From the NCBI GenBank assembly GCA_019915135.1, contig JAHLMK010000016.1, positions 248,001-312,000 of the forward strand: DNA of 64,000 nt. Reading direction: 5' to 3'. The stretch's first letter is position 1. Every line of letters begins with the position of its first letter. Under the pieces are notes generated by a model that searched no databases, was not told where the DNA came from, and was given only the letters and a program-made list of their open reading frames with translations. Below, piece by piece: positions 1 to 64,000 of this stretch. The stretch comes from Strobilurus pachycystidiatus. Its lineage: Eukaryota; Basidiomycota; Agaricomycetes; Agaricales; Physalacriaceae. The position numbers and the translations under genes are program-made.

Positions 1-20
1 GCAATTGACGATTCTCCAAG

Positions 21-376
21 GCCATCGATCCTATAGTCGCTCTCGGACAGCAAGAAGCTCTTAACCCTGCTATCATCGTTAACCGCATCTGCGATCAGCT
101 CAGTACGTCCGCTCCTTCTTCTTCCGATCTTGCGTTGAACTCTCTTTCTTTCTAGCGAACGTGTGTGCGGCCAACGCTGCAGCTAAGAGCGCCTGCCTCG
201 CCGCCAAGGCCAACGTCGACTCCACTCAGCGGAACGTCCAGACGGCCATCGACTTCAACACTGCTCTGGGCTTTGCCGACGCGTTCAGCGCGGCAGATAG
301 CGTCGCCGGCACTGCGGCCAACAGGCGCCGCGCGATTGAGGGCGTGAAGAGGCGCTCTGTCCGTGCCCTCTACTAA
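21..376 (+). CDS. 3' end of a small Ala-rich protein gene (truncated by window edge)
   Basis: Two exons are visible, 21-102 and 156-376, joined across a 53-bp intron (GTACGT donor, TCTAG acceptor, phase 1). A further intron seems to end at 20, because a TTGAC branch-like site and CCAAG precede the open frame, so the 5' part lies outside the window. The 100 visible residues hold three Cys (in RICDQ, NVCAAN and KSACLAAK), many Ala and Asn, and a basic end (GVKRRSVRALY). This composition suits a small secreted or cell-surface protein, but the N-terminus that would carry a signal peptide is missing. Family not recognised. The stop is TAA 374-376. Confidence 0.6.
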
Positions 377-1123
377 AGCCATATTTGATTGTTTGTTTTC
401 CTGTGAATGCGATACCCAATGAGAAATGATTTGACAGAGTGAATCGCGTGTGTTAAGTCCGTCTTCATAGCGTCGGATTTATACGCCATGTCCCAGTAAT
501 TGAGTCTTTTCTTCCCCGAACGATGACGTCGATTTCTTGAAAGTTGAATCTGTACATCTCGATTACACGATGCGATACAAGAGGCCGGCAATCTCAAGTG
601 TTACATAGACGCCTCTTGAGTGATCTGTTTGATTGAGATTCATTGAGTGACATTGACAGTCTGTCTTACTCCGCCGCGCACTTGCATGAATGGACTGTGG
701 CGCAGCAGTCAGGCAGCCTTCAGCGACTTGATTTAGCCATAGACTTAGCACATGAGCCTCTCGCCGAGGAGATCATACATACATGTTTGTCCTGATGTCA
801 TCTTTATGCGCAAGAGAACCTGTGGACAAGTACTTTGCCACAGAGCTGGCTGCCGAACGAATCTCCAGTCTATTCTTGCGGAATAGGGGTCTCTACAATC
901 TACAGAGCGATATTAGTCCGTTCGAGAGTGACATGTCCAGGATGTCCGCGTATCGATGAAGGTTGCCCTCCAATGGCATTCAACCCTCATCGAGCACCTT
1001 TCCCATTTTGGCGGTCTTTGTGCGGACATGGTCACGTGATTATTGAGTTCATTCCGCGACCGAGCGTATGCCACGTTGCGAACGCGTTCTCGACCACTAT
1101 CACCATCACTTGAGCGCTCAAAT
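377..1123. other. Intergenic region, nothing recognised
   Basis: About 750 bp between the Ala-rich protein gene and the next coding region. No tRNA, long repeat or convincing ORF was found. A possible start region with CACGTGA lies near 1033. Confidence 0.4.
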
Positions 1124-2352
1124 ATGCTGGGCCAGCTACTTGACTCACTACTTCTTGCGTTCTTCTATCCGTCCACTGGCAAAGGTGTTCCCAGAATGCA
1201 TCCGCCAGACCCCAAACTGCGCAACGTTATGTGCCCTACGAGCCTTCGGTGCACCACGAAGGTCTGGCCGGACAATCTCGTGGAAGTACTGGGGAACATA
1301 GACGCTCACCGGGATGCCGACATTCAGGCTGTCCGCGTTCTGGAGGTCCGCCACGTCCGCAAGGACATTCATGAGTACATTACAGTTCTTCTGGAGTGTG
1401 AAGGGTATACGCGATGGTATACCCTCGACCGGCAGGTTCCCCAACAGCCCATAGGCGCCCAGGGCTTCTTTCCATCGATGAGGTGAGCATTCGCGTCGCT
1501 ATAGTGTCTGGAATCCTCTATATCGATCTCACACGGATATTAGGCACTTGCAAGACAAGTGCAAGGGAACCCTCTGCGCGGCCGACATGATCAACGACTT
1601 TGACAACGTCGACTCAGCACACTCTTACGCCTTGAACGGTATCATGGAATCCTTTGTTCTCCCAGGTGCCGACGCCGGCACCGGTATCAACGTCCTGGAG
1701 CTGGCCATACTGGCAAGGCTTGTCTCCGAGGTCTGCACACAGCGCTATAGCCTGCTCAAGGCCATGTGCTGGCTCTGGTCGCGTGGTCTCTTTGTTTGTC
1801 TCCATAGCCTATCGGAGAGAAAGGGTCTCTCCGTCCCCCTTGACCGGGGTCCCTCGATTGGCATCGCGGGCAGGCTGGTCGAGGGGGCGCCTCGTCATGT
1901 TGATGTCAATGCCAACATCGTTACATCCGCCCAGGAAATCATGGACAGCCTCCAGGCCGTGATCAAGGTTCCCGATGAGTTCGTCTAGGAGGCAAATCAA
2001 CAGGACGCCACAGAACCTGATCCGAGCACGCTCTTCACCAAGGACCACCTCGTGAACACTATCATGGGGCGCTTTGGCAAGGAGTACGACCAGGCGCTTG
2101 AAAGTCTCATCAAGAATGCCAGTTCTATTCGTGTAAGTGCCAGGTCAATTATGTGACAGTATGCTGATGGGATACATCTAGAAACAGGCACGTATCACAG
2201 CGCAGGCCGAACAGCTTCCTGAGCAGGCTGAGCAACTTACTGAGCGGACTGAGCGGGCTGAGCAGCTTGCTGAGCGGGAGCAGGCCCATTCCGCGCAGTT
2301 ACAAGCTCGTTACGACAAATTGGAAGAAGAGCTGCAACGGCTGCGCACTTGA
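1124..2352 (+). pseudogene. Orphan coiled-coil-ended protein gene interrupted by one in-frame TAG
   Basis: Exons 1124-1482, 1544-2132 and 2182-2352 fit together with good splice signals: intron 1 is 61 bp, GTGAGC to ATTAG, phase 2; intron 2 is 49 bp, GTAAGT to TCTAG, phase 0. The frame is open for 267 codons, meets TAG at 1986-1988, and then stays open for 48 more codons, through intron 2 and 56 more codons to TGA 2350-2352. The last exon is a Glu/Gln-rich coiled coil made of EQL-ER units. No intron of normal size can remove the TAG; the nearest GT...AG pairs give 21-36 bp. It is either a recent nonsense mutation or a protein ending at 1985 with a coding-like 3' UTR. Starts at 1124 and 1196 (both ATG, same frame) are possible. 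Family not recognised. Confidence 0.6.
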
Positions 2353-3313
2353 GGTGAGGATATGATACAGCAACGAGGCTTGTTTTGATTGTAGTTGTGT
2401 AGCTACTGTTCTCTGTCGATTGGGTATGATACAGAAGAGATGGTTCACACTGTATGATGAGCAATTTAGGCAAATTCATATAACATTCATGCTTAAGTCC
2501 TGTGACAGTCAAGTTGCGCGCACAAAAAGGGCTCCGAGCATCGAGCGGGCAATGTCAAGAGGTCAAAAGGACTCTGCCTGACGTCAGAGCATCGCCGGAT
2601 CCGTGCCCGAGGCCGTGAATCCTGGCCAGTCAGTGACTAAAATGGCTCTCGCTATAGAAATGAGGGCACTCCGCGTCCAAACGGCAATGCACAAGGGACT
2701 GACATATGTCAGTCTCTCAGGTTGCATTGCTATCTTCAGGGTATAGTCGTGGGTCCTGGAGCGGAGAACATGAATTTGCCACAGAAATTGAGCTAGGAGG
2801 CGGGCATCTTTCTCCAGATAAGTTTGACGGGTACTGGATAAGATTGCGCAGGTAGCACAATCAGAAGTTGAAGTGCAGTTGCCATTTTCCATCAAGCAGC
2901 AGGTGGCGGCGTAAATCCGTGGTTTGAGATCAAGTTCGGTAGAGGCACGTGCCACAAGATGCGCTTGTAAAGTAACAGATTAGACAACAAAGTGGCGAGT
3001 CAAGAACAGACCTCCTGACCGCGCTACAAAAGAGGGCGGACCCGTTCGTGCATTGCGAGTCACTTGTTAAACGATCCCCGTTGATTCCAGAGCGTCACTC
3101 TGGGTGACCGGATTAGCATAGGTCTTCGTGATCTCCCACGGATCAGCGCGAGCTCTACAGCCCCGTCTCCGTTTCTGACTCCGGCTTGGATTACTTAATT
3201 AGCGCCTCACAATATAAAAGGTTGACTCTGATAGGAATGTTTTCATAACCCACCTCCATCTACCCCGCCACATTTTTTACTCATCCGCCCCGCCCCTCAA
3301 ATTCTGTCTCAAG
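2353..3313. other. Intergenic region containing promoter block copy 1
   Basis: The first 540 bp hold no supported gene; a minus ORF at 2584-2955 has no partner exons. The rest is the promoter block described separately. Confidence 0.4.
2895..3230 (+). promoter_or_regulatory. Promoter block, copy 1 of 3, with TATA box
   Basis: It shares with 4700-5090 the stretches CACGTGCCACAAGA, CTGACCGCG and TTTCTGACTCC, and an ACTT.ATTAG.GCCTCACAA run ending in TATAAAAG at 3213-3220. The ATG of the decayed gene follows 101 bp after the TATA box. Confidence 0.6.
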
Positions 3314-3995
3314 ATGTCTCAACAGATTATGCTGCTTCGGCAGAACGCTGAAGAAAGCTGAAGAAAGGGCAAGAAGAATGGCGGAAGAACTATTTTTCGA
3401 TGAAGTGCGCCATGATGTTGCTTAACTTTCCGCCGTGCTAGAAGGCAGCATGGAGCTTAAGGACTGTGATAACATGTCCAAGAAGGACGTAAAGGAGTTG
3501 TGCGTAGTAATCATATCAATTGCGCATCAAATGCTGACTGGCCATTCTCTGTAGATGGGACTTCTTTGAGAACACTTTTTCGGACAATCCCATGTTCCAC
3601 CTTGAGCCGTCATCACATGCTACAGTGCTCAAGTTGTTGTTGTATAACAGACAAGATCAATGGAGTCAAGAGAGCGGACGTCGCTCAGCTATTCAATGAG
3701 GCGCTTCGCTTGTATGACGGTTACAAGCGCAAACCCTCAGGTGAGAGACTAATCACTGTCTTCTTGTTGTGGCGCATCTGACTCGGATGTTGTGTGGACA
3801 GGTAGTCCTCTGCCCTTCAGGCAGGCGCTGGGACTCTGCTTTGCCATTGGTACCGTGATGGTTCAGCACATCTGGGCTGTGTGTCTTTCCGTGCAACCTG
3901 GTGGTGGAAAGGTTGGTGACAAAAGGAATTTGAATGCGTGGACAAAGACGGAGCAGCTGAGGATGCATCTAGTGATACTGGCCAATTTACAGTAA
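3314..3995 (+). pseudogene. Decayed orphan gene with frameshifts and a stop
   Basis: The ATG at 3314 follows promoter copy 1. Exons about 3314-3499, 3555-3740 and 3802-3995 are bounded by normal 55- and 61-bp introns (GTGCGT...TGTAG; GTGAGA...GACAG). Three lesions break the frame: a tandem duplication of GCTGAAGAAA (3347-3356 and 3357-3366), which shifts the frame early; TAA at 3423-3425; and a frame change near 3640 between the LKLLLYN part and the KINGVKRADVAQLF part. Outside these the frames look coding, with acidic and Lys-rich stretches and an end of LRMHLVILANLQ before TAA 3993-3995. Family not recognised. Intact splice sites with several lesions suggest fairly recent decay. Confidence 0.6.
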
Positions 3996-4198
3996 CTATG
4001 CATAGAATCCTGTACGCAGTACCGCGTGGCGTGCTGACAAAAGCTCCGTCCCATTATCCATCTTTAAGCAATAGACTTGTTTCTCCATGTAGTATGGACA
4101 CGAGCGAGAGACACGTCTGTGAAGAGGTTCGCGTTCCGTTGTCTCCACTGTACCCTAGAGATCTTCACGAGTCATTAGAAGTAGAGGATATTCTTGAT

Positions 4199-4525
4199 CC
4201 GAACCTTGACTTTGATCCGAAGTTCAAATCATTAACATGTCAATGATCCGAACCTAAGGATCATTATAAGGATCAAGGTTCATTCACTGAAGGTAAAAAT
4301 CATTGAAGGATCATTCTTGAATCATTAACTTTATGCAAATACAAGTACAGAAAAGCTTCCACAGTACTTAAACAGCTTTCAATGGTACAGATTGATGATT
4401 ATGCATGCATATTCTATCAGACATCAGACATCTATCACCCAAACATAGAAGGATCATTCAATGATCCTTGATTCGAACTGCTCAATGATCCGAACTTAAG
4501 GATCATTGAAAGGATCAAGGTTCGG
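4199..4525. repeat. MITE-like element built of GGATCA units
   Basis: An 11-bp inverted repeat, CCGAACCTTGA at 4199-4209 and its reverse complement at 4515-4525, bounds 327 AT-rich bp. Both ends contain several copies of GATCCGAAC and AAGGATCATT in both orientations. No coding capacity. No clear target-site duplication was found, so the limits are uncertain. Confidence 0.45.
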
Positions 4526-4699
4526 CACAACCCGATGTCTGAGCGCAAATCCCGGCTCGCATGCTGGCGTGTCCATGCTGAGGCGAGCCAGTTTGACTGT
4601 CGTGTATAGCGACGTAGGTTCAACGTAAGCCAGATAGGATCCGACGCGTAGCTCTATGAGGAGTTGAAGTTATCATCCTCTTTCTCTGTCTGTACAAGC

Positions 4700-5090
4700 A
4701 GCAGGTCACAGCGTATTGCATTGGTCTGAGATTAAGATTGGTGGAAGCACGTGCCACAAGACGCGCTTGTACGTGTTTATTAACAGTATTTGCCACCGCG
4801 GCCTACTTTGCAATTACTAGCGGTCTTTGAGAGAACGGGTAGCGCTTATGGTTGCTCAGAATATGGGCTAATGGGAAGGACGTCCAGCTTGCTGACCGCG
4901 TCACAAAAGACGGGGACATGTGCAGCCCTCGGAATTTGCCCTGATCATTCCAGGGAGGCCGTTATTGACCTGATCAGCATGGAGGCTGTCCATCCATTGC
5001 AGATCAGTGCATGTTCAACAGCTTTATCCCCATTTCTGACTCCAATTTGGGTTACTTGATTAGAGCCTCACAATATAAAAGGTCAACCAT
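4700..5090 (+). promoter_or_regulatory. Promoter block, copy 2 of 3, with orphaned TATA box
   Basis: Diverged copy of 2895-3230, with TATAAAAG at 5074-5081. No open frame related to either neighbouring gene follows, so the gene was lost or the promoter alone was duplicated. Confidence 0.55.
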
Positions 5091-5799
5091 TGCAGCATGT
5101 CTTGGCCACACAATGCGATACACCACCTGAGCTGTATATAGGGGCGGGACAGATAGATGCCAGATCATGACACAATTGTACTTGTATTTATTTGTCAACA
5201 GCGTTTGCTTCCGTTCATTCTGAACTTGCTGATAATTGTCTTGTGTATTGCCCTAGAGCTTAAGCCAACGGGAACAATGATCTGCTGGCCGGAACATCTC
5301 TTGGGCCAGTAGAACCTGTTCTCCTGATGATTCCTGTCAGGCCATTATTGACCGGATCAGCACAAAGCATGTATGTTCCTTGCAGACCAACACACACTGG
5401 CTCTATTTTTGGGCCTGGAATGGATTGCCTACTGTACTTTATCAAACAACCACTTTTTGTCCTCATTACTGCCACCTAAGTTGAAATGGCTCCCTCCTGG
5501 CCTTATCAAATTGATGCTGTCCATTCCACAATGTTGCACAATCCCACTGACAGTGATAAGTAAGTGCTCAGGCATTGGCACTTATTTCAGTCAACAAGTC
5601 TGGTGTTTTAAATTTAAACTGGTGTAATGCAAGATGAATCATCTTCACTGTAATTGTTGTTCATTCTCAGGCACATTGTCTAATTTGACAGCTCATTCTA
5701 AGCTTTGACTTAATGAAAAACTGACTTGTGATGCGTAAGTTTAACTCAGATCTTCATTTCACAGGTGTATGTAACATGTTATATATAGCGACCGTCCAT

Positions 5800-5910
5800 T
5801 CTTAACGGATCAGCATACAGTACTATATAGCAGCTGTGCATTCTTAGCGGATCAGCATTTCTGATACTAGAATGTATTACTTGATCAGAACCTTGCTATA
5901 TAAAAGACAA
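5800..5910 (+). promoter_or_regulatory. Promoter block, copy 3 of 3, with TATA box
   Basis: Contains two GCATTCTTAGCGGATCAGCAT-like units (about 5795 and 5836), then TTTCTGATAC, ATTACTTGATCAGA and TATAAAAG at 5899-5906. The ATG lies 74 bp downstream at 5973. Related to the blocks at 2895 and 4700. Confidence 0.55.
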
Positions 5911-6106
5911 CAGTCAGCAAGCAATATCATCATCCCACAACCACATTTTCCACCACAAACAACTTGCGCAAGATGAACTCTTCAACAACAGATGTTTGGC
6001 ATGCAGAAGCAGCACGGAATGTTGACAATAATGACCGAACACTATCTGGTGATATTGATATGCTTCAGAATGTGCTGGGGGACAAGCCACTTGGAATCCA
6101 TGATGT

Positions 6107-6715
6107 TGGGGAGGCCCATCTCTCTCCAATGCCGTGGCGGATGACTAAGTGCATAGCCACATGATTGCATGACCAGTAGTCTACAACACAAATTTCCAGT
6201 ATCAGTTATGCTTTAAACCCAGATAAAATGAGGTCAACCACCATATGGAGCATTTGTGAGAGTTTCACACTAGTTTATCGCCCATGAGAGTCCGTAAACC
6301 CGCCAGAACAGCTCAGAGACACGGTGGGTCACGCAAGTCACATAACGATCGCGTACTGATCGCGCCTATCTATCGCGTTTACGGATTGTGCATTATTTAC
6401 CGTTACACACCCTCAATGGTTCTGAAATTTTGCCCACATGCTTTTGAAGTGTAAATGAAACTTTTGTTACCACTTGACCCTTCTAACTCGGTGTGGAAGT
6501 GCTGAAACTTTCTTGTATCTCAAAGATGCTGACCGATGTGGGGTTTCTTTTGGTAACAAGTTTGCTATTATGACGAGAAAGTAGAATTTTTTAAATTCTC
6601 AAAGAGCTCAGGTCGATGTGACGGTAAATAATAAGGCGAACACTTTTTGATGGCAATTTAGTGAGAACAAACATATACAAACATCACCACGGTTAGAGAC
6701 AGATGGGCCTCCCCA
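6107..6715. mobile_element. 609-bp non-autonomous DNA transposon (MITE) with TIR and TSD
   Basis: Perfect 15-bp terminal inverted repeats, TGGGGAGGCCCATCT at 6107-6121 and its reverse complement at 6701-6715, are flanked by the direct repeat ATGATGT at 6100-6106 and 6716-6722. Similarity of the ends continues imperfectly for about 20 bp further. There is no transposase ORF. A second inverted pair inside (6392-6406 and 6618-6632, 15 bp, one mismatch) suggests a nested or composite element. Superfamily not assigned: a 7-bp duplication is unusual, though 8 bp (hAT) is close. Confidence 0.8.
6392..6632. repeat. Internal inverted-repeat pair inside the 609-bp element
   Basis: ATTATTTACCGTTAC at 6392-6406 pairs with GTGACGGTAAATAAT at 6618-6632, with one mismatch. 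It encloses 211 bp without an ORF. No flanking duplication seen. Confidence 0.5.
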
Positions 6716-7198
6716 ATGATGTCTCCAAACCAATACCAACAGAAATGTAGGTGTATATCTTTTACTAGTTCCTCAAAAGCTTTAACAGCCTTTTGCTTTC
6801 AGATCTGATTTCTACATTTCTTTTGATCGCCACCTTGCATACTTCAAAGAGCATCCCGGATATTATCGTGGTCCCAAATGTTTTCCATCATCAGAACCTT
6901 CCGAGCATATAATTGCGAGATTCCTTGCACTTGATCATGGTGACCGTCTGCTTGTGATCAGGATTCTGAGAATTGGGAAAAGATACTCCTATATATTCTA
7001 TGAAGAGAAGGATACTGCTCAATTACATTACTTGATGGGCAAGAGTAAAGGCAAGCAAACAGCTCTTAGTGTTCAGTGTTCAGTGTCTCAGTAGATTCCT
7101 CAGATACCGAGGCAAAAATTCAATCTTTCTGCTTTGCCTCTCAAATGGCTCTGAGCATCTGTAAACAGATCCTTTCAGCTCATGGTGTTCTTCAATAG

Positions 7199-9353
7199 AG
7201 TGAAGACAAAAATTTCGAATCTCCATCTTCACGCCCACAGATCCTGTTCAATAAATAATTACATTTGCCCTGTGCAAGCTGCTGGGAAGCTAAGGAGTGT
7301 TCTATTTATGATTGAGATTTGAAATCTCATTGCTTACTATACGTACTTTATCATTCCACTGACTTTAGTCCGTATCATGAACTGGTTTCAGTATTGGCTG
7401 TTGAGCTTTTCATATTGAGGGTTCCCACAACTAGCAACAAACAGCTATGTGAATTGTGTCAGCAGGAAAGCCACTGAGCAGGGAAACCCAGGACTCTTCC
7501 CCTGGGCCCTGGCTAGTGGTACAAAAGAAAGCCATGAGATGCTCTGCTACCAATCTCACCAGCCCGCCCGCCACCACTCATTATAAGACACATAATCCGT
7601 CATGTACCCATATGCATTAGCTCAAATCTCAAGCAGACAAAAAAAAATTCTGTTCAATGAAGATATGGTAGGTAGGTAGGTAGATGACGGTACAAGGTCC
7701 CATTGAGGAACGGCCGCTTGTGAAAGCCCTTCGATCGGGCGAGCTCGAGGCTTCCACCTCAACAACTGAGTTAGCCGGAGGATATCTCCACTTTTAAGAA
7801 GGTCCGCCAGCCTCTCTCGCTGCCAAGTCAAGGGCGCGGGGCCCCGAAACCGACCTATAGTTGGTCGCCCATGTACGTAGTCTACTGGGTTGTTGGAAAG
7901 TGGATAGATTGTTGTTCGGGTCAAACGTGAAGGTCATTGATAATGCTCGTATGCTTTTTGATGTGTGTAGTGTTGATTAACACCACAGGCAGAACTCAAG
8001 TCCTACCCATTCTGCAGTGCACACTGGTCAGCGCATCCGCTCAGGCAACAACGGGCAGGTGCGCTCCATGCTGATACTCTTCTTGCTGCGGCACTGAACG
8101 ACCGGAATTGGCCCGCCAACTGACGTCATCAATCCCGATAACTGTACAGTTCCAAGCCAACGAAAAAATCTCAGGACCGGGGTATTTTCAGACGGGCGGA
8201 GGTCGAAGCATGTCTCGCAACTTAGTTCCAGATAAAATTTATGAAAATTCAGACATGAAACCACAAGAGTAGATACCGCGGAGGCCAAATGAGGCGTCGA
8301 CAAAGACGTGCAGAGTCCATCCACCGAAGCCAGTCTCTATGAAAAAGTGTGTTGGCAGTTGCAAAGGGGGTGAGCTGGCGCTTGGTCTGCGCAGAGGCGC
8401 TTTGCCGGCGGGGGATCACAGCAGCGGAGGTTCATGGAGGGCAGAACGGGCGGATTAAGAGCATTTAGGATTTGCGGAGGCGTAACGAGAGTGGACTGGA
8501 GTTCACAAAGAAGGACCCTGCGCAGAGGCGCTAAGTTGGGCTGGAGGTCGTGGAGGCAGACCTTGCGCAAAGGCGCTGTGTCCAAATTGGAAAACAAGTT
8601 GTCGAGACCGCGCGTCCGGCGGCGGGAAAAGTCCCAGTAGAAGTCGGTACTGTGTGATGACGGGGAGGCGGAGCAATGTCCGTAGCGGTTGTATCCGAGG
8701 GAGCAGTCCGGGAGAGCTGTGGAGGCAAAGGCGGGGAATGAGACGGGAGGCCGGACGGTCACGGTGTCGCTGAGTCGTACACAGAGCGTGGTGCCCAACA
8801 GGACGGGGTTCGGAAAGAGCAACCCTTTTTCTTTCATTCGCGAAGGCGTTACAAAGATCGCAGAGGCGGAGGGTGCGTAGTTTGAGGCGGCGCGGAGGCG
8901 CAAGTGTGCTGTGTATGAGATGTCTCCATAGTCGGGGAGAGATGCGGGGTGGTGGTGATAGTGGTGTTGAACAAAGAACCTATCTATCTCCAAAGAACGG
9001 TAGCACGGATTTGGCATATTTACCAATGTCACGTAGTGGCTGGATCTGCATGAGCCCTGACTTAATGAGCTCGTTCTTCATTACGTACCTGGCCTCGTGC
9101 AGTATGCAAAGTTTGGAATCAAAGCCAAACCATAAGTATGCTTACCGTTATGTCGGGGAAAGGAAGTGTGGCAGACATATCTCATTGGATAGTGGGCATT
9201 TGGGGGAAGGTCTCACTCGCCAGACCGGCACATGCTCGGGAATGTCATTGTTGTGGATGTATGTGCCCAGCATCTCATCCACTTTTATAGTTGTAGGACT
9301 GCGGCGGGAACGATTGGTTGTTTTGACGCGGACGTGCACACCCGAGATGTGAT
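7199..9353. other. Gene-poor 2.1 kb with weak minus-strand ORFs
   Basis: Minus-strand open frames at 7622-7924, 8028-8324 and 8337-9017 follow one another but no convincing splice links join them. A GTAG microsatellite lies near 7668-7685. The 7740-8330 part could be old retroelement sequence, but no RT or RNase H motif could be confirmed. Confidence 0.35.
8337..9017 (-). CDS. Hypothetical ORF, weak support
   Basis: An open frame of 226 codons with an ATG at 9017 (start MPNPCYRSLE), rich in His, Pro, Leu and Arg. It holds a degenerate internal repeat: APLRKVCLHDLQPNL is followed by APLRRVLLCELQSTL. No intron, no known domain, no homologue in the window. It may be a chance ORF in GC-rich DNA; the internal repeat is the only positive sign. 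Confidence 0.22.
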   Translation of the reverse strand: MPNPCYRSLEIDRFFVQHHYHHHPASLPDYGDISYTAHLRLRAASNYAPSASAIFVTPSRMKEKGLLFPNPVLLGTTLCVRLSDTVTVRPPVSFPAFASTALPDCSLGYNRYGHCSASPSSHSTDFYWDFSRRRTRGLDNLFSNLDTAPLRKVCLHDLQPNLAPLRRVLLCELQSTLVTPPQILNALNPPVLPSMNLRCCDPPPAKRLCADQAPAHPLCNCQHTFS

Positions 9354-9446
9354 GCCGGCGTGGCGCAATGGTAGCGCGTCGCTTTCCTATATGGTTGCGG
9401 CATACTTGTGAGGCGGAAGTTGTGGGTTCGACCCCCATCGTCGGTA
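9354..9446 (+). tRNA. tRNA-Arg(CCT) with a 21-nt intron
   Basis: Cloverleaf from the sequence: acceptor stem GCCGGCG with CGTCGGT (one internal G-U, and G1-U72 at the end), D stem GCGC with GCGC, anticodon stem TCGCT with GGCGG, T stem GTGGG with CCCAT around TTCGACC. The anticodon CCT is at 9386-9388. The intron 9390-9410 sits one base 3' of the anticodon, the standard place. A discriminator A follows at 9446 and a T9 terminator at 9471-9479. Confidence 0.75.
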
Positions 9447-9470
9447 TTGGATGCGGATTGCCCGTTTGCC

Positions 9471-9479
9471 TTTTTTTTT
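9471..9479 (+). terminator. RNA polymerase III terminator of tRNA-Arg
   Basis: Run of nine T residues 25 bp after the mature 3' end of the tRNA. Confidence 0.6.
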
Positions 9480-9830
9480 CTTCGTTGGCTCGGGAGTCAC
9501 AGCAGGCCTGTTGGAGCAGGAGAGTGGATGGATGGATGGATGGACGAGTATCGGGGAAGTGGTAAGCGCCCAGGCACGGCTTAAAATTAGGGATCCGAGG
9601 TGCGTGCTTCCATGCGTTTCTCTGGTTCACTGCGAGCGACAAGCACGGGACGGGAACAAGGACGATGTGCACGGACTGGGATGATGCACACGGACGGCAC
9701 GGCGCTGGCAAGGGTCTCCGAGTCCCTGCTACCCCGCAATCGAGGGTCCACCCTACGCACCCCATCACGTCAGGCAGGGACACGGAGTGTTCGAGTCCAC
9801 GTCCGGGCGGAGCATGGATCATGGTGCGTG

Positions 9831-9837
9831 TATAAAG
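9831..9837 (+). promoter_or_regulatory. TATA box of the ornithine aminotransferase gene
   Basis: TATAAAG, 149 bp before the ATG at 9986; the 5' UTR would be about 120 nt. Confidence 0.5.
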
Positions 9838-9985
9838 AGGAGGCGTTTTGAGGCGTGCGATGGATTGGAGCGAGGTACGCAGGGTTAGCTCAGCACCGCC
9901 ATCATCTCCATTTCCGTCATCGCATCCAAGACATAAAGACGACGACTACGAACACAACACACGCACACTAGCAACGAGAATTAGG

Positions 9986-11824
9986 ATGGTACAGAACTCG
10001 AACGGGCCCGAGGGCAAGGCGCACGCCAACGCCAAGCCCGTGGAGCAGAAGAAGAAGGAGAATGGGAAGGAGGCGCTGTCGAGCACGGAGGTGATGCGCA
10101 AGGAGGCGCAGTATGGGGCGCATAAGTGAGTCTTCTCCGTCGGTTTTTTGGTCCCGCCCATCCCGAGTCCGAGTCCGTCCCGTCCATCCATCCATCCATG
10201 ATCCATGCACGCTCGCCCGCCGCACGCTCGCATTACTCGCGTGCGTGCGTGCGTGCGTGCTACGAGGGCAAACGGGCACCCACAAAGACCCCCGCGTACC
10301 GTGGCGCAGCCAAAATCCCTCATTCCCACCCTTCTGATCACTCACTGATCCTTCCCTATATTCCTCTTCGCTAACGCTTCGACAGCTACCACCCCCTCCC
10401 CGTCGTCTTCTCGCGCGCGCTCGGCGCACACGTATGGGACCCGGAAGGGCGGCAGTACATCGACATGCTCTCCGCCTACAGCGCCGTGAACCAGGGGCAC
10501 TGCCACCCGCGGATCATCGCCGCGCTCGTCGCCCAAGCCTCGCGGGTCACGCTGAGCAGTCGGGCGTTCTACAACGATGTCTTGGGCGCGTTTAGCGAGA
10601 GGGTTGTTAAGGTCGTGGGGGCGCGGCTCAACATCAAGGGGAAAGACCCACTGGATATGATATTGCCGATGAACACGGGCGTGGAAGCGGTGGAGACGGC
10701 CATCAAGGTGGCGCGGCGGTGGGGGTACGCCGTCAAAGGCATCCCCGCCGACTCGGCGCTCATCCTCGGCGCGCAAGGCAACTTCCACGGGCGCACGCTC
10801 GGCGTCGTCAGCCTGTCCACCGACCCGGAGTGTCGGCGCGCGTTTGGGCCGTACGTTCCGGGTGTGGGGCCGACGTTTAGGGAGGAAGGCGGGGAGGAGA
10901 GCGTGATCCGGTACGGCCACGCGGAAGACGTCGAGCGCGCGCTGGCGCTGCACGGCCCCCGAGTCGCTGCGTTCCTCGTCGAGCCCATCCAGGGCGAAGC
11001 GGGGATCGTCGTCCCGCCCGCGGGGTACCTCACACGCGTCGCGGAGCTGTGCAAGGCGCACAACGTGCTCTTGGTATGCGACGAGATCCAAACGGGGCTC
11101 GGGCGCACGGGGCGGATGCTCGCGTGCGAGCATGACATGGAGTTCGCGACGGCGGAGGGACGGGGGAGGGAATGGCGCCCGGACATCGTCACGCTGGGGA
11201 AGGCGCTGAGCGGGGGCGTGTACCCCGTGTCGTGCGTCCTCGCCCCGCGGGAGATCCTCCTCACGATTAAACCCGGGGAACACGGGTCGACGTATGGCGG
11301 CAACCCGCTGGGCGGGGCGGTGGCGATGGCGGCGTTGGACGTGCTGGTGGATGAGCACCTCGTGGAGCGCGCGGAGCGCTTGGGGGAGGTGTTCAGGAAG
11401 GGTGTGCAGGCGCGGGGTATGTTGTGAGTATCCTATCCCCCTTCCCGTCCACGGTACTGATGATGGTGAGTGACAGTGTACGCGGGAGAGGCCTGCTAAA
11501 CGCTGTGGTGTTCCGCCCCGGCGAGAAGAAGCGCTCCGCGTGGGACATGTGTCTCCTCCTCAAGGAGCGCGGCGTACTCGCCAAGCCGACGCATGGCGAT
11601 ATGTGAGTGCCCCCCACTCCCCCACTCCCCCCTTCCCCTTCCTCTCTCAGTTGCTTTCCTGTGGGCGCTCCCGCTAACACCCCCCTGTATATAGAATCCG
11701 CTTCGCACCCCCGCTCGTCATATCCGAGCCGGACCTCCTCAAGGCCGTCAAGATCATCGGGGACACGTATGCGGAGCTGGACGAGGCGGAGAGTATCCCC
11801 GGCGAAGAGGGGTCGGAGGATTAG
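9986..11824 (+). CDS. CAR2: Ornithine aminotransferase (PLP-dependent)
   Basis: Exons 9986-10125, 10386-11423, 11477-11602 and 11695-11824 give 477 residues. The enzyme moves the delta-amino group of ornithine to 2-oxoglutarate, giving glutamate-5-semialdehyde, in arginine catabolism and proline synthesis. Class-III aminotransferase marks are clear: [11 protein letters not shown] near the start, [13 protein letters not shown], the glycine-rich [15 protein letters not shown], the NFHGRTLG turn, [21 protein letters not shown] and TLGKALSGG with the PLP-binding Lys at about residue 319. The C-terminal [11 protein letters not shown] and [10 protein letters not shown] are also typical. It is longer than the yeast enzyme because of a Lys-rich N-terminal extension of about 35 residues and a short insert before the PLP Lys. 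Intron 1 is long (260 bp) and holds CATC and GTGC microsatellites. The large antisense frame over exon 2 is a codon-bias shadow. Confidence 0.95.
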
Positions 11825-12868
11825 GTATCCCCGTTCCCAACCCCGGCTCCGCTTGATGGGTGTGGCGAAATGGGACGGGGTGTGGTGAGAGGGATCTGGG
11901 CGGAGCGGGTGGGAATGAGAAACGGGACGGATTGTGGGGGGGGGAGTCTTATGTGGGGGGAGGATGCGAGTTGGTGCCGGTGTCTGTCGTTTGTACTCAG
12001 CGTGTATCAAGGTGGGCGGAACGCCTGCCGAAATTGACCTTGTACCCGTGTGCTTTTCTATTTCTCTCTCTCCCTCGGGATCTGAAGCACACTTTCCACT
12101 TTCCACTTCCCGGGGTACTCATGTGCTCCTCGCGAAAGTCAAAGCCGAGAGGCATCGTCCTGTCTGTGTTATCGTCGTGGCCTTTGAGAGCATCGGTCGG
12201 TCGGTCAGTCATCGTGGGCTCTTGAGGCATCCGGGGATGTAATTTTTTTTTTTTTAAAAAAAAGGGACCAGAACAAGAAGAACAAGACGTCGTGTTCGAG
12301 GAAGGTCGTCCTGAGGAGTGGGGCACGCGTCCGTCTGCCTTGGGTGTGATGGCATGGGAGTCGATTGCTAGCTGTAGTAACACTTGTCGTGCCAGTAGTC
12401 GTCACGGGATGGTGGTGGATGGCGGCCTGACCAACTACTGTGTGCTTGGGGATACAAATTGTTGTAGAGGGCCGCGAAGGATGGCAGTGGACCTCACCAA
12501 TAACAAGCCTGCCCGGGGCAGGGAGAGTGGAATGGGCGTACAAAGGATGGCGTCGCAGCGAGAATGCAGCGATTGTGGCGAAATGTATGGTGGTGGTGAG
12601 AGAGAGGGTACCTCTCCCGGCATGATGTTCAACTCCGCGGTGGTCCATTGATTCATCAGGGCTCTCATCCTTTACCATGTAAAGGTACCTCGTCCAAGGC
12701 TTTTCTTGTTCCCAACCATCAATCAGTAAAGGCTGTTGGATCAGCGCCAATCTGGCGCTGATCCGAAGGACAACAGCATCGTCGCCGGATATAAGATGAT
12801 GCAGTTCCATTGTTACCCATTTCTCCTCCTCTCATCTAACGCCACACAAGGACAAACCTCACATCCCG
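11825..12868. other. Intergenic region with a T-run/A-run near 12242-12264
   Basis: About 1 kb. Contains a T-run followed directly by an A-run. A minus ORF of 201 codons (12205-12810) crosses the homopolymer run and has low-complexity content; it is not supported as a gene. Confidence 0.4.
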
Positions 12869-13545
12869 ATGTCTCAACCTAGCGATTCCCCCCCGCCGTA
12901 CGAGCAGGCGACCACTGACAGTGCTCTGAATCACCGATTGATCGACAACCTCGCCGAGGCGCTCAGGAGACCAAACTTGAAGAACTTTGATTCCCTTGAT
13001 TCAAGGGAGAACAATACATTGTGCGTCATATCAAGCGTGAAATGCTGTCCGGACCTGCTAATAATATATCGACAAGACGAGTACTTCTGGATAAATTCGA
13101 ACGGGAATTATACAATGTGCGAGCCCCGGAGCCCACTGTGCCCCAGGATCCTCATATCTGTACTGTGGCTGCTGCCAGGCGTATCGCAGGGAATTCCGAG
13201 TGGCGTGGCAGGATGCTGAGCCTCCTGAACATCGACACGGATAATATGCGTCCGCGTCTGACTCCCAGGCAGCACATCGCGTCCATGTGCGACCTCACAA
13301 ATGCTGCCTACGAGAGAGGGACGGGCGCGCCCATTGTCAACCCCTACGGTCTTTGCGCACTGATCACGCAAGAAGAAGCCACAAACACACTCTTTGTAAT
13401 AGGAGTCCTGCTGTGTACGGAGGTGTGCAGGAACTTCACCGAAGGTAGAAAGTGGCTCCCCCTCGGGCTTTGTGATGCGTGTGCCAGAGCGGAGTTGGCA
13501 CTGTTGAATAGGCAGCTGGAAAATCCTGCTGGAGTATTACTGTAG
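12869..13545 (+). CDS. Orphan protein with N-terminal PPPY motif (family V, copy 1)
   Basis: Exons 12869-13020 and 13077-13545 (56-bp intron, GTGCGT...ACAAG, phase 2) give 206 residues. The start SDSPPPYEQA carries a PPxY sequence, the ligand of WW domains, which is known from the general motif and not shown here. The rest is probably helical, with Cys near the end (LGLCDACARAE). It is a paralogue of the convergent gene at 13973-14678: same length class, same start, same intron position, and the residues after the intron match (LRVLLDKF against LIRVYDQW). Function unknown; no signal peptide or membrane segment seen. Confidence 0.72.
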
Positions 13546-13972
13546 AGCATTGTTTACCTCGGTATATCCCTCCAATGCAGGTTATTCATCTTCTGCCGCC
13601 TGCAATCTGGGAGCTGTGTACATTCGAGTCGAGCCTATTAGCTTGTTGAAGTGACGCCAAAAGAAAGAGACTCGACCGTCCTCTGGGACGCGTGTGATAT
13701 GCAGAAATGGGACGACTGTCCTCTCGCCATCAGGGAAATGGAGGAGGAAGGAAACACGAACGCTCACGCCAAACATCCACAAGCGCGTCGCTTTGCACGT
13801 GCCACAAGTCGTACCTGATCCCGACGCCAACAAATACTATTTGTCGCGCTTGCCTACCCGTGGACCATGAGCTTGTGTGCACATCCTGACTTTGCTCCCC
13901 GAAAGCTTCTTCATCGTATTCGCATTCATCAAGAGAAGTACATGATAATGTAATGTGGCAACACGTTCACAG
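13546..13972. other. Region between convergent family V genes
   Basis: 427 bp of 3' flanks. No further gene supported. Confidence 0.4.
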
Positions 13973-14678
13973 CTAGAATCTCTTTAGGTCTTCCTTCAGG
14001 GCATGCATTTCCTTCTCAACAAGCTTGTCCCAGTACTCTTTGCATTCCGGTTCAGCAGAGACGCCGAATTCTGCACAGATGCCCATGCAGATCATGATTC
14101 CGATCTTGAAACACTTTTCAAGTCTGCCCGGGGCATACAGTAGCCTTAGGCGTAGTTGGATCTGCGATACGGGACTTAGATCGTCAGTATTCCCGGTAGG
14201 TGTTTCACACTTCTCAAGCGCCAGGATAAGGAGCGACGCAATCTCGTCTCTGAACACCGTTTCCAAATCCAGGCAAGCTGCGAGGACGCAAAGCACCTTC
14301 GTGCGGAAGTCGACGTCAGATGCAAGATGCCCAGCAGTCTTCTCGGGAGGAAGATCGCTCCTTTCTGCCCGTTTGGCATTCCATTGATCGTAGACTCTTA
14401 TACTGGAAGTGATGTCAGCATATTGGTGACATGGCATGCAACTGCGCAACTCACAGGTCGTCACCGGGAGTGGAACCGACAAAGGATCGAGACGGATTAT
14501 TCAGTGTATTGACGAGGGACTGGACGTCTTCGCGAAGGAGACCCTCGCCTTGATCATAAGGGATATTAAGGACGTGGGGCACTCTTTCCTCGTATGACGG
14601 CGGGGGCTGGTCGTCAGACATGGCCGCGGTTGTGATGGGAGAGAGAGAAGCGGGTGTGCAGAGCGAATCATAGGACAT
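13973..14678 (-). CDS. Orphan protein with N-terminal PPPSY motif (family V, copy 2)
   Basis: Exons 14678-14455 and 14402-13973 (52-bp intron, GTGAGT...TCCAG, phase 2) give 217 residues from the first ATG, or 198 from the ATG at 14621. The second start matches the paralogue better (SDDQPPPSYEER). TATAAAAG on the minus strand at 14743-14736 lies 58 bp before 14678. After the intron come LIRVYDQWNAKRAE and a helical region ending in a charged tail (KEMHALKEDLKRF). Convergent with its paralogue at 12869. Function unknown. Confidence 0.72.
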
Positions 14679-15267
14679 GGTGCTTGTGGTGGGAGAGAAG
14701 GAAGTAGGTGATGCTGACGTGTCATCACATTCACCCTTTTATAGATCCTCGTTGGTGGCGCGATTACACATCAAAGGCTGTACCAAGTCCGACAGTGGTG
14801 GACAGCCTCAGGGTTTGCTGACCTGGACAGCCCGAGGGGCCCGTCGGAAGGGCTGAGAGCCATCGTGTTGTATCCTCAAGCAGAAAGGAATGTATTCGAG
14901 AGCGTGGCTGTTGATGATGGTGGTGAGCAACGCTGTTGCCAAACAGTATCAAGCGCGTCACTCCCCACGTGCCTGAACCTGAACTTGATCTTGGCCCCCA
15001 TTTCAGTTTCGAGTTTCCTCCGCCCAAGCTCGCGCGACTGGGTCACTGGTCGTTCATTTCTCTTCAATATACGGAGACGACATCCTGTGTACTTGCAATC
15101 TGGACTTGACTCACAGCAAACGTCAGACCTTGCATAAAGGCGTGCTGATTCTGTCGACGTTGCGGAACTTCGTTCAAACATTCTAACACTATGCTTCCTG
15201 TCCGGAGCGTTAGCAAGTCATACTGCTCCACTGGTGTATTATCGCTGACGGTATATATACGAATGAT
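14679..15267. other. Intergenic region, promoter of family V copy 2
   Basis: Holds the TATA box at 14736-14743. Small ORFs on both strands have no support. The X-D stop is at its right edge. Confidence 0.4.
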
Positions 15268-16941
15268 CTACATTCTGTACGTGTTCATATCTGGAGTTGG
15301 ACATTGCTCATCATAGTACGAAGGCTCCGGCATCATGGCTGAAAATGACTGGAAGTCACTGGGACCGATGTGCGGTTGATACAACATCGTCCCGTCTCCG
15401 TAACGCCGCTGCGTCTGCTCGTGATAGGCTCCAGTATTGTGGTGTGGTTGATATAGATCGAATGTACGCTGCTCAAACATCGCGTCCGACTCCCAGCCAA
15501 ACATCGCGTCCATTGGAAGCGGACTCTGTGGCGAGTATTGATATTGACTTTCCCAGTGCTGATAGTGATGGTGGTGTGGAATCCTCCCGAATCGTGACTC
15601 GATTGGGGATGGAGCTTCTCCGTACTGTGCATTCTCCGAGTATTGCGGCTCTAGCTGGTAGGAGTTCCTCCCACTCTGCGGATGTCCTGGGTGGTGAGCT
15701 TGCCCAAATCCCTGCATCTCTACTGATCTCTCCCAATGCTGCGAATGATGATTGTCGGGCGGCTGGTATAATCCGGGATGTAGGTGCATCGGATAATATT
15801 CGGCGTAGTCTCCATAATTGGCCTGTGTTTGGTCGTACAGTGGTGAGCTCCTCTCGGGAGGATACGATGTTCCCGAATGCTGAGCTCCTTCCTGCACATA
15901 GTAGTCTCCGTAGTTCTCACTGCCGTTGGCAGCGTCATCGTTGTTGACGACCTCTGGTTTGGATGACTCTTCTATTTTTTCACTGTGTGCATTGACGTAT
16001 GCACTAACAGCGTCCGCTTCACATGGATCACGTAGTGAGCTGTTCTATGCTTTTTCTGAGTTTATGGTTGGAAAAGGCGAGAGACGGAGCACATACTCCG
16101 CTATATGATGATGGCGCAACAGCTGACACCCGCCATCGTCTTGCCCTTGCTCTCTTACGAGCAATGTGAATCTAAAATAGCATTAGCAGAGATCGTGGCG
16201 CCTGTTAAGGCTACTCACACCATGCGCCTCTTCGAGGGCCTTCAGAGTCTCCTCGGCCTTCCCCAGATTTTTAGCGCAACGCTGCATAAACTTCCTAAGC
16301 TTCTTATCGCTTTGTCGCATGAGCACTTTGTAGCTTGGTACGGTAAGACGGTAGTTTGTGTTTCCGTTGGACTCCCATAGACTGACAGGTCCATCATGCG
16401 TCTGCAGAGGAATAGCTACAGCGCGTGCTATGGACCTGCCGGGAACGTACCACTGAGGGATGACGTCAAGGCCAGGAGGGTCCTGATATGAGCAACTCTC
16501 TGCGGAGGTAGTATTGCTGATGACGGGGAAAACAAACTCGCTCAGGATATCTGGAAGTACATCTTCGCCCTCAAATGTACCCAAAGGGAATATCCAGGAC
16601 CCATGTGAAGGGCCCTTATAGAAGTCGGGCGCCTCGCACAGGATGCCTGGACGAGCATTCTTTCCCCAGACAGCATCTGTAATGTTATTGGCCTTTTCAC
16701 GGGCCTTTTCCCGAAGATCGGAGATGTGTGATATGGTTTCAAGTGAGAAGACAGATCCTGAGTCTTCGAGACGCTTTTTGTGAGACTCCAGCCCCCAGCA
16801 TAGCGCCTCGTAGTATGGCAGAATGAGAGATGCGTTCACGGCATAAATTGTGCCGTAGAGAGGAGATTGTCCGGGCGTCTTATCAATGCCAGGGTGCCTT
16901 GCCTGTTCGGATGACTCTCGGCTTAGAGATGGATCGTCCAT
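15268..16941 (-). CDS. Orphan family X, copy D, with long Tyr/His/Gln-rich tail
   Basis: Exons 16941-16219, 16171-16097 and 16044-15268 (introns 47 and 52 bp, all phase 0) give 524 residues. The first 240 form the family core shared with copies E and F: G.IYAVNASLILPYY, then RPGILCEAPDFY, WIFPLGTF, QWYVPGRSIARAVAIPLQ, LWESNGNTNY and ALEEAHG at the exon end. Exon 2 is basic (ARKRARARRWR), like a nuclear localisation signal. Exon 3 encodes a disordered tail of about 258 residues rich in Tyr, His, Gln and Pro. No signal peptide or membrane segment. The gene is divergent from Y copy G with 567 bp between the start codons. The reading of exon 3 was settled by its match with copy E (AAC start of the exon in both). 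Function unknown. Confidence 0.82.
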
Positions 16942-17508
16942 GATGAAGAGAGGGCGTGACAGTGCGAAGAGGCAAGAGAATACGGGGAAGTAGTGTGCTT
17001 GGAAACCCACCTCAACGCGCCGACTCTGCCTATTTGTAGCACAATTGCTGTGGCGGAGTAGGAAGCTCTTGTTCTTCTCTCAGGTTGAACAGTGTCGCAA
17101 CAGTTCCCAAGGGTACAATGGGATGCACTGCACTGCTGTTAACACAATAGCGTGAGTTGAATCAACGTGAACATTGATGTATTGACTGTCAGCCAGCATG
17201 GCAACGTTGCAATTCGGGACGTGGTCGTAGTGAACGAATACTACTACCTTTAGGTATGCTGGGTATGCTAGAAGAGTCGGTCCCCAGTGGGCGCGCCACC
17301 CTGTGTGTTGTTATTATTCCGTCAGGTTCTTGACAGGTTCTCAATACGCAGCGAACCTGCCGCATCATGATGGGGTTCACACTCGATTATGCAGCGGGTA
17401 GTAGCGTTCCCACGCATTGTTCCCTTTTTGTACACTTCATCAGCAACCATCAACCATACCGTTCTTCACAGATGTTCTAGCACTTTGTGGCTCGTCTCCG
17501 TACAAGTC
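16942..17508. promoter_or_regulatory. Shared divergent promoter of X-D and Y-G
   Basis: 567 bp between two start codons pointing away from each other. The size is close to the two other X/Y intergenic regions (615 and 570 bp). No TATA box is obvious. Confidence 0.55.
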
Positions 17509-19166
17509 ATGTCTGGCCCTGTCGAGGATGCATTCGTCCCACAGTTCGAGGAATACTTCATCTTACAGATCGACCCCGTTGCGACCTTGGGAGGACTCGA
17601 CGACCCGATTGTTAGAAAAGAGTGCGAGGTTTTGAATTGTAAAAAGTATGTGGCATTGACTACGAAGGTAAGTGATCGATGCTCTTTCACTCTGTGCTTG
17701 ACAAAAGGAGCTTCACAGTGGTTGGGAGGCTTGCCCGTGCCTGACAGCCAGGTCTGCTTCGGTGTACTGTTTGTCGGCCGTGGCACGCCCACTTCAGCAC
17801 CGGAATGCATCAGGCCCGAGATGTATGTCCCGCTGTACCCAAATGATACACCCCACCCCTTTGGACGCGCTCCGGTACATACGAGGCCCCCGCTTCCCTG
17901 GAAGACCTGCTATCATCCAACGCGTGCGAGAGCTGCCGTCCGCATGACCGTCAAGGCATTTGACGATCGAGACGAAGGTAGATATGTACTGGCATCGGCG
18001 AGCGACTGGGACAAACTAGAGGACGGGAGGTTGTACGACAAGGAGTGGCAGCAAACCCTACTTGCAGCCGAAAAGGAGAGAGGAATTGGAGCCCAACTGG
18101 ACTCCGCTTTGTCCGAAGGTCAGGTGCAAACTTTGCCGTCGAGGGATGCGGCCACTGGTCCTAGGGTGAACGACATGTTGCATGGACAAGGTACTGATGT
18201 ACGGCAAGACGTGCACAAAGAGGTTGAGTCGCCTGTAGGTGACGATACAGAGGTGGATACTGGAGAACGGTACATGGAATGGATTACTGAAAGCCCTGTT
18301 GTCAATGTCTTCTTTGACCTTGAATCGGTTTCGGAGCAGGACTTTTGCAATCCCTGGGAATTTTGGGAGGAGCTGGATCAACTGAAAAGGTACGCTGTCC
18401 AAAGTGCTGCAGTTGCACGAACAAGGGCTGACAAATATCAAAGGATTGAGCATGAGGCCAAGGACAGAATCAAAATCCAAATCGAGAGGGTGAAAAGGGA
18501 AGATGAGCAGCGCTACGCAGCGCTCACTGCCTTACGAGCGGCGCCAGAGGGACACGAGAAGACGGAGGCCACTTTGAGCTCCGAACTAGTAGGCTCGGAG
18601 TCGCAGCACATGCACAATACACCCACAGATCGGATGGCGGCCAAGAAAGCGGTCGAACCACCCTTAGCGGGCATGACATCCCGAAACAATGAAAACCTCA
18701 GTAAGCATCTCACTTCTCACTTTCGCTCCGCGGAAACATATCCCACATCCTTGCAGGTGTTCAGGACATTGCGAAAGATAAACACGCTGACACGAAAAGA
18801 GGTGAATGCACCGCTGCTTCGACATGCAATCCTGCTTAACTTGTTATAGAGCATGGTTTTACGATGGAAAGCTTCAAAAATGCCTTGGTACTGTTTGGAA
18901 AACGCGTCAGAACAGCCTATTATATGGCCAAATTTCCACACCGACCCTCTGCGCACGCTCATTTAGCGCGGTCGCGATCATCTGCCGAGACTGATGGTGA
19001 GCCTGACCAAAATAGTCATTGTAACGTCCGTAACTCTCGACCTGTCAGCACCCAAAAAGCGTCGAGTACTTACCAGGATTGGGTGCGACTTTCAGGAATG
19101 GTACAATCGAGTGCATATCATTCCCTGTCATCCAAGTCACTGAGTCATCCTGATCATCGCGAATGA
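17509..19166 (+). CDS. Orphan family Y, copy G
   Basis: Exons 17509-17667, 17719-18389, 18444-18700, 18757-18801 and 18850-19166 give 482 residues. Intron phases 0, 2 and 1 for the first three introns are shared with copies H, I and J. Family marks: EYFILQIDPVATL and KKYVALTTK in exon 1; exon 2 starts at a Trp and holds CFGVLFVGRG, RPPLPWKTCYHPTRARAAV, then PVVNVFFDLES and NPWEFWEELDQLKR at its end. A charged, probably coiled region (DRIKIQIERVKREDEQR) and a basic C-terminal part (FGKRVRTAYYMAKF) follow. An in-frame ATG at 17389 would add 40 residues but has no match in the paralogues. No membrane segment. Function unknown. Confidence 0.82.
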
Positions 19167-19370
19167 CTGTTGTTCGGCGAGGCGCCGAGCGGGGCAAGTG
19201 CTGCCTGTGCTATATCAGCGTGCTTGATTTTCAGACTAGGTGCTACTAACGCCGGCCAGCCGTTGCAAATTGTGAAGAGAGTGTATATACAGAGGAATGT
19301 TATTTATACTTTGTCAGAAAGGTCTGTAGGAGATCCTGCCGGAAGAACTCATCATCTCCTCCTTGTGCAT

Positions 19371-20620
19371 CTACAACCGACAGCTGCCTTCTGTTTCTCC
19401 GATTTTGAGCTCAGCTGAATCTCCCCGCTCCAGTACCAACTCGGTTGTGTACGTGTCTCTTTGCCCTTCCACTGGCGCAAACCGAATCGCACTGGTGATT
19501 ACCGAAGGAACCTGTAAATTGCTTTTGATAGTCGAGTTAGGCATCTTTGGCAAGGTTGGATTCCAAGAGGTATCGGGCCGGGCATGGCCAGATGCTACGC
19601 GTGCAATAATGAGCGTTGGTGCAATTCCCTGTTGCTTGAGTTCAGTACCGCGGGGAGAGATCATAACGAGTGCATCAGACCGTGACAGCATACAACAACG
19701 CCTGGACATAGACGTAGGAGACTGACAGCGGAAACTTGGTGACCCCAAATAGCGCCGCCGTCATGATGATGTAAACCAAGTATGTAGTGGAATACAGCGC
19801 TGCTGACTCGACGAGAAGTTCTATGACGCCTCGGTAGGTCCGTACGTGCTTTCCGCTGACGCGAACGATGCGAAAAATGATGAGCAGAGTACACATGAGG
19901 TTGGTCGCGACGGTGAGAGAGAAGTAGGCCAGACTCCATCTCATCGTGTCCCGTCTTCCGTGAGCCTGCCACTCAGCCGAATTGAACTGACTGGCAATGA
20001 ACATTCCACCGGAGACTGTGAATGTTACAGCGTGAGCATTGCTTTGCAGTGTAGAAACACTCGGACTTACCTGTGCCTCCAATCGTCACGATTATGGGCG
20101 TGATGATCACCCACCAAAGGCGGTTCCAGATGATCCAGCACCTCCAGATCTACGGTCAATCCCAATCAGTGCCTGACAGACGCAGACATCAACCCGCTCA
20201 CAATCGTTGCATCGGCCACCAGGATGTTCAGAGCCGCCACGAGCCCGCTCACGAGCCCGCGCGCGCTGAAAAAACCTTCGTTTACAAAGTTTGCGCTAGC
20301 GGCAATCTGCGTTTCAAGTGTCTCTCCGTTCGAGATAAATATGTAGTTGAGCTTTTTCCATTGTAGACCGAAGTGTATGGTGGCCATTGACCACATGAAG
20401 GTGATGATGACGGTCATGCCCTTGTACCGGGACATACCCTGTGAGACTGGAGGGAAGATGAGTATACGTGGAGTAGTATAAGAAGTGGCTTACGGATTTG
20501 CCACATTGCCATGCCATAGATGGCGGTGTATATCCCATGGGCAAAGAGCTCCACCAGGATTTCGTTGAGCTGTGCGGCTAGAACGAGCTGTATTTCGTGG
20601 ATCGAGACGCTGGAGGACAT
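19371..20620 (-). CDS. Seven-transmembrane protein of an Agaricomycete-expanded orphan family
   Basis: Exons 20620-20494, 20446-20202, 20149-20071, 20015-19681 and 19634-19371 give 349 residues. Hydrophobic segments follow one another through all exons, with ILVADATIIWRCWIIWNR in the middle and GIAPTLIIARVASG after the last one. These two motifs are typical of a large group of 7-TM fungal proteins of unknown ligand. The second intron boundary was chosen so that LSQGMSRYKGM stays in frame. Its 3' end faces the 3' end of Y-G, 204 bp away. Probably in the plasma membrane or another cell membrane. It lies inside the duplicated X/Y/reductase array but has only one copy there. Confidence 0.8.
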
Positions 20621-21901
20621 GGTTATTGAGGACTAACTGAGAGAGTGGGCCCATGTTTTATGTGCAGGCACTTGATTGTCATCGTCGTTCTAAACTTACA
20701 GCCTTTGTGATCTGAGTGGAGAATCACAGTGGCGTTCGAAACAAATCTTCCAATACATAGCCATAGGGCGTCGACTCGTGTTTTTCGACAAGAAAATAGC
20801 TGATGTGATAGGTCATTACAGCATTGTCAGTTAGGACAGATGGGGGGTCATCCTAACGAACGCTCAAAGTCATCGAGCAGTGAACCGAGAGCAAAGACGC
20901 ATCTTCGACAACGCCGCACGAGACCGGCTTTCGATGTCTGCCATTGACGTGCCCGGCAGTCCGAGAGGGAAAGCGGCTATATACAAAGGCTGAAATAGAG
21001 CATATCATGGCGCCATTGATTGTGTCACATAGGTATCAACTCATGGATCGCATATTGGGCGGCGCCGCGGCGGTGTACAACTTGCGCATCTGTATTCAAT
21101 AGGGGTATCAGTAGTTCCACCAGTGGTGATCACAGCAGTCTATCTTTGGGTGAGTGCCAAAATTAGTGTAAATCAGGAAGAAACAGGGCACATTACGCTC
21201 GTTGACATGGGGGGAGGATGAGCGGTTCAAACTTCCCCTCGATCGTCCAATTCGAACTCCGGCCTGCCGACGGCACGGCTTATCAAAACGGCCCGGGCCT
21301 GAGAAAACAGACAGCAAAACGCTGAGTCTCTTGTTCGCCACAAAAATCTCGCCGAACGTGGGCCAACTGAGCGTGACGAAGGCCGCTTCTTTGGCCCGTA
21401 GATACTCTGAAAGTATCTCTGCGACGACGACGACAACGGGCAACAACCACCAATACGGTGACGGTGGACTGTTTGATACAAACACACTTCGCCACATATT
21501 TCACGGAGCTGTGGCTTCTGGATCACCGGGGCACTATTGAGCTCATCTCGATAAACAATTATTCTCAAAATATGGCAACAGAGGGCTCGCTCATGGTGGT
21601 GTGTTGATCATTGTATGTACCAGGTGTGTACCCAATGGGTCGCGATCAAGACCAGAAACACAAGTACAGGGCCACATCTTACGGCAGCGGGATGGCCCTA
21701 CAATTGCTTTGTTGTGCCTTATATGATGCGACGGTTTTGTGTGTCAACAACTGAGCAGTAAGTTGTAGCATGTCTCGGAGGTACCATTACAGTAGAGGTA
21801 TATCAGTCGCAGGGGAATCATACGACTTCCACACACGGCCGTTCTTCAATTGGACCTTGTGCCGTTTCTACCTACCTACCGTAATCCGGCCTTTGCAATC
21901 A
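20621..21901. other. Intergenic 1.3 kb without a supported gene
   Basis: Overlapping ORFs on both strands at 21108-21568 (up to 129 codons) have no splice partners and no paralogue in the window. The region lies downstream of the dead reductase. Confidence 0.4.
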
Positions 21902-23262
21902 TCAATGCCCAAAGACCGGCTGCACTCGATACGGCTCCTCAAGATATTTCATCTCCTCTTCCGTCAGCTCGATATGCGTGGCGGCTAAGTGACACAATCA
22001 GCACGATGCAAGTATATAGAGGCATCAATGTACTCACCAATGAGCTCCTTCAAGTTCTCGATGGACGACGTGCCGACGATGGGCGCAGACACGCCTGGTC
22101 TGTTCAACACCCAAGCCAGGGAGAGCTGCGCCATCGTTACACCCCTCTTCCCCGCAACCTCTTCCCCGCGGTTGACGATATCCTCTCTGCCGGCTTGGGA
22201 CTTGTAGCCCTCTTGCACCCTTACACGATCGAGGTGACAACGGGAGGGTGGGAGAAAGTAGACTTCAACGTACGCTTTGTGCTCTCTCCCAGAGGACGGG
22301 TGAGGATCTCGCGTGCGAGCGGAGAACAGGGGATGGAGGCGACACCAAAGTGCTACAAGGAGTCTCAGTATCCTCTCCCGGTAAACAAGACTGTAATGGT
22401 TCTGCATCGAGATGAACGGCGTGACTCGGAGAGTGTGCGTGATCGCGACGTCAGGATCATTGGGCAGCGCTCAAAGACTCCGACGTACTCTGCATCATGT
22501 GAACTGTGCGACATGTCAATTTGAAGGTGAGGAAACAAGAGGTGTGGGGAGAACGCATAGCAGGAAGACGTGCCGATGTAGCGCACTGGACGACGTCGTG
22601 CAGCGCCTGCATCCTTTCCGAGATGGGCGTGTCAAGGTCGAAACGATGTACGAGTGAGGAAAGATGGACGTCAAGCAACTTACACTGCAGCACGTCAATG
22701 TAGTCGGTTGAGACTGTCGAAGATGCGCTAGAGAATCTTCAGCGAATGATCAGCCAGCTGTGAGGGAGCGACTGAGCCCGTTTTGGTGGGCGTAGCCCTT
22801 GCCATCCAGATTCGCCCGGCCTACTGAGTGAGTAGTGGGATTCCGAGATGTTGTGCTCAGAGCTAAGAAAGATAGATTCGAGGTTGGGTACCTCAACGAT
22901 TCCTTCTCTCGGGATGTCGTAGTACTCCGAGTCATTGATAGCGCGCCCAAGAAGCTTCTCGGATACACCGTTGGAGTACATGTTAGATGTGTCGAACGCG
23001 TTGATCCCTGAGTCGTAGCTAATGCAATTTGAGGTCGAGAGAGAGTGGAAGATGGAAAGAACTGATGCGGCCTTGACGTGCTTGACTGCTCGTCGCCCTC
23101 GATCACCCAGTCGGCCCAGGCTGTATCTCCCAGAGACATGCATCCGAAAATGAGCTTGGAGACTTTCAGCCCCGAGTTCCCGAGGCGCACTAGACGTTAA
23201 CTGGTGTCAGCACGCAATGAAAGGAAGGAGTATGACTGGCCATTTTCGATCTTATCAGCCAT
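21902..23262 (-). pseudogene. Aldo/keto reductase copy 1, inactivated
   Basis: Aligned by eye to the intact copies 2-4, it keeps the promoter (TATAAAAG on the minus strand at 23305-23298), the ATG at 23262 and most exons, ending at TGA 21904-21902. Lesions: the first intron begins GCCAGT; one G is missing near 23088, shifting the frame in exon 2 (GACGAGCAGTC instead of GACGAGGCAGTC); 9 bp are missing at the end of exon 3, removing Val-Met-Thr and changing the catalytic Lys codon to Glu; exon 4 runs into TGA near its end; and about 10 bp are missing in the AGWVRYIG exon. It sits next to an NST1 fragment in the same order as the intact unit. It cannot encode an active reductase. Confidence 0.85.
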
Positions 23263-23403
23263 GAATGTAGGTTGAGCTCAAGAGTTGGGGATGAACTCTT
23301 TTATACGGTCTGGCGATTCTTTGAGACCGGACTCCGTGCTGTGTATTTATTGATTAGCGACCCCAGAGGGTCCGTGCCGCTGCCGAAAGGACGCGTTTGT
23401 AGA

Positions 23404-23491
23404 TGAGATGGCAGAGCATCGGAGACATAAGCGAACCTCGCGGTTCCGGGCGACAACTCGGTCAATCGGTCCGGTGGGTATCGAATGATGA
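23404..23491 (+). pseudogene. Relic of the 117-codon ORF that lies between NST1 and the reductase
   Basis: GCATCGGAGACATAAGCGAA, CCTCGCGGTTCCGG and CGGTCCGGTGGGTATCGAATG match the coding strand of the ORF at 33829-33476. The orientation agrees with the inverted unit. The remainder is deleted up to the NST1 fragment. Confidence 0.6.
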
Positions 23492-23504
23492 AAACTGCTT
23501 CGAG

Positions 23505-23966
23505 GTCCGGGTGGTGGAAGATAGCTGTGTGGTAGAGGCGTCCGCTGAACTTGGGGCGGGATGGAGTAGAGGGGCGGGGCCTGACGCTGCTTCTGTTGCT
23601 GCTGGTGAGGTACCGAAGGTGTCGGCGGCGCGGGGGTGTGCGCCTGCATTGGAGCGGGCGGTCACGGTGGGCCGGTCTGCTTGGGGGTCTACTCCGCCTC
23701 TCGAGGCGCTCCTTCTCCGCCTTCTCCCTCCGCCCCCTCTCCTCCCTCCGCTCCCTCTCCAGCTTCTCCAACATCTCCCGCTCGTGGCGTTCCCGCTCCT
23801 CCCTTTTCTCCTCCTTTTCTGTTGCGCTCCTCCTCTTCGCGCTTCTTCCTCTTCCCCTCCTCGCGCTTCACACGCTCTTCCTCGGCGGCCTTTTTGATGG
23901 CTCCCGGAGTATGCGCGCTCCTCCTTGCGTTTACGCTTGGCCTTGGCTTCAGTGACTGCATGCTTC
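23505..23966 (-). pseudogene. NST1 fragment 1
   Basis: The minus strand resembles the intact NST1 gene from about 32165 to 32775: AAGGCCGCCGAGGA, GTGAAGCGCGAGGAGG and AATGCAGGCGCACACCCCCG, then CCCCTCTACTCCATCCCGCC. The centre of the Glu/Arg-rich part is shortened and the frame shifts more than once. Both ends of the gene are absent. The long GC-rich ORFs on both strands here are by-products of the repeat composition. Confidence 0.75.
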
Positions 23967-24416
23967 CCACTGATTGAAGTGCGTCGTAGCATCGCATCCT
24001 CGGACGAAAGCCGTACATGAGAAGCCGGCGCCAAGCATCACCAAGCATCGGCATGGCGGCAGTGGCGGACAGTAACTTCGAGTCTTGTTTTCTGGTACCG
24101 ATAGACGGTAGGGCGAGAACGTCTTGCTAGAGCAATAATAGCCCTAATTGGAGGGATTGGCGGTGCCTGGCGCTTCAAACGATTAGAGTGGCAGGTAGTT
24201 TATGGCCGCCATTGCTAGGGGACACGAACTTGATTGATAGGTATATTTAGACTATTATTCTGTCTAGAAGCCGCCAAATGCCGCAACTTTTAGTCTGCTG
24301 TACCACCTCATGCCGAGGCCGTTGCTGGACGTCCGCTCCGCAGGTTGATCTTGGGCTTGCCGTGTGGATCTGGTTCCCCTGTTAGTGCGTGCTGACATGA
24401 AGGCAATAGCCTTGAC

Positions 24417-25928
24417 TCAACGCCTGTCGCTTCCAGAAGATGATTGACGTGCCAATATGAATGTGTGTGGCGGTTGATGGCGAGGAAACTTGACGTCGTG
24501 ATAAATGTTTCTGATGCGGCAAGCGGCCGCCTTTATAATGCCTTTGACCGTCCGTTTCCCACTCGGGTTGGCTGTCCTGAGGGAGGGTGTAGGCGACTGT
24601 AAACAAATACTTGCCTGCTTCGACTGCCCTCTCATCATCCGGCTTATGCATTGGACCACTCGAATGTGACCTGGCTTGGAATGTAAGTCAGAATCAGCTG
24701 TATATGTGTCAGACAAGCTGCGGTGCCAGTGGAAGCTAGTGATACGCACATTCGTCTGCAGGAGAGCAAACATCCAGGGGTGAGCTGTCCTCAATTGGGT
24801 GGGCCCGGTGGTTGTCGTCAGTCAGGTCAATGGCGGAATCTTCGTGGATCATGACATCCTGAGCCGCGACTATCTCGCTTGCTAATTCATCGGCTTTTGT
24901 TCCATGCGTATATTTGTCTGCATCTTTCGATCTTCCTTCTGCGGGAGAGTCCTGTGTTCGGACTACAGGCGACGTCACGGTGTAGTGTTCCTCGTCCTTT
25001 CTTCTTACTCGCTCAATCTCAGCCTTCACCCGATCTCTCACACCCTTTTCGATTCTTGAGCATCATGAGTCTATGATTGGTCTCGCAGAGGGTATGTGCG
25101 TACCGTTTGAGTTGCTTCTTTTCCTCCCAGAAGTCCCACGGGCTGCTGAAATCTTCCTCCCCAAAGGCTTCCAGGTCGAAGGATACCTTCACTGCCGGAT
25201 TGTCATACACCCAATCGAGAAACTCTTCTTCCAGGTTAGAGTACGCCGAGTCCGTATCACGGACCATAGGAGGATTTTTGTCGCGCGGCAGCCTTTCCTC
25301 GCAAGAGACCACACTTTGTAAGGTGCTCCCTTGCTTCTCCATCTCCTCCTCCTGCTGATCCTGTAAGTATTCCTGCCAGCCGGTATCGTATTCAGTTGCC
25401 TTCCGTAGCTTCAGGGAGCTCTGTGTTCCTGCAACAACATATCTGCCCACTTCACGAAGGTCTGTCTTGGGAACCTCCATCCACACAGCAGCGCGGGCAA
25501 GGGTTGGGTGGTAGCAATTCTTCCAGGGCAAAGGGGGCCTGGTATCCATTGGGATGCGCTGCAAGGGGTGCGAGGCATTGTTTGGGGAGATAGGAATTGT
25601 CATCTCCGGTTGGACACAAAATGGGCCCGGAGGCGGAATTCCATGGCACACAAAGAGGACACCAAAACAGCAAACGTCTCCCTCGAAGGGGGCACCTCCC
25701 ATCCACTGAAAAAAGACATCGTTCTAGGTAACGCTTTGAACAGGTAGTGGCTTATTGACTCACGTCGGTAACGACAGCGACGTATCTCTTGCATCGCATG
25801 CTCTCGCAGGCCTTGGTCGCGACTGGATCGTTCAGCTTCTGTAATGTGGCCACTGGGTCGATCTGAAGGATGAAATACTCGTGAAACTGTGGCACGGCTG
25901 GCTCGTCGGAAGTAGTTGGGGTGGACAT
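24417..25928 (-). CDS. Orphan family Y, copy H
   Basis: Exons 25928-25764, 25705-25104, 25054-24750 and 24697-24417 give 450 residues. Introns are 58, 49 and 52 bp with phases 0, 2 and 1, as in the other Y genes. Exon 1 holds PQFHEYFILQIDPVATL and CKRYVAVVTD; of 43 residues compared with copy I, 30 are identical. Exon 2 starts with Trp and has CFGVLFVCHG, RPPLPWKNCYHPTLARAAV, NPAVKVSFDLEAF and SPWDFWEEKKQLKR. The C-terminal part is basic (KGIIKAAACRIRNIYHDVKF), like the end of copy G. The middle (about residues 140-200) differs from the other copies. Divergent from X-E with 615 bp between starts. Function unknown. Confidence 0.82.
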
Positions 25929-26543
25929 TTCAAGTGATGCTGAGCCACAAAGCCTGCATCGTATAAATCGAATCCGTGCGAGAGAAGTTAACCTGAACCC
26001 TGCAAATGCCGTCATCGTGCTCTGAAGCGGCAACTCGTAGTACAAGAAGACTCCCAATGAGAACAAGGCGTGAGAGTGACGGGCTGTCACCGGGCCCAAT
26101 AAGTAGTGCTGCAAACACCGCATGTTACGACGTTGCTTTGATGCTACAGAATTAAGAACAATGGCGGAACTCAGGAACCTTCCTGCATGTCAGACAAACA
26201 ATTACGATGACCGGAATGGGCAGAGACGTGTAAAATTGTCACTATGCTGGCTGACGGTGGTCATGGAAATCGAGACGACGTATATCTCAGGCTCTTGTTC
26301 TGCATAGGACTATCGACCTGAATGCCGTGTTTCTCTGGTTATTGTTCGTCGAACGCCTTGTTCAGTGGTCAGAATTGTCTGGGAGAGGAAGAGTTTGTAC
26401 TAGAATCTCCCTCTGGCAGAACCGAGATGAATAAATACATACAGAAGAAAAGGTGCCTTGAAGCTATTCTTCTTCCCCATCTCGTCGCCGCCCCGGTCGC
26501 CAAACTATCATCCCCACTCGTCCACCCATCACATCCACTGGCC
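25929..26543. promoter_or_regulatory. Shared divergent promoter of Y-H and X-E
   Basis: 615 bp between start codons. An in-frame ATG upstream of X-E at 26427 is judged to be in the leader because the paralogues do not have the extension. Confidence 0.55.
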
Positions 26544-28237
26544 ATGCAAGGTCCCCCCTCATATCAGCGCAATCGTGGCCACTCAAATGCGCAGCACTAC
26601 GCTGAGCGGGTTACTACCGGAGAGTTAGAATTCGGCGTGATATACGCCGTCAACGCATCCCTTGTGATGCCATACTACAACACACTTCGCCGGGGACTCG
26701 ATACACACGAGGTCTGCCTCGAAAATGGTGCAGTCATGACAAAGGACGCCAGGCATGAAATAGCCTCGCTTCATAGTCGTGCCAGCAATAATTCCCAAAG
26801 GGTCATGAATGCCACCTGGGGCAGGAAGATCCGGCCAGGTATTCTCTGCGAGCCGCCGACATTTCTCGGTGTAGTCAAGAATGGTCGGCCATGGATATAC
26901 CCTCTGGGAACCTTCCAGGGTCAGCATGAGCTCGCTGCAGAGCTGAAAGAGTTCGTCATCCGCATTGTCAGTAACAACACCTGTGTAACAGACGCCGCTC
27001 CCATCTGTCTTGAGACTGAACCTAGATGGTATGTCCCTGGGAGCTCGATAGCTCGCGCCGTGGCTATCCCACTGCAGGCATACAATACCCCAGAGTCCCT
27101 GTGGTACTCCAATGAAACCGCGAGATACAAGTTAAGCGACGATAGTTACCAGTTGTTGCTCGACGAGAGTAAGAGTAGACTGCGAAGTTTCCAAATCGAA
27201 TGCCGCACCGACATGACCAAGCTGTCAAAGCTTCTCGATGCTCTCGAAGACGCGCATGGGGTCAGTAATCATCGACACTATCCATTTCTATACTTATCTC
27301 TTTTATGGCCAGGTCAATATTGAGAGAAGTGGGACGTTGCCAACCGTTCAGCCACAGCTGCAAGGCGGGGTCGCAAGATCCATTAGAACAATGGTGAGTC
27401 CGGGTGGTCTGATGAGTTGAGGAATAGCATCTAACATAGACGCGGTAGAACACCAGACCGAGACACGCACCGTACGAGACCTCGAGAAGTCGTCCCTCGT
27501 CGTATTACTCGGTCGATGGTCGCTCACGCCGCCAAGAACGCCGAGACGCCGAGATGAACGTCGATGTTAGTTCAATTCAGTTACGAGGTCGTCGATGAAA
27601 ACTGACCAATTTACAGGTGCCATATCGATATGGCAGCGGCGACAGAGGGAGAGCTGAGCCGGAATTAGCTCGTGATCCAGTTCACGGGGATTTTGCTTTG
27701 CATTATCCAGCGATTACGAACCCGGGATTGTATGAAGGGCATTCCAGATTTCCTGCTTACCCCAGCGATAGCGAGATGCACGTCGATCATCGCCAGCCAG
27801 GGACGTATCCCAACCCCTCAAACCGCCACAGCTACATGCCAGTGGACGCACCCCGCAGGAGAAGGGCCGATAACAGCGGGGAACCATATGGCCAACAAAA
27901 GCATTACCTCCGCGACCAGACTCTGCCAGTTCAAGGAGGCAATGTGTTCTACTGTCCCGAGACTATAAATCCGCAGCTGCATCGAGGAAATTACCCCTAC
28001 TCGGACAGCGAGATGTCTGACCAACGACAGTCAATTGATTATTCAAGCCATTACCATCAGCCAGAGGCGCGATCTGGGTACGGCCATAACATTGAACGAC
28101 TGTATCGAGGGAATTACCCTTACTCGAACAGTGAGATGTCTGACCAACGCCAGTCAGCTGATTATTCCACCCAATACCACCAGCCAGAGGTGCGTCATGG
28201 GCACGGCTATGACACTAGACAATGGACAGCACGGTGA
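26544..28237 (+). CDS. Orphan family X, copy E, with repeat-containing tail
   Basis: Exons 26544-27260, 27313-27393, 27449-27565 and 27617-28237 give 511 residues; all introns (52, 55, 51 bp) are phase 0. The core matches copies D and F: IYAVNASLVMPYY, RPGILCEPPTF, WIYPLGTF, RWYVPGSSIARAVAIPLQ, LWYSNETARYKL and ALEDAHG at the exon end. Exon 3 is Arg/Ser/Tyr-rich (GRSRRQERRDAEMNVD). The tail is rich in Tyr, His, Gln, Arg and Ser and contains a 41-residue unit twice in a row (27983-28105 and 28106-28228; NYPYS.SEMSDQRQS core). No signal peptide or membrane segment. Divergent partner is Y-H; downstream lies reductase copy 2. Function unknown. Confidence 0.85.
27983..28228 (+). repeat. Tandem 123-bp (41-codon) coding repeat in X-E
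   Basis: Two head-to-tail units starting CGAGG(A/G)AATTACCC at 27983 and 28106. Both keep the frame and differ at scattered bases. Confidence 0.75.
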
Positions 28238-28410
28238 GGCGCAGGAAGCCATCTGGAAGTGTTCGTCAATAACCATTGTCGCTTGTGTTGATATGGGCTA
28301 GTGATATCATAACTTAGCGTAGTGAACCATAATTCTGATAACGTCGAGTACAATAGCACAGTAATTCATATGAACGAACGGACCAGAAAATGTGTCGCTG
28401 GAAACTGACT

Positions 28411-30015
28411 TCAATAATGCCCGTTGATTGCCTGGGGGCGGTACGGTTCCTCGAGATATCGCATCTCCTCCTCCGTCAGCTTGATATGCGTCGCCGCTAC
28501 CATCACAATCAGCACCATGATCTCAACGGTGGGAGGGAGTGCTCACCAATGAGCTCCCTCAGATTCTCAATAGACGACGTCCCTACGATAGGCGCTGACA
28601 CGCCTGGTCGGTTGCACACCCACGCCAACGCGAGTTGCGCCATCGTTATACCCCTCCTACCCGCGACCTCCTCCACGCGGTTAACAACGTCCTCCGTCCC
28701 GACCTGAGATCTGTAGCCTTCTTGCATCCTGAGTCATAGTACATAGAAGGTGAGAACGGGAGGTGGCAGGAGGTGGACGTGTGGACGTACAGATCACTGG
28801 CGCCGCGCTTTGTCTGTTCGCGCAAAGGGCGGGTGAGCATGCCGCGTGCGAGCGGGGACCAAGGGATGGACCCTACGCCGAAGTGCTGTAACTGGGGTTA
28901 GGGAAGGCCAGAGAGGGGAAGGCCGGGCAGGACACGTACCTTGAGTGTGGGGAACATCTCCATCTCTTCCTCGCGGTAGATGAGGCTGTAGTGGTTCTGC
29001 ATAGAAATGAACGGGGTGAGGTTGTGCGTTATGGCGTGGTCTAGTAGGCATGGTCAACCCGTGAAGGCACCGAACGGAGTAGGGAGCATACTTTGCATTA
29101 TGTGGACTGCAATTCGGGAGATGTGAGACGATGGCCCGGGTGAAGTATTCGGCACGTACACTGATATGCGTAGCAGGAGGACATGCCAATGTAGCGTACC
29201 CATCCAGCTTGGACGACATCGTGGAGGGCTTGCATCGTCTCGGAGATGGGCGTGTCTGGGTCAAAGCGGTGGCCTGCAAACATGAGTGCATGAAACAAAG
29301 AAAAAGAAAGACAGACAGAACGTACATTGAAGCACGTCGATGTAGTCCAGCTGGAGACGCTCGAGGCTATCTTTGACAGACGCAAAGATGTGCTGTGAGA
29401 GGCAAATTCAGCGACCGAAGTGCAGATTCGCTATCAGAAGATAATGAGTGGACGCACCTTCCGACTCAAGCCGTGCTGATTAGTATATCCCTTTTGGTCC
29501 AGATCTTTTACGTTCACGCTAAAGAGTTTATCTGCAACGTCGGTGGACACTGCACCCCAGAGCTGTGGACATGTACATATCAGCACAGACAGGCGGAAGG
29601 CCAGAATGTACAACGTACCTTGGTCAGGACAACAATTCCCTCCCTGGGAAGATTGTACTCCTTGATGGCGCGCCCGACGATCTTCTCAGATACGCCGTTG
29701 GAATAGACATCCGCTGTGTCGAACGTGTTTATTCCTGCATCGTATCTGCTGGCGGTTCGAGACTGAGGTCTAGACCACAAGAGAGGTCGGAGCTTACGCG
29801 GCCTTGACGTGCTGGACTGCAGCGTCGCCCTCAAGCACCCAGTCATACCAGGACGTGTCGCCCAAGGACATGCAGCCCATGATTATCTTGGAGACCTTGA
29901 GCCCCGATGTACCCAAACGGACTGTAAGTGCATATTAGCGTCCATCGCACGCTCGGTGAATTGGGAGGAGCGTACCGTATTGAATCTTCTGGTCGACGAT
30001 CATATGGTCAGACAT
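28411..30015 (-). CDS. Aldo/keto reductase, copy 2
   Basis: Eleven exons (30015-29976, 29921-29798, 29745-29619, 29562-29458, 29392-29326, 29273-29160, 29106-29092, 29040-28940, 28885-28791, 28728-28547, 28496-28411) give 351 residues; all eleven exon lengths after the first equal or nearly equal those of copies 3 and 4. NAD(P)H-dependent reductase of the AKR fold, in the group of versiconal-acetate-reductase and aryl-alcohol-dehydrogenase-like fungal enzymes. Visible marks: [11 protein letters not shown] at the start, [18 protein letters not shown] with the catalytic Asp and Tyr, VVLTK with the Lys, [10 protein letters not shown] with the His, and [15 protein letters not shown] near the NADPH site. 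TATATATA (minus) lies at 30065-30058. Head-to-head with NST1 (440 bp apart). Substrate unknown. Confidence 0.9.
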
Positions 30016-30455
30016 CGTGGTAGCGTTTTGGAAAGCTGTTTCTCGAGTGAGTCGACCTATATATACGGAGTACGAATACTCATTTGTAAGCCTGAATCCC
30101 TACATAAGGGGTCCAGTCATGGCCGAGGGAACGCGTTCAGTGGAACTAGTGAAAAATGTATAGCGACCGGCCAAAAATACGGATCCGGGGCAAAGAAAAA
30201 GTCAGAAGGAGGTCAGCAGGCAGAATTCCATTCTCCGGTCGTGCGACAATCGCGGCTAAGGAACGAGGGTGAAGCAGCACATGAATATCGAACGAGAACA
30301 CCATGGACGTCACATCAAAGGAGGCGGGAAGCACAGCCACGGCCCGACGCACATGCCCAAAAGCGTGCCCCTAACCCGACAAAGCACGTACCTGCTGACC
30401 AAGCCTATCCGTTTTCTCTTTTCCAATACCACTACACCACATATAACTGCATACG
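30016..30455. promoter_or_regulatory. Divergent region between reductase copy 2 and NST1
   Basis: 440 bp between opposed starts. Holds TATATATA at 30058-30065 for the reductase. This is the centre of the inverted arrangement of reductase units. Confidence 0.5.
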
Positions 30456-33380
30456 ATGGCGCCGGTGGGACGCCAGCCGTCGCAGGTCTCTATTGGGAAA
30501 AAGCCGATGGCGTACAATGCCACTACGGGGGCGAACGCCAATGCCACGCCGACGAGCGCCAACGCCAACACGGGAGGAGGGGGCGGGAGGGCGGGATACA
30601 ATGGGAAGGGGAAAGGGAAAGGCGTGCCGCCGCCGCATCCGCATCATCACCCGCCGCCGCCTGCGTCTGCGACGCCGACCGCCGCGGCGAACCCGAAGGA
30701 CCGGGACAAAGACCGGGACCGCGAGCAGGGCAAAAAGATCTGGAGCACGTCGTCGACGGAGGAGCGCGAGCGGATCAAGGAGTTTTGGCTCGGCTTGAGC
30801 GTGGATGAGCGGCGGGGACTGGTCAAGATCGAGAAGGAGACGGTCCTGCGCAAGATGAAGGAGCAGCAACGGCATAGTTGTGGGTGTGCCGTGTGCGGTC
30901 GCAAGCGGTGCGTTTCCTTTCTCTGTCCGCGGACGGCTGTGGCGCACTTTTGCTCATCGTTTCTCTGTCTACCTTCTGCTACGTCTATCTATCCTTGATC
31001 GCCACTCGCTGTTTCGTCGTGTGCCACTACCACGCTTCCGGCTATCTCCTCTTCGTCATCACAGCAATGCAATCGAGGAGGAACTCGAGGTTCTATACGA
31101 CGCCTACTACGAGGAGCTCGAGCAATACGCGCATTACCAGCAGCGTTACGTCTCTTCTGGCGGCACCATCCCTCCACCACCCGGCCCGGGACCCTTTCCA
31201 GGCAGTGTCGAGCTCGATCGGAATGGCGCGGTCGTACAGCGGCAAGTCCCGGAAGAGGAGGAGGAATACGAGGAGGATGAGGAGGAGGACGAGGAGGAGG
31301 AAGACGATCCGCCGCCAGAAGAAGTCGCCGGCGGCGGTGTACGCGAGCCGCCGCGGGACAATGGCGCAGGGGGCGGCCAAGCGCGCGAACCGCTCGCAAA
31401 GCCGGGGTTATTCAGCCTCGGCGGCAGTCTGACCGTGACGGGGCCTGGGAACATATTGACTGTGGCGGACGATCTATTGAAGAACGACGGTCAGAAGTTT
31501 CTGGAGATGATGGAGCAGCTTGCGGAACGGAGGATGCAGCGAGAAGAGGAAGCAGCAGGCGACGTCGAGAGTGATAGTGACGGTGAAGGAGATGATGGCG
31601 GCAGCGATGATGGCGCTGATGGCGATCGCGGCGAGGGCGGGAGCGACGATGAGGATGATGAGGACGACGACGATGAGGACGACGAGGATGAAGATGAAGA
31701 GGAGGAGGAGGTGTGTTTTGCTCTCCTCATTCTCGGATCTTTCTTTCCGATCTTCTTTCATGATTTGTCCGTCGTCAATACCAATGCTCATCGCGTTCTT
31801 CCTCGCAGATTCTCACCGAGGAGCAGAAGATGGAAGAGGGCAAACGCATGTTTTCCATTTTCGCAGCGCGTATGTTCGAGCAACGCGTCCTGAAGGCGTA
31901 TCGTGAACAGGTCGCCCAGGAGAGACAGCTTCAGCTTCTACGCGAACTCGAGGACGAGGATAAGCTGTCGAAGGAGAGGGAGCTCAAGAAGCAGCGGGAG
32001 AAGGAGAAGAAGAAGGACAAGAAGCGGTACGAACTACTCTCCTTTGATCGTCGTGTTTCCTCTTGCTGATATCTTGATAGGCAACAGAAGGAAGCCAAGG
32101 AGCAAGAGAAAGCCCAAAAGGCCGCATCCAAAGCTGCCGAAGAAGCCTCCATCCGTGCAAAGCAGGCAGTCGCCGAGGCCGAGGCCAAGCGTAAACGCGA
32201 AGAGGAGCGCATACGCCGGGAGACCGTCAAGAAGGCCGCCGAGGAGGAACGGGTGAAGCGCGAGGAGGAGAAGAGGAAGAAACGCGAGGAGGAGGAGCGG
32301 AAGCGGAAGGAGAAGGAGGAGAAGAGGGAGGAGCGGGAACGCCTCGAGCGGGAGAGACTGGAGAAGCTGGAGAGGGAGCGCAGGGAAGAGCGGGAGCGGC
32401 GGGAGAAGGCGGAGAAGTTGGAGAGGGAGAAAGCGGAGAAGGCGGAGAAGGAGCGACTAGAGAAGGAGAGGCTAGAGAAGGAGCGCATCGAGAGGGAAAG
32501 GGCGGAGAAGGTTCCCAAGCAGACTGGCCCGCCGCCCGACAAGACGCCGACGATGAAGACGAACGGTGTCAAGAAGATCATGAGCAAGCCTGCGCCTCCT
32601 CCTGCTGCTCCTGTGCCGGTGGTACCGACGCCCGCTCCAATGCAGGCGCACACCCCCGCGCCACCGACACCTTCGGTACCTCACCAGCAGCAGCAGCAGC
32701 AGCAGCGTCGGCCGCCACCCCTTTACTCCATCCCGCCCCAAGTGCAGCGGACGCCTCAAGCGCACAGCTACCTTCCACCACCTGGTGTTCCTTTTGGTGT
32801 CGGTCCTCCGCGGTTTGTCAACGGGATCACCGTCAACGGCGGGCACTACGCGCCAGTGTCGCCCATGCCGCCGAATATGATCCCAGGCCCATCCAACCCT
32901 CTCCCTCCAGCGCCGGCACCCGCACCACCACTCGTGCCCGTACGGCGTGCCAGCGTCGCGCCCATCGCGCGCCCCGTCGGCGTCGGCGTCATCGGCCAAT
33001 CCGCCTCGACATCGACCGTTTCCCCCATCAAGCCGCCTCCGACCGCGTCAAAGGCTGCATCGTCGTCCGGCGGGTCGTCCCCGTCGCATACGTCGCCGCA
33101 GCTTGGATCCCGAGCGTTGGTGGACGACGGGGATGAGGTTGTTGGGGGCGGGAGGAGGCGCGGACCTGTAGTTGGTGGCGGGTGGCCTAGTAGTACGGGG
33201 GGAGGCGGGTGGGGGTATGCACCGCAGCCGCCTGGGCCGGGGATGGTTCCTGGCGCGCCGCCAGTTGGGCTACCACCGCCTGGGCCGCCGCCTGGGATGC
33301 ATGGGTGGCAGCAGGACCCGTGGCAGGGCGCGCCGGGGCAGGGGTTCTTCGTAGGCGGGAGGTATACGCCGCCGCGATGA
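30456..33380 (+). CDS. NST1: Stress response protein NST1
   Basis: Exons 30456-30907, 31065-31710, 31809-32026 and 32081-33380 give 871 residues. Introns are 157, 98 and 54 bp. NST1 is a cytosolic fungal protein known from yeast as a negative factor in salt tolerance. Order of parts: a Gly/His/Pro-rich start; [21 protein letters not shown] and a [11 protein letters not shown]ys cluster; [19 protein letters not shown]; long acidic runs; a [21 protein letters not shown] block; a very long Lys/Glu/Arg helix (about residues 420-570); then a Pro/Gln-rich disordered C-terminus with a Q7 run. These match the known NST1 plan. It is the only intact copy; two fragments lie at 23505-23966 and 38781-39293. 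Large antisense ORFs come from its simple composition. Confidence 0.9.
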
Positions 33381-33475
33381 GATTGGGAAGTAGAAGGAGG
33401 AGGAGGAGCATTCATCTACTTACTTACTGACACTCACTCACTCACTCATACTGAATGATATGAAAATTTCAAAGT

Positions 33476-33829
33476 TCAAAATTTGCCTCGGGCTGGTAAG
33501 AATGCGAGGTGATCGGTGGTGGCGCTGGGACTACGACTGACCAGTGGTTTTACACAGTGGGCCTCATGTGCCGTATTTGTAACGCTGGCTTGTTTACGCT
33601 CGACGTGCCCACCGGTCTTGAAGATGCGAAGCTGCTGACCTGTGGCGGTTAAGGGTATGTGATTGTCCATTTTTTCCCAGCTATACGTCCTGATCCTCCA
33701 CTCGCAGCCGTAATCATAGATTCGCATGACCAGTTGCCCATTCGATACCACCGGACCGATGATTGCCCGATTGTTGTCGCCGGAACCGCGAGGTCTGACT
33801 CGTTCGCTTAGGTCTCCGATGCCTGTCAT
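33476..33829 (-). CDS. Small orphan ORF between NST1 and reductase copy 3
   Basis: A single open frame of 117 codons (ATG 33829) with mixed, non-repetitive composition: VSNGQLVMRIYDYGCEWRIR, then SWEKMDNHIPLTATGQQLRI. Support comes from position: decayed copies lie between the NST1 fragment and the reductase in two other units (23404-23491 and about 39400-39610), in the matching orientation. It may be a real small gene convergent with NST1 and divergent from the reductase, or simply a conserved piece of the duplicated spacer. Family not recognised. Confidence 0.4.
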   Translation of the reverse strand: MTGIGDLSERVRPRGSGDNNRAIIGPVVSNGQLVMRIYDYGCEWRIRTYSWEKMDNHIPLTATGQQLRIFKTGGHVERKQASVTNTAHEAHCVKPLVSRSPSATTDHLAFLPARGKF

Positions 33830-33900
33830 CCCATTAACAAACGCGTCCTTTCGGCAGGAAGTGAATGACTATTTAAATTCTCGTGTACATGTACAGAACG

Positions 33901-33907
33901 TATAAAG
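33901..33907 (+). promoter_or_regulatory. TATA box of reductase copy 3
   Basis: TATAAAG, 43 bp before the ATG at 33944. The same spacing is seen for copy 4 (TATAAAAG 39675, ATG 39721) and copy 1. Confidence 0.6.
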
Positions 33908-33943
33908 GAAGGTAGCCCCAACCCTCAAGCTCAACCAACATTC

Positions 33944-35473
33944 ATGGCTGACAAGATAGAATATGGCGAGTCGTAGTACACCTCCCTTCCATTGCGTGCT
34001 GACACCGACGTCCAGTGCGCCTCGGGAACTCGGGGCTGAAGGTGTCCAAGCTCATCTTCGGATGTATGTCTCTGGGAGATACGGCGTGGGCTGATTGGGT
34101 GATCGAGGGCGACGAGGCAGTCAAGCACGTCAAGGCCGCGTCAGTTCTCCCCAATATCCATTTTCTCGACCTTACAATGCATCAGTTACGATGCAGGGAT
34201 CAACGCGTTTGACACAGCCAACATGTACTCCAACGGTGTATCTGAGAAACTTCTTGGGCGCGCTATCAAGGAGTACGATATCCCGAGGGAGGGAATTGTT
34301 GTCATGACCAAGGTACCCAACCTCTAATCCAGAATCACATTGTCTTTTCTTACCTTTGCGTAGCTCTGGGCACCTGTTTCTACCAACCTCTCGGAATCAC
34401 TATATAAAATTGGCTTTCCGGCGCTGGATGCCAAGGGCTACGCCAACCAATACGGGCTCAGTCGCAAGGTTTGCGTTCCCTGCGTCCCTCATAACCGATC
34501 ATTCGCTGAAGATTCTCTAGCACATCTTTGCCTCTGTGAAGGACAGTCTCGAACGTCTCCAGCTCGACTACATTGATGTGCTGCAATGTACGTTTCCTGA
34601 CGTTTATTTTCCCTCACTAATACACGTCTCGCTAGGCCATCGGTTCGACCCTAACACGCCCATCGAGGAAACAATGCAAGCCCTCCACGACGTCGTCAAG
34701 GCCGGCTGGGTGCGCTACATCGGCATGTCTTCTTGCTATGCGTATCAATGTAGGCTCTCTCCGCACCTGTTGTTTCCTTCATTTGACACGCCGCACAGTC
34801 CACATGATGCAGAGTAGGTCCAAGTCCTTCAGCGCTGCCCAATGATGATAACGGCGCAGATTACGCGATCACGCACAACCTCACGCCGTTCATCTCGATG
34901 CAGAACCATTACAGTCTCGTTTACCGGGAGGAGGAACGGGAGATGTTCCCTACTTTGAGCGTGCGTCTTCTCCTGCCTTTCTTGACGATATTGAAACTCG
35001 CTGTAGCACTTCGGTGTCGCCTCCATCCCCTGGTCTCCGCTCGCGCGCGGGATCCTTACCCGTCCTCTGGGAGAGAACACAAAGCGCGGAGTCAGTGATC
35101 CGTACGTTGAAGTCTACTTTCTCCCACCCTCCCCTTCTTACCTCGATCGTGTAAGGTTTCAACAGGGCTACAAATCCCAAGCCGGCAGAGAGGACATCGT
35201 CAACCGCGTGGAGGAGGTTGCAGGGAAGAGGGGTGTGACGATGGCGCAGCTCTCCCTGGCTTGGGTGTTGAACCGCCCAGGCGTATCTGCGCCCATCGTC
35301 GGCACGTCGTCCATCGAAAACTTGAAGGAGCTCATCGGTGAGCACATAACTCTCACTATTTACTTACATCGTGCTGAAGAGGATACTTAGCCGCGACGCA
35401 TATCAAACTGACGGACGAGGAGATGAAATACCTCGATGAGCCGTATCGAGTGCAGCCGGTCTTTGGGCATTGA
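33944..35473 (+). CDS. Aldo/keto reductase, copy 3
   Basis: Exons 33944-33965, 34016-34139, 34186-34312, 34364-34468, 34521-34587, 34636-34749, 34799-34813, 34860-34960, 35007-35101, 35156-35337 and 35391-35473 give 344 residues. Start [33 protein letters not shown] with Asp58 and Tyr63; VVMTK with Lys91; CHRFDP with His150; [31 protein letters not shown] for cofactor binding. All members of the AKR catalytic tetrad are present, so it should be active on an unknown carbonyl substrate. Intron 1 (33966-34015) starts with GC (GCGAGT) where copy 4 has GTGAGT; reading through would hit TAG. Exon 7 is a 15-bp microexon shared by all copies. It lies downstream of NST1 and upstream of a Y relic. Confidence 0.92.
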
Positions 35474-35713
35474 TGAATGCGACGGTTTGGGGTCGTGTAT
35501 ACGTCTACTGTAATGGGACATCTGCTTCTCCTGGGACACGCTCAGCTTACTGTTCTGTTGATACAGAGCGCCCAATCGCCATGTAACGCAAAGCACAACA
35601 AAGCATTTGTATGCGATCCCGATGCTGTCTGATGTGGCCCTGTGTGGTGTCCCTGGTTGCTTCCGTATCAGATTGTGGGCCACCTCGTTCGTACACTTAC
35701 TGAACACCCACCA

Positions 35714-35840
35714 CGAGCGAACTATCTGTTCCCGAATTCTGCGAATACATCTTCTCGAGATGAGCTCAAGAGTGCCTCAGTGATGCAGAAGCTACATCTC
35801 CGTGCAAAGTCACGAAGAGCAGGAAATATGTAGCGAGGTG
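35714..35840 (+). pseudogene. Relic of family Y exon 1
   Basis: Matches the start of copy J at the DNA level: ACGAGCGAAC (ATG changed to ACG), TTCTGCGAATAC, CTTCTCGAGAT, GAAGCTACATCTCCGTGCAAAG, AGGAAATATGTAGCGA. A middle part is missing. Nothing of exon 2 remains. Confidence 0.7.
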
Positions 35841-35929
35841 GGTGTATATCGTCCTCAGTAAGTACAAAGTCTTGGTCAACTTGAGACACTCATAGTGGAT
35901 GTGATACGAGCCGCCGTCGTTGGCGAGTA

Positions 35930-36483
35930 GTGATCTGCTGGCCTGGCCTGGCTTCGCAAAGCTCTGGCTCATCGAAATGGTAAGCCAGGCCAAGGCCGTC
36001 AGTCACGGCTGGCTCTGGCCTGGCTTCGGCTTCAAATGCAGGCGGGATGCAGCGGTACGTGCTATAGGGTACAACTTGAGCTTGAGCACTATCAATCACA
36101 TTTTGAATTGGACGTCGACGTTGGACACTTGAGCGTCGCGTAACGTTAAGTGAGCACTGAGGACTTGTCTTTCCTAATACGGACATCACTCACCGCGCGA
36201 CTCAGAAATTCACCGCGCGACTGGGATGCCATTGCAGGGAAGCTACCAGTAGCAGTCAAATGTCGCGGTATCGTCGAAGCGGAGCTCGCTTGAAGTCCTG
36301 CAGTGTGGTTGATCCAATACCTGACATGGTGTTGAGCCACGGCTCGACGGCTGGCTTACGGCTTGCAGAATACCAAGCCAGGCCATGAGCTTTGCGAAGC
36401 CGTCTCCACGGCCCGGCCTGGCTCTGGCCCAAGTACGCCTGGCCCACGGCTGGCCTGGCCTGAAGCCAGAGCCGGCAGATCAC
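35930..36483. mobile_element. MITE candidate rich in GGCCTGGC, flanked by TA
   Basis: GTGATCTGCTGGC at 35930-35942 is inverted as GCCGGCAGATCAC at 36471-36483 (one mismatch), each next to TA (35928-35929, 36484-36485). Subterminal parts carry many CTGGCCTGGC and CTTCGCAAAGCT units in inverted order. 554 bp, no ORF of note. TA flanks fit a Tc1/mariner-type origin but prove nothing. Confidence 0.6.
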
Positions 36484-36958
36484 TATCAATGGCGAGGCCG
36501 CAGTCGACGAAAATGATACCACGTTGTAAGGGTGGTCGCCGTACCCAGGACGTCGAAGGACCGTGGCGGAAACCTGATAAGTGATCGGTTTCTGATTAGA
36601 TTAGATTAGTCTTTTTCTTACCGTCTTACCGTCACCGTCGCTGTACGCCCGTCGTTTCTACGAATAGAACGAGGTTATATGCAGCTTTGGGTGATCTGAG
36701 AGGTTGAGGTTTTACACCGAGATCAAGTTGAGGCACGTGGAGAGGAACGCGCTTGGTACTGTTTGGCGACAGCGTCGTATGAACCTCTCTTTATTGTCGA
36801 CATTGTGCCCCGAAAGTTCACAATGATGGCGACTTCACGCCCGAATCCGCGGGTCTTTTTGTTGCCATCATGGATCTCCCTTGTGAGCGAAGAAAACCAT
36901 TTGTGGCTCGCTATCAAAGTCCATTCCTGCTCTCACTTGACACTCGCAACCGCAAATC

Positions 36959-38455
36959 ATGCCCTCGAATGTCGAAGAACCTGCTTTCGTACCCCAGCAC
37001 AATGAATACTTCATTCTGCAGATCGATCCCTTTGCCACGACGGAGGATCTCAATGATCCTGTCGCCACAAATGCATGCAAGGCCTTGAAGTGCAAGCGAT
37101 ACGTTGCTAAGGTGACCAATGTGAGCATGATCCTCTTCTTGAATTTCTCTCTTGAGAGAGCTCACTGTGCTGTAGTGGATGGACGGAATACCAATTGAAA
37201 GTTTTACATGCTGTATCGGAGTGATCATGGTATCAAAGGGGATGTTCCCCGGCCCAAGATGCGTTCAGCCACAGATGACTATCCCAATCTCGCCGAATAC
37301 AAGCCCCCACCCCTTCCGCCGTCTACCCATAGAGACAGAACCCCCTTTGCCTTGGTCAAATTGTTATCATGCGACACTTGCACGAACCACTGTTCGCTTT
37401 GTTGTGGGCGGAGTCGATAGGAGGACAAAAGGGAAATGCATCATGAAGGATGGGGGGGAACAGTTGATGAAGCTATCCCGTGCTACAGACGAGGACAAAC
37501 TATGGCACAAAACTCTCAAGACAGTGATCAATGCATTGAGCCGATCTGCCTCCAGCGCGCCCTCCACTCTGTCTTGCACTCCCGCTTTGGCCCGTTCAGG
37601 CCGAACGGCAGCAGTAGATGATTCCGATCTCGACGAACGCCACCTGGAATGGGTTTCCAGGCAACCATTCGTGAACGTCTCATTCAACCTTGAATCGTTC
37701 CAGGAAGAGGATTTCTGCAATCCGTGGCAGTTCTGGGATGAGTTAGATGAGCTGGAAAGGTATGTGAGATATCATGTTACATCAAAATGGACATTCATAT
37801 TGCGACAGAATTGTATATGAACATAAGGAGAGAGTTAAAGAACAAATCAGAGCTGCTTGCGAACGGGACAACAAAGCCTATACGTCACTCACGCTAGGCC
37901 GCAGCGACTGCCCGGTACAGATACCATCATCAAGCCCGACTGGACTCGAGGCAATAGATGGTTCTTTGTTGTCCGGGAGGTCTTCCCCGACGTATACACA
38001 TCGATCAGATTCAACGATATCAATTGACGGAGAGTCGCTCGACGCCGTCGAGACGCCCTCAACTTCGCGGTGCCAGCATTCCATTGGTCATCGCGCAGAG
38101 CAGGTTCCGTCCTGCGGTAGCGAGAAAAGTCGGAAAGACATGCCCCCGAGACGTGAGTGAACGAACGCCCCAGATGCACAGATACAAGTCTAATATTTGA
38201 GTCAGACCTACACATCGGAAGAAGGATACGAGCCCTCGCGAGTAGACTACAGCACGCAAACAACATTCCGAAGGTACCCGTTCCATCATGGAGAGTCCGC
38301 ACGCGCACATCTCATGAGAATGCATCTAAGAGTGAGTACTTGTATTTCTATGTCTTTTTGAGCGCAATATAATCTGCATACAAGAACCAGAAAAGCCACC
38401 ATTGTCAAGCAGAATAATGAATGTTGGAGACAAATTAGTTGCGCAACTAAGATAG
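36959..38455 (+). CDS. Orphan family Y, copy I
   Basis: Exons 36959-37120, 37176-37759, 37809-38152, 38206-38331 and 38385-38455 give 428 residues. The first three introns have the family phases (0, 2, 1). Marks: EYFILQIDPFATT, CKRYVAKVTN, exon 2 starting with Trp, CCIGVIMVSKGM, EPPLPWSNCYHATLARTTV, PFVNVSFNLESF and NPWQFWDELDELER. Then come a charged helix (HKERVKEQIRAACERDNK), a Ser/Pro-rich stretch and a basic end (GRRIRALASRLQH, and PPLSSRIMNVGDKLVAQLR in the last exon). Exon 4 was placed by choosing the GTCAG acceptor at 38205, since the nearer TTGAG site leads to an early stop. It has no X partner: 1.5 kb upstream is reductase copy 3 with only relics between. Function unknown. Confidence 0.78.
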
Positions 38456-39720
38456 TGTGCTAGAGCAGATGAGGAGCTTGATGTGTGTATAGTTTTCTGT
38501 AGTACATGTTATATGATCCAATTAGTATGCCTCTAATAGTATGTGTTTGGAAGCCGGGACGTTCTAGTTGAAAAACCAAAAGTTTCGAGCGACGGCAACA
38601 CGTGGCGACTGACGCGCTTGGTGATGCTTGGCAAGAGCTTCCATTTGTACCTTGTCTTATTCCCTTCGCTCTCGCCCTGTTGCCCTGTCACTTTTGCTGC
38701 GCTGCCGGTGTGGCTGGTGAAGGGGCTGGTGGATTATCTATCGATATCTCACTTTTGATTTCCAGTGCACCACAGATCACAGCACTACGCGCCCCGCGGC
38801 GCCCGGGTCGTCCAAGCTCATGATGATGCCGAATATCATCCCAGGCCCATCTAACCCTCTCCCTCCGGCGCCTTGTTTCCGTCAAGAGTGTCCATCGTCG
38901 CGTCTATCGCGGGCCCCGCTGGTGTCAGCATCATCGACATCCCACTCTACGACGGACACCACACATCTTCCCGATCAAGCCGCTTGTGACCGCACCCTAG
39001 AGCGCATCCTCGTCAGGAGTGTCCTCCACATCACCTTTGTTGCCACAACCTGGAAGCGGAATAATGGTGGACGACGATGAGGAGGTTGTCGGAAGCGGGA
39101 GGAGGCGCGGGTTTGTCGTTGGCAGGGATTACCGGGGCGGCGGGCGGGATCATGCAACGCAGCTCGGGATGGTTCTGGGTGCTCCGCTAGTTGGGTTGCC
39201 GCCGCCGCGGGATGCATGGGTAGCAGCAGACGCGTGGCTACGTGGCCGGGGCCGTGGTTCTTTATAGGTGGGACCTATACGCAGCCGCGATGAAATGAGA
39301 GGTAGAAGGACAGTGGAAACTGGGTGAATCCCACTGATCATTCCTTTCTCTAGAAGTACTCACTCATTCAATCGCCCCCATAGTACTGAACGGAGCAAAA
39401 CGCTCGACTTCCTACCGGCCTTGAAGATGCAAGATCGCTGACGTTCTACAGCGTTCAAGAGTATGTGTTATTCTTACTCTTTCCCGGGTATGCGTGTTGA
39501 TATTTGCCTCGTAGCCGTTCTTATACATCTTTGACTACTCCTGTCGCCGGAACCCCGAGGTTTTACTCGTTTGCTTAGTGGTCCCCGATGCTCTGTCATC
39601 TCTCAGCAAATCCGCGAAGAGACAATGACTGTCCAGATTTACGTGCTCCTTTGGAAGGGGAACCCTTACTGGCGTATAAAAGAGCGAAGCCCAGGGGCTG
39701 GCAATCCACAACGAGACATC
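38456..39720. other. Duplicated spacer with NST1 fragment 2
   Basis: Holds the NST1 fragment (38781-39293), a decayed copy of the small ORF (about 39400-39610) and the TATAAAAG of reductase copy 4 at 39675-39682. The first 320 bp hold nothing recognised. Confidence 0.5.
38781..39293 (+). pseudogene. NST1 fragment 2 (C-terminal part)
   Basis: Resembles the intact gene from about 32845 to its stop: GCACTACGCGCC, ATGCCGAATATCATCCCAGG, CCATCTAACCCTCTCCCTCC, then GGCGGGAGGAGGCGCGG-like and the final GACCTATACGCAGCCGCGATGA. Several deletions break the frame. No 5' part is present. Confidence 0.75.
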
Positions 39721-41288
39721 ATGGCTGACGGAATTGAATATGGTGAGTCGTGTTTCTCACTCTCATGATGCTTACCCATCTACGTCTAGTACGCCTCGGG
39801 AATTCCGGACTGAAAGTCTCCAAGCTTATATTTGGATGCGGGTCCCTTGGAGATGCAGCATGGGCCGACTGGGTGCTCGAGGGCGACGAGGCGGTCAAGC
39901 ACGTGAAGGCCGCGTCAGTTTTTTTTTCGAAACATCGATCCCCCCGTGCATTTTGTTAAACATTGCACTAGATACGATGTAGGGATCAACGCGTTTGACA
40001 CATCGAATATGTACTCCAACGGCGTATCCGAGAAACTTCTTGGGCGCGCTATCAAGGAGTACAATATACCGAGGGAAGGAATCGTTGTCATGACCAAGGT
40101 AAACCTCGATTCCATTGTCATATTCTCTCTCTTACCTCCGAGTATATGTAGCTCTGGGCACCCATATCTACCACGTCCGTGTCGGAACACCTCTATAGAC
40201 TTGGTGCGCCAGAGTTAGACGGCAAAGGTTACGCTAACCAATACGGGCTCAGTCGCAAGGTTTGGCACTGTGTCGCTCCAATCTGTCATTCATTGAAGAC
40301 TTTGTAGCACATCTTCGCCTCTGTCAAGAGCAGTCTCGAACGTCTTCAGCTCGATTACATTGACGTGCTGCAGTGTAAGTTGCTTGTCGTCCATTCTTCC
40401 TCGCTGACACAGGTCTTTGTAGGCCATCGCTTCGACCCACAGACGCCCATCGCGGAAACGATGCAAGCTCTGCACGAAGTCGTACAGGCCGGCTGGGTGC
40501 GCTACATCGGCATGTCCTCCTGTCATGCGTACCAATGTGCGTTCTTTTCACACCTCTTGTTCCGCTCGACTCATCATGTCACACAGTTCACATAATGCAA
40601 AGTACGTCCGAGTCTTTTGAAAACTGCCCGGCAATTTCGAGGCGAGCTGACGGTGCAGATTACGCCATCACGCACAACCTCACGCCGTTCATCTCGATGC
40701 AGAACCACTACAATCTCGTGTACAGGGAGGAGGAAAGGGAGATGTTTCCAACACTAGACGTAAGTGTCCTGTTCTCCAGTACCTGCTCATACTAACCACA
40801 AACACCTCTGCAATCACAGCACTTCAAAGTTGCCTCGATCCCCTGGTCTCCGCTCGCGCGGGGGATTCTCACTCGCCCTCTGAGCGAACAGACTAAGCGC
40901 GGCGCCTCTGATTTGTAAGTTTGCTTGACAAGCTCTCTGAACTGTTCGGTCACTGAACCCTTCCATCATAGTATGCAAAGAAGCTACAAGTCTCAAGCCG
41001 GCACAGAGGACATCGTCAACCGCGTCGAGGAACTTGCAGGCAAGAGGGGTGTAACGATGGCACAGCTCGCGCTTGCGTGGGTGTGCAGTCAGCCAGGTGT
41101 ATCTGCACCCATCGTCGGGACGTCGTCGATCGAGAACTTGAAGGCGCTCATTGGTGAGTCCTTCCACACTGTGGAGGATAATGGTCTTGATTATGATTGC
41201 AGCTGCAACGCATCTTAAACTGACGGAGGCCGAGATGAAATACCTCGAAGAGCCGTATCGGGCGCAGGCGGTCATTGGGCATTCCTGA
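39721..41288 (+). CDS. Aldo/keto reductase, copy 4
   Basis: Exons 39721-39742, 39790-39913, 39972-40098, 40152-40259, 40308-40374, 40423-40536, 40587-40601, 40659-40759, 40820-40914, 40972-41153 and 41203-41288 give 346 residues. Same enzyme type as copies 2 and 3, with [39 protein letters not shown] and [15 protein letters not shown]; the catalytic tetrad is complete. Differences from copy 3 cluster in the exon-4 loop (ISTTSVSEHLYRLGAPEL), which in this family borders the substrate pocket, so substrates may differ. All introns are GT-AG. It is followed by X copy F on the other strand. Confidence 0.92.
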
Positions 41289-41743
41289 TCGAGTCGGGTT
41301 GTGTATCGTCCTGTATATGTCCCCAAATAACTAGCCTTTTCCGACTCGGGGGCTTCTTCGTCCTACTAGTGCACACAAAGGGCAGCTCGGTGATTATCTC
41401 GTATTTCTTTCTAGTTTTTATTTGTCGGGATGCAACAAGGCTACACAGGACCATCCGTAACTTCGGCAGTTGTGTCGAAGTCCTCGCGGCAGATATTCCT
41501 GTTTCATCTGACGCCGGCGCCGGCTGGTGACCTGAACCAACACTATATGTAGCTGGATGGTAAGATGTACGGTGCAGTAATGCCTTTTTTTCATAATGAC
41601 AAGAAGGAACACGATTAGGAGCGGGGGAAATACGATAGCATGCAGCAACACTAGATAAATGAACAGCACAGAAAAGTGGACTGTGGGAAGAGGCAGAAAA
41701 ATGAGAGGAGAAGGCATAGATGATACGTCCTGCGAGGACCTGG
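41289..41743. other. 3' flank between reductase copy 4 and X-F
   Basis: Convergent 3' regions. A GC-rich palindromic CGGCGCCGGC run lies near 41515. No gene supported. Confidence 0.4.
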
Positions 41744-42921
41744 TTATGTGTTCCGGAACGAAGGACTCATCGGGGTCTTGAGAACCTCGATGATGGTTGC
41801 AAGTTGCGGTGCGTGAACACGCAGATTTCTAGAGCGTGTGAAGACAGCGCTCGCCACCTGGGTGCAGGTCAGTGCGTTTGCCCGCTCTCACGACTCAGTG
41901 GCACAACGTACCTTCTTCAGGCGGGACTCGGACGGCGCGGTGTTCTCTCTGTTTGCAAGACTCTTTTTGAACGGCTTGCTTGGTGACGGTGAAACACTCC
42001 TGTTGTCAACGGCCTACAAGTGTTGACTGAACATGCGTTATTTCGCAACATCGTATAAGTACTTACCGCGTTGTCTGTCCTGGAATCTTCTAGAGGCTTC
42101 TTCACGACAACTCCTTCGGCCGTCTTGATGTATAGCTAGAAGGCCAGTCAGTGATGTTTTGTATATGGGCTTTTCAAGCAGCTCACATCGTCATGACTCT
42201 GCAAAAGTCCCTCCAGGACTTCGCCCACGTAGTCGGGATCAGCCTGTGCCTTGTTAAAGAAGTCGTCCATTTTCAGCATGCTCTGATACAGCAGAGCCTG
42301 GTAGGCCTCGGGTTCAAGTTTGAACATGGGTACACTATCAGTGCTCCAGTATCGCAACGGGCGAGCCTCTGTTGCTAATGGGAGAACGACGACTCGCGCT
42401 TTTTTTGGCGGCGTAACCTGCCAGGGAGGAGAGGTATGAAGCGCTCCGTTCACAGACACCCCGTGGCTTTCAGTGAGAGAGATGGGCATGACAAAGCTCT
42501 CGAGCTTGGGATGAAGTGTCTGATTTCCCGAAAATGTTCCCATAGGAAACACCCAATGCTCGTACTTCCCTGTCTTGTCAAAATAGAATACTGGCGCTTC
42601 GCAGTACACGGCAGGACGTGGAAATCTCTTCTTCTTCACCGCCTGCTCTATGTTTTTGGCAGCAGTATCAGCTCGGGATTCGACGGATGTCAACCTGGAC
42701 ATTGTGTCGGCGTCCCCGCTGTGGATGGAAGTAATCCCGGAGATTGTGGAGAGACACAGCTTGTAGTAAGGAAGGATGAGAGACTCCTTAACCGCATAGA
42801 TTGCGCCATACTCGAGTGGAACTAGGGAATCATCGATCTCGGCGTCGACCGTAGGCTGGCGACGCCTCCGGGATCGCGAGCTGGCGGCGGTGCGTCGTGA
42901 TCTCAATGATGGTGCGGTCAT
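41744..42921 (-). CDS. Orphan family X, copy F, without the long tail
   Basis: Exons 42921-42187, 42135-42067, 42013-41912 and 41857-41744 give 339 residues; introns are 51, 53 and 54 bp, all phase 0 as in copy E. Core: YGAIYAVKESLILPYYKL, RPAVYCEAPVFYF, WVFPMGTF, ARVVVLPLATEARPL, YWSTDSVPMFKL. The N-terminus is Arg-rich (SSRSRRRRQ). Exons 2-4 are short and basic, and the protein stops where copies D and E go on with about 200 residues of Tyr/His/Gln-rich tail. ATGs in frame at 43029 and 43023 would add 36 residues, but the paralogues begin near 42921. Divergent from Y-J with 570 bp between starts. Function unknown. Confidence 0.8.
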
Positions 42922-43491
42922 GGGAAGGTTGTCGTTGTCTGAAGCTGTACGGAGATGATGTGGCTTTTTATGGAAGAACTTATGCAGGGCATGTTGTTCT
43001 CGATAGGTAGAGTTTCTTGTCATAGACATGGAATGGATTCTATAGAGCGTTGATCACCGATCACGTTCTGGACGACGGCGAACTTCCCGATGTATTGTTC
43101 TTGATGACAGGACAAGGTGCGCTGTTGTACCAAATGGGGCCGGCGTCCACTCGCATGGCAACGGGAAAGAACAACAACCTGACAATAATGGCAGACAAGG
43201 CTGAAAATCATGCAATTGTCTCGACTATGTAGTCTCGTTGCCATCCGTTTAGCGGACCCTACCCTAAAAGGGAACCCTTCCGTAAATAACGAGACTAAGT
43301 ATGTGTGTCTCGACATGGAGTGGGGCGGACCTGATTGGCTCGTTGTTGTTTTCGGCTCAGGCCGCTTGATAGATTGATTGCCGCCCCGGATGGCCCTGCA
43401 TGTTATTGTTACTATTAGGCGAATCCCCTTCTTGAGCCGTAGTCTTTTATTGCGAGTGACACCATGTCCATACACCCATCAAGACCCCACC
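42922..43491. promoter_or_regulatory. Shared divergent promoter of X-F and Y-J
   Basis: 570 bp between opposed starts. An exact 10-bp inverted repeat, TAGTCTCGTT at 43230-43239 and AACGAGACTA at 43288-43297, lies near its middle. Confidence 0.55.
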
Positions 43492-44821
43492 ATGAGCGAA
43501 CCCTCTCTTCCCAAGTTCTGCGAATACTTTGTCTTCGAGATAGACCCGGTCGCGTCTCTGCAGCGCCTCAATGATCCGGAAGCTACATCTGCGTGCAAAG
43601 CGATGAAGACCAAGAAATATGTGGCGATGGTGACCAGGGTGCGTTTCTATCGTCTTCCAGTTCGATGTTGAATCAACTTCACATTCAGTGGATGGGTTAC
43701 GTCCCACGCGTTGGCGCTCTTTATCCCATGAGTGTCATACTAGTGTCGCGAGGGATGCATGCTGACCATGACGACAAATGCGTCGAAGCCGACATGAGCA
43801 TACCCATACATCCAAATACTTCCCCTCACCCGCTTGGACGCCAAGCCATTATGACTGATCCGCCACTTCCATGGAGTGACTGCTACCACCCAACACGCGC
43901 CCTCGCTCCAATACAGGTCCTGCACAAACGGATAGATATACGCGACCGTGGTGTTTACTCAGTGTGGCCAAAGGAGGAATTCATGAAATTAAATAAAGTG
44001 ATGCTCGAGGACCGCAAACGTCAAGAGCAGTCACTAGCCGAGCGAGCTGCCGCTGCCGCTGCCGAGGCTGCAGTTGACGAGGACGATGACCAAGTCGAGG
44101 ATGAGGACAACGAGGAGGAGGACTATGACGACGACGACGGCGACGGCAGCTCGATTAGCACGTCGAATACGGAGCAGTCTGACGACGGCATCTGGATGTT
44201 CGAATCTCCTGTGGTCAACGTTTGTTTCGATCTTTCGACGCTGGCCGCGGAGGAACTTTCAAATGCTTGGGAATTTTTTGAGGAGGTCAATGAATTGCAA
44301 CGGTACGCTCTTCTTTCCCTCCTGGAGGACCTTGTTACTGAAAGATATTGTACAGTATAGAAAACCAGCATCGAGAGCGTGTGAAGAAGCGAATCGCGGC
44401 TGTGCAGGAAGCAGACGACGCGTTATACTCTTCCCATTTGGCAACGAAAAATGCTATCAGCATCTCTGTGACAGGGCGTTGTGATGTATCTCCGAGCGAG
44501 CAGGAAGAGGTCCATCTTTCCAAAGATGAAGCCTCACCTGCAGTCGAGTCGCCATCAAAAACTGAAAATCCGAGTCCCAAGGCTCCTGTGGTCACAGACT
44601 CTGGTCATACCACTCCTTCTGCCCGATCTTCGAAGATGTCAGGTCGCCTCACGAAAGGTATGATGAGTCTCATCATGCACCAATCCGTCTAACAGTGAAT
44701 GATAGCATTGTCGCCACAGCATGGGGCCTTGACGTTCCCAAAATCGTTGTTCAGTGCTGTTAAAAGAAAGATTAGTCGTCTCCTCGGACTCCTCACTGAG
44801 AAGAAGACCCGTGTATTGTAG
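43492..44821 (+). CDS. Orphan family Y, copy J, with acidic insert
   Basis: Exons 43492-43638, 43689-44302, 44356-44657 and 44706-44821 give 392 residues; phases 0, 2 and 1 as in the family. Marks: CEYFVFEIDPVASLQRL, KKYVAMVTR, exon 2 from Trp, DPPLPWSDCYHPTRALAPI, SPVVNVCFDLSTL, NAWEFFEEVNELQR. In place of the variable middle it has an Ala run followed by a very acidic stretch (DEDNEEEDYDDDDGDG). The end is basic (FPKSLFSAVKRKISRLLG). Divergent from X-F. A reversed Y relic lies just downstream. Function unknown. Confidence 0.82.
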
Positions 44822-45613
44822 TCTAGTGGCCGCAGTGATGAGGAACTCTTAGCTGCAATATATTTGTCAACCCGCCATCATCTCCTTTTTGCAGTTTGTA
44901 GAAAGTTTCTCCGCAAACATCTCCTACAATCGGGTCTTCGAGTGCTTCCAGGGTCTCAACGGGGTCGATCCGTGAGAGGACAGTACTCCCAGCTTCTTCA
45001 ACGGGGCCTGTACGGCGACGAGCCACAATGTTCTACCCCGGAGGTTATAACTCTGGAACTGAGGTGCTCGAGGCTCGTTCGTCAAGGGAGACGATTCCAG
45101 ACGTTGATACTAGAAACGCAAGTGGCCCTCCGCCGCCCTCCTCGAAGAGGTCCAGCCTTCCGCTAAATGAAGTCTGTTTGTCTGTCTGACGCAGATTACA
45201 GAACCGCACATAGGGCGAAAAGCTACAAGTTCTCTCATATTCCTACTGGAGGCTGCGAAGAGGAGAAGTTCCCGAGCTAGTCGCATGCCCTATTCCCCCA
45301 TCTTCAGAATGCTGCGCGTCCGTACTGGAAAAAGCGAGCCATCGATCAGTGTACCGTCTCCAGCAAATCATCCTGACAGTACCATGTAACGACCCGGCAC
45401 AGCAAAACCGACGACATGACTTCACAGTCTCTCATACTGATCCCACAAGATGTGTCGCGTCTTTGCATTCAAGTTATGTCCCGATACATACATATACAGC
45501 GTTGTAATTGAAATTCGTTGAGCCCAGCGCTCTGATAGGCTTCAAACGTAGATAGAAAGTTATAGAATAACAGCGAGAGACCAACGAGAATGGCACTACG
45601 TAGACGGTAAAGA
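44822..45613. other. Region with reversed Y relic, otherwise empty
   Basis: Contains the relic at 44860-45020; the remaining 590 bp up to W1 hold no supported gene. Confidence 0.45.
44860..45020 (-). pseudogene. Relic of family Y exon 1, opposite strand
   Basis: The minus strand reads GPVEEAGSTVLSRIDPVETL then EALEDPIVGDVC, which aligns with GPVEDAF...QIDPVATL and DDPIVRKEC of copy G. The remainder of exon 1 is blurred (GDDGGLTN) and no exon 2 follows. The middle of the conserved EYFILQ block is shortened. Confidence 0.65.
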
Positions 45614-46921
45614 TCAGATTTCCGGCGCTCCTCGATAAGTGTGCGCTCCAGTAGACGCGGAAAGCGCCGACACACTAGGTGTCTGGAAGTTCGACACTGG
45701 AGGCGGCGTCCATGGTCCTTTATGACCTGGCGGTGGCGGCGATCCTGTGAATACGGTTTGACTCAAGGGGGACACGGGGGACACAGCGCTGTTGGGAGGG
45801 AAGGTTGTCGGATCGTTAGGGTCCTGCACAAGCGCCGGGCGCTAATCAGCTCAGCACCCTATCAACACAACGAAAGACGCACATAGAGTCGCTGAATCAT
45901 GCCCGAGTCACTCGCTCCACCAGGATGCTGCAGCTGGAATGGACGAACATCTCCATCGTGGCCATCATCAATGTCATTGATCCCCTGTGCTTGATTCTTC
46001 CGTTGGCGTCTTGGGCGGATCACGAAGTAATACACCAGAGCACCGCCAACCAGGGCGAGCCCCACAAGACCGCCTACCACACCGCCTGCGATCGCACCAG
46101 CGTGGGAGTGCCCACCACCAGAAGATGACGAGCCAGTGCTCGACGATGATGCACTGCTGGTCGATGTTGAAGATGTCTTCAACGAGGTGCTGGAAGGAGG
46201 AGTGCCTGCTGTCGCTTCCGGGCCTAGAAACTATGATGCGGTGCTCGAAGATCAGAATGATAGATGCACGCACCATGATCATTCACAGCGGCAGCGAAGT
46301 CTTCAGTCCCATTTGCAAAGAGTGGCAGGTAGGCATAGTGCGGAACGGCGGTACCACTCGGTATAGGATTTGGGAACGTCGAGAACGCAACTGTGCAGTT
46401 TGTGCTCCAGCTGTCCCAGCTGTGCGAGGTTAGTGGTCGCCATGATCTGCCAGCGATGAGCACGTACGCAGACACGCCGGCACCTTGGCACGCGGCACAG
46501 ACGTTCAGAAGAGAAAAGTAGACCTGATTGCATAGACAATCTGTCGCGAAACCGGCTGAGATACCAGCGTAATGGAATCCTTCAGGAATGGGCACTATAT
46601 TGAAGCCTGTCCGATGGAGATTAGCAATGGTATTCATTGTAGCCAGAGATAGACGCACTTCCGTCGGTCGTGCAGACATTCCCAAGCGCTTCTCCTATCT
46701 GACACGGAGTCTGCTTGAGAGAGTTGAAAGACTGTTGTTACAAGCGCCTGTAAGCATCTGCAGCCAGCGGCGGAGACAATTCGTACCCAGTCAAATTCCG
46801 GATCAGAGCAGACAGCGTGAGTTTCATTTTGAGCCCATGTGCCTCGTAGGACGGCACTCAGAGCGATGGCTAGAAAGACCTGCATGAGCGTGAAAAGGAA
46901 GAAGCGGCGTTCTGAGGTCAT
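45614..46921 (-). CDS. Type-I membrane protein with Cys-rich ectodomain (family W, copy 1)
   Basis: Exons 46921-46787, 46731-46659, 46606-46468, 46419-46274, 46223-45883 and 45823-45614 give 347 residues. A signal peptide (residues about 1-31) is followed by THAVCSDPEFDW, SLKQTPCQIGEAL, DCLCNQVYFSLLNVCAACQG, WSTNCTVAFSTF and GTAVPHYAYLP, with Asn-linked glycosylation sites. A Ser/Thr-rich stalk leads to one membrane segment (GAIAGGVVGGLVGLALVGGA), basic RPRRQRK and a Pro/Ser-rich cytoplasmic tail of about 100 residues. Exons 2, 3 and 4 have exactly the same length (73, 139 and 146 bp) as in copies 2 and 3. It looks like a cell-surface sensor or wall-anchored protein. Family function unknown. 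Confidence 0.82.
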
Positions 46922-47437
46922 GCCCACGCTATAAACATGGAGGTTTCACGATTCCGTTGGAACGCCGAGAAGCGCTGGCAGGAACGGAGATACGTGCACC
47001 GTGCACCGTGCACTGCCAAGATCTTCATCTTCCGAGACGCGTGTGTATCATATGAATTCAAGCGACGATAACGGAGGATATGTTGGTAATCTATCGTCGA
47101 AGACAATGTGTGGGAGTGTGGATCACCTGGCAATGAAAACAGTCCCGCATGCAGTCGTACCCGATGCAGCTCGAGTGAATGGGTACATAGGCGTGTTTCA
47201 GTTCGAGGACCAGGACCATAAGCGGTGGTGGTAAGACGTCTATCGCCAGCGAGACAGACGGCGAATAGCTTGTTGAGGTGTGAGCATCTGGCAGAATTTG
47301 GGCAATGGCATGGACGGTCCGGAGTGCGGAGAAAAGATCCAAAGCCGTGTCCGGCCATCAGCGATCACACGTGGCAGAATTGAGGGCTGACAAACACGGC
47401 CAGGGTTGTTGCCTTACGCGCTCCTCCTGCCATAATC
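46922..47437. other. Divergent region between W1 and the fatty acid hydroxylase
   Basis: 516 bp. GTGCACC units repeat near 46996-47015. No gene supported. Confidence 0.45.
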
Positions 47438-48803
47438 ATGTCCATGTCGAAACGGGTGAAAATCTTCACCGCGGAGGACGTTGCGACGCACAAGTCGGAA
47501 TCAAGCTGCTGGCTCTCGTACAATGGCCGTGTGTACAACGTGACTGGCTTTCTTGCCGACCATCCCGGCGGTGAGGACATCATCCTCAAATACGGCGGAC
47601 AATCTGTGGACACGGTCATGTCCGACAAGGACGAGCACGAGCACTCTGAGGCAGCGTACGGCATGCTTCAGGAATTCGTCATCGGGAAACTGGGCACCGA
47701 CGAGACAATTGTGAGCGACGGTACGTTGTCTGTTACGCTGGCAGCTGCACAGGGTACTTACTCACCGCTGCCAGACTGGGTTGCTACCGACGACTACCAC
47801 CCAGACGACACGGACCTTGCTGCGGACTTTGAGAAGAACGAATTCCTCGACCTTCGCCAGCCGTTACTCGCCCAAGTCTGGAAGGCCAACTTTAGGTCTG
47901 TCGGCCCACCTTTGGATGGTGACCAACGACATCTTACTCCCCTAACAGTAAATCGTTTTACCTAAAGCAGATCCACCAGCCGAGGCATCTCCCTGATTCG
48001 GCCCGACTCTTTGGCCCCGCCTATCTAGAGGTGCGTTCGTTCATTCGTACGCCCGACTCGTCCACTAATCCCCGCCAGGTATTCACAAAAGCGGCGTGGT
48101 ATGTCGTGCCGAGCTTCTGGCTACCCATCACCGCCTACCTCTTCCTCCGCTCCCTCTTCCAGTTCACTGGACCGCTCCCCAACGCTTGGACGAACCCTTA
48201 CCTTCCTCTCTCCTCCGTCACCGATATCCCCTCGGAGTCGTACTTGAAGCTCCTCCCCTGCTTCCTGCTCGGGAACCTAATCTGGACGATCCTCGAATAT
48301 GTGCTTCACCGCTTCCTCTTCCATCTGGACGAGTATCTCCCGGATAACAACGTCGCGTTGACGCTGCACTTCCTGCTACACGGAGTGCACCACTACCTAC
48401 CCATGGATAGGCGAGTCCGATGTATCACTCTCCGGCCTTCCATTGACATTTCTTCTCGCAGACTCCGACTCGTAATGCCCCCGACGCTTTTCATCATCCT
48501 CCAATACCCATTCACGCAGCTCGCGTATAAGCTCTTCCCCGTCGCAGTCGCAAACGGCATCATTGCCGGCGCGTTCACGTTCTATGTCCTCTACGACTGC
48601 ATGCACTATGCGCTCCACCACACGAACCTCCCTACCTATCTGAAGGAGATGAAGAAATACCACCTCGGGCATCACTACAAAAACTACGAGTTGGGTTTTG
48701 GCGTGACGAGTATGTCTTCATTCCTTCTGTCATATATGCAGTGCTGACCAGTCTCGTAGGCAAGATGTGGGATGTCGTGTTCAACACGGTTCTTCCCGTT
48801 TGA
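47438..48803 (+). CDS. SCS7: Fatty acid 2-hydroxylase (sphingolipid alpha-hydroxylase)
   Basis: Exons 47438-47720, 47775-47895, 47949-48030, 48079-48410, 48462-48709 and 48760-48803 give 369 residues, the usual size. It adds the 2-hydroxyl group to the very-long-chain fatty acid of ceramide in the ER membrane. The N-terminal cytochrome b5 domain has the haem His in DHPGGEDIILKYGG (His42). After KSFYLKQIHQPRHLP come membrane segments and the di-iron His boxes HRFLFH, HGVHHYLPMD, HYALHH and HHYKNYELGFGV. Intron 1 was accepted although it is a multiple of three, because VSDDWVATDDYHP matches the family. Intron 4 (48411-48461) begins with GC (GCGAGT) and is also a multiple of three; spliced, the protein reads PMDRLRLVMPPT as in the family. 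Confidence 0.95.
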
Positions 48804-49260
48804 GCTGGAGGATATATATTTGTCAGGTTAACATACATGCCAATTCTTATAATTCTATCGTTCTTTTAGGTTTTGGGTGGTGCGATTGAGGGAGCCCAGC
48901 GACGGCGCGCTTCTCATGGGCCGCAAGACACGGCGTTGTTTGACGAACGCAGTACTCAAGACAGCGACGCTTTGCCCGGATGGTTAGAGCTGTCAGTGTG
49001 TCTCGAGCGCGCGGGTTTACGACATCGTGAACCAGCGACGGGGCGCCTCAAGGGCCGAAACCCCCGAACCCGTCCCGTTACACGATTCGGCGTTGTCTGA
49101 CAAGGGCAATGGTCCAATCAGGATGATTCTCGAAGTGAGAGCTATCAATGTGTCTGGAGCGCACAGGTTTCCGAATCTTTGATTGCTCTCCGTATAAGAG
49201 TACGTCCACCCGCACTTTCTATGGGCTTTAAAACCCACTGCTTCCTATATAGATCCCCTC
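48804..49260. other. Intergenic region before W2
   Basis: Two similar ACA/CGGCGTTG-type segments (about 48930-48960 and 49075-49110) suggest a short internal duplication. No gene supported. Confidence 0.4.
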
Positions 49261-50542
49261 ATGCTCCCACTGATTTTCGCTTTGTCTGCTGTTCTGGGCA
49301 GCACACAAGCGCAAGACATATCTCATGCAGTCTGCTCTAATCCGGCATTCAATTGGGCACATATTCTTCTCTTTGCTCGCCGTATGCGCTTACGATGTAT
49401 TTTCATCAGTCTTTCAACTCTCTCAAACAGAGTCCATGCCAGATGGGGGAGGCGCTGGGGAACGGTTGTACGAGTGACGGAGGTGAGTCTCCGACCTACG
49501 TTCGACTGAAGAACGGTCAAGGTTGATCTCGCTTGGACAGGTTTCAATATCCAGTCAATTTCCCGAGGCTTTCTTTATGCTGGTATCCCCGCCGAGGCCG
49601 CGACCCACTGCGTATGCAACGAGGTCTACTACTCACTTCTCAGTGTCTGCGCGGCGTGCCAAGGTGCTGGAATATCCTCGTACGTAGTACTCGTCTGTGC
49701 CGTCCATCGCACTGTTCCCTCATATCCACACGCAGGTGGCCGAATTGGAGTCAGAACTGCACACTCTCTTATTCGACGCTCCCGGACCCCATACCAGACG
49801 GTACAGCCGTGCCGCACTACGCATATCTGCCGCTCCTTGCCAATGGGACATACAATTTCCTTGCCGCCACGAAGGATCACGGTGCGTACATGCATCATGT
49901 TCGACTCCCATAGCACGCTAAGGATGTAGCAACCAGGCCCCGAAGTGACCGCAGGTAGTCAGCCTTCCAGCACTACTTCGACACAATCATCGTCAACATC
50001 GACCAGCGCTATCGCATCTTCGTCCAGCACCGCTGCTTCTTCCTCCAGTGAGAGTTCTCATGCCGGTGTGATAGCAGGCAGTGTCGTCGGCGGTATGGCT
50101 GCGATGTCCCTCATGGGTGGTGCCCTTTTCTATTTCAGCTTCTTGCGTCCGATGCGCAAAAGGAAAGAGGAGGAAAGGAAGCTCCAGTATATCGAAGATG
50201 ATGGCGATGATATGCACGACTGGGCAGCGCGTCCATATCTCGGACACGGCCCTGGTACAGTAGAAGACTCGGGGACTGCTATCCTGCAGGTCGACGTGCG
50301 TAACTCGAACTCATTTTACCTCTTGCAGTTCTTTATTGACATACGGCCTTGTGTAGCGCCCAGATCCTCATGATGCGACGACACTCCACCCTGCTACTAG
50401 CGTCAGTGTCACGACGCACCAGACTCAGGAAATGTCTTTCGCGCCCCCTCCGCCGTCGTATGACTCTGCAATGTCGGAGGCCCACTCCACTCGCCCACTG
50501 TCTGTGACGATCCCTCCCACAAAAAACCTCCGGAACTCTTGA
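49261..50542 (+). CDS. Type-I membrane protein with Cys-rich ectodomain (family W, copy 2)
   Basis: Exons 49261-49356, 49410-49482, 49541-49679, 49736-49881, 49937-50295 and 50357-50542 give 332 residues. Signal peptide, then SHAVCSNPAFNW, SLKQSPCQMGEAL, CVCNEVYYSLLSVCAACQG, WSQNCTLSYSTL and GTAVPHYAYLP, a Ser/Thr stalk, one membrane segment (VIAGSVVGGMAAMSLMGGA) and a tail with APPPPSYDSAMSE. The first intron starts with GCACAT, where copies 1 and 3 have GTACGA and GTGCGT; no better donor is near, so this is either a rare GC donor or a splice defect. All other junctions are normal and in phase. Confidence 0.78.
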
Positions 50543-51118
50543 ACGTGCAAGCTCGACTGAGTCAAGCATTCGGCGTTGTCGAGTTACCTACGAGACTCCT
50601 CGTATCCGCTTTTCGTGACGTGTAGATATTCTGTAACGAATTCCATCGGGGCTCGTCGGAAGATGGGCGGCAAACAAGATATGGTATTTTTAGGTACTTA
50701 CTGAGCGACTCTGATATCACTGGCACGCCAACTCAATACCATACACGAAACTCTTGGGCCTACTGCCTATCTTCCTCTCTTTGAGCTGCGTCATTCATTC
50801 TGGTCATACTTGAAGAATGACTGAGGTCGGAAAAGCATAATATCTCAACAGGTGTGCGTGCCATTCGTTTTCATGATGCCAAATGAAGACGGTAGAGAAT
50901 TGGCTATATAACCGTGAGAAACATCCCCTAGCTCTGCAACCCACTTGGTATCAGCAGCTGACGCGTTACCACATCATGCCCTCATCCTTCATCAAGCCTT
51001 CATTCGTCGCCACCCATCAGCTCATTCAAATGGTGTTCTTTTCCATTCTTTAAGCGCTAGGTGATTGACATCGGCGTGTCCTGAGCTCCTCGCACTTTGT
51101 TTTCCTCGCTCTGCGACC
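50543..51118. other. Intergenic region between W2 and W3
   Basis: 576 bp without a supported gene. Confidence 0.4.
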
Positions 51119-52327
51119 ATGCCCCGCTTGCCGCTCATTACCGCAGTGGTTGCCACGACCGCCAGGCTTTCCAGCGCACAGAACATCTCGCATGCAGTCT
51201 GTTCGCAGTCAGACTTCGATTGGGTGCGTTTCAGATCTGCCATCCACGACGTGTTCTGAAAGATTGCTTCAGTCCTTCAATTCGCTTCATCAGAGTCCAT
51301 GCCAGATAGGCGAGGCTCTGGGAGGTGTCTGTGTCAGTGATGGAGGTGCGCTTCTGACCGAATGATCTGCCCGCTATGAGGAACGAAGTTCTTCTAGACT
51401 TTACCATCCAACCAACTGCTGAAAAGGAGGAATACGCTGTCGTTGCGGCTGCCTTTGCTACGCTCTGTGTATGCAACATGGTGTACTGGTCACTTCTTAA
51501 CGTATGTGCTGCTTGTCAAGGCGGTGGAGTCCCTGCGTGCGTCCCATCGACAGAGAAATCGTCCGTATTGATGAACATGTCGCGTATAGCTGGACGATTT
51601 GGAGCTCGGACTGCCCGTTCCATTTGACCACGTATCCAGAAGTTATCCCGAATGGCACCGCCGTCCCTCACTATGCCTATTCGACGCTTCTCAGCAACGG
51701 GACGTTTGACTTCAGATCCGCTGTGAATGACAGAGGTTCGTGTATCTTCGGTATTCCACATCGGTCCACCTACAGAACCTGAATAGGTCCCGAGGTCAAA
51801 GCCGGAACCTCCCCCGCTACATCTACTGTCATACAATTCCCCGCATCCACACCTTTGCCGTCGGTAACAGCGGCTTCCTCCTCGCCGAAGGGAGGCTCTC
51901 ATGGTACTGCAATAGCCGGTGGCGCCGTCGGTGGTGTAGTTGGTCTGGGTATGATTGTTGCGGTCTTTCTGCACTTCTGTGTTCTACGTCCCAAGAAGAA
52001 GAAGAGGAATGAGCCCATCAGGGACACCGGCGAAAATAGAATCCAGGCTGTGAGCCCGTGGCGTCTGCATCACTACAAAGGTTCTGGCATGATGCAGGAG
52101 GTTCATGTACGTGAAGTAATTCTGTCCTTTTCAGTACTTATTCGAAATGACACGATGTGTAGAGCTCTGACGCGGGACCCTCAACTCCAAGATCTGTCGA
52201 GAAAGTGTCATCTAGATCATCGCCACTCACCTCACAGGGGACAGAATCAAGTTTCTCTTCTGCGTCTTCGAATCTGGATCCCTCAGATGTACTTGATATC
52301 TCCCGGAACTCTAGCCCAAGGTCCTAA
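51119..52327 (+). CDS. Type-I membrane protein with Cys-rich ectodomain (family W, copy 3)
   Basis: Exons 51119-51223, 51273-51345, 51398-51536, 51590-51735, 51787-52106 and 52163-52327 give 315 residues. Signal peptide, SHAVCSQSDFDW, SLHQSPCQIGEAL, CVCNMVYWSLLNVCAACQG, WSSDCPFHLTTY, GTAVPHYAYST, a Ser/Thr/Pro stalk, one membrane segment (GTAIAGGAVGGVVGLGMIV) with RPKKKKR after it, and a short Ser-rich tail (GTESSFSSASSNLDPSD). Cys positions agree with copies 1 and 2; the tails do not, which points to a conserved ectodomain with varied cytoplasmic ends. Confidence 0.82.
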
Positions 52328-53356
52328 CTTTTATTGATTGTCTGTGCGCAGTAAATACCATGAACTTACGAAGATCACCGCAGTTGCTGTATATCTGAAA
52401 TACTCTTCTATATCATTTCTACTTCTACTGCTCGACGCAAATTCGCATGCACGACAAAGAAAGAGTTCGGATGCGCCGTTCCGAATGCCGCACAGGCTCT
52501 TTGCCGGCGATCAGTCCGGTAATCACTCTTATTCTCCAACCACGACTTTGCTTTTCGCCAATATCCTGGAAGCACGACTTTCGGACCAGGGAGGCTGAGG
52601 GTACGCGCACCGAACCTTTACTCGAGTAGGTCGTTTCAGTCCGCTTACTAGACGCTCCCGTCAAGATGCTAAGCTCTCGCCGCTTGAGCCCGGCAGTTGA
52701 ATTTCGAAGACGGGCTGAGTTGGGGTTTTTGCTATCAAAGGAACACAGGAACAGTACCAATGGAGCCAGACAGCGAGAAAGTTACTGATTTCTGTCATGC
52801 CTTCCTACGAGGCCATTGTATGTCAGTCGGTAACCGCACATGTGATAGGGAACGCCCGAATGACATCCAACACTGATGGTGAACGGCCACTTTTGAAGAG
52901 GCGAGAGCAGGTTTACATATTCGGTGTCTCTCGGGGGGGATACTCATGAAGAACCTCAGCCTGATCCGAAGCTGGTCGAAGACAAGCCGTATGGAGAGGG
53001 GAGGTACACCGGTCGACATCACGCCGGAGAGCTGTTTGAGAGCTGTACAGCTTGAACATGATGTAACCTTGTCAGCACCATGAAACACGTCACGCAACGA
53101 TGGTGTGCGAGTCAGATAGCGTCAAGTGGCCCTCTCGGGCTTTGATCTCGCCGGCTATGTATTGCGCAAGTATAGATACTAAAACACCGCACGCTTGTAT
53201 CAAGCTTCTCTTCCATGACCTCACGGGCGCTTCACTGGATTGCTGTCGAGTGGTGTCCCTGAATGGCCCCATCGTACTTGCATCAGTTGCTTTCACGTTT
53301 TATAAAGACAACCCCTCCTGCTGATGAACATACACGAACCGCCAGGAACCGCCAGA
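52328..53356. other. 1 kb intergenic region
   Basis: Minus ORFs 52425-52760 and 52795-53097 lack splice partners and recognisable motifs. No gene supported. Confidence 0.4.
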
Positions 53357-54726
53357 ATGTCGTCCTTCACTCCGTTCAAGCTCGCCGAGTCCAGTCTGAA
53401 CTTCATTGGCTCAGCTCTATCAAGTTTGAGCACTGCTTTTGTTATCCTTTACTTCTTTGTGTCCTACAGATCGTCGATGTCGCGGTCACATTTTCGTCAT
53501 AAACTCATTCTCAATCTAGCCATCGCAGGTGAGTTCTGGCAATTCTGCCCCGGATTTCCAACTAAAGATTATACTAGACTTCGTCAACTCCACGAGCAAT
53601 GCTATCTCAGGCGCATATGTGCTTGTGACTCAGAAAGACCTCGTGGCTGGACCTGCCTGTGTAATCAATGGCCTCGTAGGTCAAGTAACCGTCCAAGTAA
53701 GTACCCACAGGGAAAATGATTACCGAGACTGACAAGAGAAACCATCCGTCTAGGCTACCGACTGTGCGATTCTGTCTATTGCGATTGTCACAGTCTACAT
53801 GATCGTCAATGCGAATCGTATGCCAGATGGCAGCTCGCCGAGCGCGAATAGGAGAATATATGCTGTTTGCGCTGCAACTTGGGTTTTACCATGTATTACG
53901 GGTATGTGAGCCTTCTCTTCCAAAGGTGTACTTCGTCTCGAATGATGTCTGGTCAGGTTTTGTGGCTTTGGGAAAAGGATACTATGTCCCTGTGTCTGGC
54001 AGTTGGTGGTAATGAGACAGTTGATTGCGTGCAGAATGGTTCTGATTGCTTGTCCAGCTGGTTGGTAACGGATCCAGTCTATCTCCGATACATCTTAACG
54101 CACGGATGGCGAATCATCTTCATAGTCATTGAGATATGTCGGTAGACCTCGACTTTTCTCCGAGCTACGCTGACACTGTTGCCAGGCTTGTACACTTACC
54201 TATACGTCTTTCTAAAACGTACTCAGCATCATGGCCGCTCGACCAGGATACCCCCCAACCATGTCCAACTCCACACGGACCCGCCGCAAAACGCCAAGTC
54301 TGACTCTCAGTGGTCTGATAGCCAGTCGTCTGTCACGCCTGGAAAGTCAGACACATCGATGCCACATTCTTCGCCTGCACAGTGGAGCCAACGGCAGCAG
54401 GTGCATCCACTCGACTCAAACATACGACGAGTGTTGTTACTGCGCGCTTATCCTGTGGCCTACATGGTATTGTGGATTCCGGGGATCCTGAATCGTTTTG
54501 TTGAGGTGCGGGTTTCAAAATCGGAATTGAATGAGATGTGGGCTCATTCCTCGGCATTTTAGCTGGCGGGAAAGAGTGCACCTGCTTTACAGCTCATGCA
54601 GGCATCAACACAGTTTGTCGGAATGGCCAACGGTGCGTCCAGTTCGGTCATATAGCCTATCTTTATTGAGACTCCTCAGCGATGACATACGGACTACAAC
54701 TGATGAGATCTGCTCGGAGGCGCTAG
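53357..54726 (+). CDS. Git3/cAMP-receptor-like GPCR
   Basis: Exons 53357-53528, 53578-53696, 53754-53901, 53957-54008, 54058-54137, 54186-54505, 54563-54632 and 54680-54726 give 335 residues, every junction in phase. Seven hydrophobic segments: the first after SSLNFIGSALSSL; HKLILNLAIADFVNSTSNAI is the typical second helix of fungal cAMP/glucose-receptor-like GPCRs; then a third loop, GSWCWLVTDPVYLRYILTHG before helix 5, a long third cytoplasmic loop of about 90 residues rich in Ser, Gln and Arg, and LLLRAYPVAYMVLWIPGILNR for helix 6. Such receptors signal through heterotrimeric G proteins to cAMP. The C-terminal tail is very short (ending RSARRR). Ligand unknown. Confidence 0.85.
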
Positions 54727-55258
54727 TTACGACGTGCGGATTAGGTGGGCAAGTGGTGACGACTCGGAGTCTCAGAAGGAGCAATTCACTAGTCAACGAT
54801 TCATTTAGGTACGGGTAGTGTAAAACATAGCTAAGACGTGATTTAAACGTATTCCTATAATCCAATCTATGAATGCACTCGCCATTGTCGTGGCCTCAAT
54901 TCAAGCGTTCGGTGATGAGATTGTAGTTTGGATCTCCGAACGGCCCGCAAAATATGTCTTTGTGGGTCCAACGTTTATTGTCCCAATCCGGTCAGTTGCA
55001 CATATCTGTACTCTACGCTGCGTCCGGCGATCCTGCAGGGTCCGTGCCGTGTATTTATTGATTGATTGATTGATTGCCATGTCCGTGTTGTTTACTGATT
55101 GTCCCTTGTACTCGAGTCCGCTCTATTGTTCTTCCTGGATGAACAAGAGACGTTCCAAAAGCTACATAATGAGTGAGAAATCGTACGCTGTGAGACTGAT
55201 TATCACACTTCACGCCCTCACGACCCACGCCACGAAAAGCCACGAAGAACATCCTGCG
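54727..55258. other. Intergenic region with ATTG microsatellite
   Basis: ATTG repeated about five times near 55055-55076. No gene supported. Confidence 0.4.
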
Positions 55259-56545
55259 ATGAATACCTCGAGCTGTCCGTCACTTCCGCCCAGATTACTT
55301 GAACCGGATCGCGTCCTTCCCGTTGCCATTATCATCAGCATCTACGCATGCTTGACTATCCTTGTTGTATCGGGCCTTGCATACGGAGCGCGCCTCATAT
55401 ACACAAAACACCCACTCGGCCTTTCGCTCAACCTCACCTCTAAATCTTCACGTAGATCTCATTATTTGAGAACGAACACTGGCGACTCTTCACATAATTT
55501 GGAGCGACCCTTTCCACCAGTCCAACAACGAACCTCACACCTCGAACCGAATCTCGCCTTTAGAAGCGCTGGCGTTGGATACCAGGCATCTTCAAGGGCA
55601 GAGACCATGACCAGTGATACGCTATCTGAGCCAGTCCCAGCCATTGCAACTCGCGTCGCAGTTGAAGCCGACCGGATGACCCAGGGCCAAGTTGGACACT
55701 TGGTCAACAACGAATTTGTGGCTATCCCAACCAACATCCCATCCCGTATAATCAGGGCAGGCGACTTCGCCCAGAGAAACCGCGGTCTCGGCAATCGCTT
55801 CGAGAACTTCGACACTGCCAGTCAAGCGGAGACTCGGGCTTCGTCGATGGGAATGATATCGGCTACAAGCGACCGTTGCAGTACAGCCACGGATGACATG
55901 GCGATGCTTCGGGATATCCAGCTCCCATCGTTTTCGGGTCTGGAAGAACAACCACCTACATCGACGTCACCCGGTGAGTCCTACATGTGTACATTTCACC
56001 CCAAAGCCAACACACCTGACAGGGGGACCTCCGGCGCAAAGAAGAGTTGACACTGTGCGCAGTGCTGTCCATCAGTCACCCCGAGCTCCGCCGTCGACGA
56101 TGGCACAAACTCTATTGCCACTTCCCTCCGATCAATCTTCCAGTAGAGGAAACTCACCTGCACTGCGCAGATCTCGTGCCATCGATGGGTTACGCCACCA
56201 AGCGAGTCTCGACGGCGGGCGCGGTAGTAGTCCATCGTTCGAAGAAATTGCTGTCTCGACAGACCATTCAAACAAGGCAGGTTGGCCACCGGTTCCCAAC
56301 ACGCCGAGCCAAGATTGGTGGGAGACGTTTGCGCGTCCCATGGAGTGGACGTATCCAGTGATTCAAGAGGTTCTCTTTTCGAGTGTGCATGGGATTGTGA
56401 ACGTAACCGCGTTGAGAAAAGACTGCAAGAAAGCGAGGAGATCAGAGTTGAAGAGGAGAACTATGAATTGTAAGTGCAATCGTTGTGGAGAATGAGCTTT
56501 CCGACTAACTGGACACGAACAGTTTTTACGCTTGGCCTGTATTGA
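55259..56545 (+). CDS. Single-pass membrane protein with shared C-terminal motif (family Z, copy 1)
   Basis: Exons 55259-55973, 56023-56469 and 56523-56545 give 394 residues. After a short outer part (NTSSCPSLPPRLLEPDR) there is one membrane segment (VAIIISIYACLTILVVSGLA) and then a long cytoplasmic, mostly disordered Ser/Arg/Thr-rich region. Near the end lies a conserved block, QEVLFSSVHGIVNVTALRK, followed by basic residues and MNFFTLGLY. The last exon codes for only seven residues and was found by its match with copy 2 (TFGLY before the stop). No known domain recognised. Tandem with copy 2 downstream. Confidence 0.72.
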
Positions 56546-57179
56546 TTAATTTGGTCTTCGACCTCGAGAATGAGATAGATAAATTAGAGCCGCCTTATAA
56601 TACCCTTGACTCCTGGTCCAAACTGAGGCGGAAGAGCGTGACGGTTCGAGGCAAAGAAGCGGCAGTCGGGCCGGCTGCCGACCCCTTGACCCAAACGATC
56701 AACATGAATACTCGCGGAGCAGCGTTGTTCTACACGGAGACAGATTCGATGGTATGCTCGACCTTCCAGGGCCCGAAGATTAACTTCGCGTGTCCAGCGT
56801 CGTCTGAAAGAGTATCTATCCTAAATATACAGACGAGATTCGCCACCGATCTGCGTCGCCCTTCCTCCCCGATCAGGACGATTTCGATTTTTTAGACACC
56901 GGGCGGCCCATATCCTCCCATATCTTGGCCACGTTTCTAGTTCTCATATGGCGTTGTGGGTCCCATCATTCAGGGCTCTCGGTATGGACTCACCTCAATT
57001 GTTCTCCTTTCGGCGTCGCTTGTCCTTCTTTCCGTCGTTTATTGTCTTCTGCTTTCGTCCCTTGTTCTCCGACAATAGAACAAGGAATCTTTCATACAAG
57101 TACTTGCTCATGGCGCCGCAAGTCGTTACCACGACCTCACTTGACGACCTACGCCCATTACGATTACACGAACATCATC
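56546..57179. other. Intergenic region between Z1 and Z2
   Basis: Open frames at 56542-56895 and 56925 onward have no shared motifs with Z1 or Z2; probably the promoter and leader of Z2. Confidence 0.4.
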
Positions 57180-59001
57180 ATGTACAACAACGATCCCTCG
57201 GATGGGAACGCTCCAATTGCTAGATCTCGGACCCCTTCAGGATCATTCCACACTGCTGCACCGGATGAATCCACACCTCCAACCCCCGTGGCTCCACAGG
57301 ATGTACCCCCATCGTCGAATTCAGTTGCGACCTTGACGGCGCAGCTGATCCTCTTTTTAATCACGTTTCTCCTCGGCATACGCGCTGAGCTTGGCTCTGC
57401 TCTTGGAGCCGTAGACCAGGCTGTGATACGTTGGGCAGAAATCGTTATTTCTGCAATGGCTCCTCCGGCGTCAGTCCCCGCTGAACATGAAGGTGATTTT
57501 TGTCACCACCAACTGAGCTGGTCGTTGGGACTGACGTGCGTCTTACAGACACCACTGAGCCGCAGGATCAACTTAGTGCCCCACGGCGTTCAAGCCGTTC
57601 TTCATCTCTGCTACCTGCAGGAGCACGATCGACCTCTCCACCACCAACCATGAGTTCTTCTATTACCACAGAGTCATCCATGCCCTTCTCCACTACGAGT
57701 CGACAGTCCTCGCTACGTCCGCAAGGCAAACCACGAACCACTGCTACAGCCCGTGTTGACGGTAAATCATTAGTCGCATCCTTTAACTTTGTGGCTCTCT
57801 AATTTTTGATAACTTAGATACAAACATAAATTATCGACTCATCACCCCACGAGGTGAAAGAGCACAGGATCTTCAGTCTTCGCCAGAGGAAGACGTTGGA
57901 AACTTATATCCGTCTTCAGACCATCGTCTTCGACGTGGGCGTCTTGCAGGTGCGTAGTGTCACGAACTACCCCAAACCTCGGTCCTAAATTCGGACTTAG
58001 CACGTCGTAATGGAAATACCCAAGACGAGGATGTCCCCGCTCTATGGCGGCGTTCTCGACCTGACAACCGCCTCAATGTTACGGACCGAGCAACCGCAAG
58101 CTTAGCTCCAAGAGTAACTGATAATCGAGCCATGCTCGAGGCTATGATTTACTTCCCGGACCAAACCATTGTGCGAACCGAATCGCCTATGGACATGCGA
58201 TTTAGGTCCGGACCGCCAACAACACCGTACAATCCTCCAATTTCTCTTGAGCCTTCCGGTCGAACTCTTAGCGCCTCACGCTCCGATACATGGGAAACGA
58301 CTTCATCCGGAACCAGAGAGCGCTCGTATAGGTCAAGCGAGGTCCCTCCGACTATTCTCAACTCCGATGTTCCCCCCATTCAGAGGACCAATGACTTCAG
58401 CGACTTCAGCAATCGTCCGACGCCCAGTCGTACCACATCACAAGAAGCGAACAGGCCCACATCCGAATCCACCTCTGACAGTACACTCAGCCGGCTCAAC
58501 ATGAACCTGAACCAGCTGGACGATTCAATGCCTGAGGCTCATGGCGGCATACGGCCGCCCAGCGTTTCCGATTCCGGCATTGCCGTCTACGGGACGTCGC
58601 CAAGTGCTGGGGGAGGTGGTGGTGTGCAGAGCACTGCGTCTGGCCATACAATTCGCCGCCGCCGGAGCCGTGTAGGTCCTAGTCGACCTTACCCACTTGG
58701 CTCCAAGCGTTCTCGGACTCACTTGATGAACGCGACTGCACAATCGAATGGGATGCGTCACCATCCCGTCACGCATTCGCTGTTCATCTCTCCTCCGCAG
58801 GAGGAACTTCCTTCCGTACAGCATGTGCTGTTCTCGAAGACGCATGGGATCGTTAACTTGACGGCCTTCAGGAAGGAATATAAAATCGCGAAGAGGAAAC
58901 AGATGGGCGGCAAACTGAAGAGTGGTGAGTGTGTTCTTTGTTCATTCGACTGCATGAAGTGCTGAACAGAGCCTGTAGCTGTAACCTTTGGGCTGTATTG
59001 A
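57180..59001 (+). CDS. Single-pass membrane protein with shared C-terminal motif (family Z, copy 2)
   Basis: Exons 57180-57492, 57549-57761, 57818-57949, 58001-58924 and 58970-59001 give 537 residues, all introns phase 1. An N-terminal region rich in Pro, Ser and Thr precedes one hydrophobic segment (TAQLILFLITFLLGI), then comes a long Arg/Ser-rich disordered part. The end carries QHVLFSKTHGIVNLTAFRK, KEYKIAKRKQ and VTFGLY, matching copy 1. Compared with copy 1 the N-terminus before the membrane segment is longer and the middle is unrelated in sequence. Function unknown; it may be a membrane adaptor with a conserved C-terminal binding peptide. Confidence 0.72.
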
Positions 59002-59105
59002 GCAAGTTTGTGTGTGTTTTCGATATCATCGAGTATAACGTATCGATACCAATAATTAACATATTGATCCCCCGCAACTCATTTGCGCCGATGCTGATTG
59101 GTGTA

Positions 59106-59192
59106 GGGCACATGGTGTAGTTGGTTTATCACGCCCGCTTAGCATGCTTGTAGAAATGCGGGAGGTGTTGGGTTCAATTCCCAATGTGTCCA
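59106..59192 (+). tRNA. tRNA-Ala(AGC) with a 12-nt intron
   Basis: Acceptor stem GGGCACA with TGTGTCC (one G-U), D stem GTG with CAC, anticodon stem CCCGC with GCGGG, T stem TTGGG with CCCAA around TTCAATT, discriminator A at 59192. The anticodon loop TTAGCA...T carries the anticodon AGC and a 12-nt intron one base after it. Confidence 0.82.
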
Positions 59193-59586
59193 CTGATATG
59201 GTGTTGGTAGACTTTTAACTTTTGACACAAACTTGTTACTTCTAGGTTTGAAGTTGATTCTTGAACTTTTCATGACCCGTCAGTGGCAGTCACCCGGTAC
59301 CAACCGAGCTTCGAGTGCATCCCAGCTTTTTGTATAGTAGCAAATACTCTTGCTCGGCCAATGCTGGGTCCGTGCCATGAAGTTCTCGTCGCGTCGCGTC
59401 GGCATCTAAGCCCCTATCAAAAAGACTCCCGTGACACGCGCTGTTTAAATTTGCCAGATCGCCCACCCGGGTCTGCCAGAGCTCTTCCCTTTTGACGCCG
59501 ACGAGACGAGGAGCGACGCGCGCCAGCCTTTTCTTCTTTTTTCTCTTCCTGTTCTGTTGTGCCGCCGGATCCTGTACCGACCGCGC

Positions 59587-59859
59587 GTGTACACAAGACG
59601 TGTACACCCGCGCTCGCTGCGGTCTTTTCGAGGGCAGAGCGGAGCCTTTTTTCTTGGAGGCAGGACGCGCCAGCTAACACCGACCGAATTCGTATCAAAT
59701 CCGTGTGCACGACAGTGTCGTGCACACGCATTCGGTGCGCGCTAAGGAGAGTTTAGGCCGACGCTCAGGAGAGGTTTTTTTGTTCTTTGGGGAGAGACGA
59801 CGCGCAGAGCAGGACGCGCCGGAGCTAGGATCAGGACTGCGACGAACGTACGTGTACAC
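59587..59859 (+). promoter_or_regulatory. Cluster of GTGTACAC-type palindromes upstream of the zinc-finger gene
   Basis: GTGTACAC occurs at 59587-59594, 59600-59607 and 59852-59859. Between them lies a 13-bp perfect inverted repeat with a one-base centre, CGTGTGCACGACA at 59702-59714 and its complement at 59716-59728. AGGACGCGCC is repeated near 59662 and 59812. These could bind dimeric transcription factors. Confidence 0.5.
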
Positions 59860-59977
59860 ACCGCCGAGGCACCTACGTCTTCGATCACTGCCACTCCACC
59901 ACCACCACCACCATCGCCGGCGCCTACGCGCACTAAGCCGAAACACCGAGCAGCCAACAAAACAGTTACGAAAGGGG

Positions 59978-61636
59978 ATGTCCGCGCCGATCCACGTCTG
60001 CCAGTCGTGCGGCCAAGCCTTTCATCGCCCGAGCGCGCTCAAGGTGCACATGAACACCCATACAGGTGCCAAACGTGCGTTTTCTTGTCATTATCCTGTC
60101 GCGCTAGGCGCGCCTTTCTCGCCCCAGGCCCTGCTCTTCTTTATTTCTTGCTTCGGCCGCCGAGTTTTCCCCTGACTGACGCGCCCCAAAACAGCATTCC
60201 TCTGCCCCTGGAAGGGGTGCGAGAAGACATTCAGCGTTAACAGTAACATGAGGCGGCATCTCAGAACGCATGCGGACGAGGAGTTTCCGGATGGAGACGA
60301 TGGGCAAGAAGACGAGGACGAGGACGACCCATTCGAGCCGCTTCGAGATCCGAAGCAACAGCCCAACGAAAAACCAGCGTCACCGCGTCAGCCCAGCGAG
60401 AGCGTGCCGCCGTATCCGCACAGTGACAAGCTCCCATCTCCGTACCCGTACCCCGACATGCGCATGCAGCAGCACCACGCCGCCCCCCAACTTCACCCAA
60501 GCTATCATCCTGTATACTTACCGCCGCCGCCACTTCCGCCACCACCTCCGCCGCCACCAAATTATCATCCTCAGTTCTCGTATGACCAGACGCGCCGATA
60601 CGACCACTCGCTCCCATCGTCCTCCTCATCGCAATACAACCACCACAGAGCGTCCTCGTCATCGCAGTACGACCACCACAGGTCTCAATACGACCATCAT
60701 CGGTCCTCGTCGAATCAATATCCGCCAGAGTCTGGTCATACGCGAACCATGTCGCGCACGTCGTCAGCGACGTCGTCCAGTGACTACTGGGTCCCGCCTG
60801 TGTATCCCCATCCGCAGCCATACAGCTATCCACCGCCACCATCTCAAGGATACGCGTATCCTCAGCACCAGCAGCCTCAGAGGAACGTCTATCCACATCA
60901 GCCGAATGGTTATCCTTATCCCGAAATTCGACATCTGCCTCGACAGTCGCCGCCTTCCTCGTTGTCGAAACGACTCCGTGATGAAGACCTCAACCAGCGC
61001 GACGCTCAAATACCGCCTCCTTCTTCGCTCTCTCCCGCCAAACACGGCCGCGACGACGACGACGAATGGGCGTGGTGCCATACCATCCCTGTTCCGCCTG
61101 TGCAAGGCGAAAAGAGCTGGGAGGCGCTGACTCAGGCGCAAAGACGGCGCTTTGAGGAGAATCAGTTGATGAAGGAGAGAGAAGAGCGGGAGCGCGTGCG
61201 AGCAAGAGAAGATCGGGAACGCGCCAAAGCGAATTTGCGGAACATGGAGACTCGTCATGAGGCCTCCGCCTCCTCCTCAAATCTGCCACCCCTCCCCCCA
61301 CCCCCTTCCACTACCGCTTCCCCCCGCCTCCCCGCGCATATCGGCCGCACGGTGTACACCGTCCCGCGTCCATACCCTCCTCCCACTCCCACCATCCCCC
61401 CAGATACCAATTCGTCGCCCTATGGGGTGTTGGATAGTATACTGAACAGGCAGGATTCGGACGACGAGGATGAGCTCTTGGTGGGCGGCGGTGGAGGGGA
61501 CGATTATGAGTATGAGCAGAGGGTGCTGAGGATGGCTGGGGAGATTCGGACGAGCGGGGGTGGCAAGAGGGAGAGGAGAAGAGAGGCACCGCCGCCTGTG
61601 AGGGAGACAAGGTCGAAAAGGCGTAGAGTACGGTAA
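59978..61636 (+). CDS. Two-finger C2H2 zinc-finger protein
   Basis: Exons 59978-60074 and 60195-61636 (120-bp intron, GTGCGT...AACAG, phase 1) give 512 residues. Finger 1: C-X2-C in HVCQSCGQAFHRPSALKVHMNTH; the joint gives the usual linker HTGAKPF; finger 2: CPWKGCEKTFSVNSNMRRHLRTH, a C-X4-C type. The linker fixed the choice of donor at 60075. After the fingers come an acidic run (DGQEDEDEDDPFEP), a long Pro/His/Tyr/Ser/Gln-rich part with poly-Pro, a Glu/Arg helix (KEREERERVRAREDRER) and an Arg-rich end (KRRRVR) suited to nuclear import. Likely a sequence-specific transcription regulator; targets unknown. Confidence 0.88.
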
Positions 61637-61750
61637 CGTAAGATGCCGCGGCATCGTGATAATCGCTTTGTGGGTCCAAGCGTGGGGATATGATTGCATC
61701 GCTTTTTGACAGCACATGCTTCCTCTGTTGCTTTCTTACCCTCTTCATCC

Positions 61751-63349
61751 ATGCTCGCGCCTCCTGAGTGGAAATCTGAGATAGCTTTGGACTCGGACTC
61801 ATGTTCAAGCGCATGTCCATCTCTGGAAGCGGATCCCAGTCACAATTCCACGGGCAAGGAAGACATGGTCGAGACCCGATTTTCCTGGTTTGTACATCGT
61901 AATGCAGGTATGTACTCACTGGCCGATACGTGTTGTGGCGACTCAACTGACATCGACAAGACCCTAGCGACTCAGATTGGCGGAGGGAGCTTGAGCTTAG
62001 ATTGCGTTTCTCTCCCTTATTGGATGCATGTAATCTGGCACTCGATGGTTACACGGCATGTAGTATCCCGCTGGTCAATTTGAACACGACAAGGTCAATT
62101 AAATCAGCACATCCGACTCACGATTTTCCGCTGGAAGGAGATGAAGTAAGTAAGGTTTATCAGAAGGAAGGCCCACTCAGACTATGAATGCTGAGTCTTG
62201 GAACAGCCTCGGCTGGTACGGGACCCTTCTCGCGCTCCGAGTCGATTGCCGGCGGATCAAGTGGAAAGATTTATCATAGAAGGAGTGAGTACTTGACTCA
62301 ATGATTCGTTGTCCTCTAAGACTAACTGTCATAGTATGGTTGCCGTTTGAGAGTTTTCAAGATCGAGAAAATGTATCGCCAACTGGTCATTCTGGAATGT
62401 TCCTCAAACATGTTAGGCCTCATCAGTAAGCCTATCCATCATGTGCCGGGGTCTTCAGTGCTGTGGACTGACCTCTTGGAATGGCCATGGGCTGAGAGTT
62501 TCTGTGACACTCTATTCCCCACTGTTCTCCAACTTCTACTCCCCCTCTATCGCGAAAAGAGCGCTCGGTGCCAGAGCCTCTCACAACTCTTACGCGCCAC
62601 TACCGTTCTTCCGGAGACGGCCACAGTGTCATGTATCGTGACCTGCAACACCGTCCTCGTATGCCTCGACATCGCGGAAAGCGTGGCGAAGATGATCCCG
62701 GCCGTCGGGTCGCTCGTCGAGGGAGCGTGCGGAACTGTTCGGAAGATTTTGGAGGTTGCGAAGGTGATTAATCACTTATCATAGATATCGTGTGTCAAAC
62801 GCTCAAGATATTTGTAGAGCGCGAAATCCTTGAAGGAGGCATACAAGTCCCTCGCGGAACGCACTGCGAACGTGACGTTGACGATCATCAACGAGATAAC
62901 CCGCTCCGCCGATGGCGCGTGCTTGGATCCGAGAGTAATGGATTTCTGGGCGTATGTGGCATACTGTTCCTCGCCAATCTCTCCACAGGCTAACGTCAAG
63001 CACTAGAACTCTCAAAGCCATTAAGCAAACGACCGAAACTTACTCGAAGCTCAAAGGATTCCAGTTCCTCTTACACCGGTCCAAGATCGAGAGCAAGATC
63101 AAGGACCTCCGACAGCAGCTGGATGATGCGCTCGTCGCATTCACAGTGCGTAGTACCCCCTCGCCCTTTCTACAGACACAATATTGACTGGCTTTGCAGA
63201 TCAGCCATGAAATCTCGACTGCGCGCGTGCTGAAGGACTTGCAGGAGCTACATCAGGCGACGCGTGTCCGGATGGAGGAAATGCATGTAATGCAAATGCG
63301 GGGGCATGACGCCACGCATGGCAAGCTTGATAGGCTGTTGGTGAGATGA
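61751..63349 (+). CDS. Protein with C-terminal MLKL-NTD-like four-helix domain
   Basis: Exons 61751-61907, 61961-62145, 62207-62284, 62335-62763, 62818-62951, 63001-63145 and 63200-63349 give 425 residues, all junctions in phase. The C-terminal part (about residues 255-425) resembles the N-terminal adaptor domain of many Agaricomycete NLR-like proteins: AKMIPAVGSLVEGACGTVRK, SLAERTANVTLTIINEITRS, YSKLKGFQFLLHRSKIESKI, LRQQLDDALVAFT, ISHEISTARVLKDLQEL. In such proteins this helical bundle is thought to act in cell death signalling; here no NB-ARC or repeats follow, as the gene stops at TGA 63347-63349. The N-terminal half (DWRRELELRLRFSPLLDACN...) is not recognised. Exon 4 has a pyrimidine-rich stretch (62510-62545), so two genes wrongly joined remain possible. 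Confidence 0.65.
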
Positions 63350-64000
63350 CTCTCATGGTTGTATTCGGGACGCTGTACTTAGGGGTTTATCAGCTTGTCA
63401 TGACTACAGAGAGGCGGTAGTATTCGTGGTGATATGAAGAATACAGAGAGGAGGAGGCGACGGCTGCCGACTGTGAGGCAAACGAGGTCGCATAGTACGT
63501 CAATGTAGATACGATTGGCGTCGTCCGTGTACGGTGTTAATGTAATTTTTTGTCACTTTGTGGTTCCCGTAGGACATGACAACATCGCCTTCAAGCTCTA
63601 ACCTTTGCAGCGAGTTTCTTGAATCTTGTGTATTACGTTGAAAGCTGGTGAGCCGTCATCGTATTCGGCTTTCAGATTTCTGGGACGCATTTATGTTTGA
63701 AATTACAGGGAAGATACATCTTGTTTCGCTACGGCTCTCCGTGTCCCTCCGTGCCGCCTTCTTTCTGGACAGCAGAGGCACCACTGGCATCATCACTGCT
63801 CACCTCATCTTTCACCTCTTCGATCCATGCGTGACACCCCTCCGAGTCCTCTTTCGTGTCAGTCCACATCGCCCCGCGCAGCGGGGAACCGGTAGAGCCC
63901 GCCTGGTGCGAGCGAGGCTGGAAGCTTGGAGCTGGGAAGCGGTGTCCTCCCTTTTCTACGACTTCCTCTTGCTCCCTTGAGTGAAGCCTGAGAGGTACAC
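63350..64000. other. Right end of window, no gene supported
   Basis: An ORF at 63648-63980 has unusual composition and no partner exons. A minus-strand gene running out of the window is possible but cannot be shown. Confidence 0.35.

Follow-up and report, generated by a model that had tools for sequence, protein, structure and literature searches.

Two protein families, designated X and Y, were found to be encoded by adjacent, divergent genes in Strobilurus pachycystidiatus, and sequence comparison gives good support to the view that X and Y together form a single co-inherited two-gene module. It is probable that they also act as a functional pair.

Divergent X/Y pairs in the window

The window, meaning the whole analyzed stretch of 64,000 nucleotides, contains three head-to-head pairs, X-D/Y-G, Y-H/X-E, and X-F/Y-J, which occur in both orientations as had been claimed from inspection of the sequence (Table 1). 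The gaps between the start codons were remeasured and came to 567, 615, and 570 bp, exactly as given in the original prediction. No X match was found in the locus of the further gene Y-I (L012). Additional exon(s) reaching approximately 18849 were noted for Y-G, and later exon(s) reaching approximately 44821 for Y-J.

Table 1. Positions of X and Y gene features and the regions between them in the window
Feature	Position	Strand	Basis or remark
X-D putative tail ORF	15271..16044	-	open frame; composition 57% S/P/Q/G/N/H/Y
X-D core exon, start codon at 16941	16186..16941	-	open frame; X family alignment
X-D/Y-G intergenic region common to both genes	16942..17508	.	567 bp
Y-G, start codon at 17509; exons 1-3: 17509-17667, 17719-18389, 18444-18698	17509..18698	+	paralogue-inferred introns
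Y-H, start codon at 25928; exon 1 25928-25764, exon 2 25705-25104, exon 3 from 25054 downwards	25022..25928	-	
Y-H/X-E intergenic region common to both genes	25929..26543	.	615 bp
X-E core exon, start codon at 26544	26544..27278	+	open frame
X-E tail ORF	27599..28237	+	open frame
Possible Y exon 1 relic	35770..35835	+	profile match 25.0 bits, fragment only
Y-I; exons 36959-37120, 37176-37759, 37809 onwards	36959..38160	+	Y without detected X partner
X-F core exon, start codon at 42921	42172..42921	-	open frame
X-F/Y-J intergenic region common to both genes	42922..43491	.	570 bp
Y-J, start codon at 43492; exons 1-3: 43492-43638, 43689-44302, 44356 onwards	43492..44658	+	paralogue-inferred introns
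Possible Y exon 1 relic	44910..44972	-	profile match 23.9 bits

All four Y genes of the window share the exon 1 motif EYFxxxIDP...KxYVA and a short intron after it. Their second exon starts with W(M/L) and is closed by an intron whose phase is the same in all four, in keeping with the predicted conservation of exon phases within Y; the introns are derived from paralogues rather than transcripts. The X cores of the window are 31 to 43% identical to X-D. The isoelectric points are 6.0 for the X-D core, 5.0 for the X-D tail ORF, and 8.3 for the X-F core; the N-terminus of X-F is Arg-rich, the X-D tail is probably disordered, and the X-E tail ORF contains an internal direct repeat (27977-28091 versus 28100-28214, 83%). 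Profile comparison (hhalign) returned a probability of 0.3%, and by this measure the two families are unrelated, in agreement with the original prediction.

Genome-wide association of X with Y

A divergent Y adjoins 18 of the 18 X places found by the genome-wide search on 10 contigs, and a 19th X, detected beside a Y, is likewise divergent. Mostly unlinked X and Y genes, an outcome that would have counted against the original prediction, were thus not seen within this genome. With 18 X placed at random, about 46 Y genes, and 51.8 Mb, the chance expectation was 0.012 divergent Y neighbors within 1.5 kb; the 18 pairings do not represent 18 independent events, because pairs are copied as units. 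The gap from the X core to Y exon 1 ranged from 474 to 1465 bp in 17 pairs. The association is asymmetric, with no X place lacking Y and approximately 27 of the approximately 46 Y genes lacking a detected X. A by-product of segmental duplication, the other explanation of the pairing considered at the outset, accounts for the spread of the pairs but not by itself for the finding of X only together with Y, alongside many Y without a detected X.

The asymmetry would also follow if X were harmful and neutralized by Y, as in a poison-antidote pair of a meiotic driver or selfish module, since Y could then occur without X and X never without Y. No X match (E < 1e-3) was present in 19 loci with an X-less Y, most of which cover only about 1.3 kb upstream of Y and two of which (L056 and L057) cover far less. 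The same pattern would arise, however, if X were lost more often than Y or diverged faster. Neither family matched a known toxin family, dN/dS was about 0.3 on both X and Y, and we consider a poison-antidote pair unlikely.

The many copies dispersed over 10 contigs are compatible with a mobile element whose coding part consists of X and Y. Yet the copies are mostly weakly similar (X mostly 22 to 43% identical to X-D), no confident transposase or integrase match was obtained for X or Y members, and dN/dS was below 0.7 in the compared pairs with finite dS, two compared rows with saturated or zero dS being left out. Such an element is highly improbable.

A sizeable minority probability is assigned to a third alternative, in which X and Y are housekeeping or stress partner proteins sharing a bidirectional promoter and the pair was spread by ordinary duplication. 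Duplication of the pairs as units agrees with it, as does the word GAACAA[TG], which was found in 11 of the 16 sequences preceding paired Y genes, in 6 of the 17 preceding unpaired ones, and in 17% of 275 control windows, a set that includes the window's own X/Y pairs; P values for this word are overstated because it was chosen post hoc from the same paired data in which it was counted. By itself, this explanation does not account for the occurrence of many lone Y and no lone X.

Matching divergence of X and Y

Co-divergence was judged from distances and nearest neighbors. The protein distance matrices of X and Y from 17 pairs were correlated (r = 0.63), and none of 20,000 permutations reached a value as high. 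Reciprocal nearest pairs were identical in X and Y in seven of seven cases, or six if the copies on contigs C4 and C31 are alleles, and no exchange of partners was detected among them. Three of the 17 pairs, X-F/Y-J, C4_2329, and the pair on C27, had no reciprocal nearest pair; for X-F/Y-J and C27 the nearest neighbors differ between X and Y.

Diverged X/Y versions beside near-identical flanks

The comparison of putative haplotypes covered one locus, on contigs C4 and C31. Positions 126001-133000 of C31 are 99% identical over 7 kb to 2597897-2604896 of C4, and in the adjoining stretch C31:124265-126000 1719 of 1736 aligned bases are identical. Within the X/Y stretch (C31:120645-123808), identity drops to 2352 of 3062 positions (77%), and to 66% in the intergenic part common to X and Y; it is back to 98 to 100% about 0.7 kb past the X core. 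The X proteins are 69% identical (dN 0.215, dS 0.70) and those of Y exon 2 are 71% identical (dN 0.187, dS 0.68), compared to a dS of 0.029 in a flanking frame of 198 codons. The dN/dS of about 0.3 in both genes indicates constraint on X as well as on Y.

C31 looks like a second haplotype of C4. A large recent segmental duplication could also have produced the two copies. No near-identical full-length second copy was found for positions 55000-64000 of the window or for C27:108001-114000, and the assembly is therefore not generally present in two copies.

Higher divergence extends beyond X and Y. Pieces of C4:2574001-2584000 match C31:81527-88625 at 85 to 93% with indels, C31:116001-120395 is not alignable with C4 (42% in a forced alignment), and the diverged block containing the pair spans about 44 kb on C31 and about 23 kb on C4. 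Inside the C4 block lies a gene for a CHAT-domain (caspase-like) protein (E = 6e-33). With the block read outside C31:88.6-116.0 kb, the gene under selection may be X, Y, or another one. Another Y on the same contigs (C4:2572 kb and C31:79.8 kb) encodes the same amino acids in both copies over 114 codons, and one more syntenic Y looks broken on C4.

If X and Y were housekeeping or stress partners, the divergence between C4 and C31 would be incidental and could come from old introgression, reduced recombination near rearrangements, segmental duplication, or hitchhiking with another gene of the block. The spread of divergence to the CHAT side and the non-alignable DNA is in line with this, but by itself this account leaves unexplained both the dS of X and Y (about 0.7) and the near-complete identity so close past X. 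The possible self/nonself role put forward in the original prediction gained partial support here from one locus with diverged X/Y next to 99%-identical flanks, on contigs that look allelic.

Searches for domains and relatives

In accordance with the earlier view that neither family carries a recognizable domain, X and Y gave no confident match in Pfam, NCBIfam, or PDB sequences. No homeobox models were among the Pfam matches of X or Y members, and Pfam recognized no death or recognition domain in either family. Known death or recognition domains are common in het loci but not obligatory. One X member matched the leucine-zipper region of IS481 at chance level (E = 0.26). PADLOC matches of Y-J to two unrelated models (E about 0.009) were taken as chance, and a likeness to PemK/MazF seen by eye (G-x-I-Y-x-V ... 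RP-x-I-x-C) was unsupported by Pfam. Fold models were too weak to address a PemK-like barrel, and no fold or activity of X or Y was recovered from them.

Single-sequence searches of 5.8 billion proteins yielded no relative at E ≤ 0.01 for X-D among 619 candidates, nor for Y-G among the best 8000 candidates scored. With the X alignment, the same set gave one relative, P0001 from metagenome data, which is 62% identical to the X of C27 over 314 residues. For Y, 10 pattern matches in viral contigs and 15 in bacterial and archaeal genomes included no relatives. No description of the families appeared in the literature searches, which is weak evidence of absence because text searches cannot detect a sequence.

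Comparison with known recognition systems and proposed role

The HD1/HD2 genes of the basidiomycete A (HD) mating-type locus are divergent pairs of partner genes that are multiplied and have strongly diverged haplotypes. X and Y are likewise adjacent, divergent, and multiplied, with strongly different versions on C4 and C31, but differ in the lack of a homeodomain match and in their number of at least 17 X/Y loci. Homeobox matches cluster at 6.257-6.268 Mb of contig C1 and STE3 matches at 1.857-1.881 Mb of contig C9, the presumed mating-type loci, and no X or Y was located at either cluster. A single strong homeobox match lies on C4 (2.047 Mb), where the closest X/Y is about 0.28 Mb away.

At het-B of Podospora anserina, two adjacent genes, Bh and Bp, are reported to occur as strongly differing alleles subject to balancing selection (PMC10890737). 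Bh contains HET and lectin-fold domains, and Bp is PII-like. X/Y resembles het-B in being two neighboring genes with strongly diverged versions (C4/C31) and is unlike it in being a multi-locus family without Pfam matches to HET, lectin-fold, or PII-like families. The het loci of Aspergillus fumigatus are described as narrow diverged footprints, with one gene differing between flanks that are otherwise alike, and a predicted CHAT protease is the product of one het allele (PMC11138114). Most of these loci consist of one gene, and their incompatibility has been tested. The C4/C31 locus, if allelic, resembles them in its diverged genes within similar flanks and its CHAT gene, and differs in holding a gene pair in a block of the size given above. 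In Neurospora, sec-9 and plp-1 are reported as nearby partner genes that control death upon cell fusion (PMC12881547, PMC11138114); in contrast to this SNARE protein and NLR, X and Y have no such recognized domain.

That the X/Y pair works in non-self recognition is suggested by a single locus, whose allelism is inferred and whose divergence is not confined to X/Y, and we regard this role as possible, at somewhat less than an even chance. In the corresponding mechanism, the X and Y products would act on each other and X would require Y nearby, matched partners would be compatible, and the module would act as two nuclei or cytoplasms meet, with balancing selection maintaining the diverged X/Y haplotypes and the CHAT-domain protein of the C4/C31 block as a possible executor. 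The complete proposal, a basidiomycete non-self recognition system that occupies no fewer than 17 loci away from the mating-type clusters and in which mismatched pairs trigger a response, haplotypes are under balancing selection, and one locus is linked to a CHAT protease-like executor, is doubtful as a whole.

Mechanisms of basidiomycete somatic incompatibility were called completely unknown in a 2021 paper, where limited genetics pointed to about 3 to 5 loci (PMC8229728). X and Y, which are closely linked, diverge in parallel, and at one locus differ strongly between copies with near-identical flanks, offer sequence-defined, mappable, and testable candidates; their pattern would resemble that of self/non-self genes if C4 and C31 are allelic. 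Should the recognition reading fail, X and Y would still be a clear and testable case of an uncharacterized two-protein system, with unnamed families that recur as a divergent pair.

Divergent X/Y pairing across the genome

The three head-to-head couples of the mutually unrelated orphan families X and Y predicted in the window (C16:248001-312000; X-D/Y-G, Y-H/X-E, and X-F/Y-J) were confirmed in place, with start-codon gaps re-measured as 567, 615, and 570 bp. Five X proteins, each used alone as a query against the whole genome (51.8 Mb in 61 contigs), located at least 18 X places on 10 contigs, a lower bound counted among the best candidates scored. A divergent Y, heads together on the opposite strand, lay beside X at 18 of 18 places, compared to approximately 0.012 divergent Y neighbors expected by chance for 18 randomly placed X genes. 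The distance from the X core (main X exon) to Y exon 1 was 474 to 1465 bp in the pairs examined in sequence, and approximately 0.8 kb separated X and Y in two pairs on contig C3 known from search coordinates only. A 19th, partial X at C6:670.7 kb was detected only by scanning the DNA around its Y and is not independent, because it was found only in DNA fetched for that Y.

The Y search of the genome gave approximately 46 genes (counted as distinct places, those on contig C31 apart from their C4 counterparts), approximately 27 of them without a detected X; no X was found without Y. A poison-antidote pair, retained as a rival explanation, would account for this asymmetry as well. Clustered Y genes on C3 and a Y/Y couple standing in place of X/Y are listed in the table.

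Features in and around the X/Y loci
Feature	Position	Orientation	Remark
Aldo/keto-reductase gene, four diverged copies	window 21890-23200, 28410-29930, 34000-35490, 39780-41300	both	interleaved with X/Y pairs
Unpaired Y-I	window 36959-38160
Large gene with charged repeats, frame	window 32070-33377		no Pfam match
Charged-repeat region of large gene, inverted partial copy	window 23500-23900 vs 32224-32785	inverted	73-96% complementary in pieces
Two small genes, starts alike (PPPYEQ / PPPSYEE)	window ~12869-13545, 13973-14622	+, -; convergent	no Pfam hit in frames tested
Three mutually related small genes	window 45862-46737, 49401-50373, 51264-52337		Ser/Thr-rich stretch, likely transmembrane segment
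Duplicated stretch	window 60453-63464; C16:314352-317304		79% identical; second copy directly outside window
Clustered Y genes, ~15	C3:262-321 kb	many same direction	four X partners found
Y/Y couple in place of X/Y	C4:2571954-2573901; C31:79463-81328	divergent	on both contigs
CHAT-domain ORF, 1119-residue open frame	C4:2577202-2580558 (3202-6558 of L055, a piece of C4 DNA)		CHAT domain at end; inside diverged block, C4 vs C31 93%

Local duplication in the window

The window region grew by local duplication, since several diverged aldo/keto-reductase copies in both orientations lie between the X/Y pairs. Of two aldo/keto-reductase frames scanned, one (window 35007-35387) matched Pfam Aldo_ket_red with an E value of 1.3e-13 and the second had no Pfam match. 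The unpaired Y-I also lies here. The large gene with charged repeats presumably resembles NST1. The convergent small genes are possibly a further orphan family adjoining the X/Y array. Among the three related small genes, the first matched transmembrane and Mid2-like Pfam models below threshold, and the second (49401-50373) had no Pfam match.

Conserved motifs and concordant divergence of the partners

As originally noted, neither protein carried a recognisable domain: Pfam, NCBIfam, and PDB-sequence searches recognised no family, and profile comparison found X and Y unrelated. The X alignment contained the core motifs GxIYxVxxSLxLPYY, RPxIxC, WxxPMGTFxG, TxPxW, and AWxVxIPL. Many Y members shared GEYFxxQLDPxAS...KKYVAC in exon 1, and exon 2 carried PEMSxPIxPNTxHPxxRxPLxCDPPLPWPDCYHxTxA, followed by a variable linker and a terminal helix predicted with high confidence. 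One relative beyond this genome was found, the X protein P0001 from a 1.5-kb metagenome contig.

Protein distances measured pairwise within X correlated with those within Y across 17 pairs (r = 0.63, with 0 of 20,000 permutations as high), as they were with 16 pairs (0.57, 0 of 20,000) and 15 pairs (0.51, 1 of 20,000). The same seven reciprocal nearest pairs appeared in X and Y, six when the C4/C31 couple was left out; the remaining three pairs formed none, and for X-F/Y-J and the C27 pair the nearest neighbor in X differed from that in Y. In several couples the Y core diverged more slowly than X, e.g., C6_2145/C10_1474, pairs on contigs C6 and C10 (X 45%, Y 77%). What is informative, given that pairs duplicate as units, is that no break of the link was seen on the X side and that partner divergence agrees.

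Two diverged versions at the C4/C31 locus

Versions were compared at one locus, where similar stretches on contigs C4 and C31 carry strongly different X/Y pairs. C31:126001-133000 and C4:2597897-2604896 were 99% identical in DNA across 7 kb, and the pair of each contig sits to their left. Toward the pair, identity to C4 was 99% (1719/1736) in C31:124265-126000, 92.5% in C31:123809-124264, and 77% (2352/3062) in the X/Y stretch C31:120645-123808, with 78% in the X core, 66% in the shared intergenic part, and 80% in Y. Protein identity was 69% for X (292 codons, dN 0.215, dS 0.70) and 71% for Y exon 2 (279 codons, dN 0.187, dS 0.68). A flanking 198-codon frame had a dS of 0.029, so the pair has some twenty times more silent-site divergence than that frame. 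Judged from these sequences, both the X and Y versions look constrained.

The divergence spans the whole block beyond X/Y, as compared on C31 up to 88.6 kb and from 116.0 kb onward. C31:116.0-120.4 kb gave no alignment to C4 (42% when forced) except for inverted matches, the longest 1.15 kb and 82% identical, surrounding the gene of a small predicted secreted protein. Pieces of C4:2574-2584 kb were 85-93% identical to C31:81.5-88.6 kb with indels. C31:77.9-80.3 kb was 93-100% identical to C4 in all windows except the first (87%); the second Y of the Y/Y couple in this stretch showed 85-89% over approximately 0.6 kb at its start. On the right side, a further syntenic Y at C31:137.6 kb was 87-99% identical to its C4 copy, which appears broken, and homology ended at approximately 138.5 kb. 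One regional Y had an identical protein on both contigs over 114 codons.

On the simplest account, C31 would be the other haplotype of C4, assembled apart because it is so diverged, and the block would be held as two old versions. No near-identical second copy was found in the genome for the two flanks searched, the window's right flank and a C27 flank.

Possible function and relation to known loci

In the reading of interacting partners, the X and Y products would act on each other, the shared region may co-regulate both genes, and a mismatch between X/Y versions would be what is sensed. As a post hoc lead toward co-regulation, the word GAACAA[TG] occurred in 11/16 stretches upstream of paired Y and 6/17 upstream of unpaired Y, and was present in 17% of 275 control windows. 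Homeobox matches formed one cluster in the genome and STE3 receptor matches another; at these two clusters, taken as mating-type loci, no X/Y locus was found. Together the clusters mark the fungus as most likely a basidiomycete.

No description of either family was found in the literature searched, although a sequence itself cannot be retrieved by a search of this type. Fungi are already known to have loci of this general kind, paired and allelically diverged; as far as our searches show, these proteins, their multi-locus pairing, and the basidiomycete setting are new.
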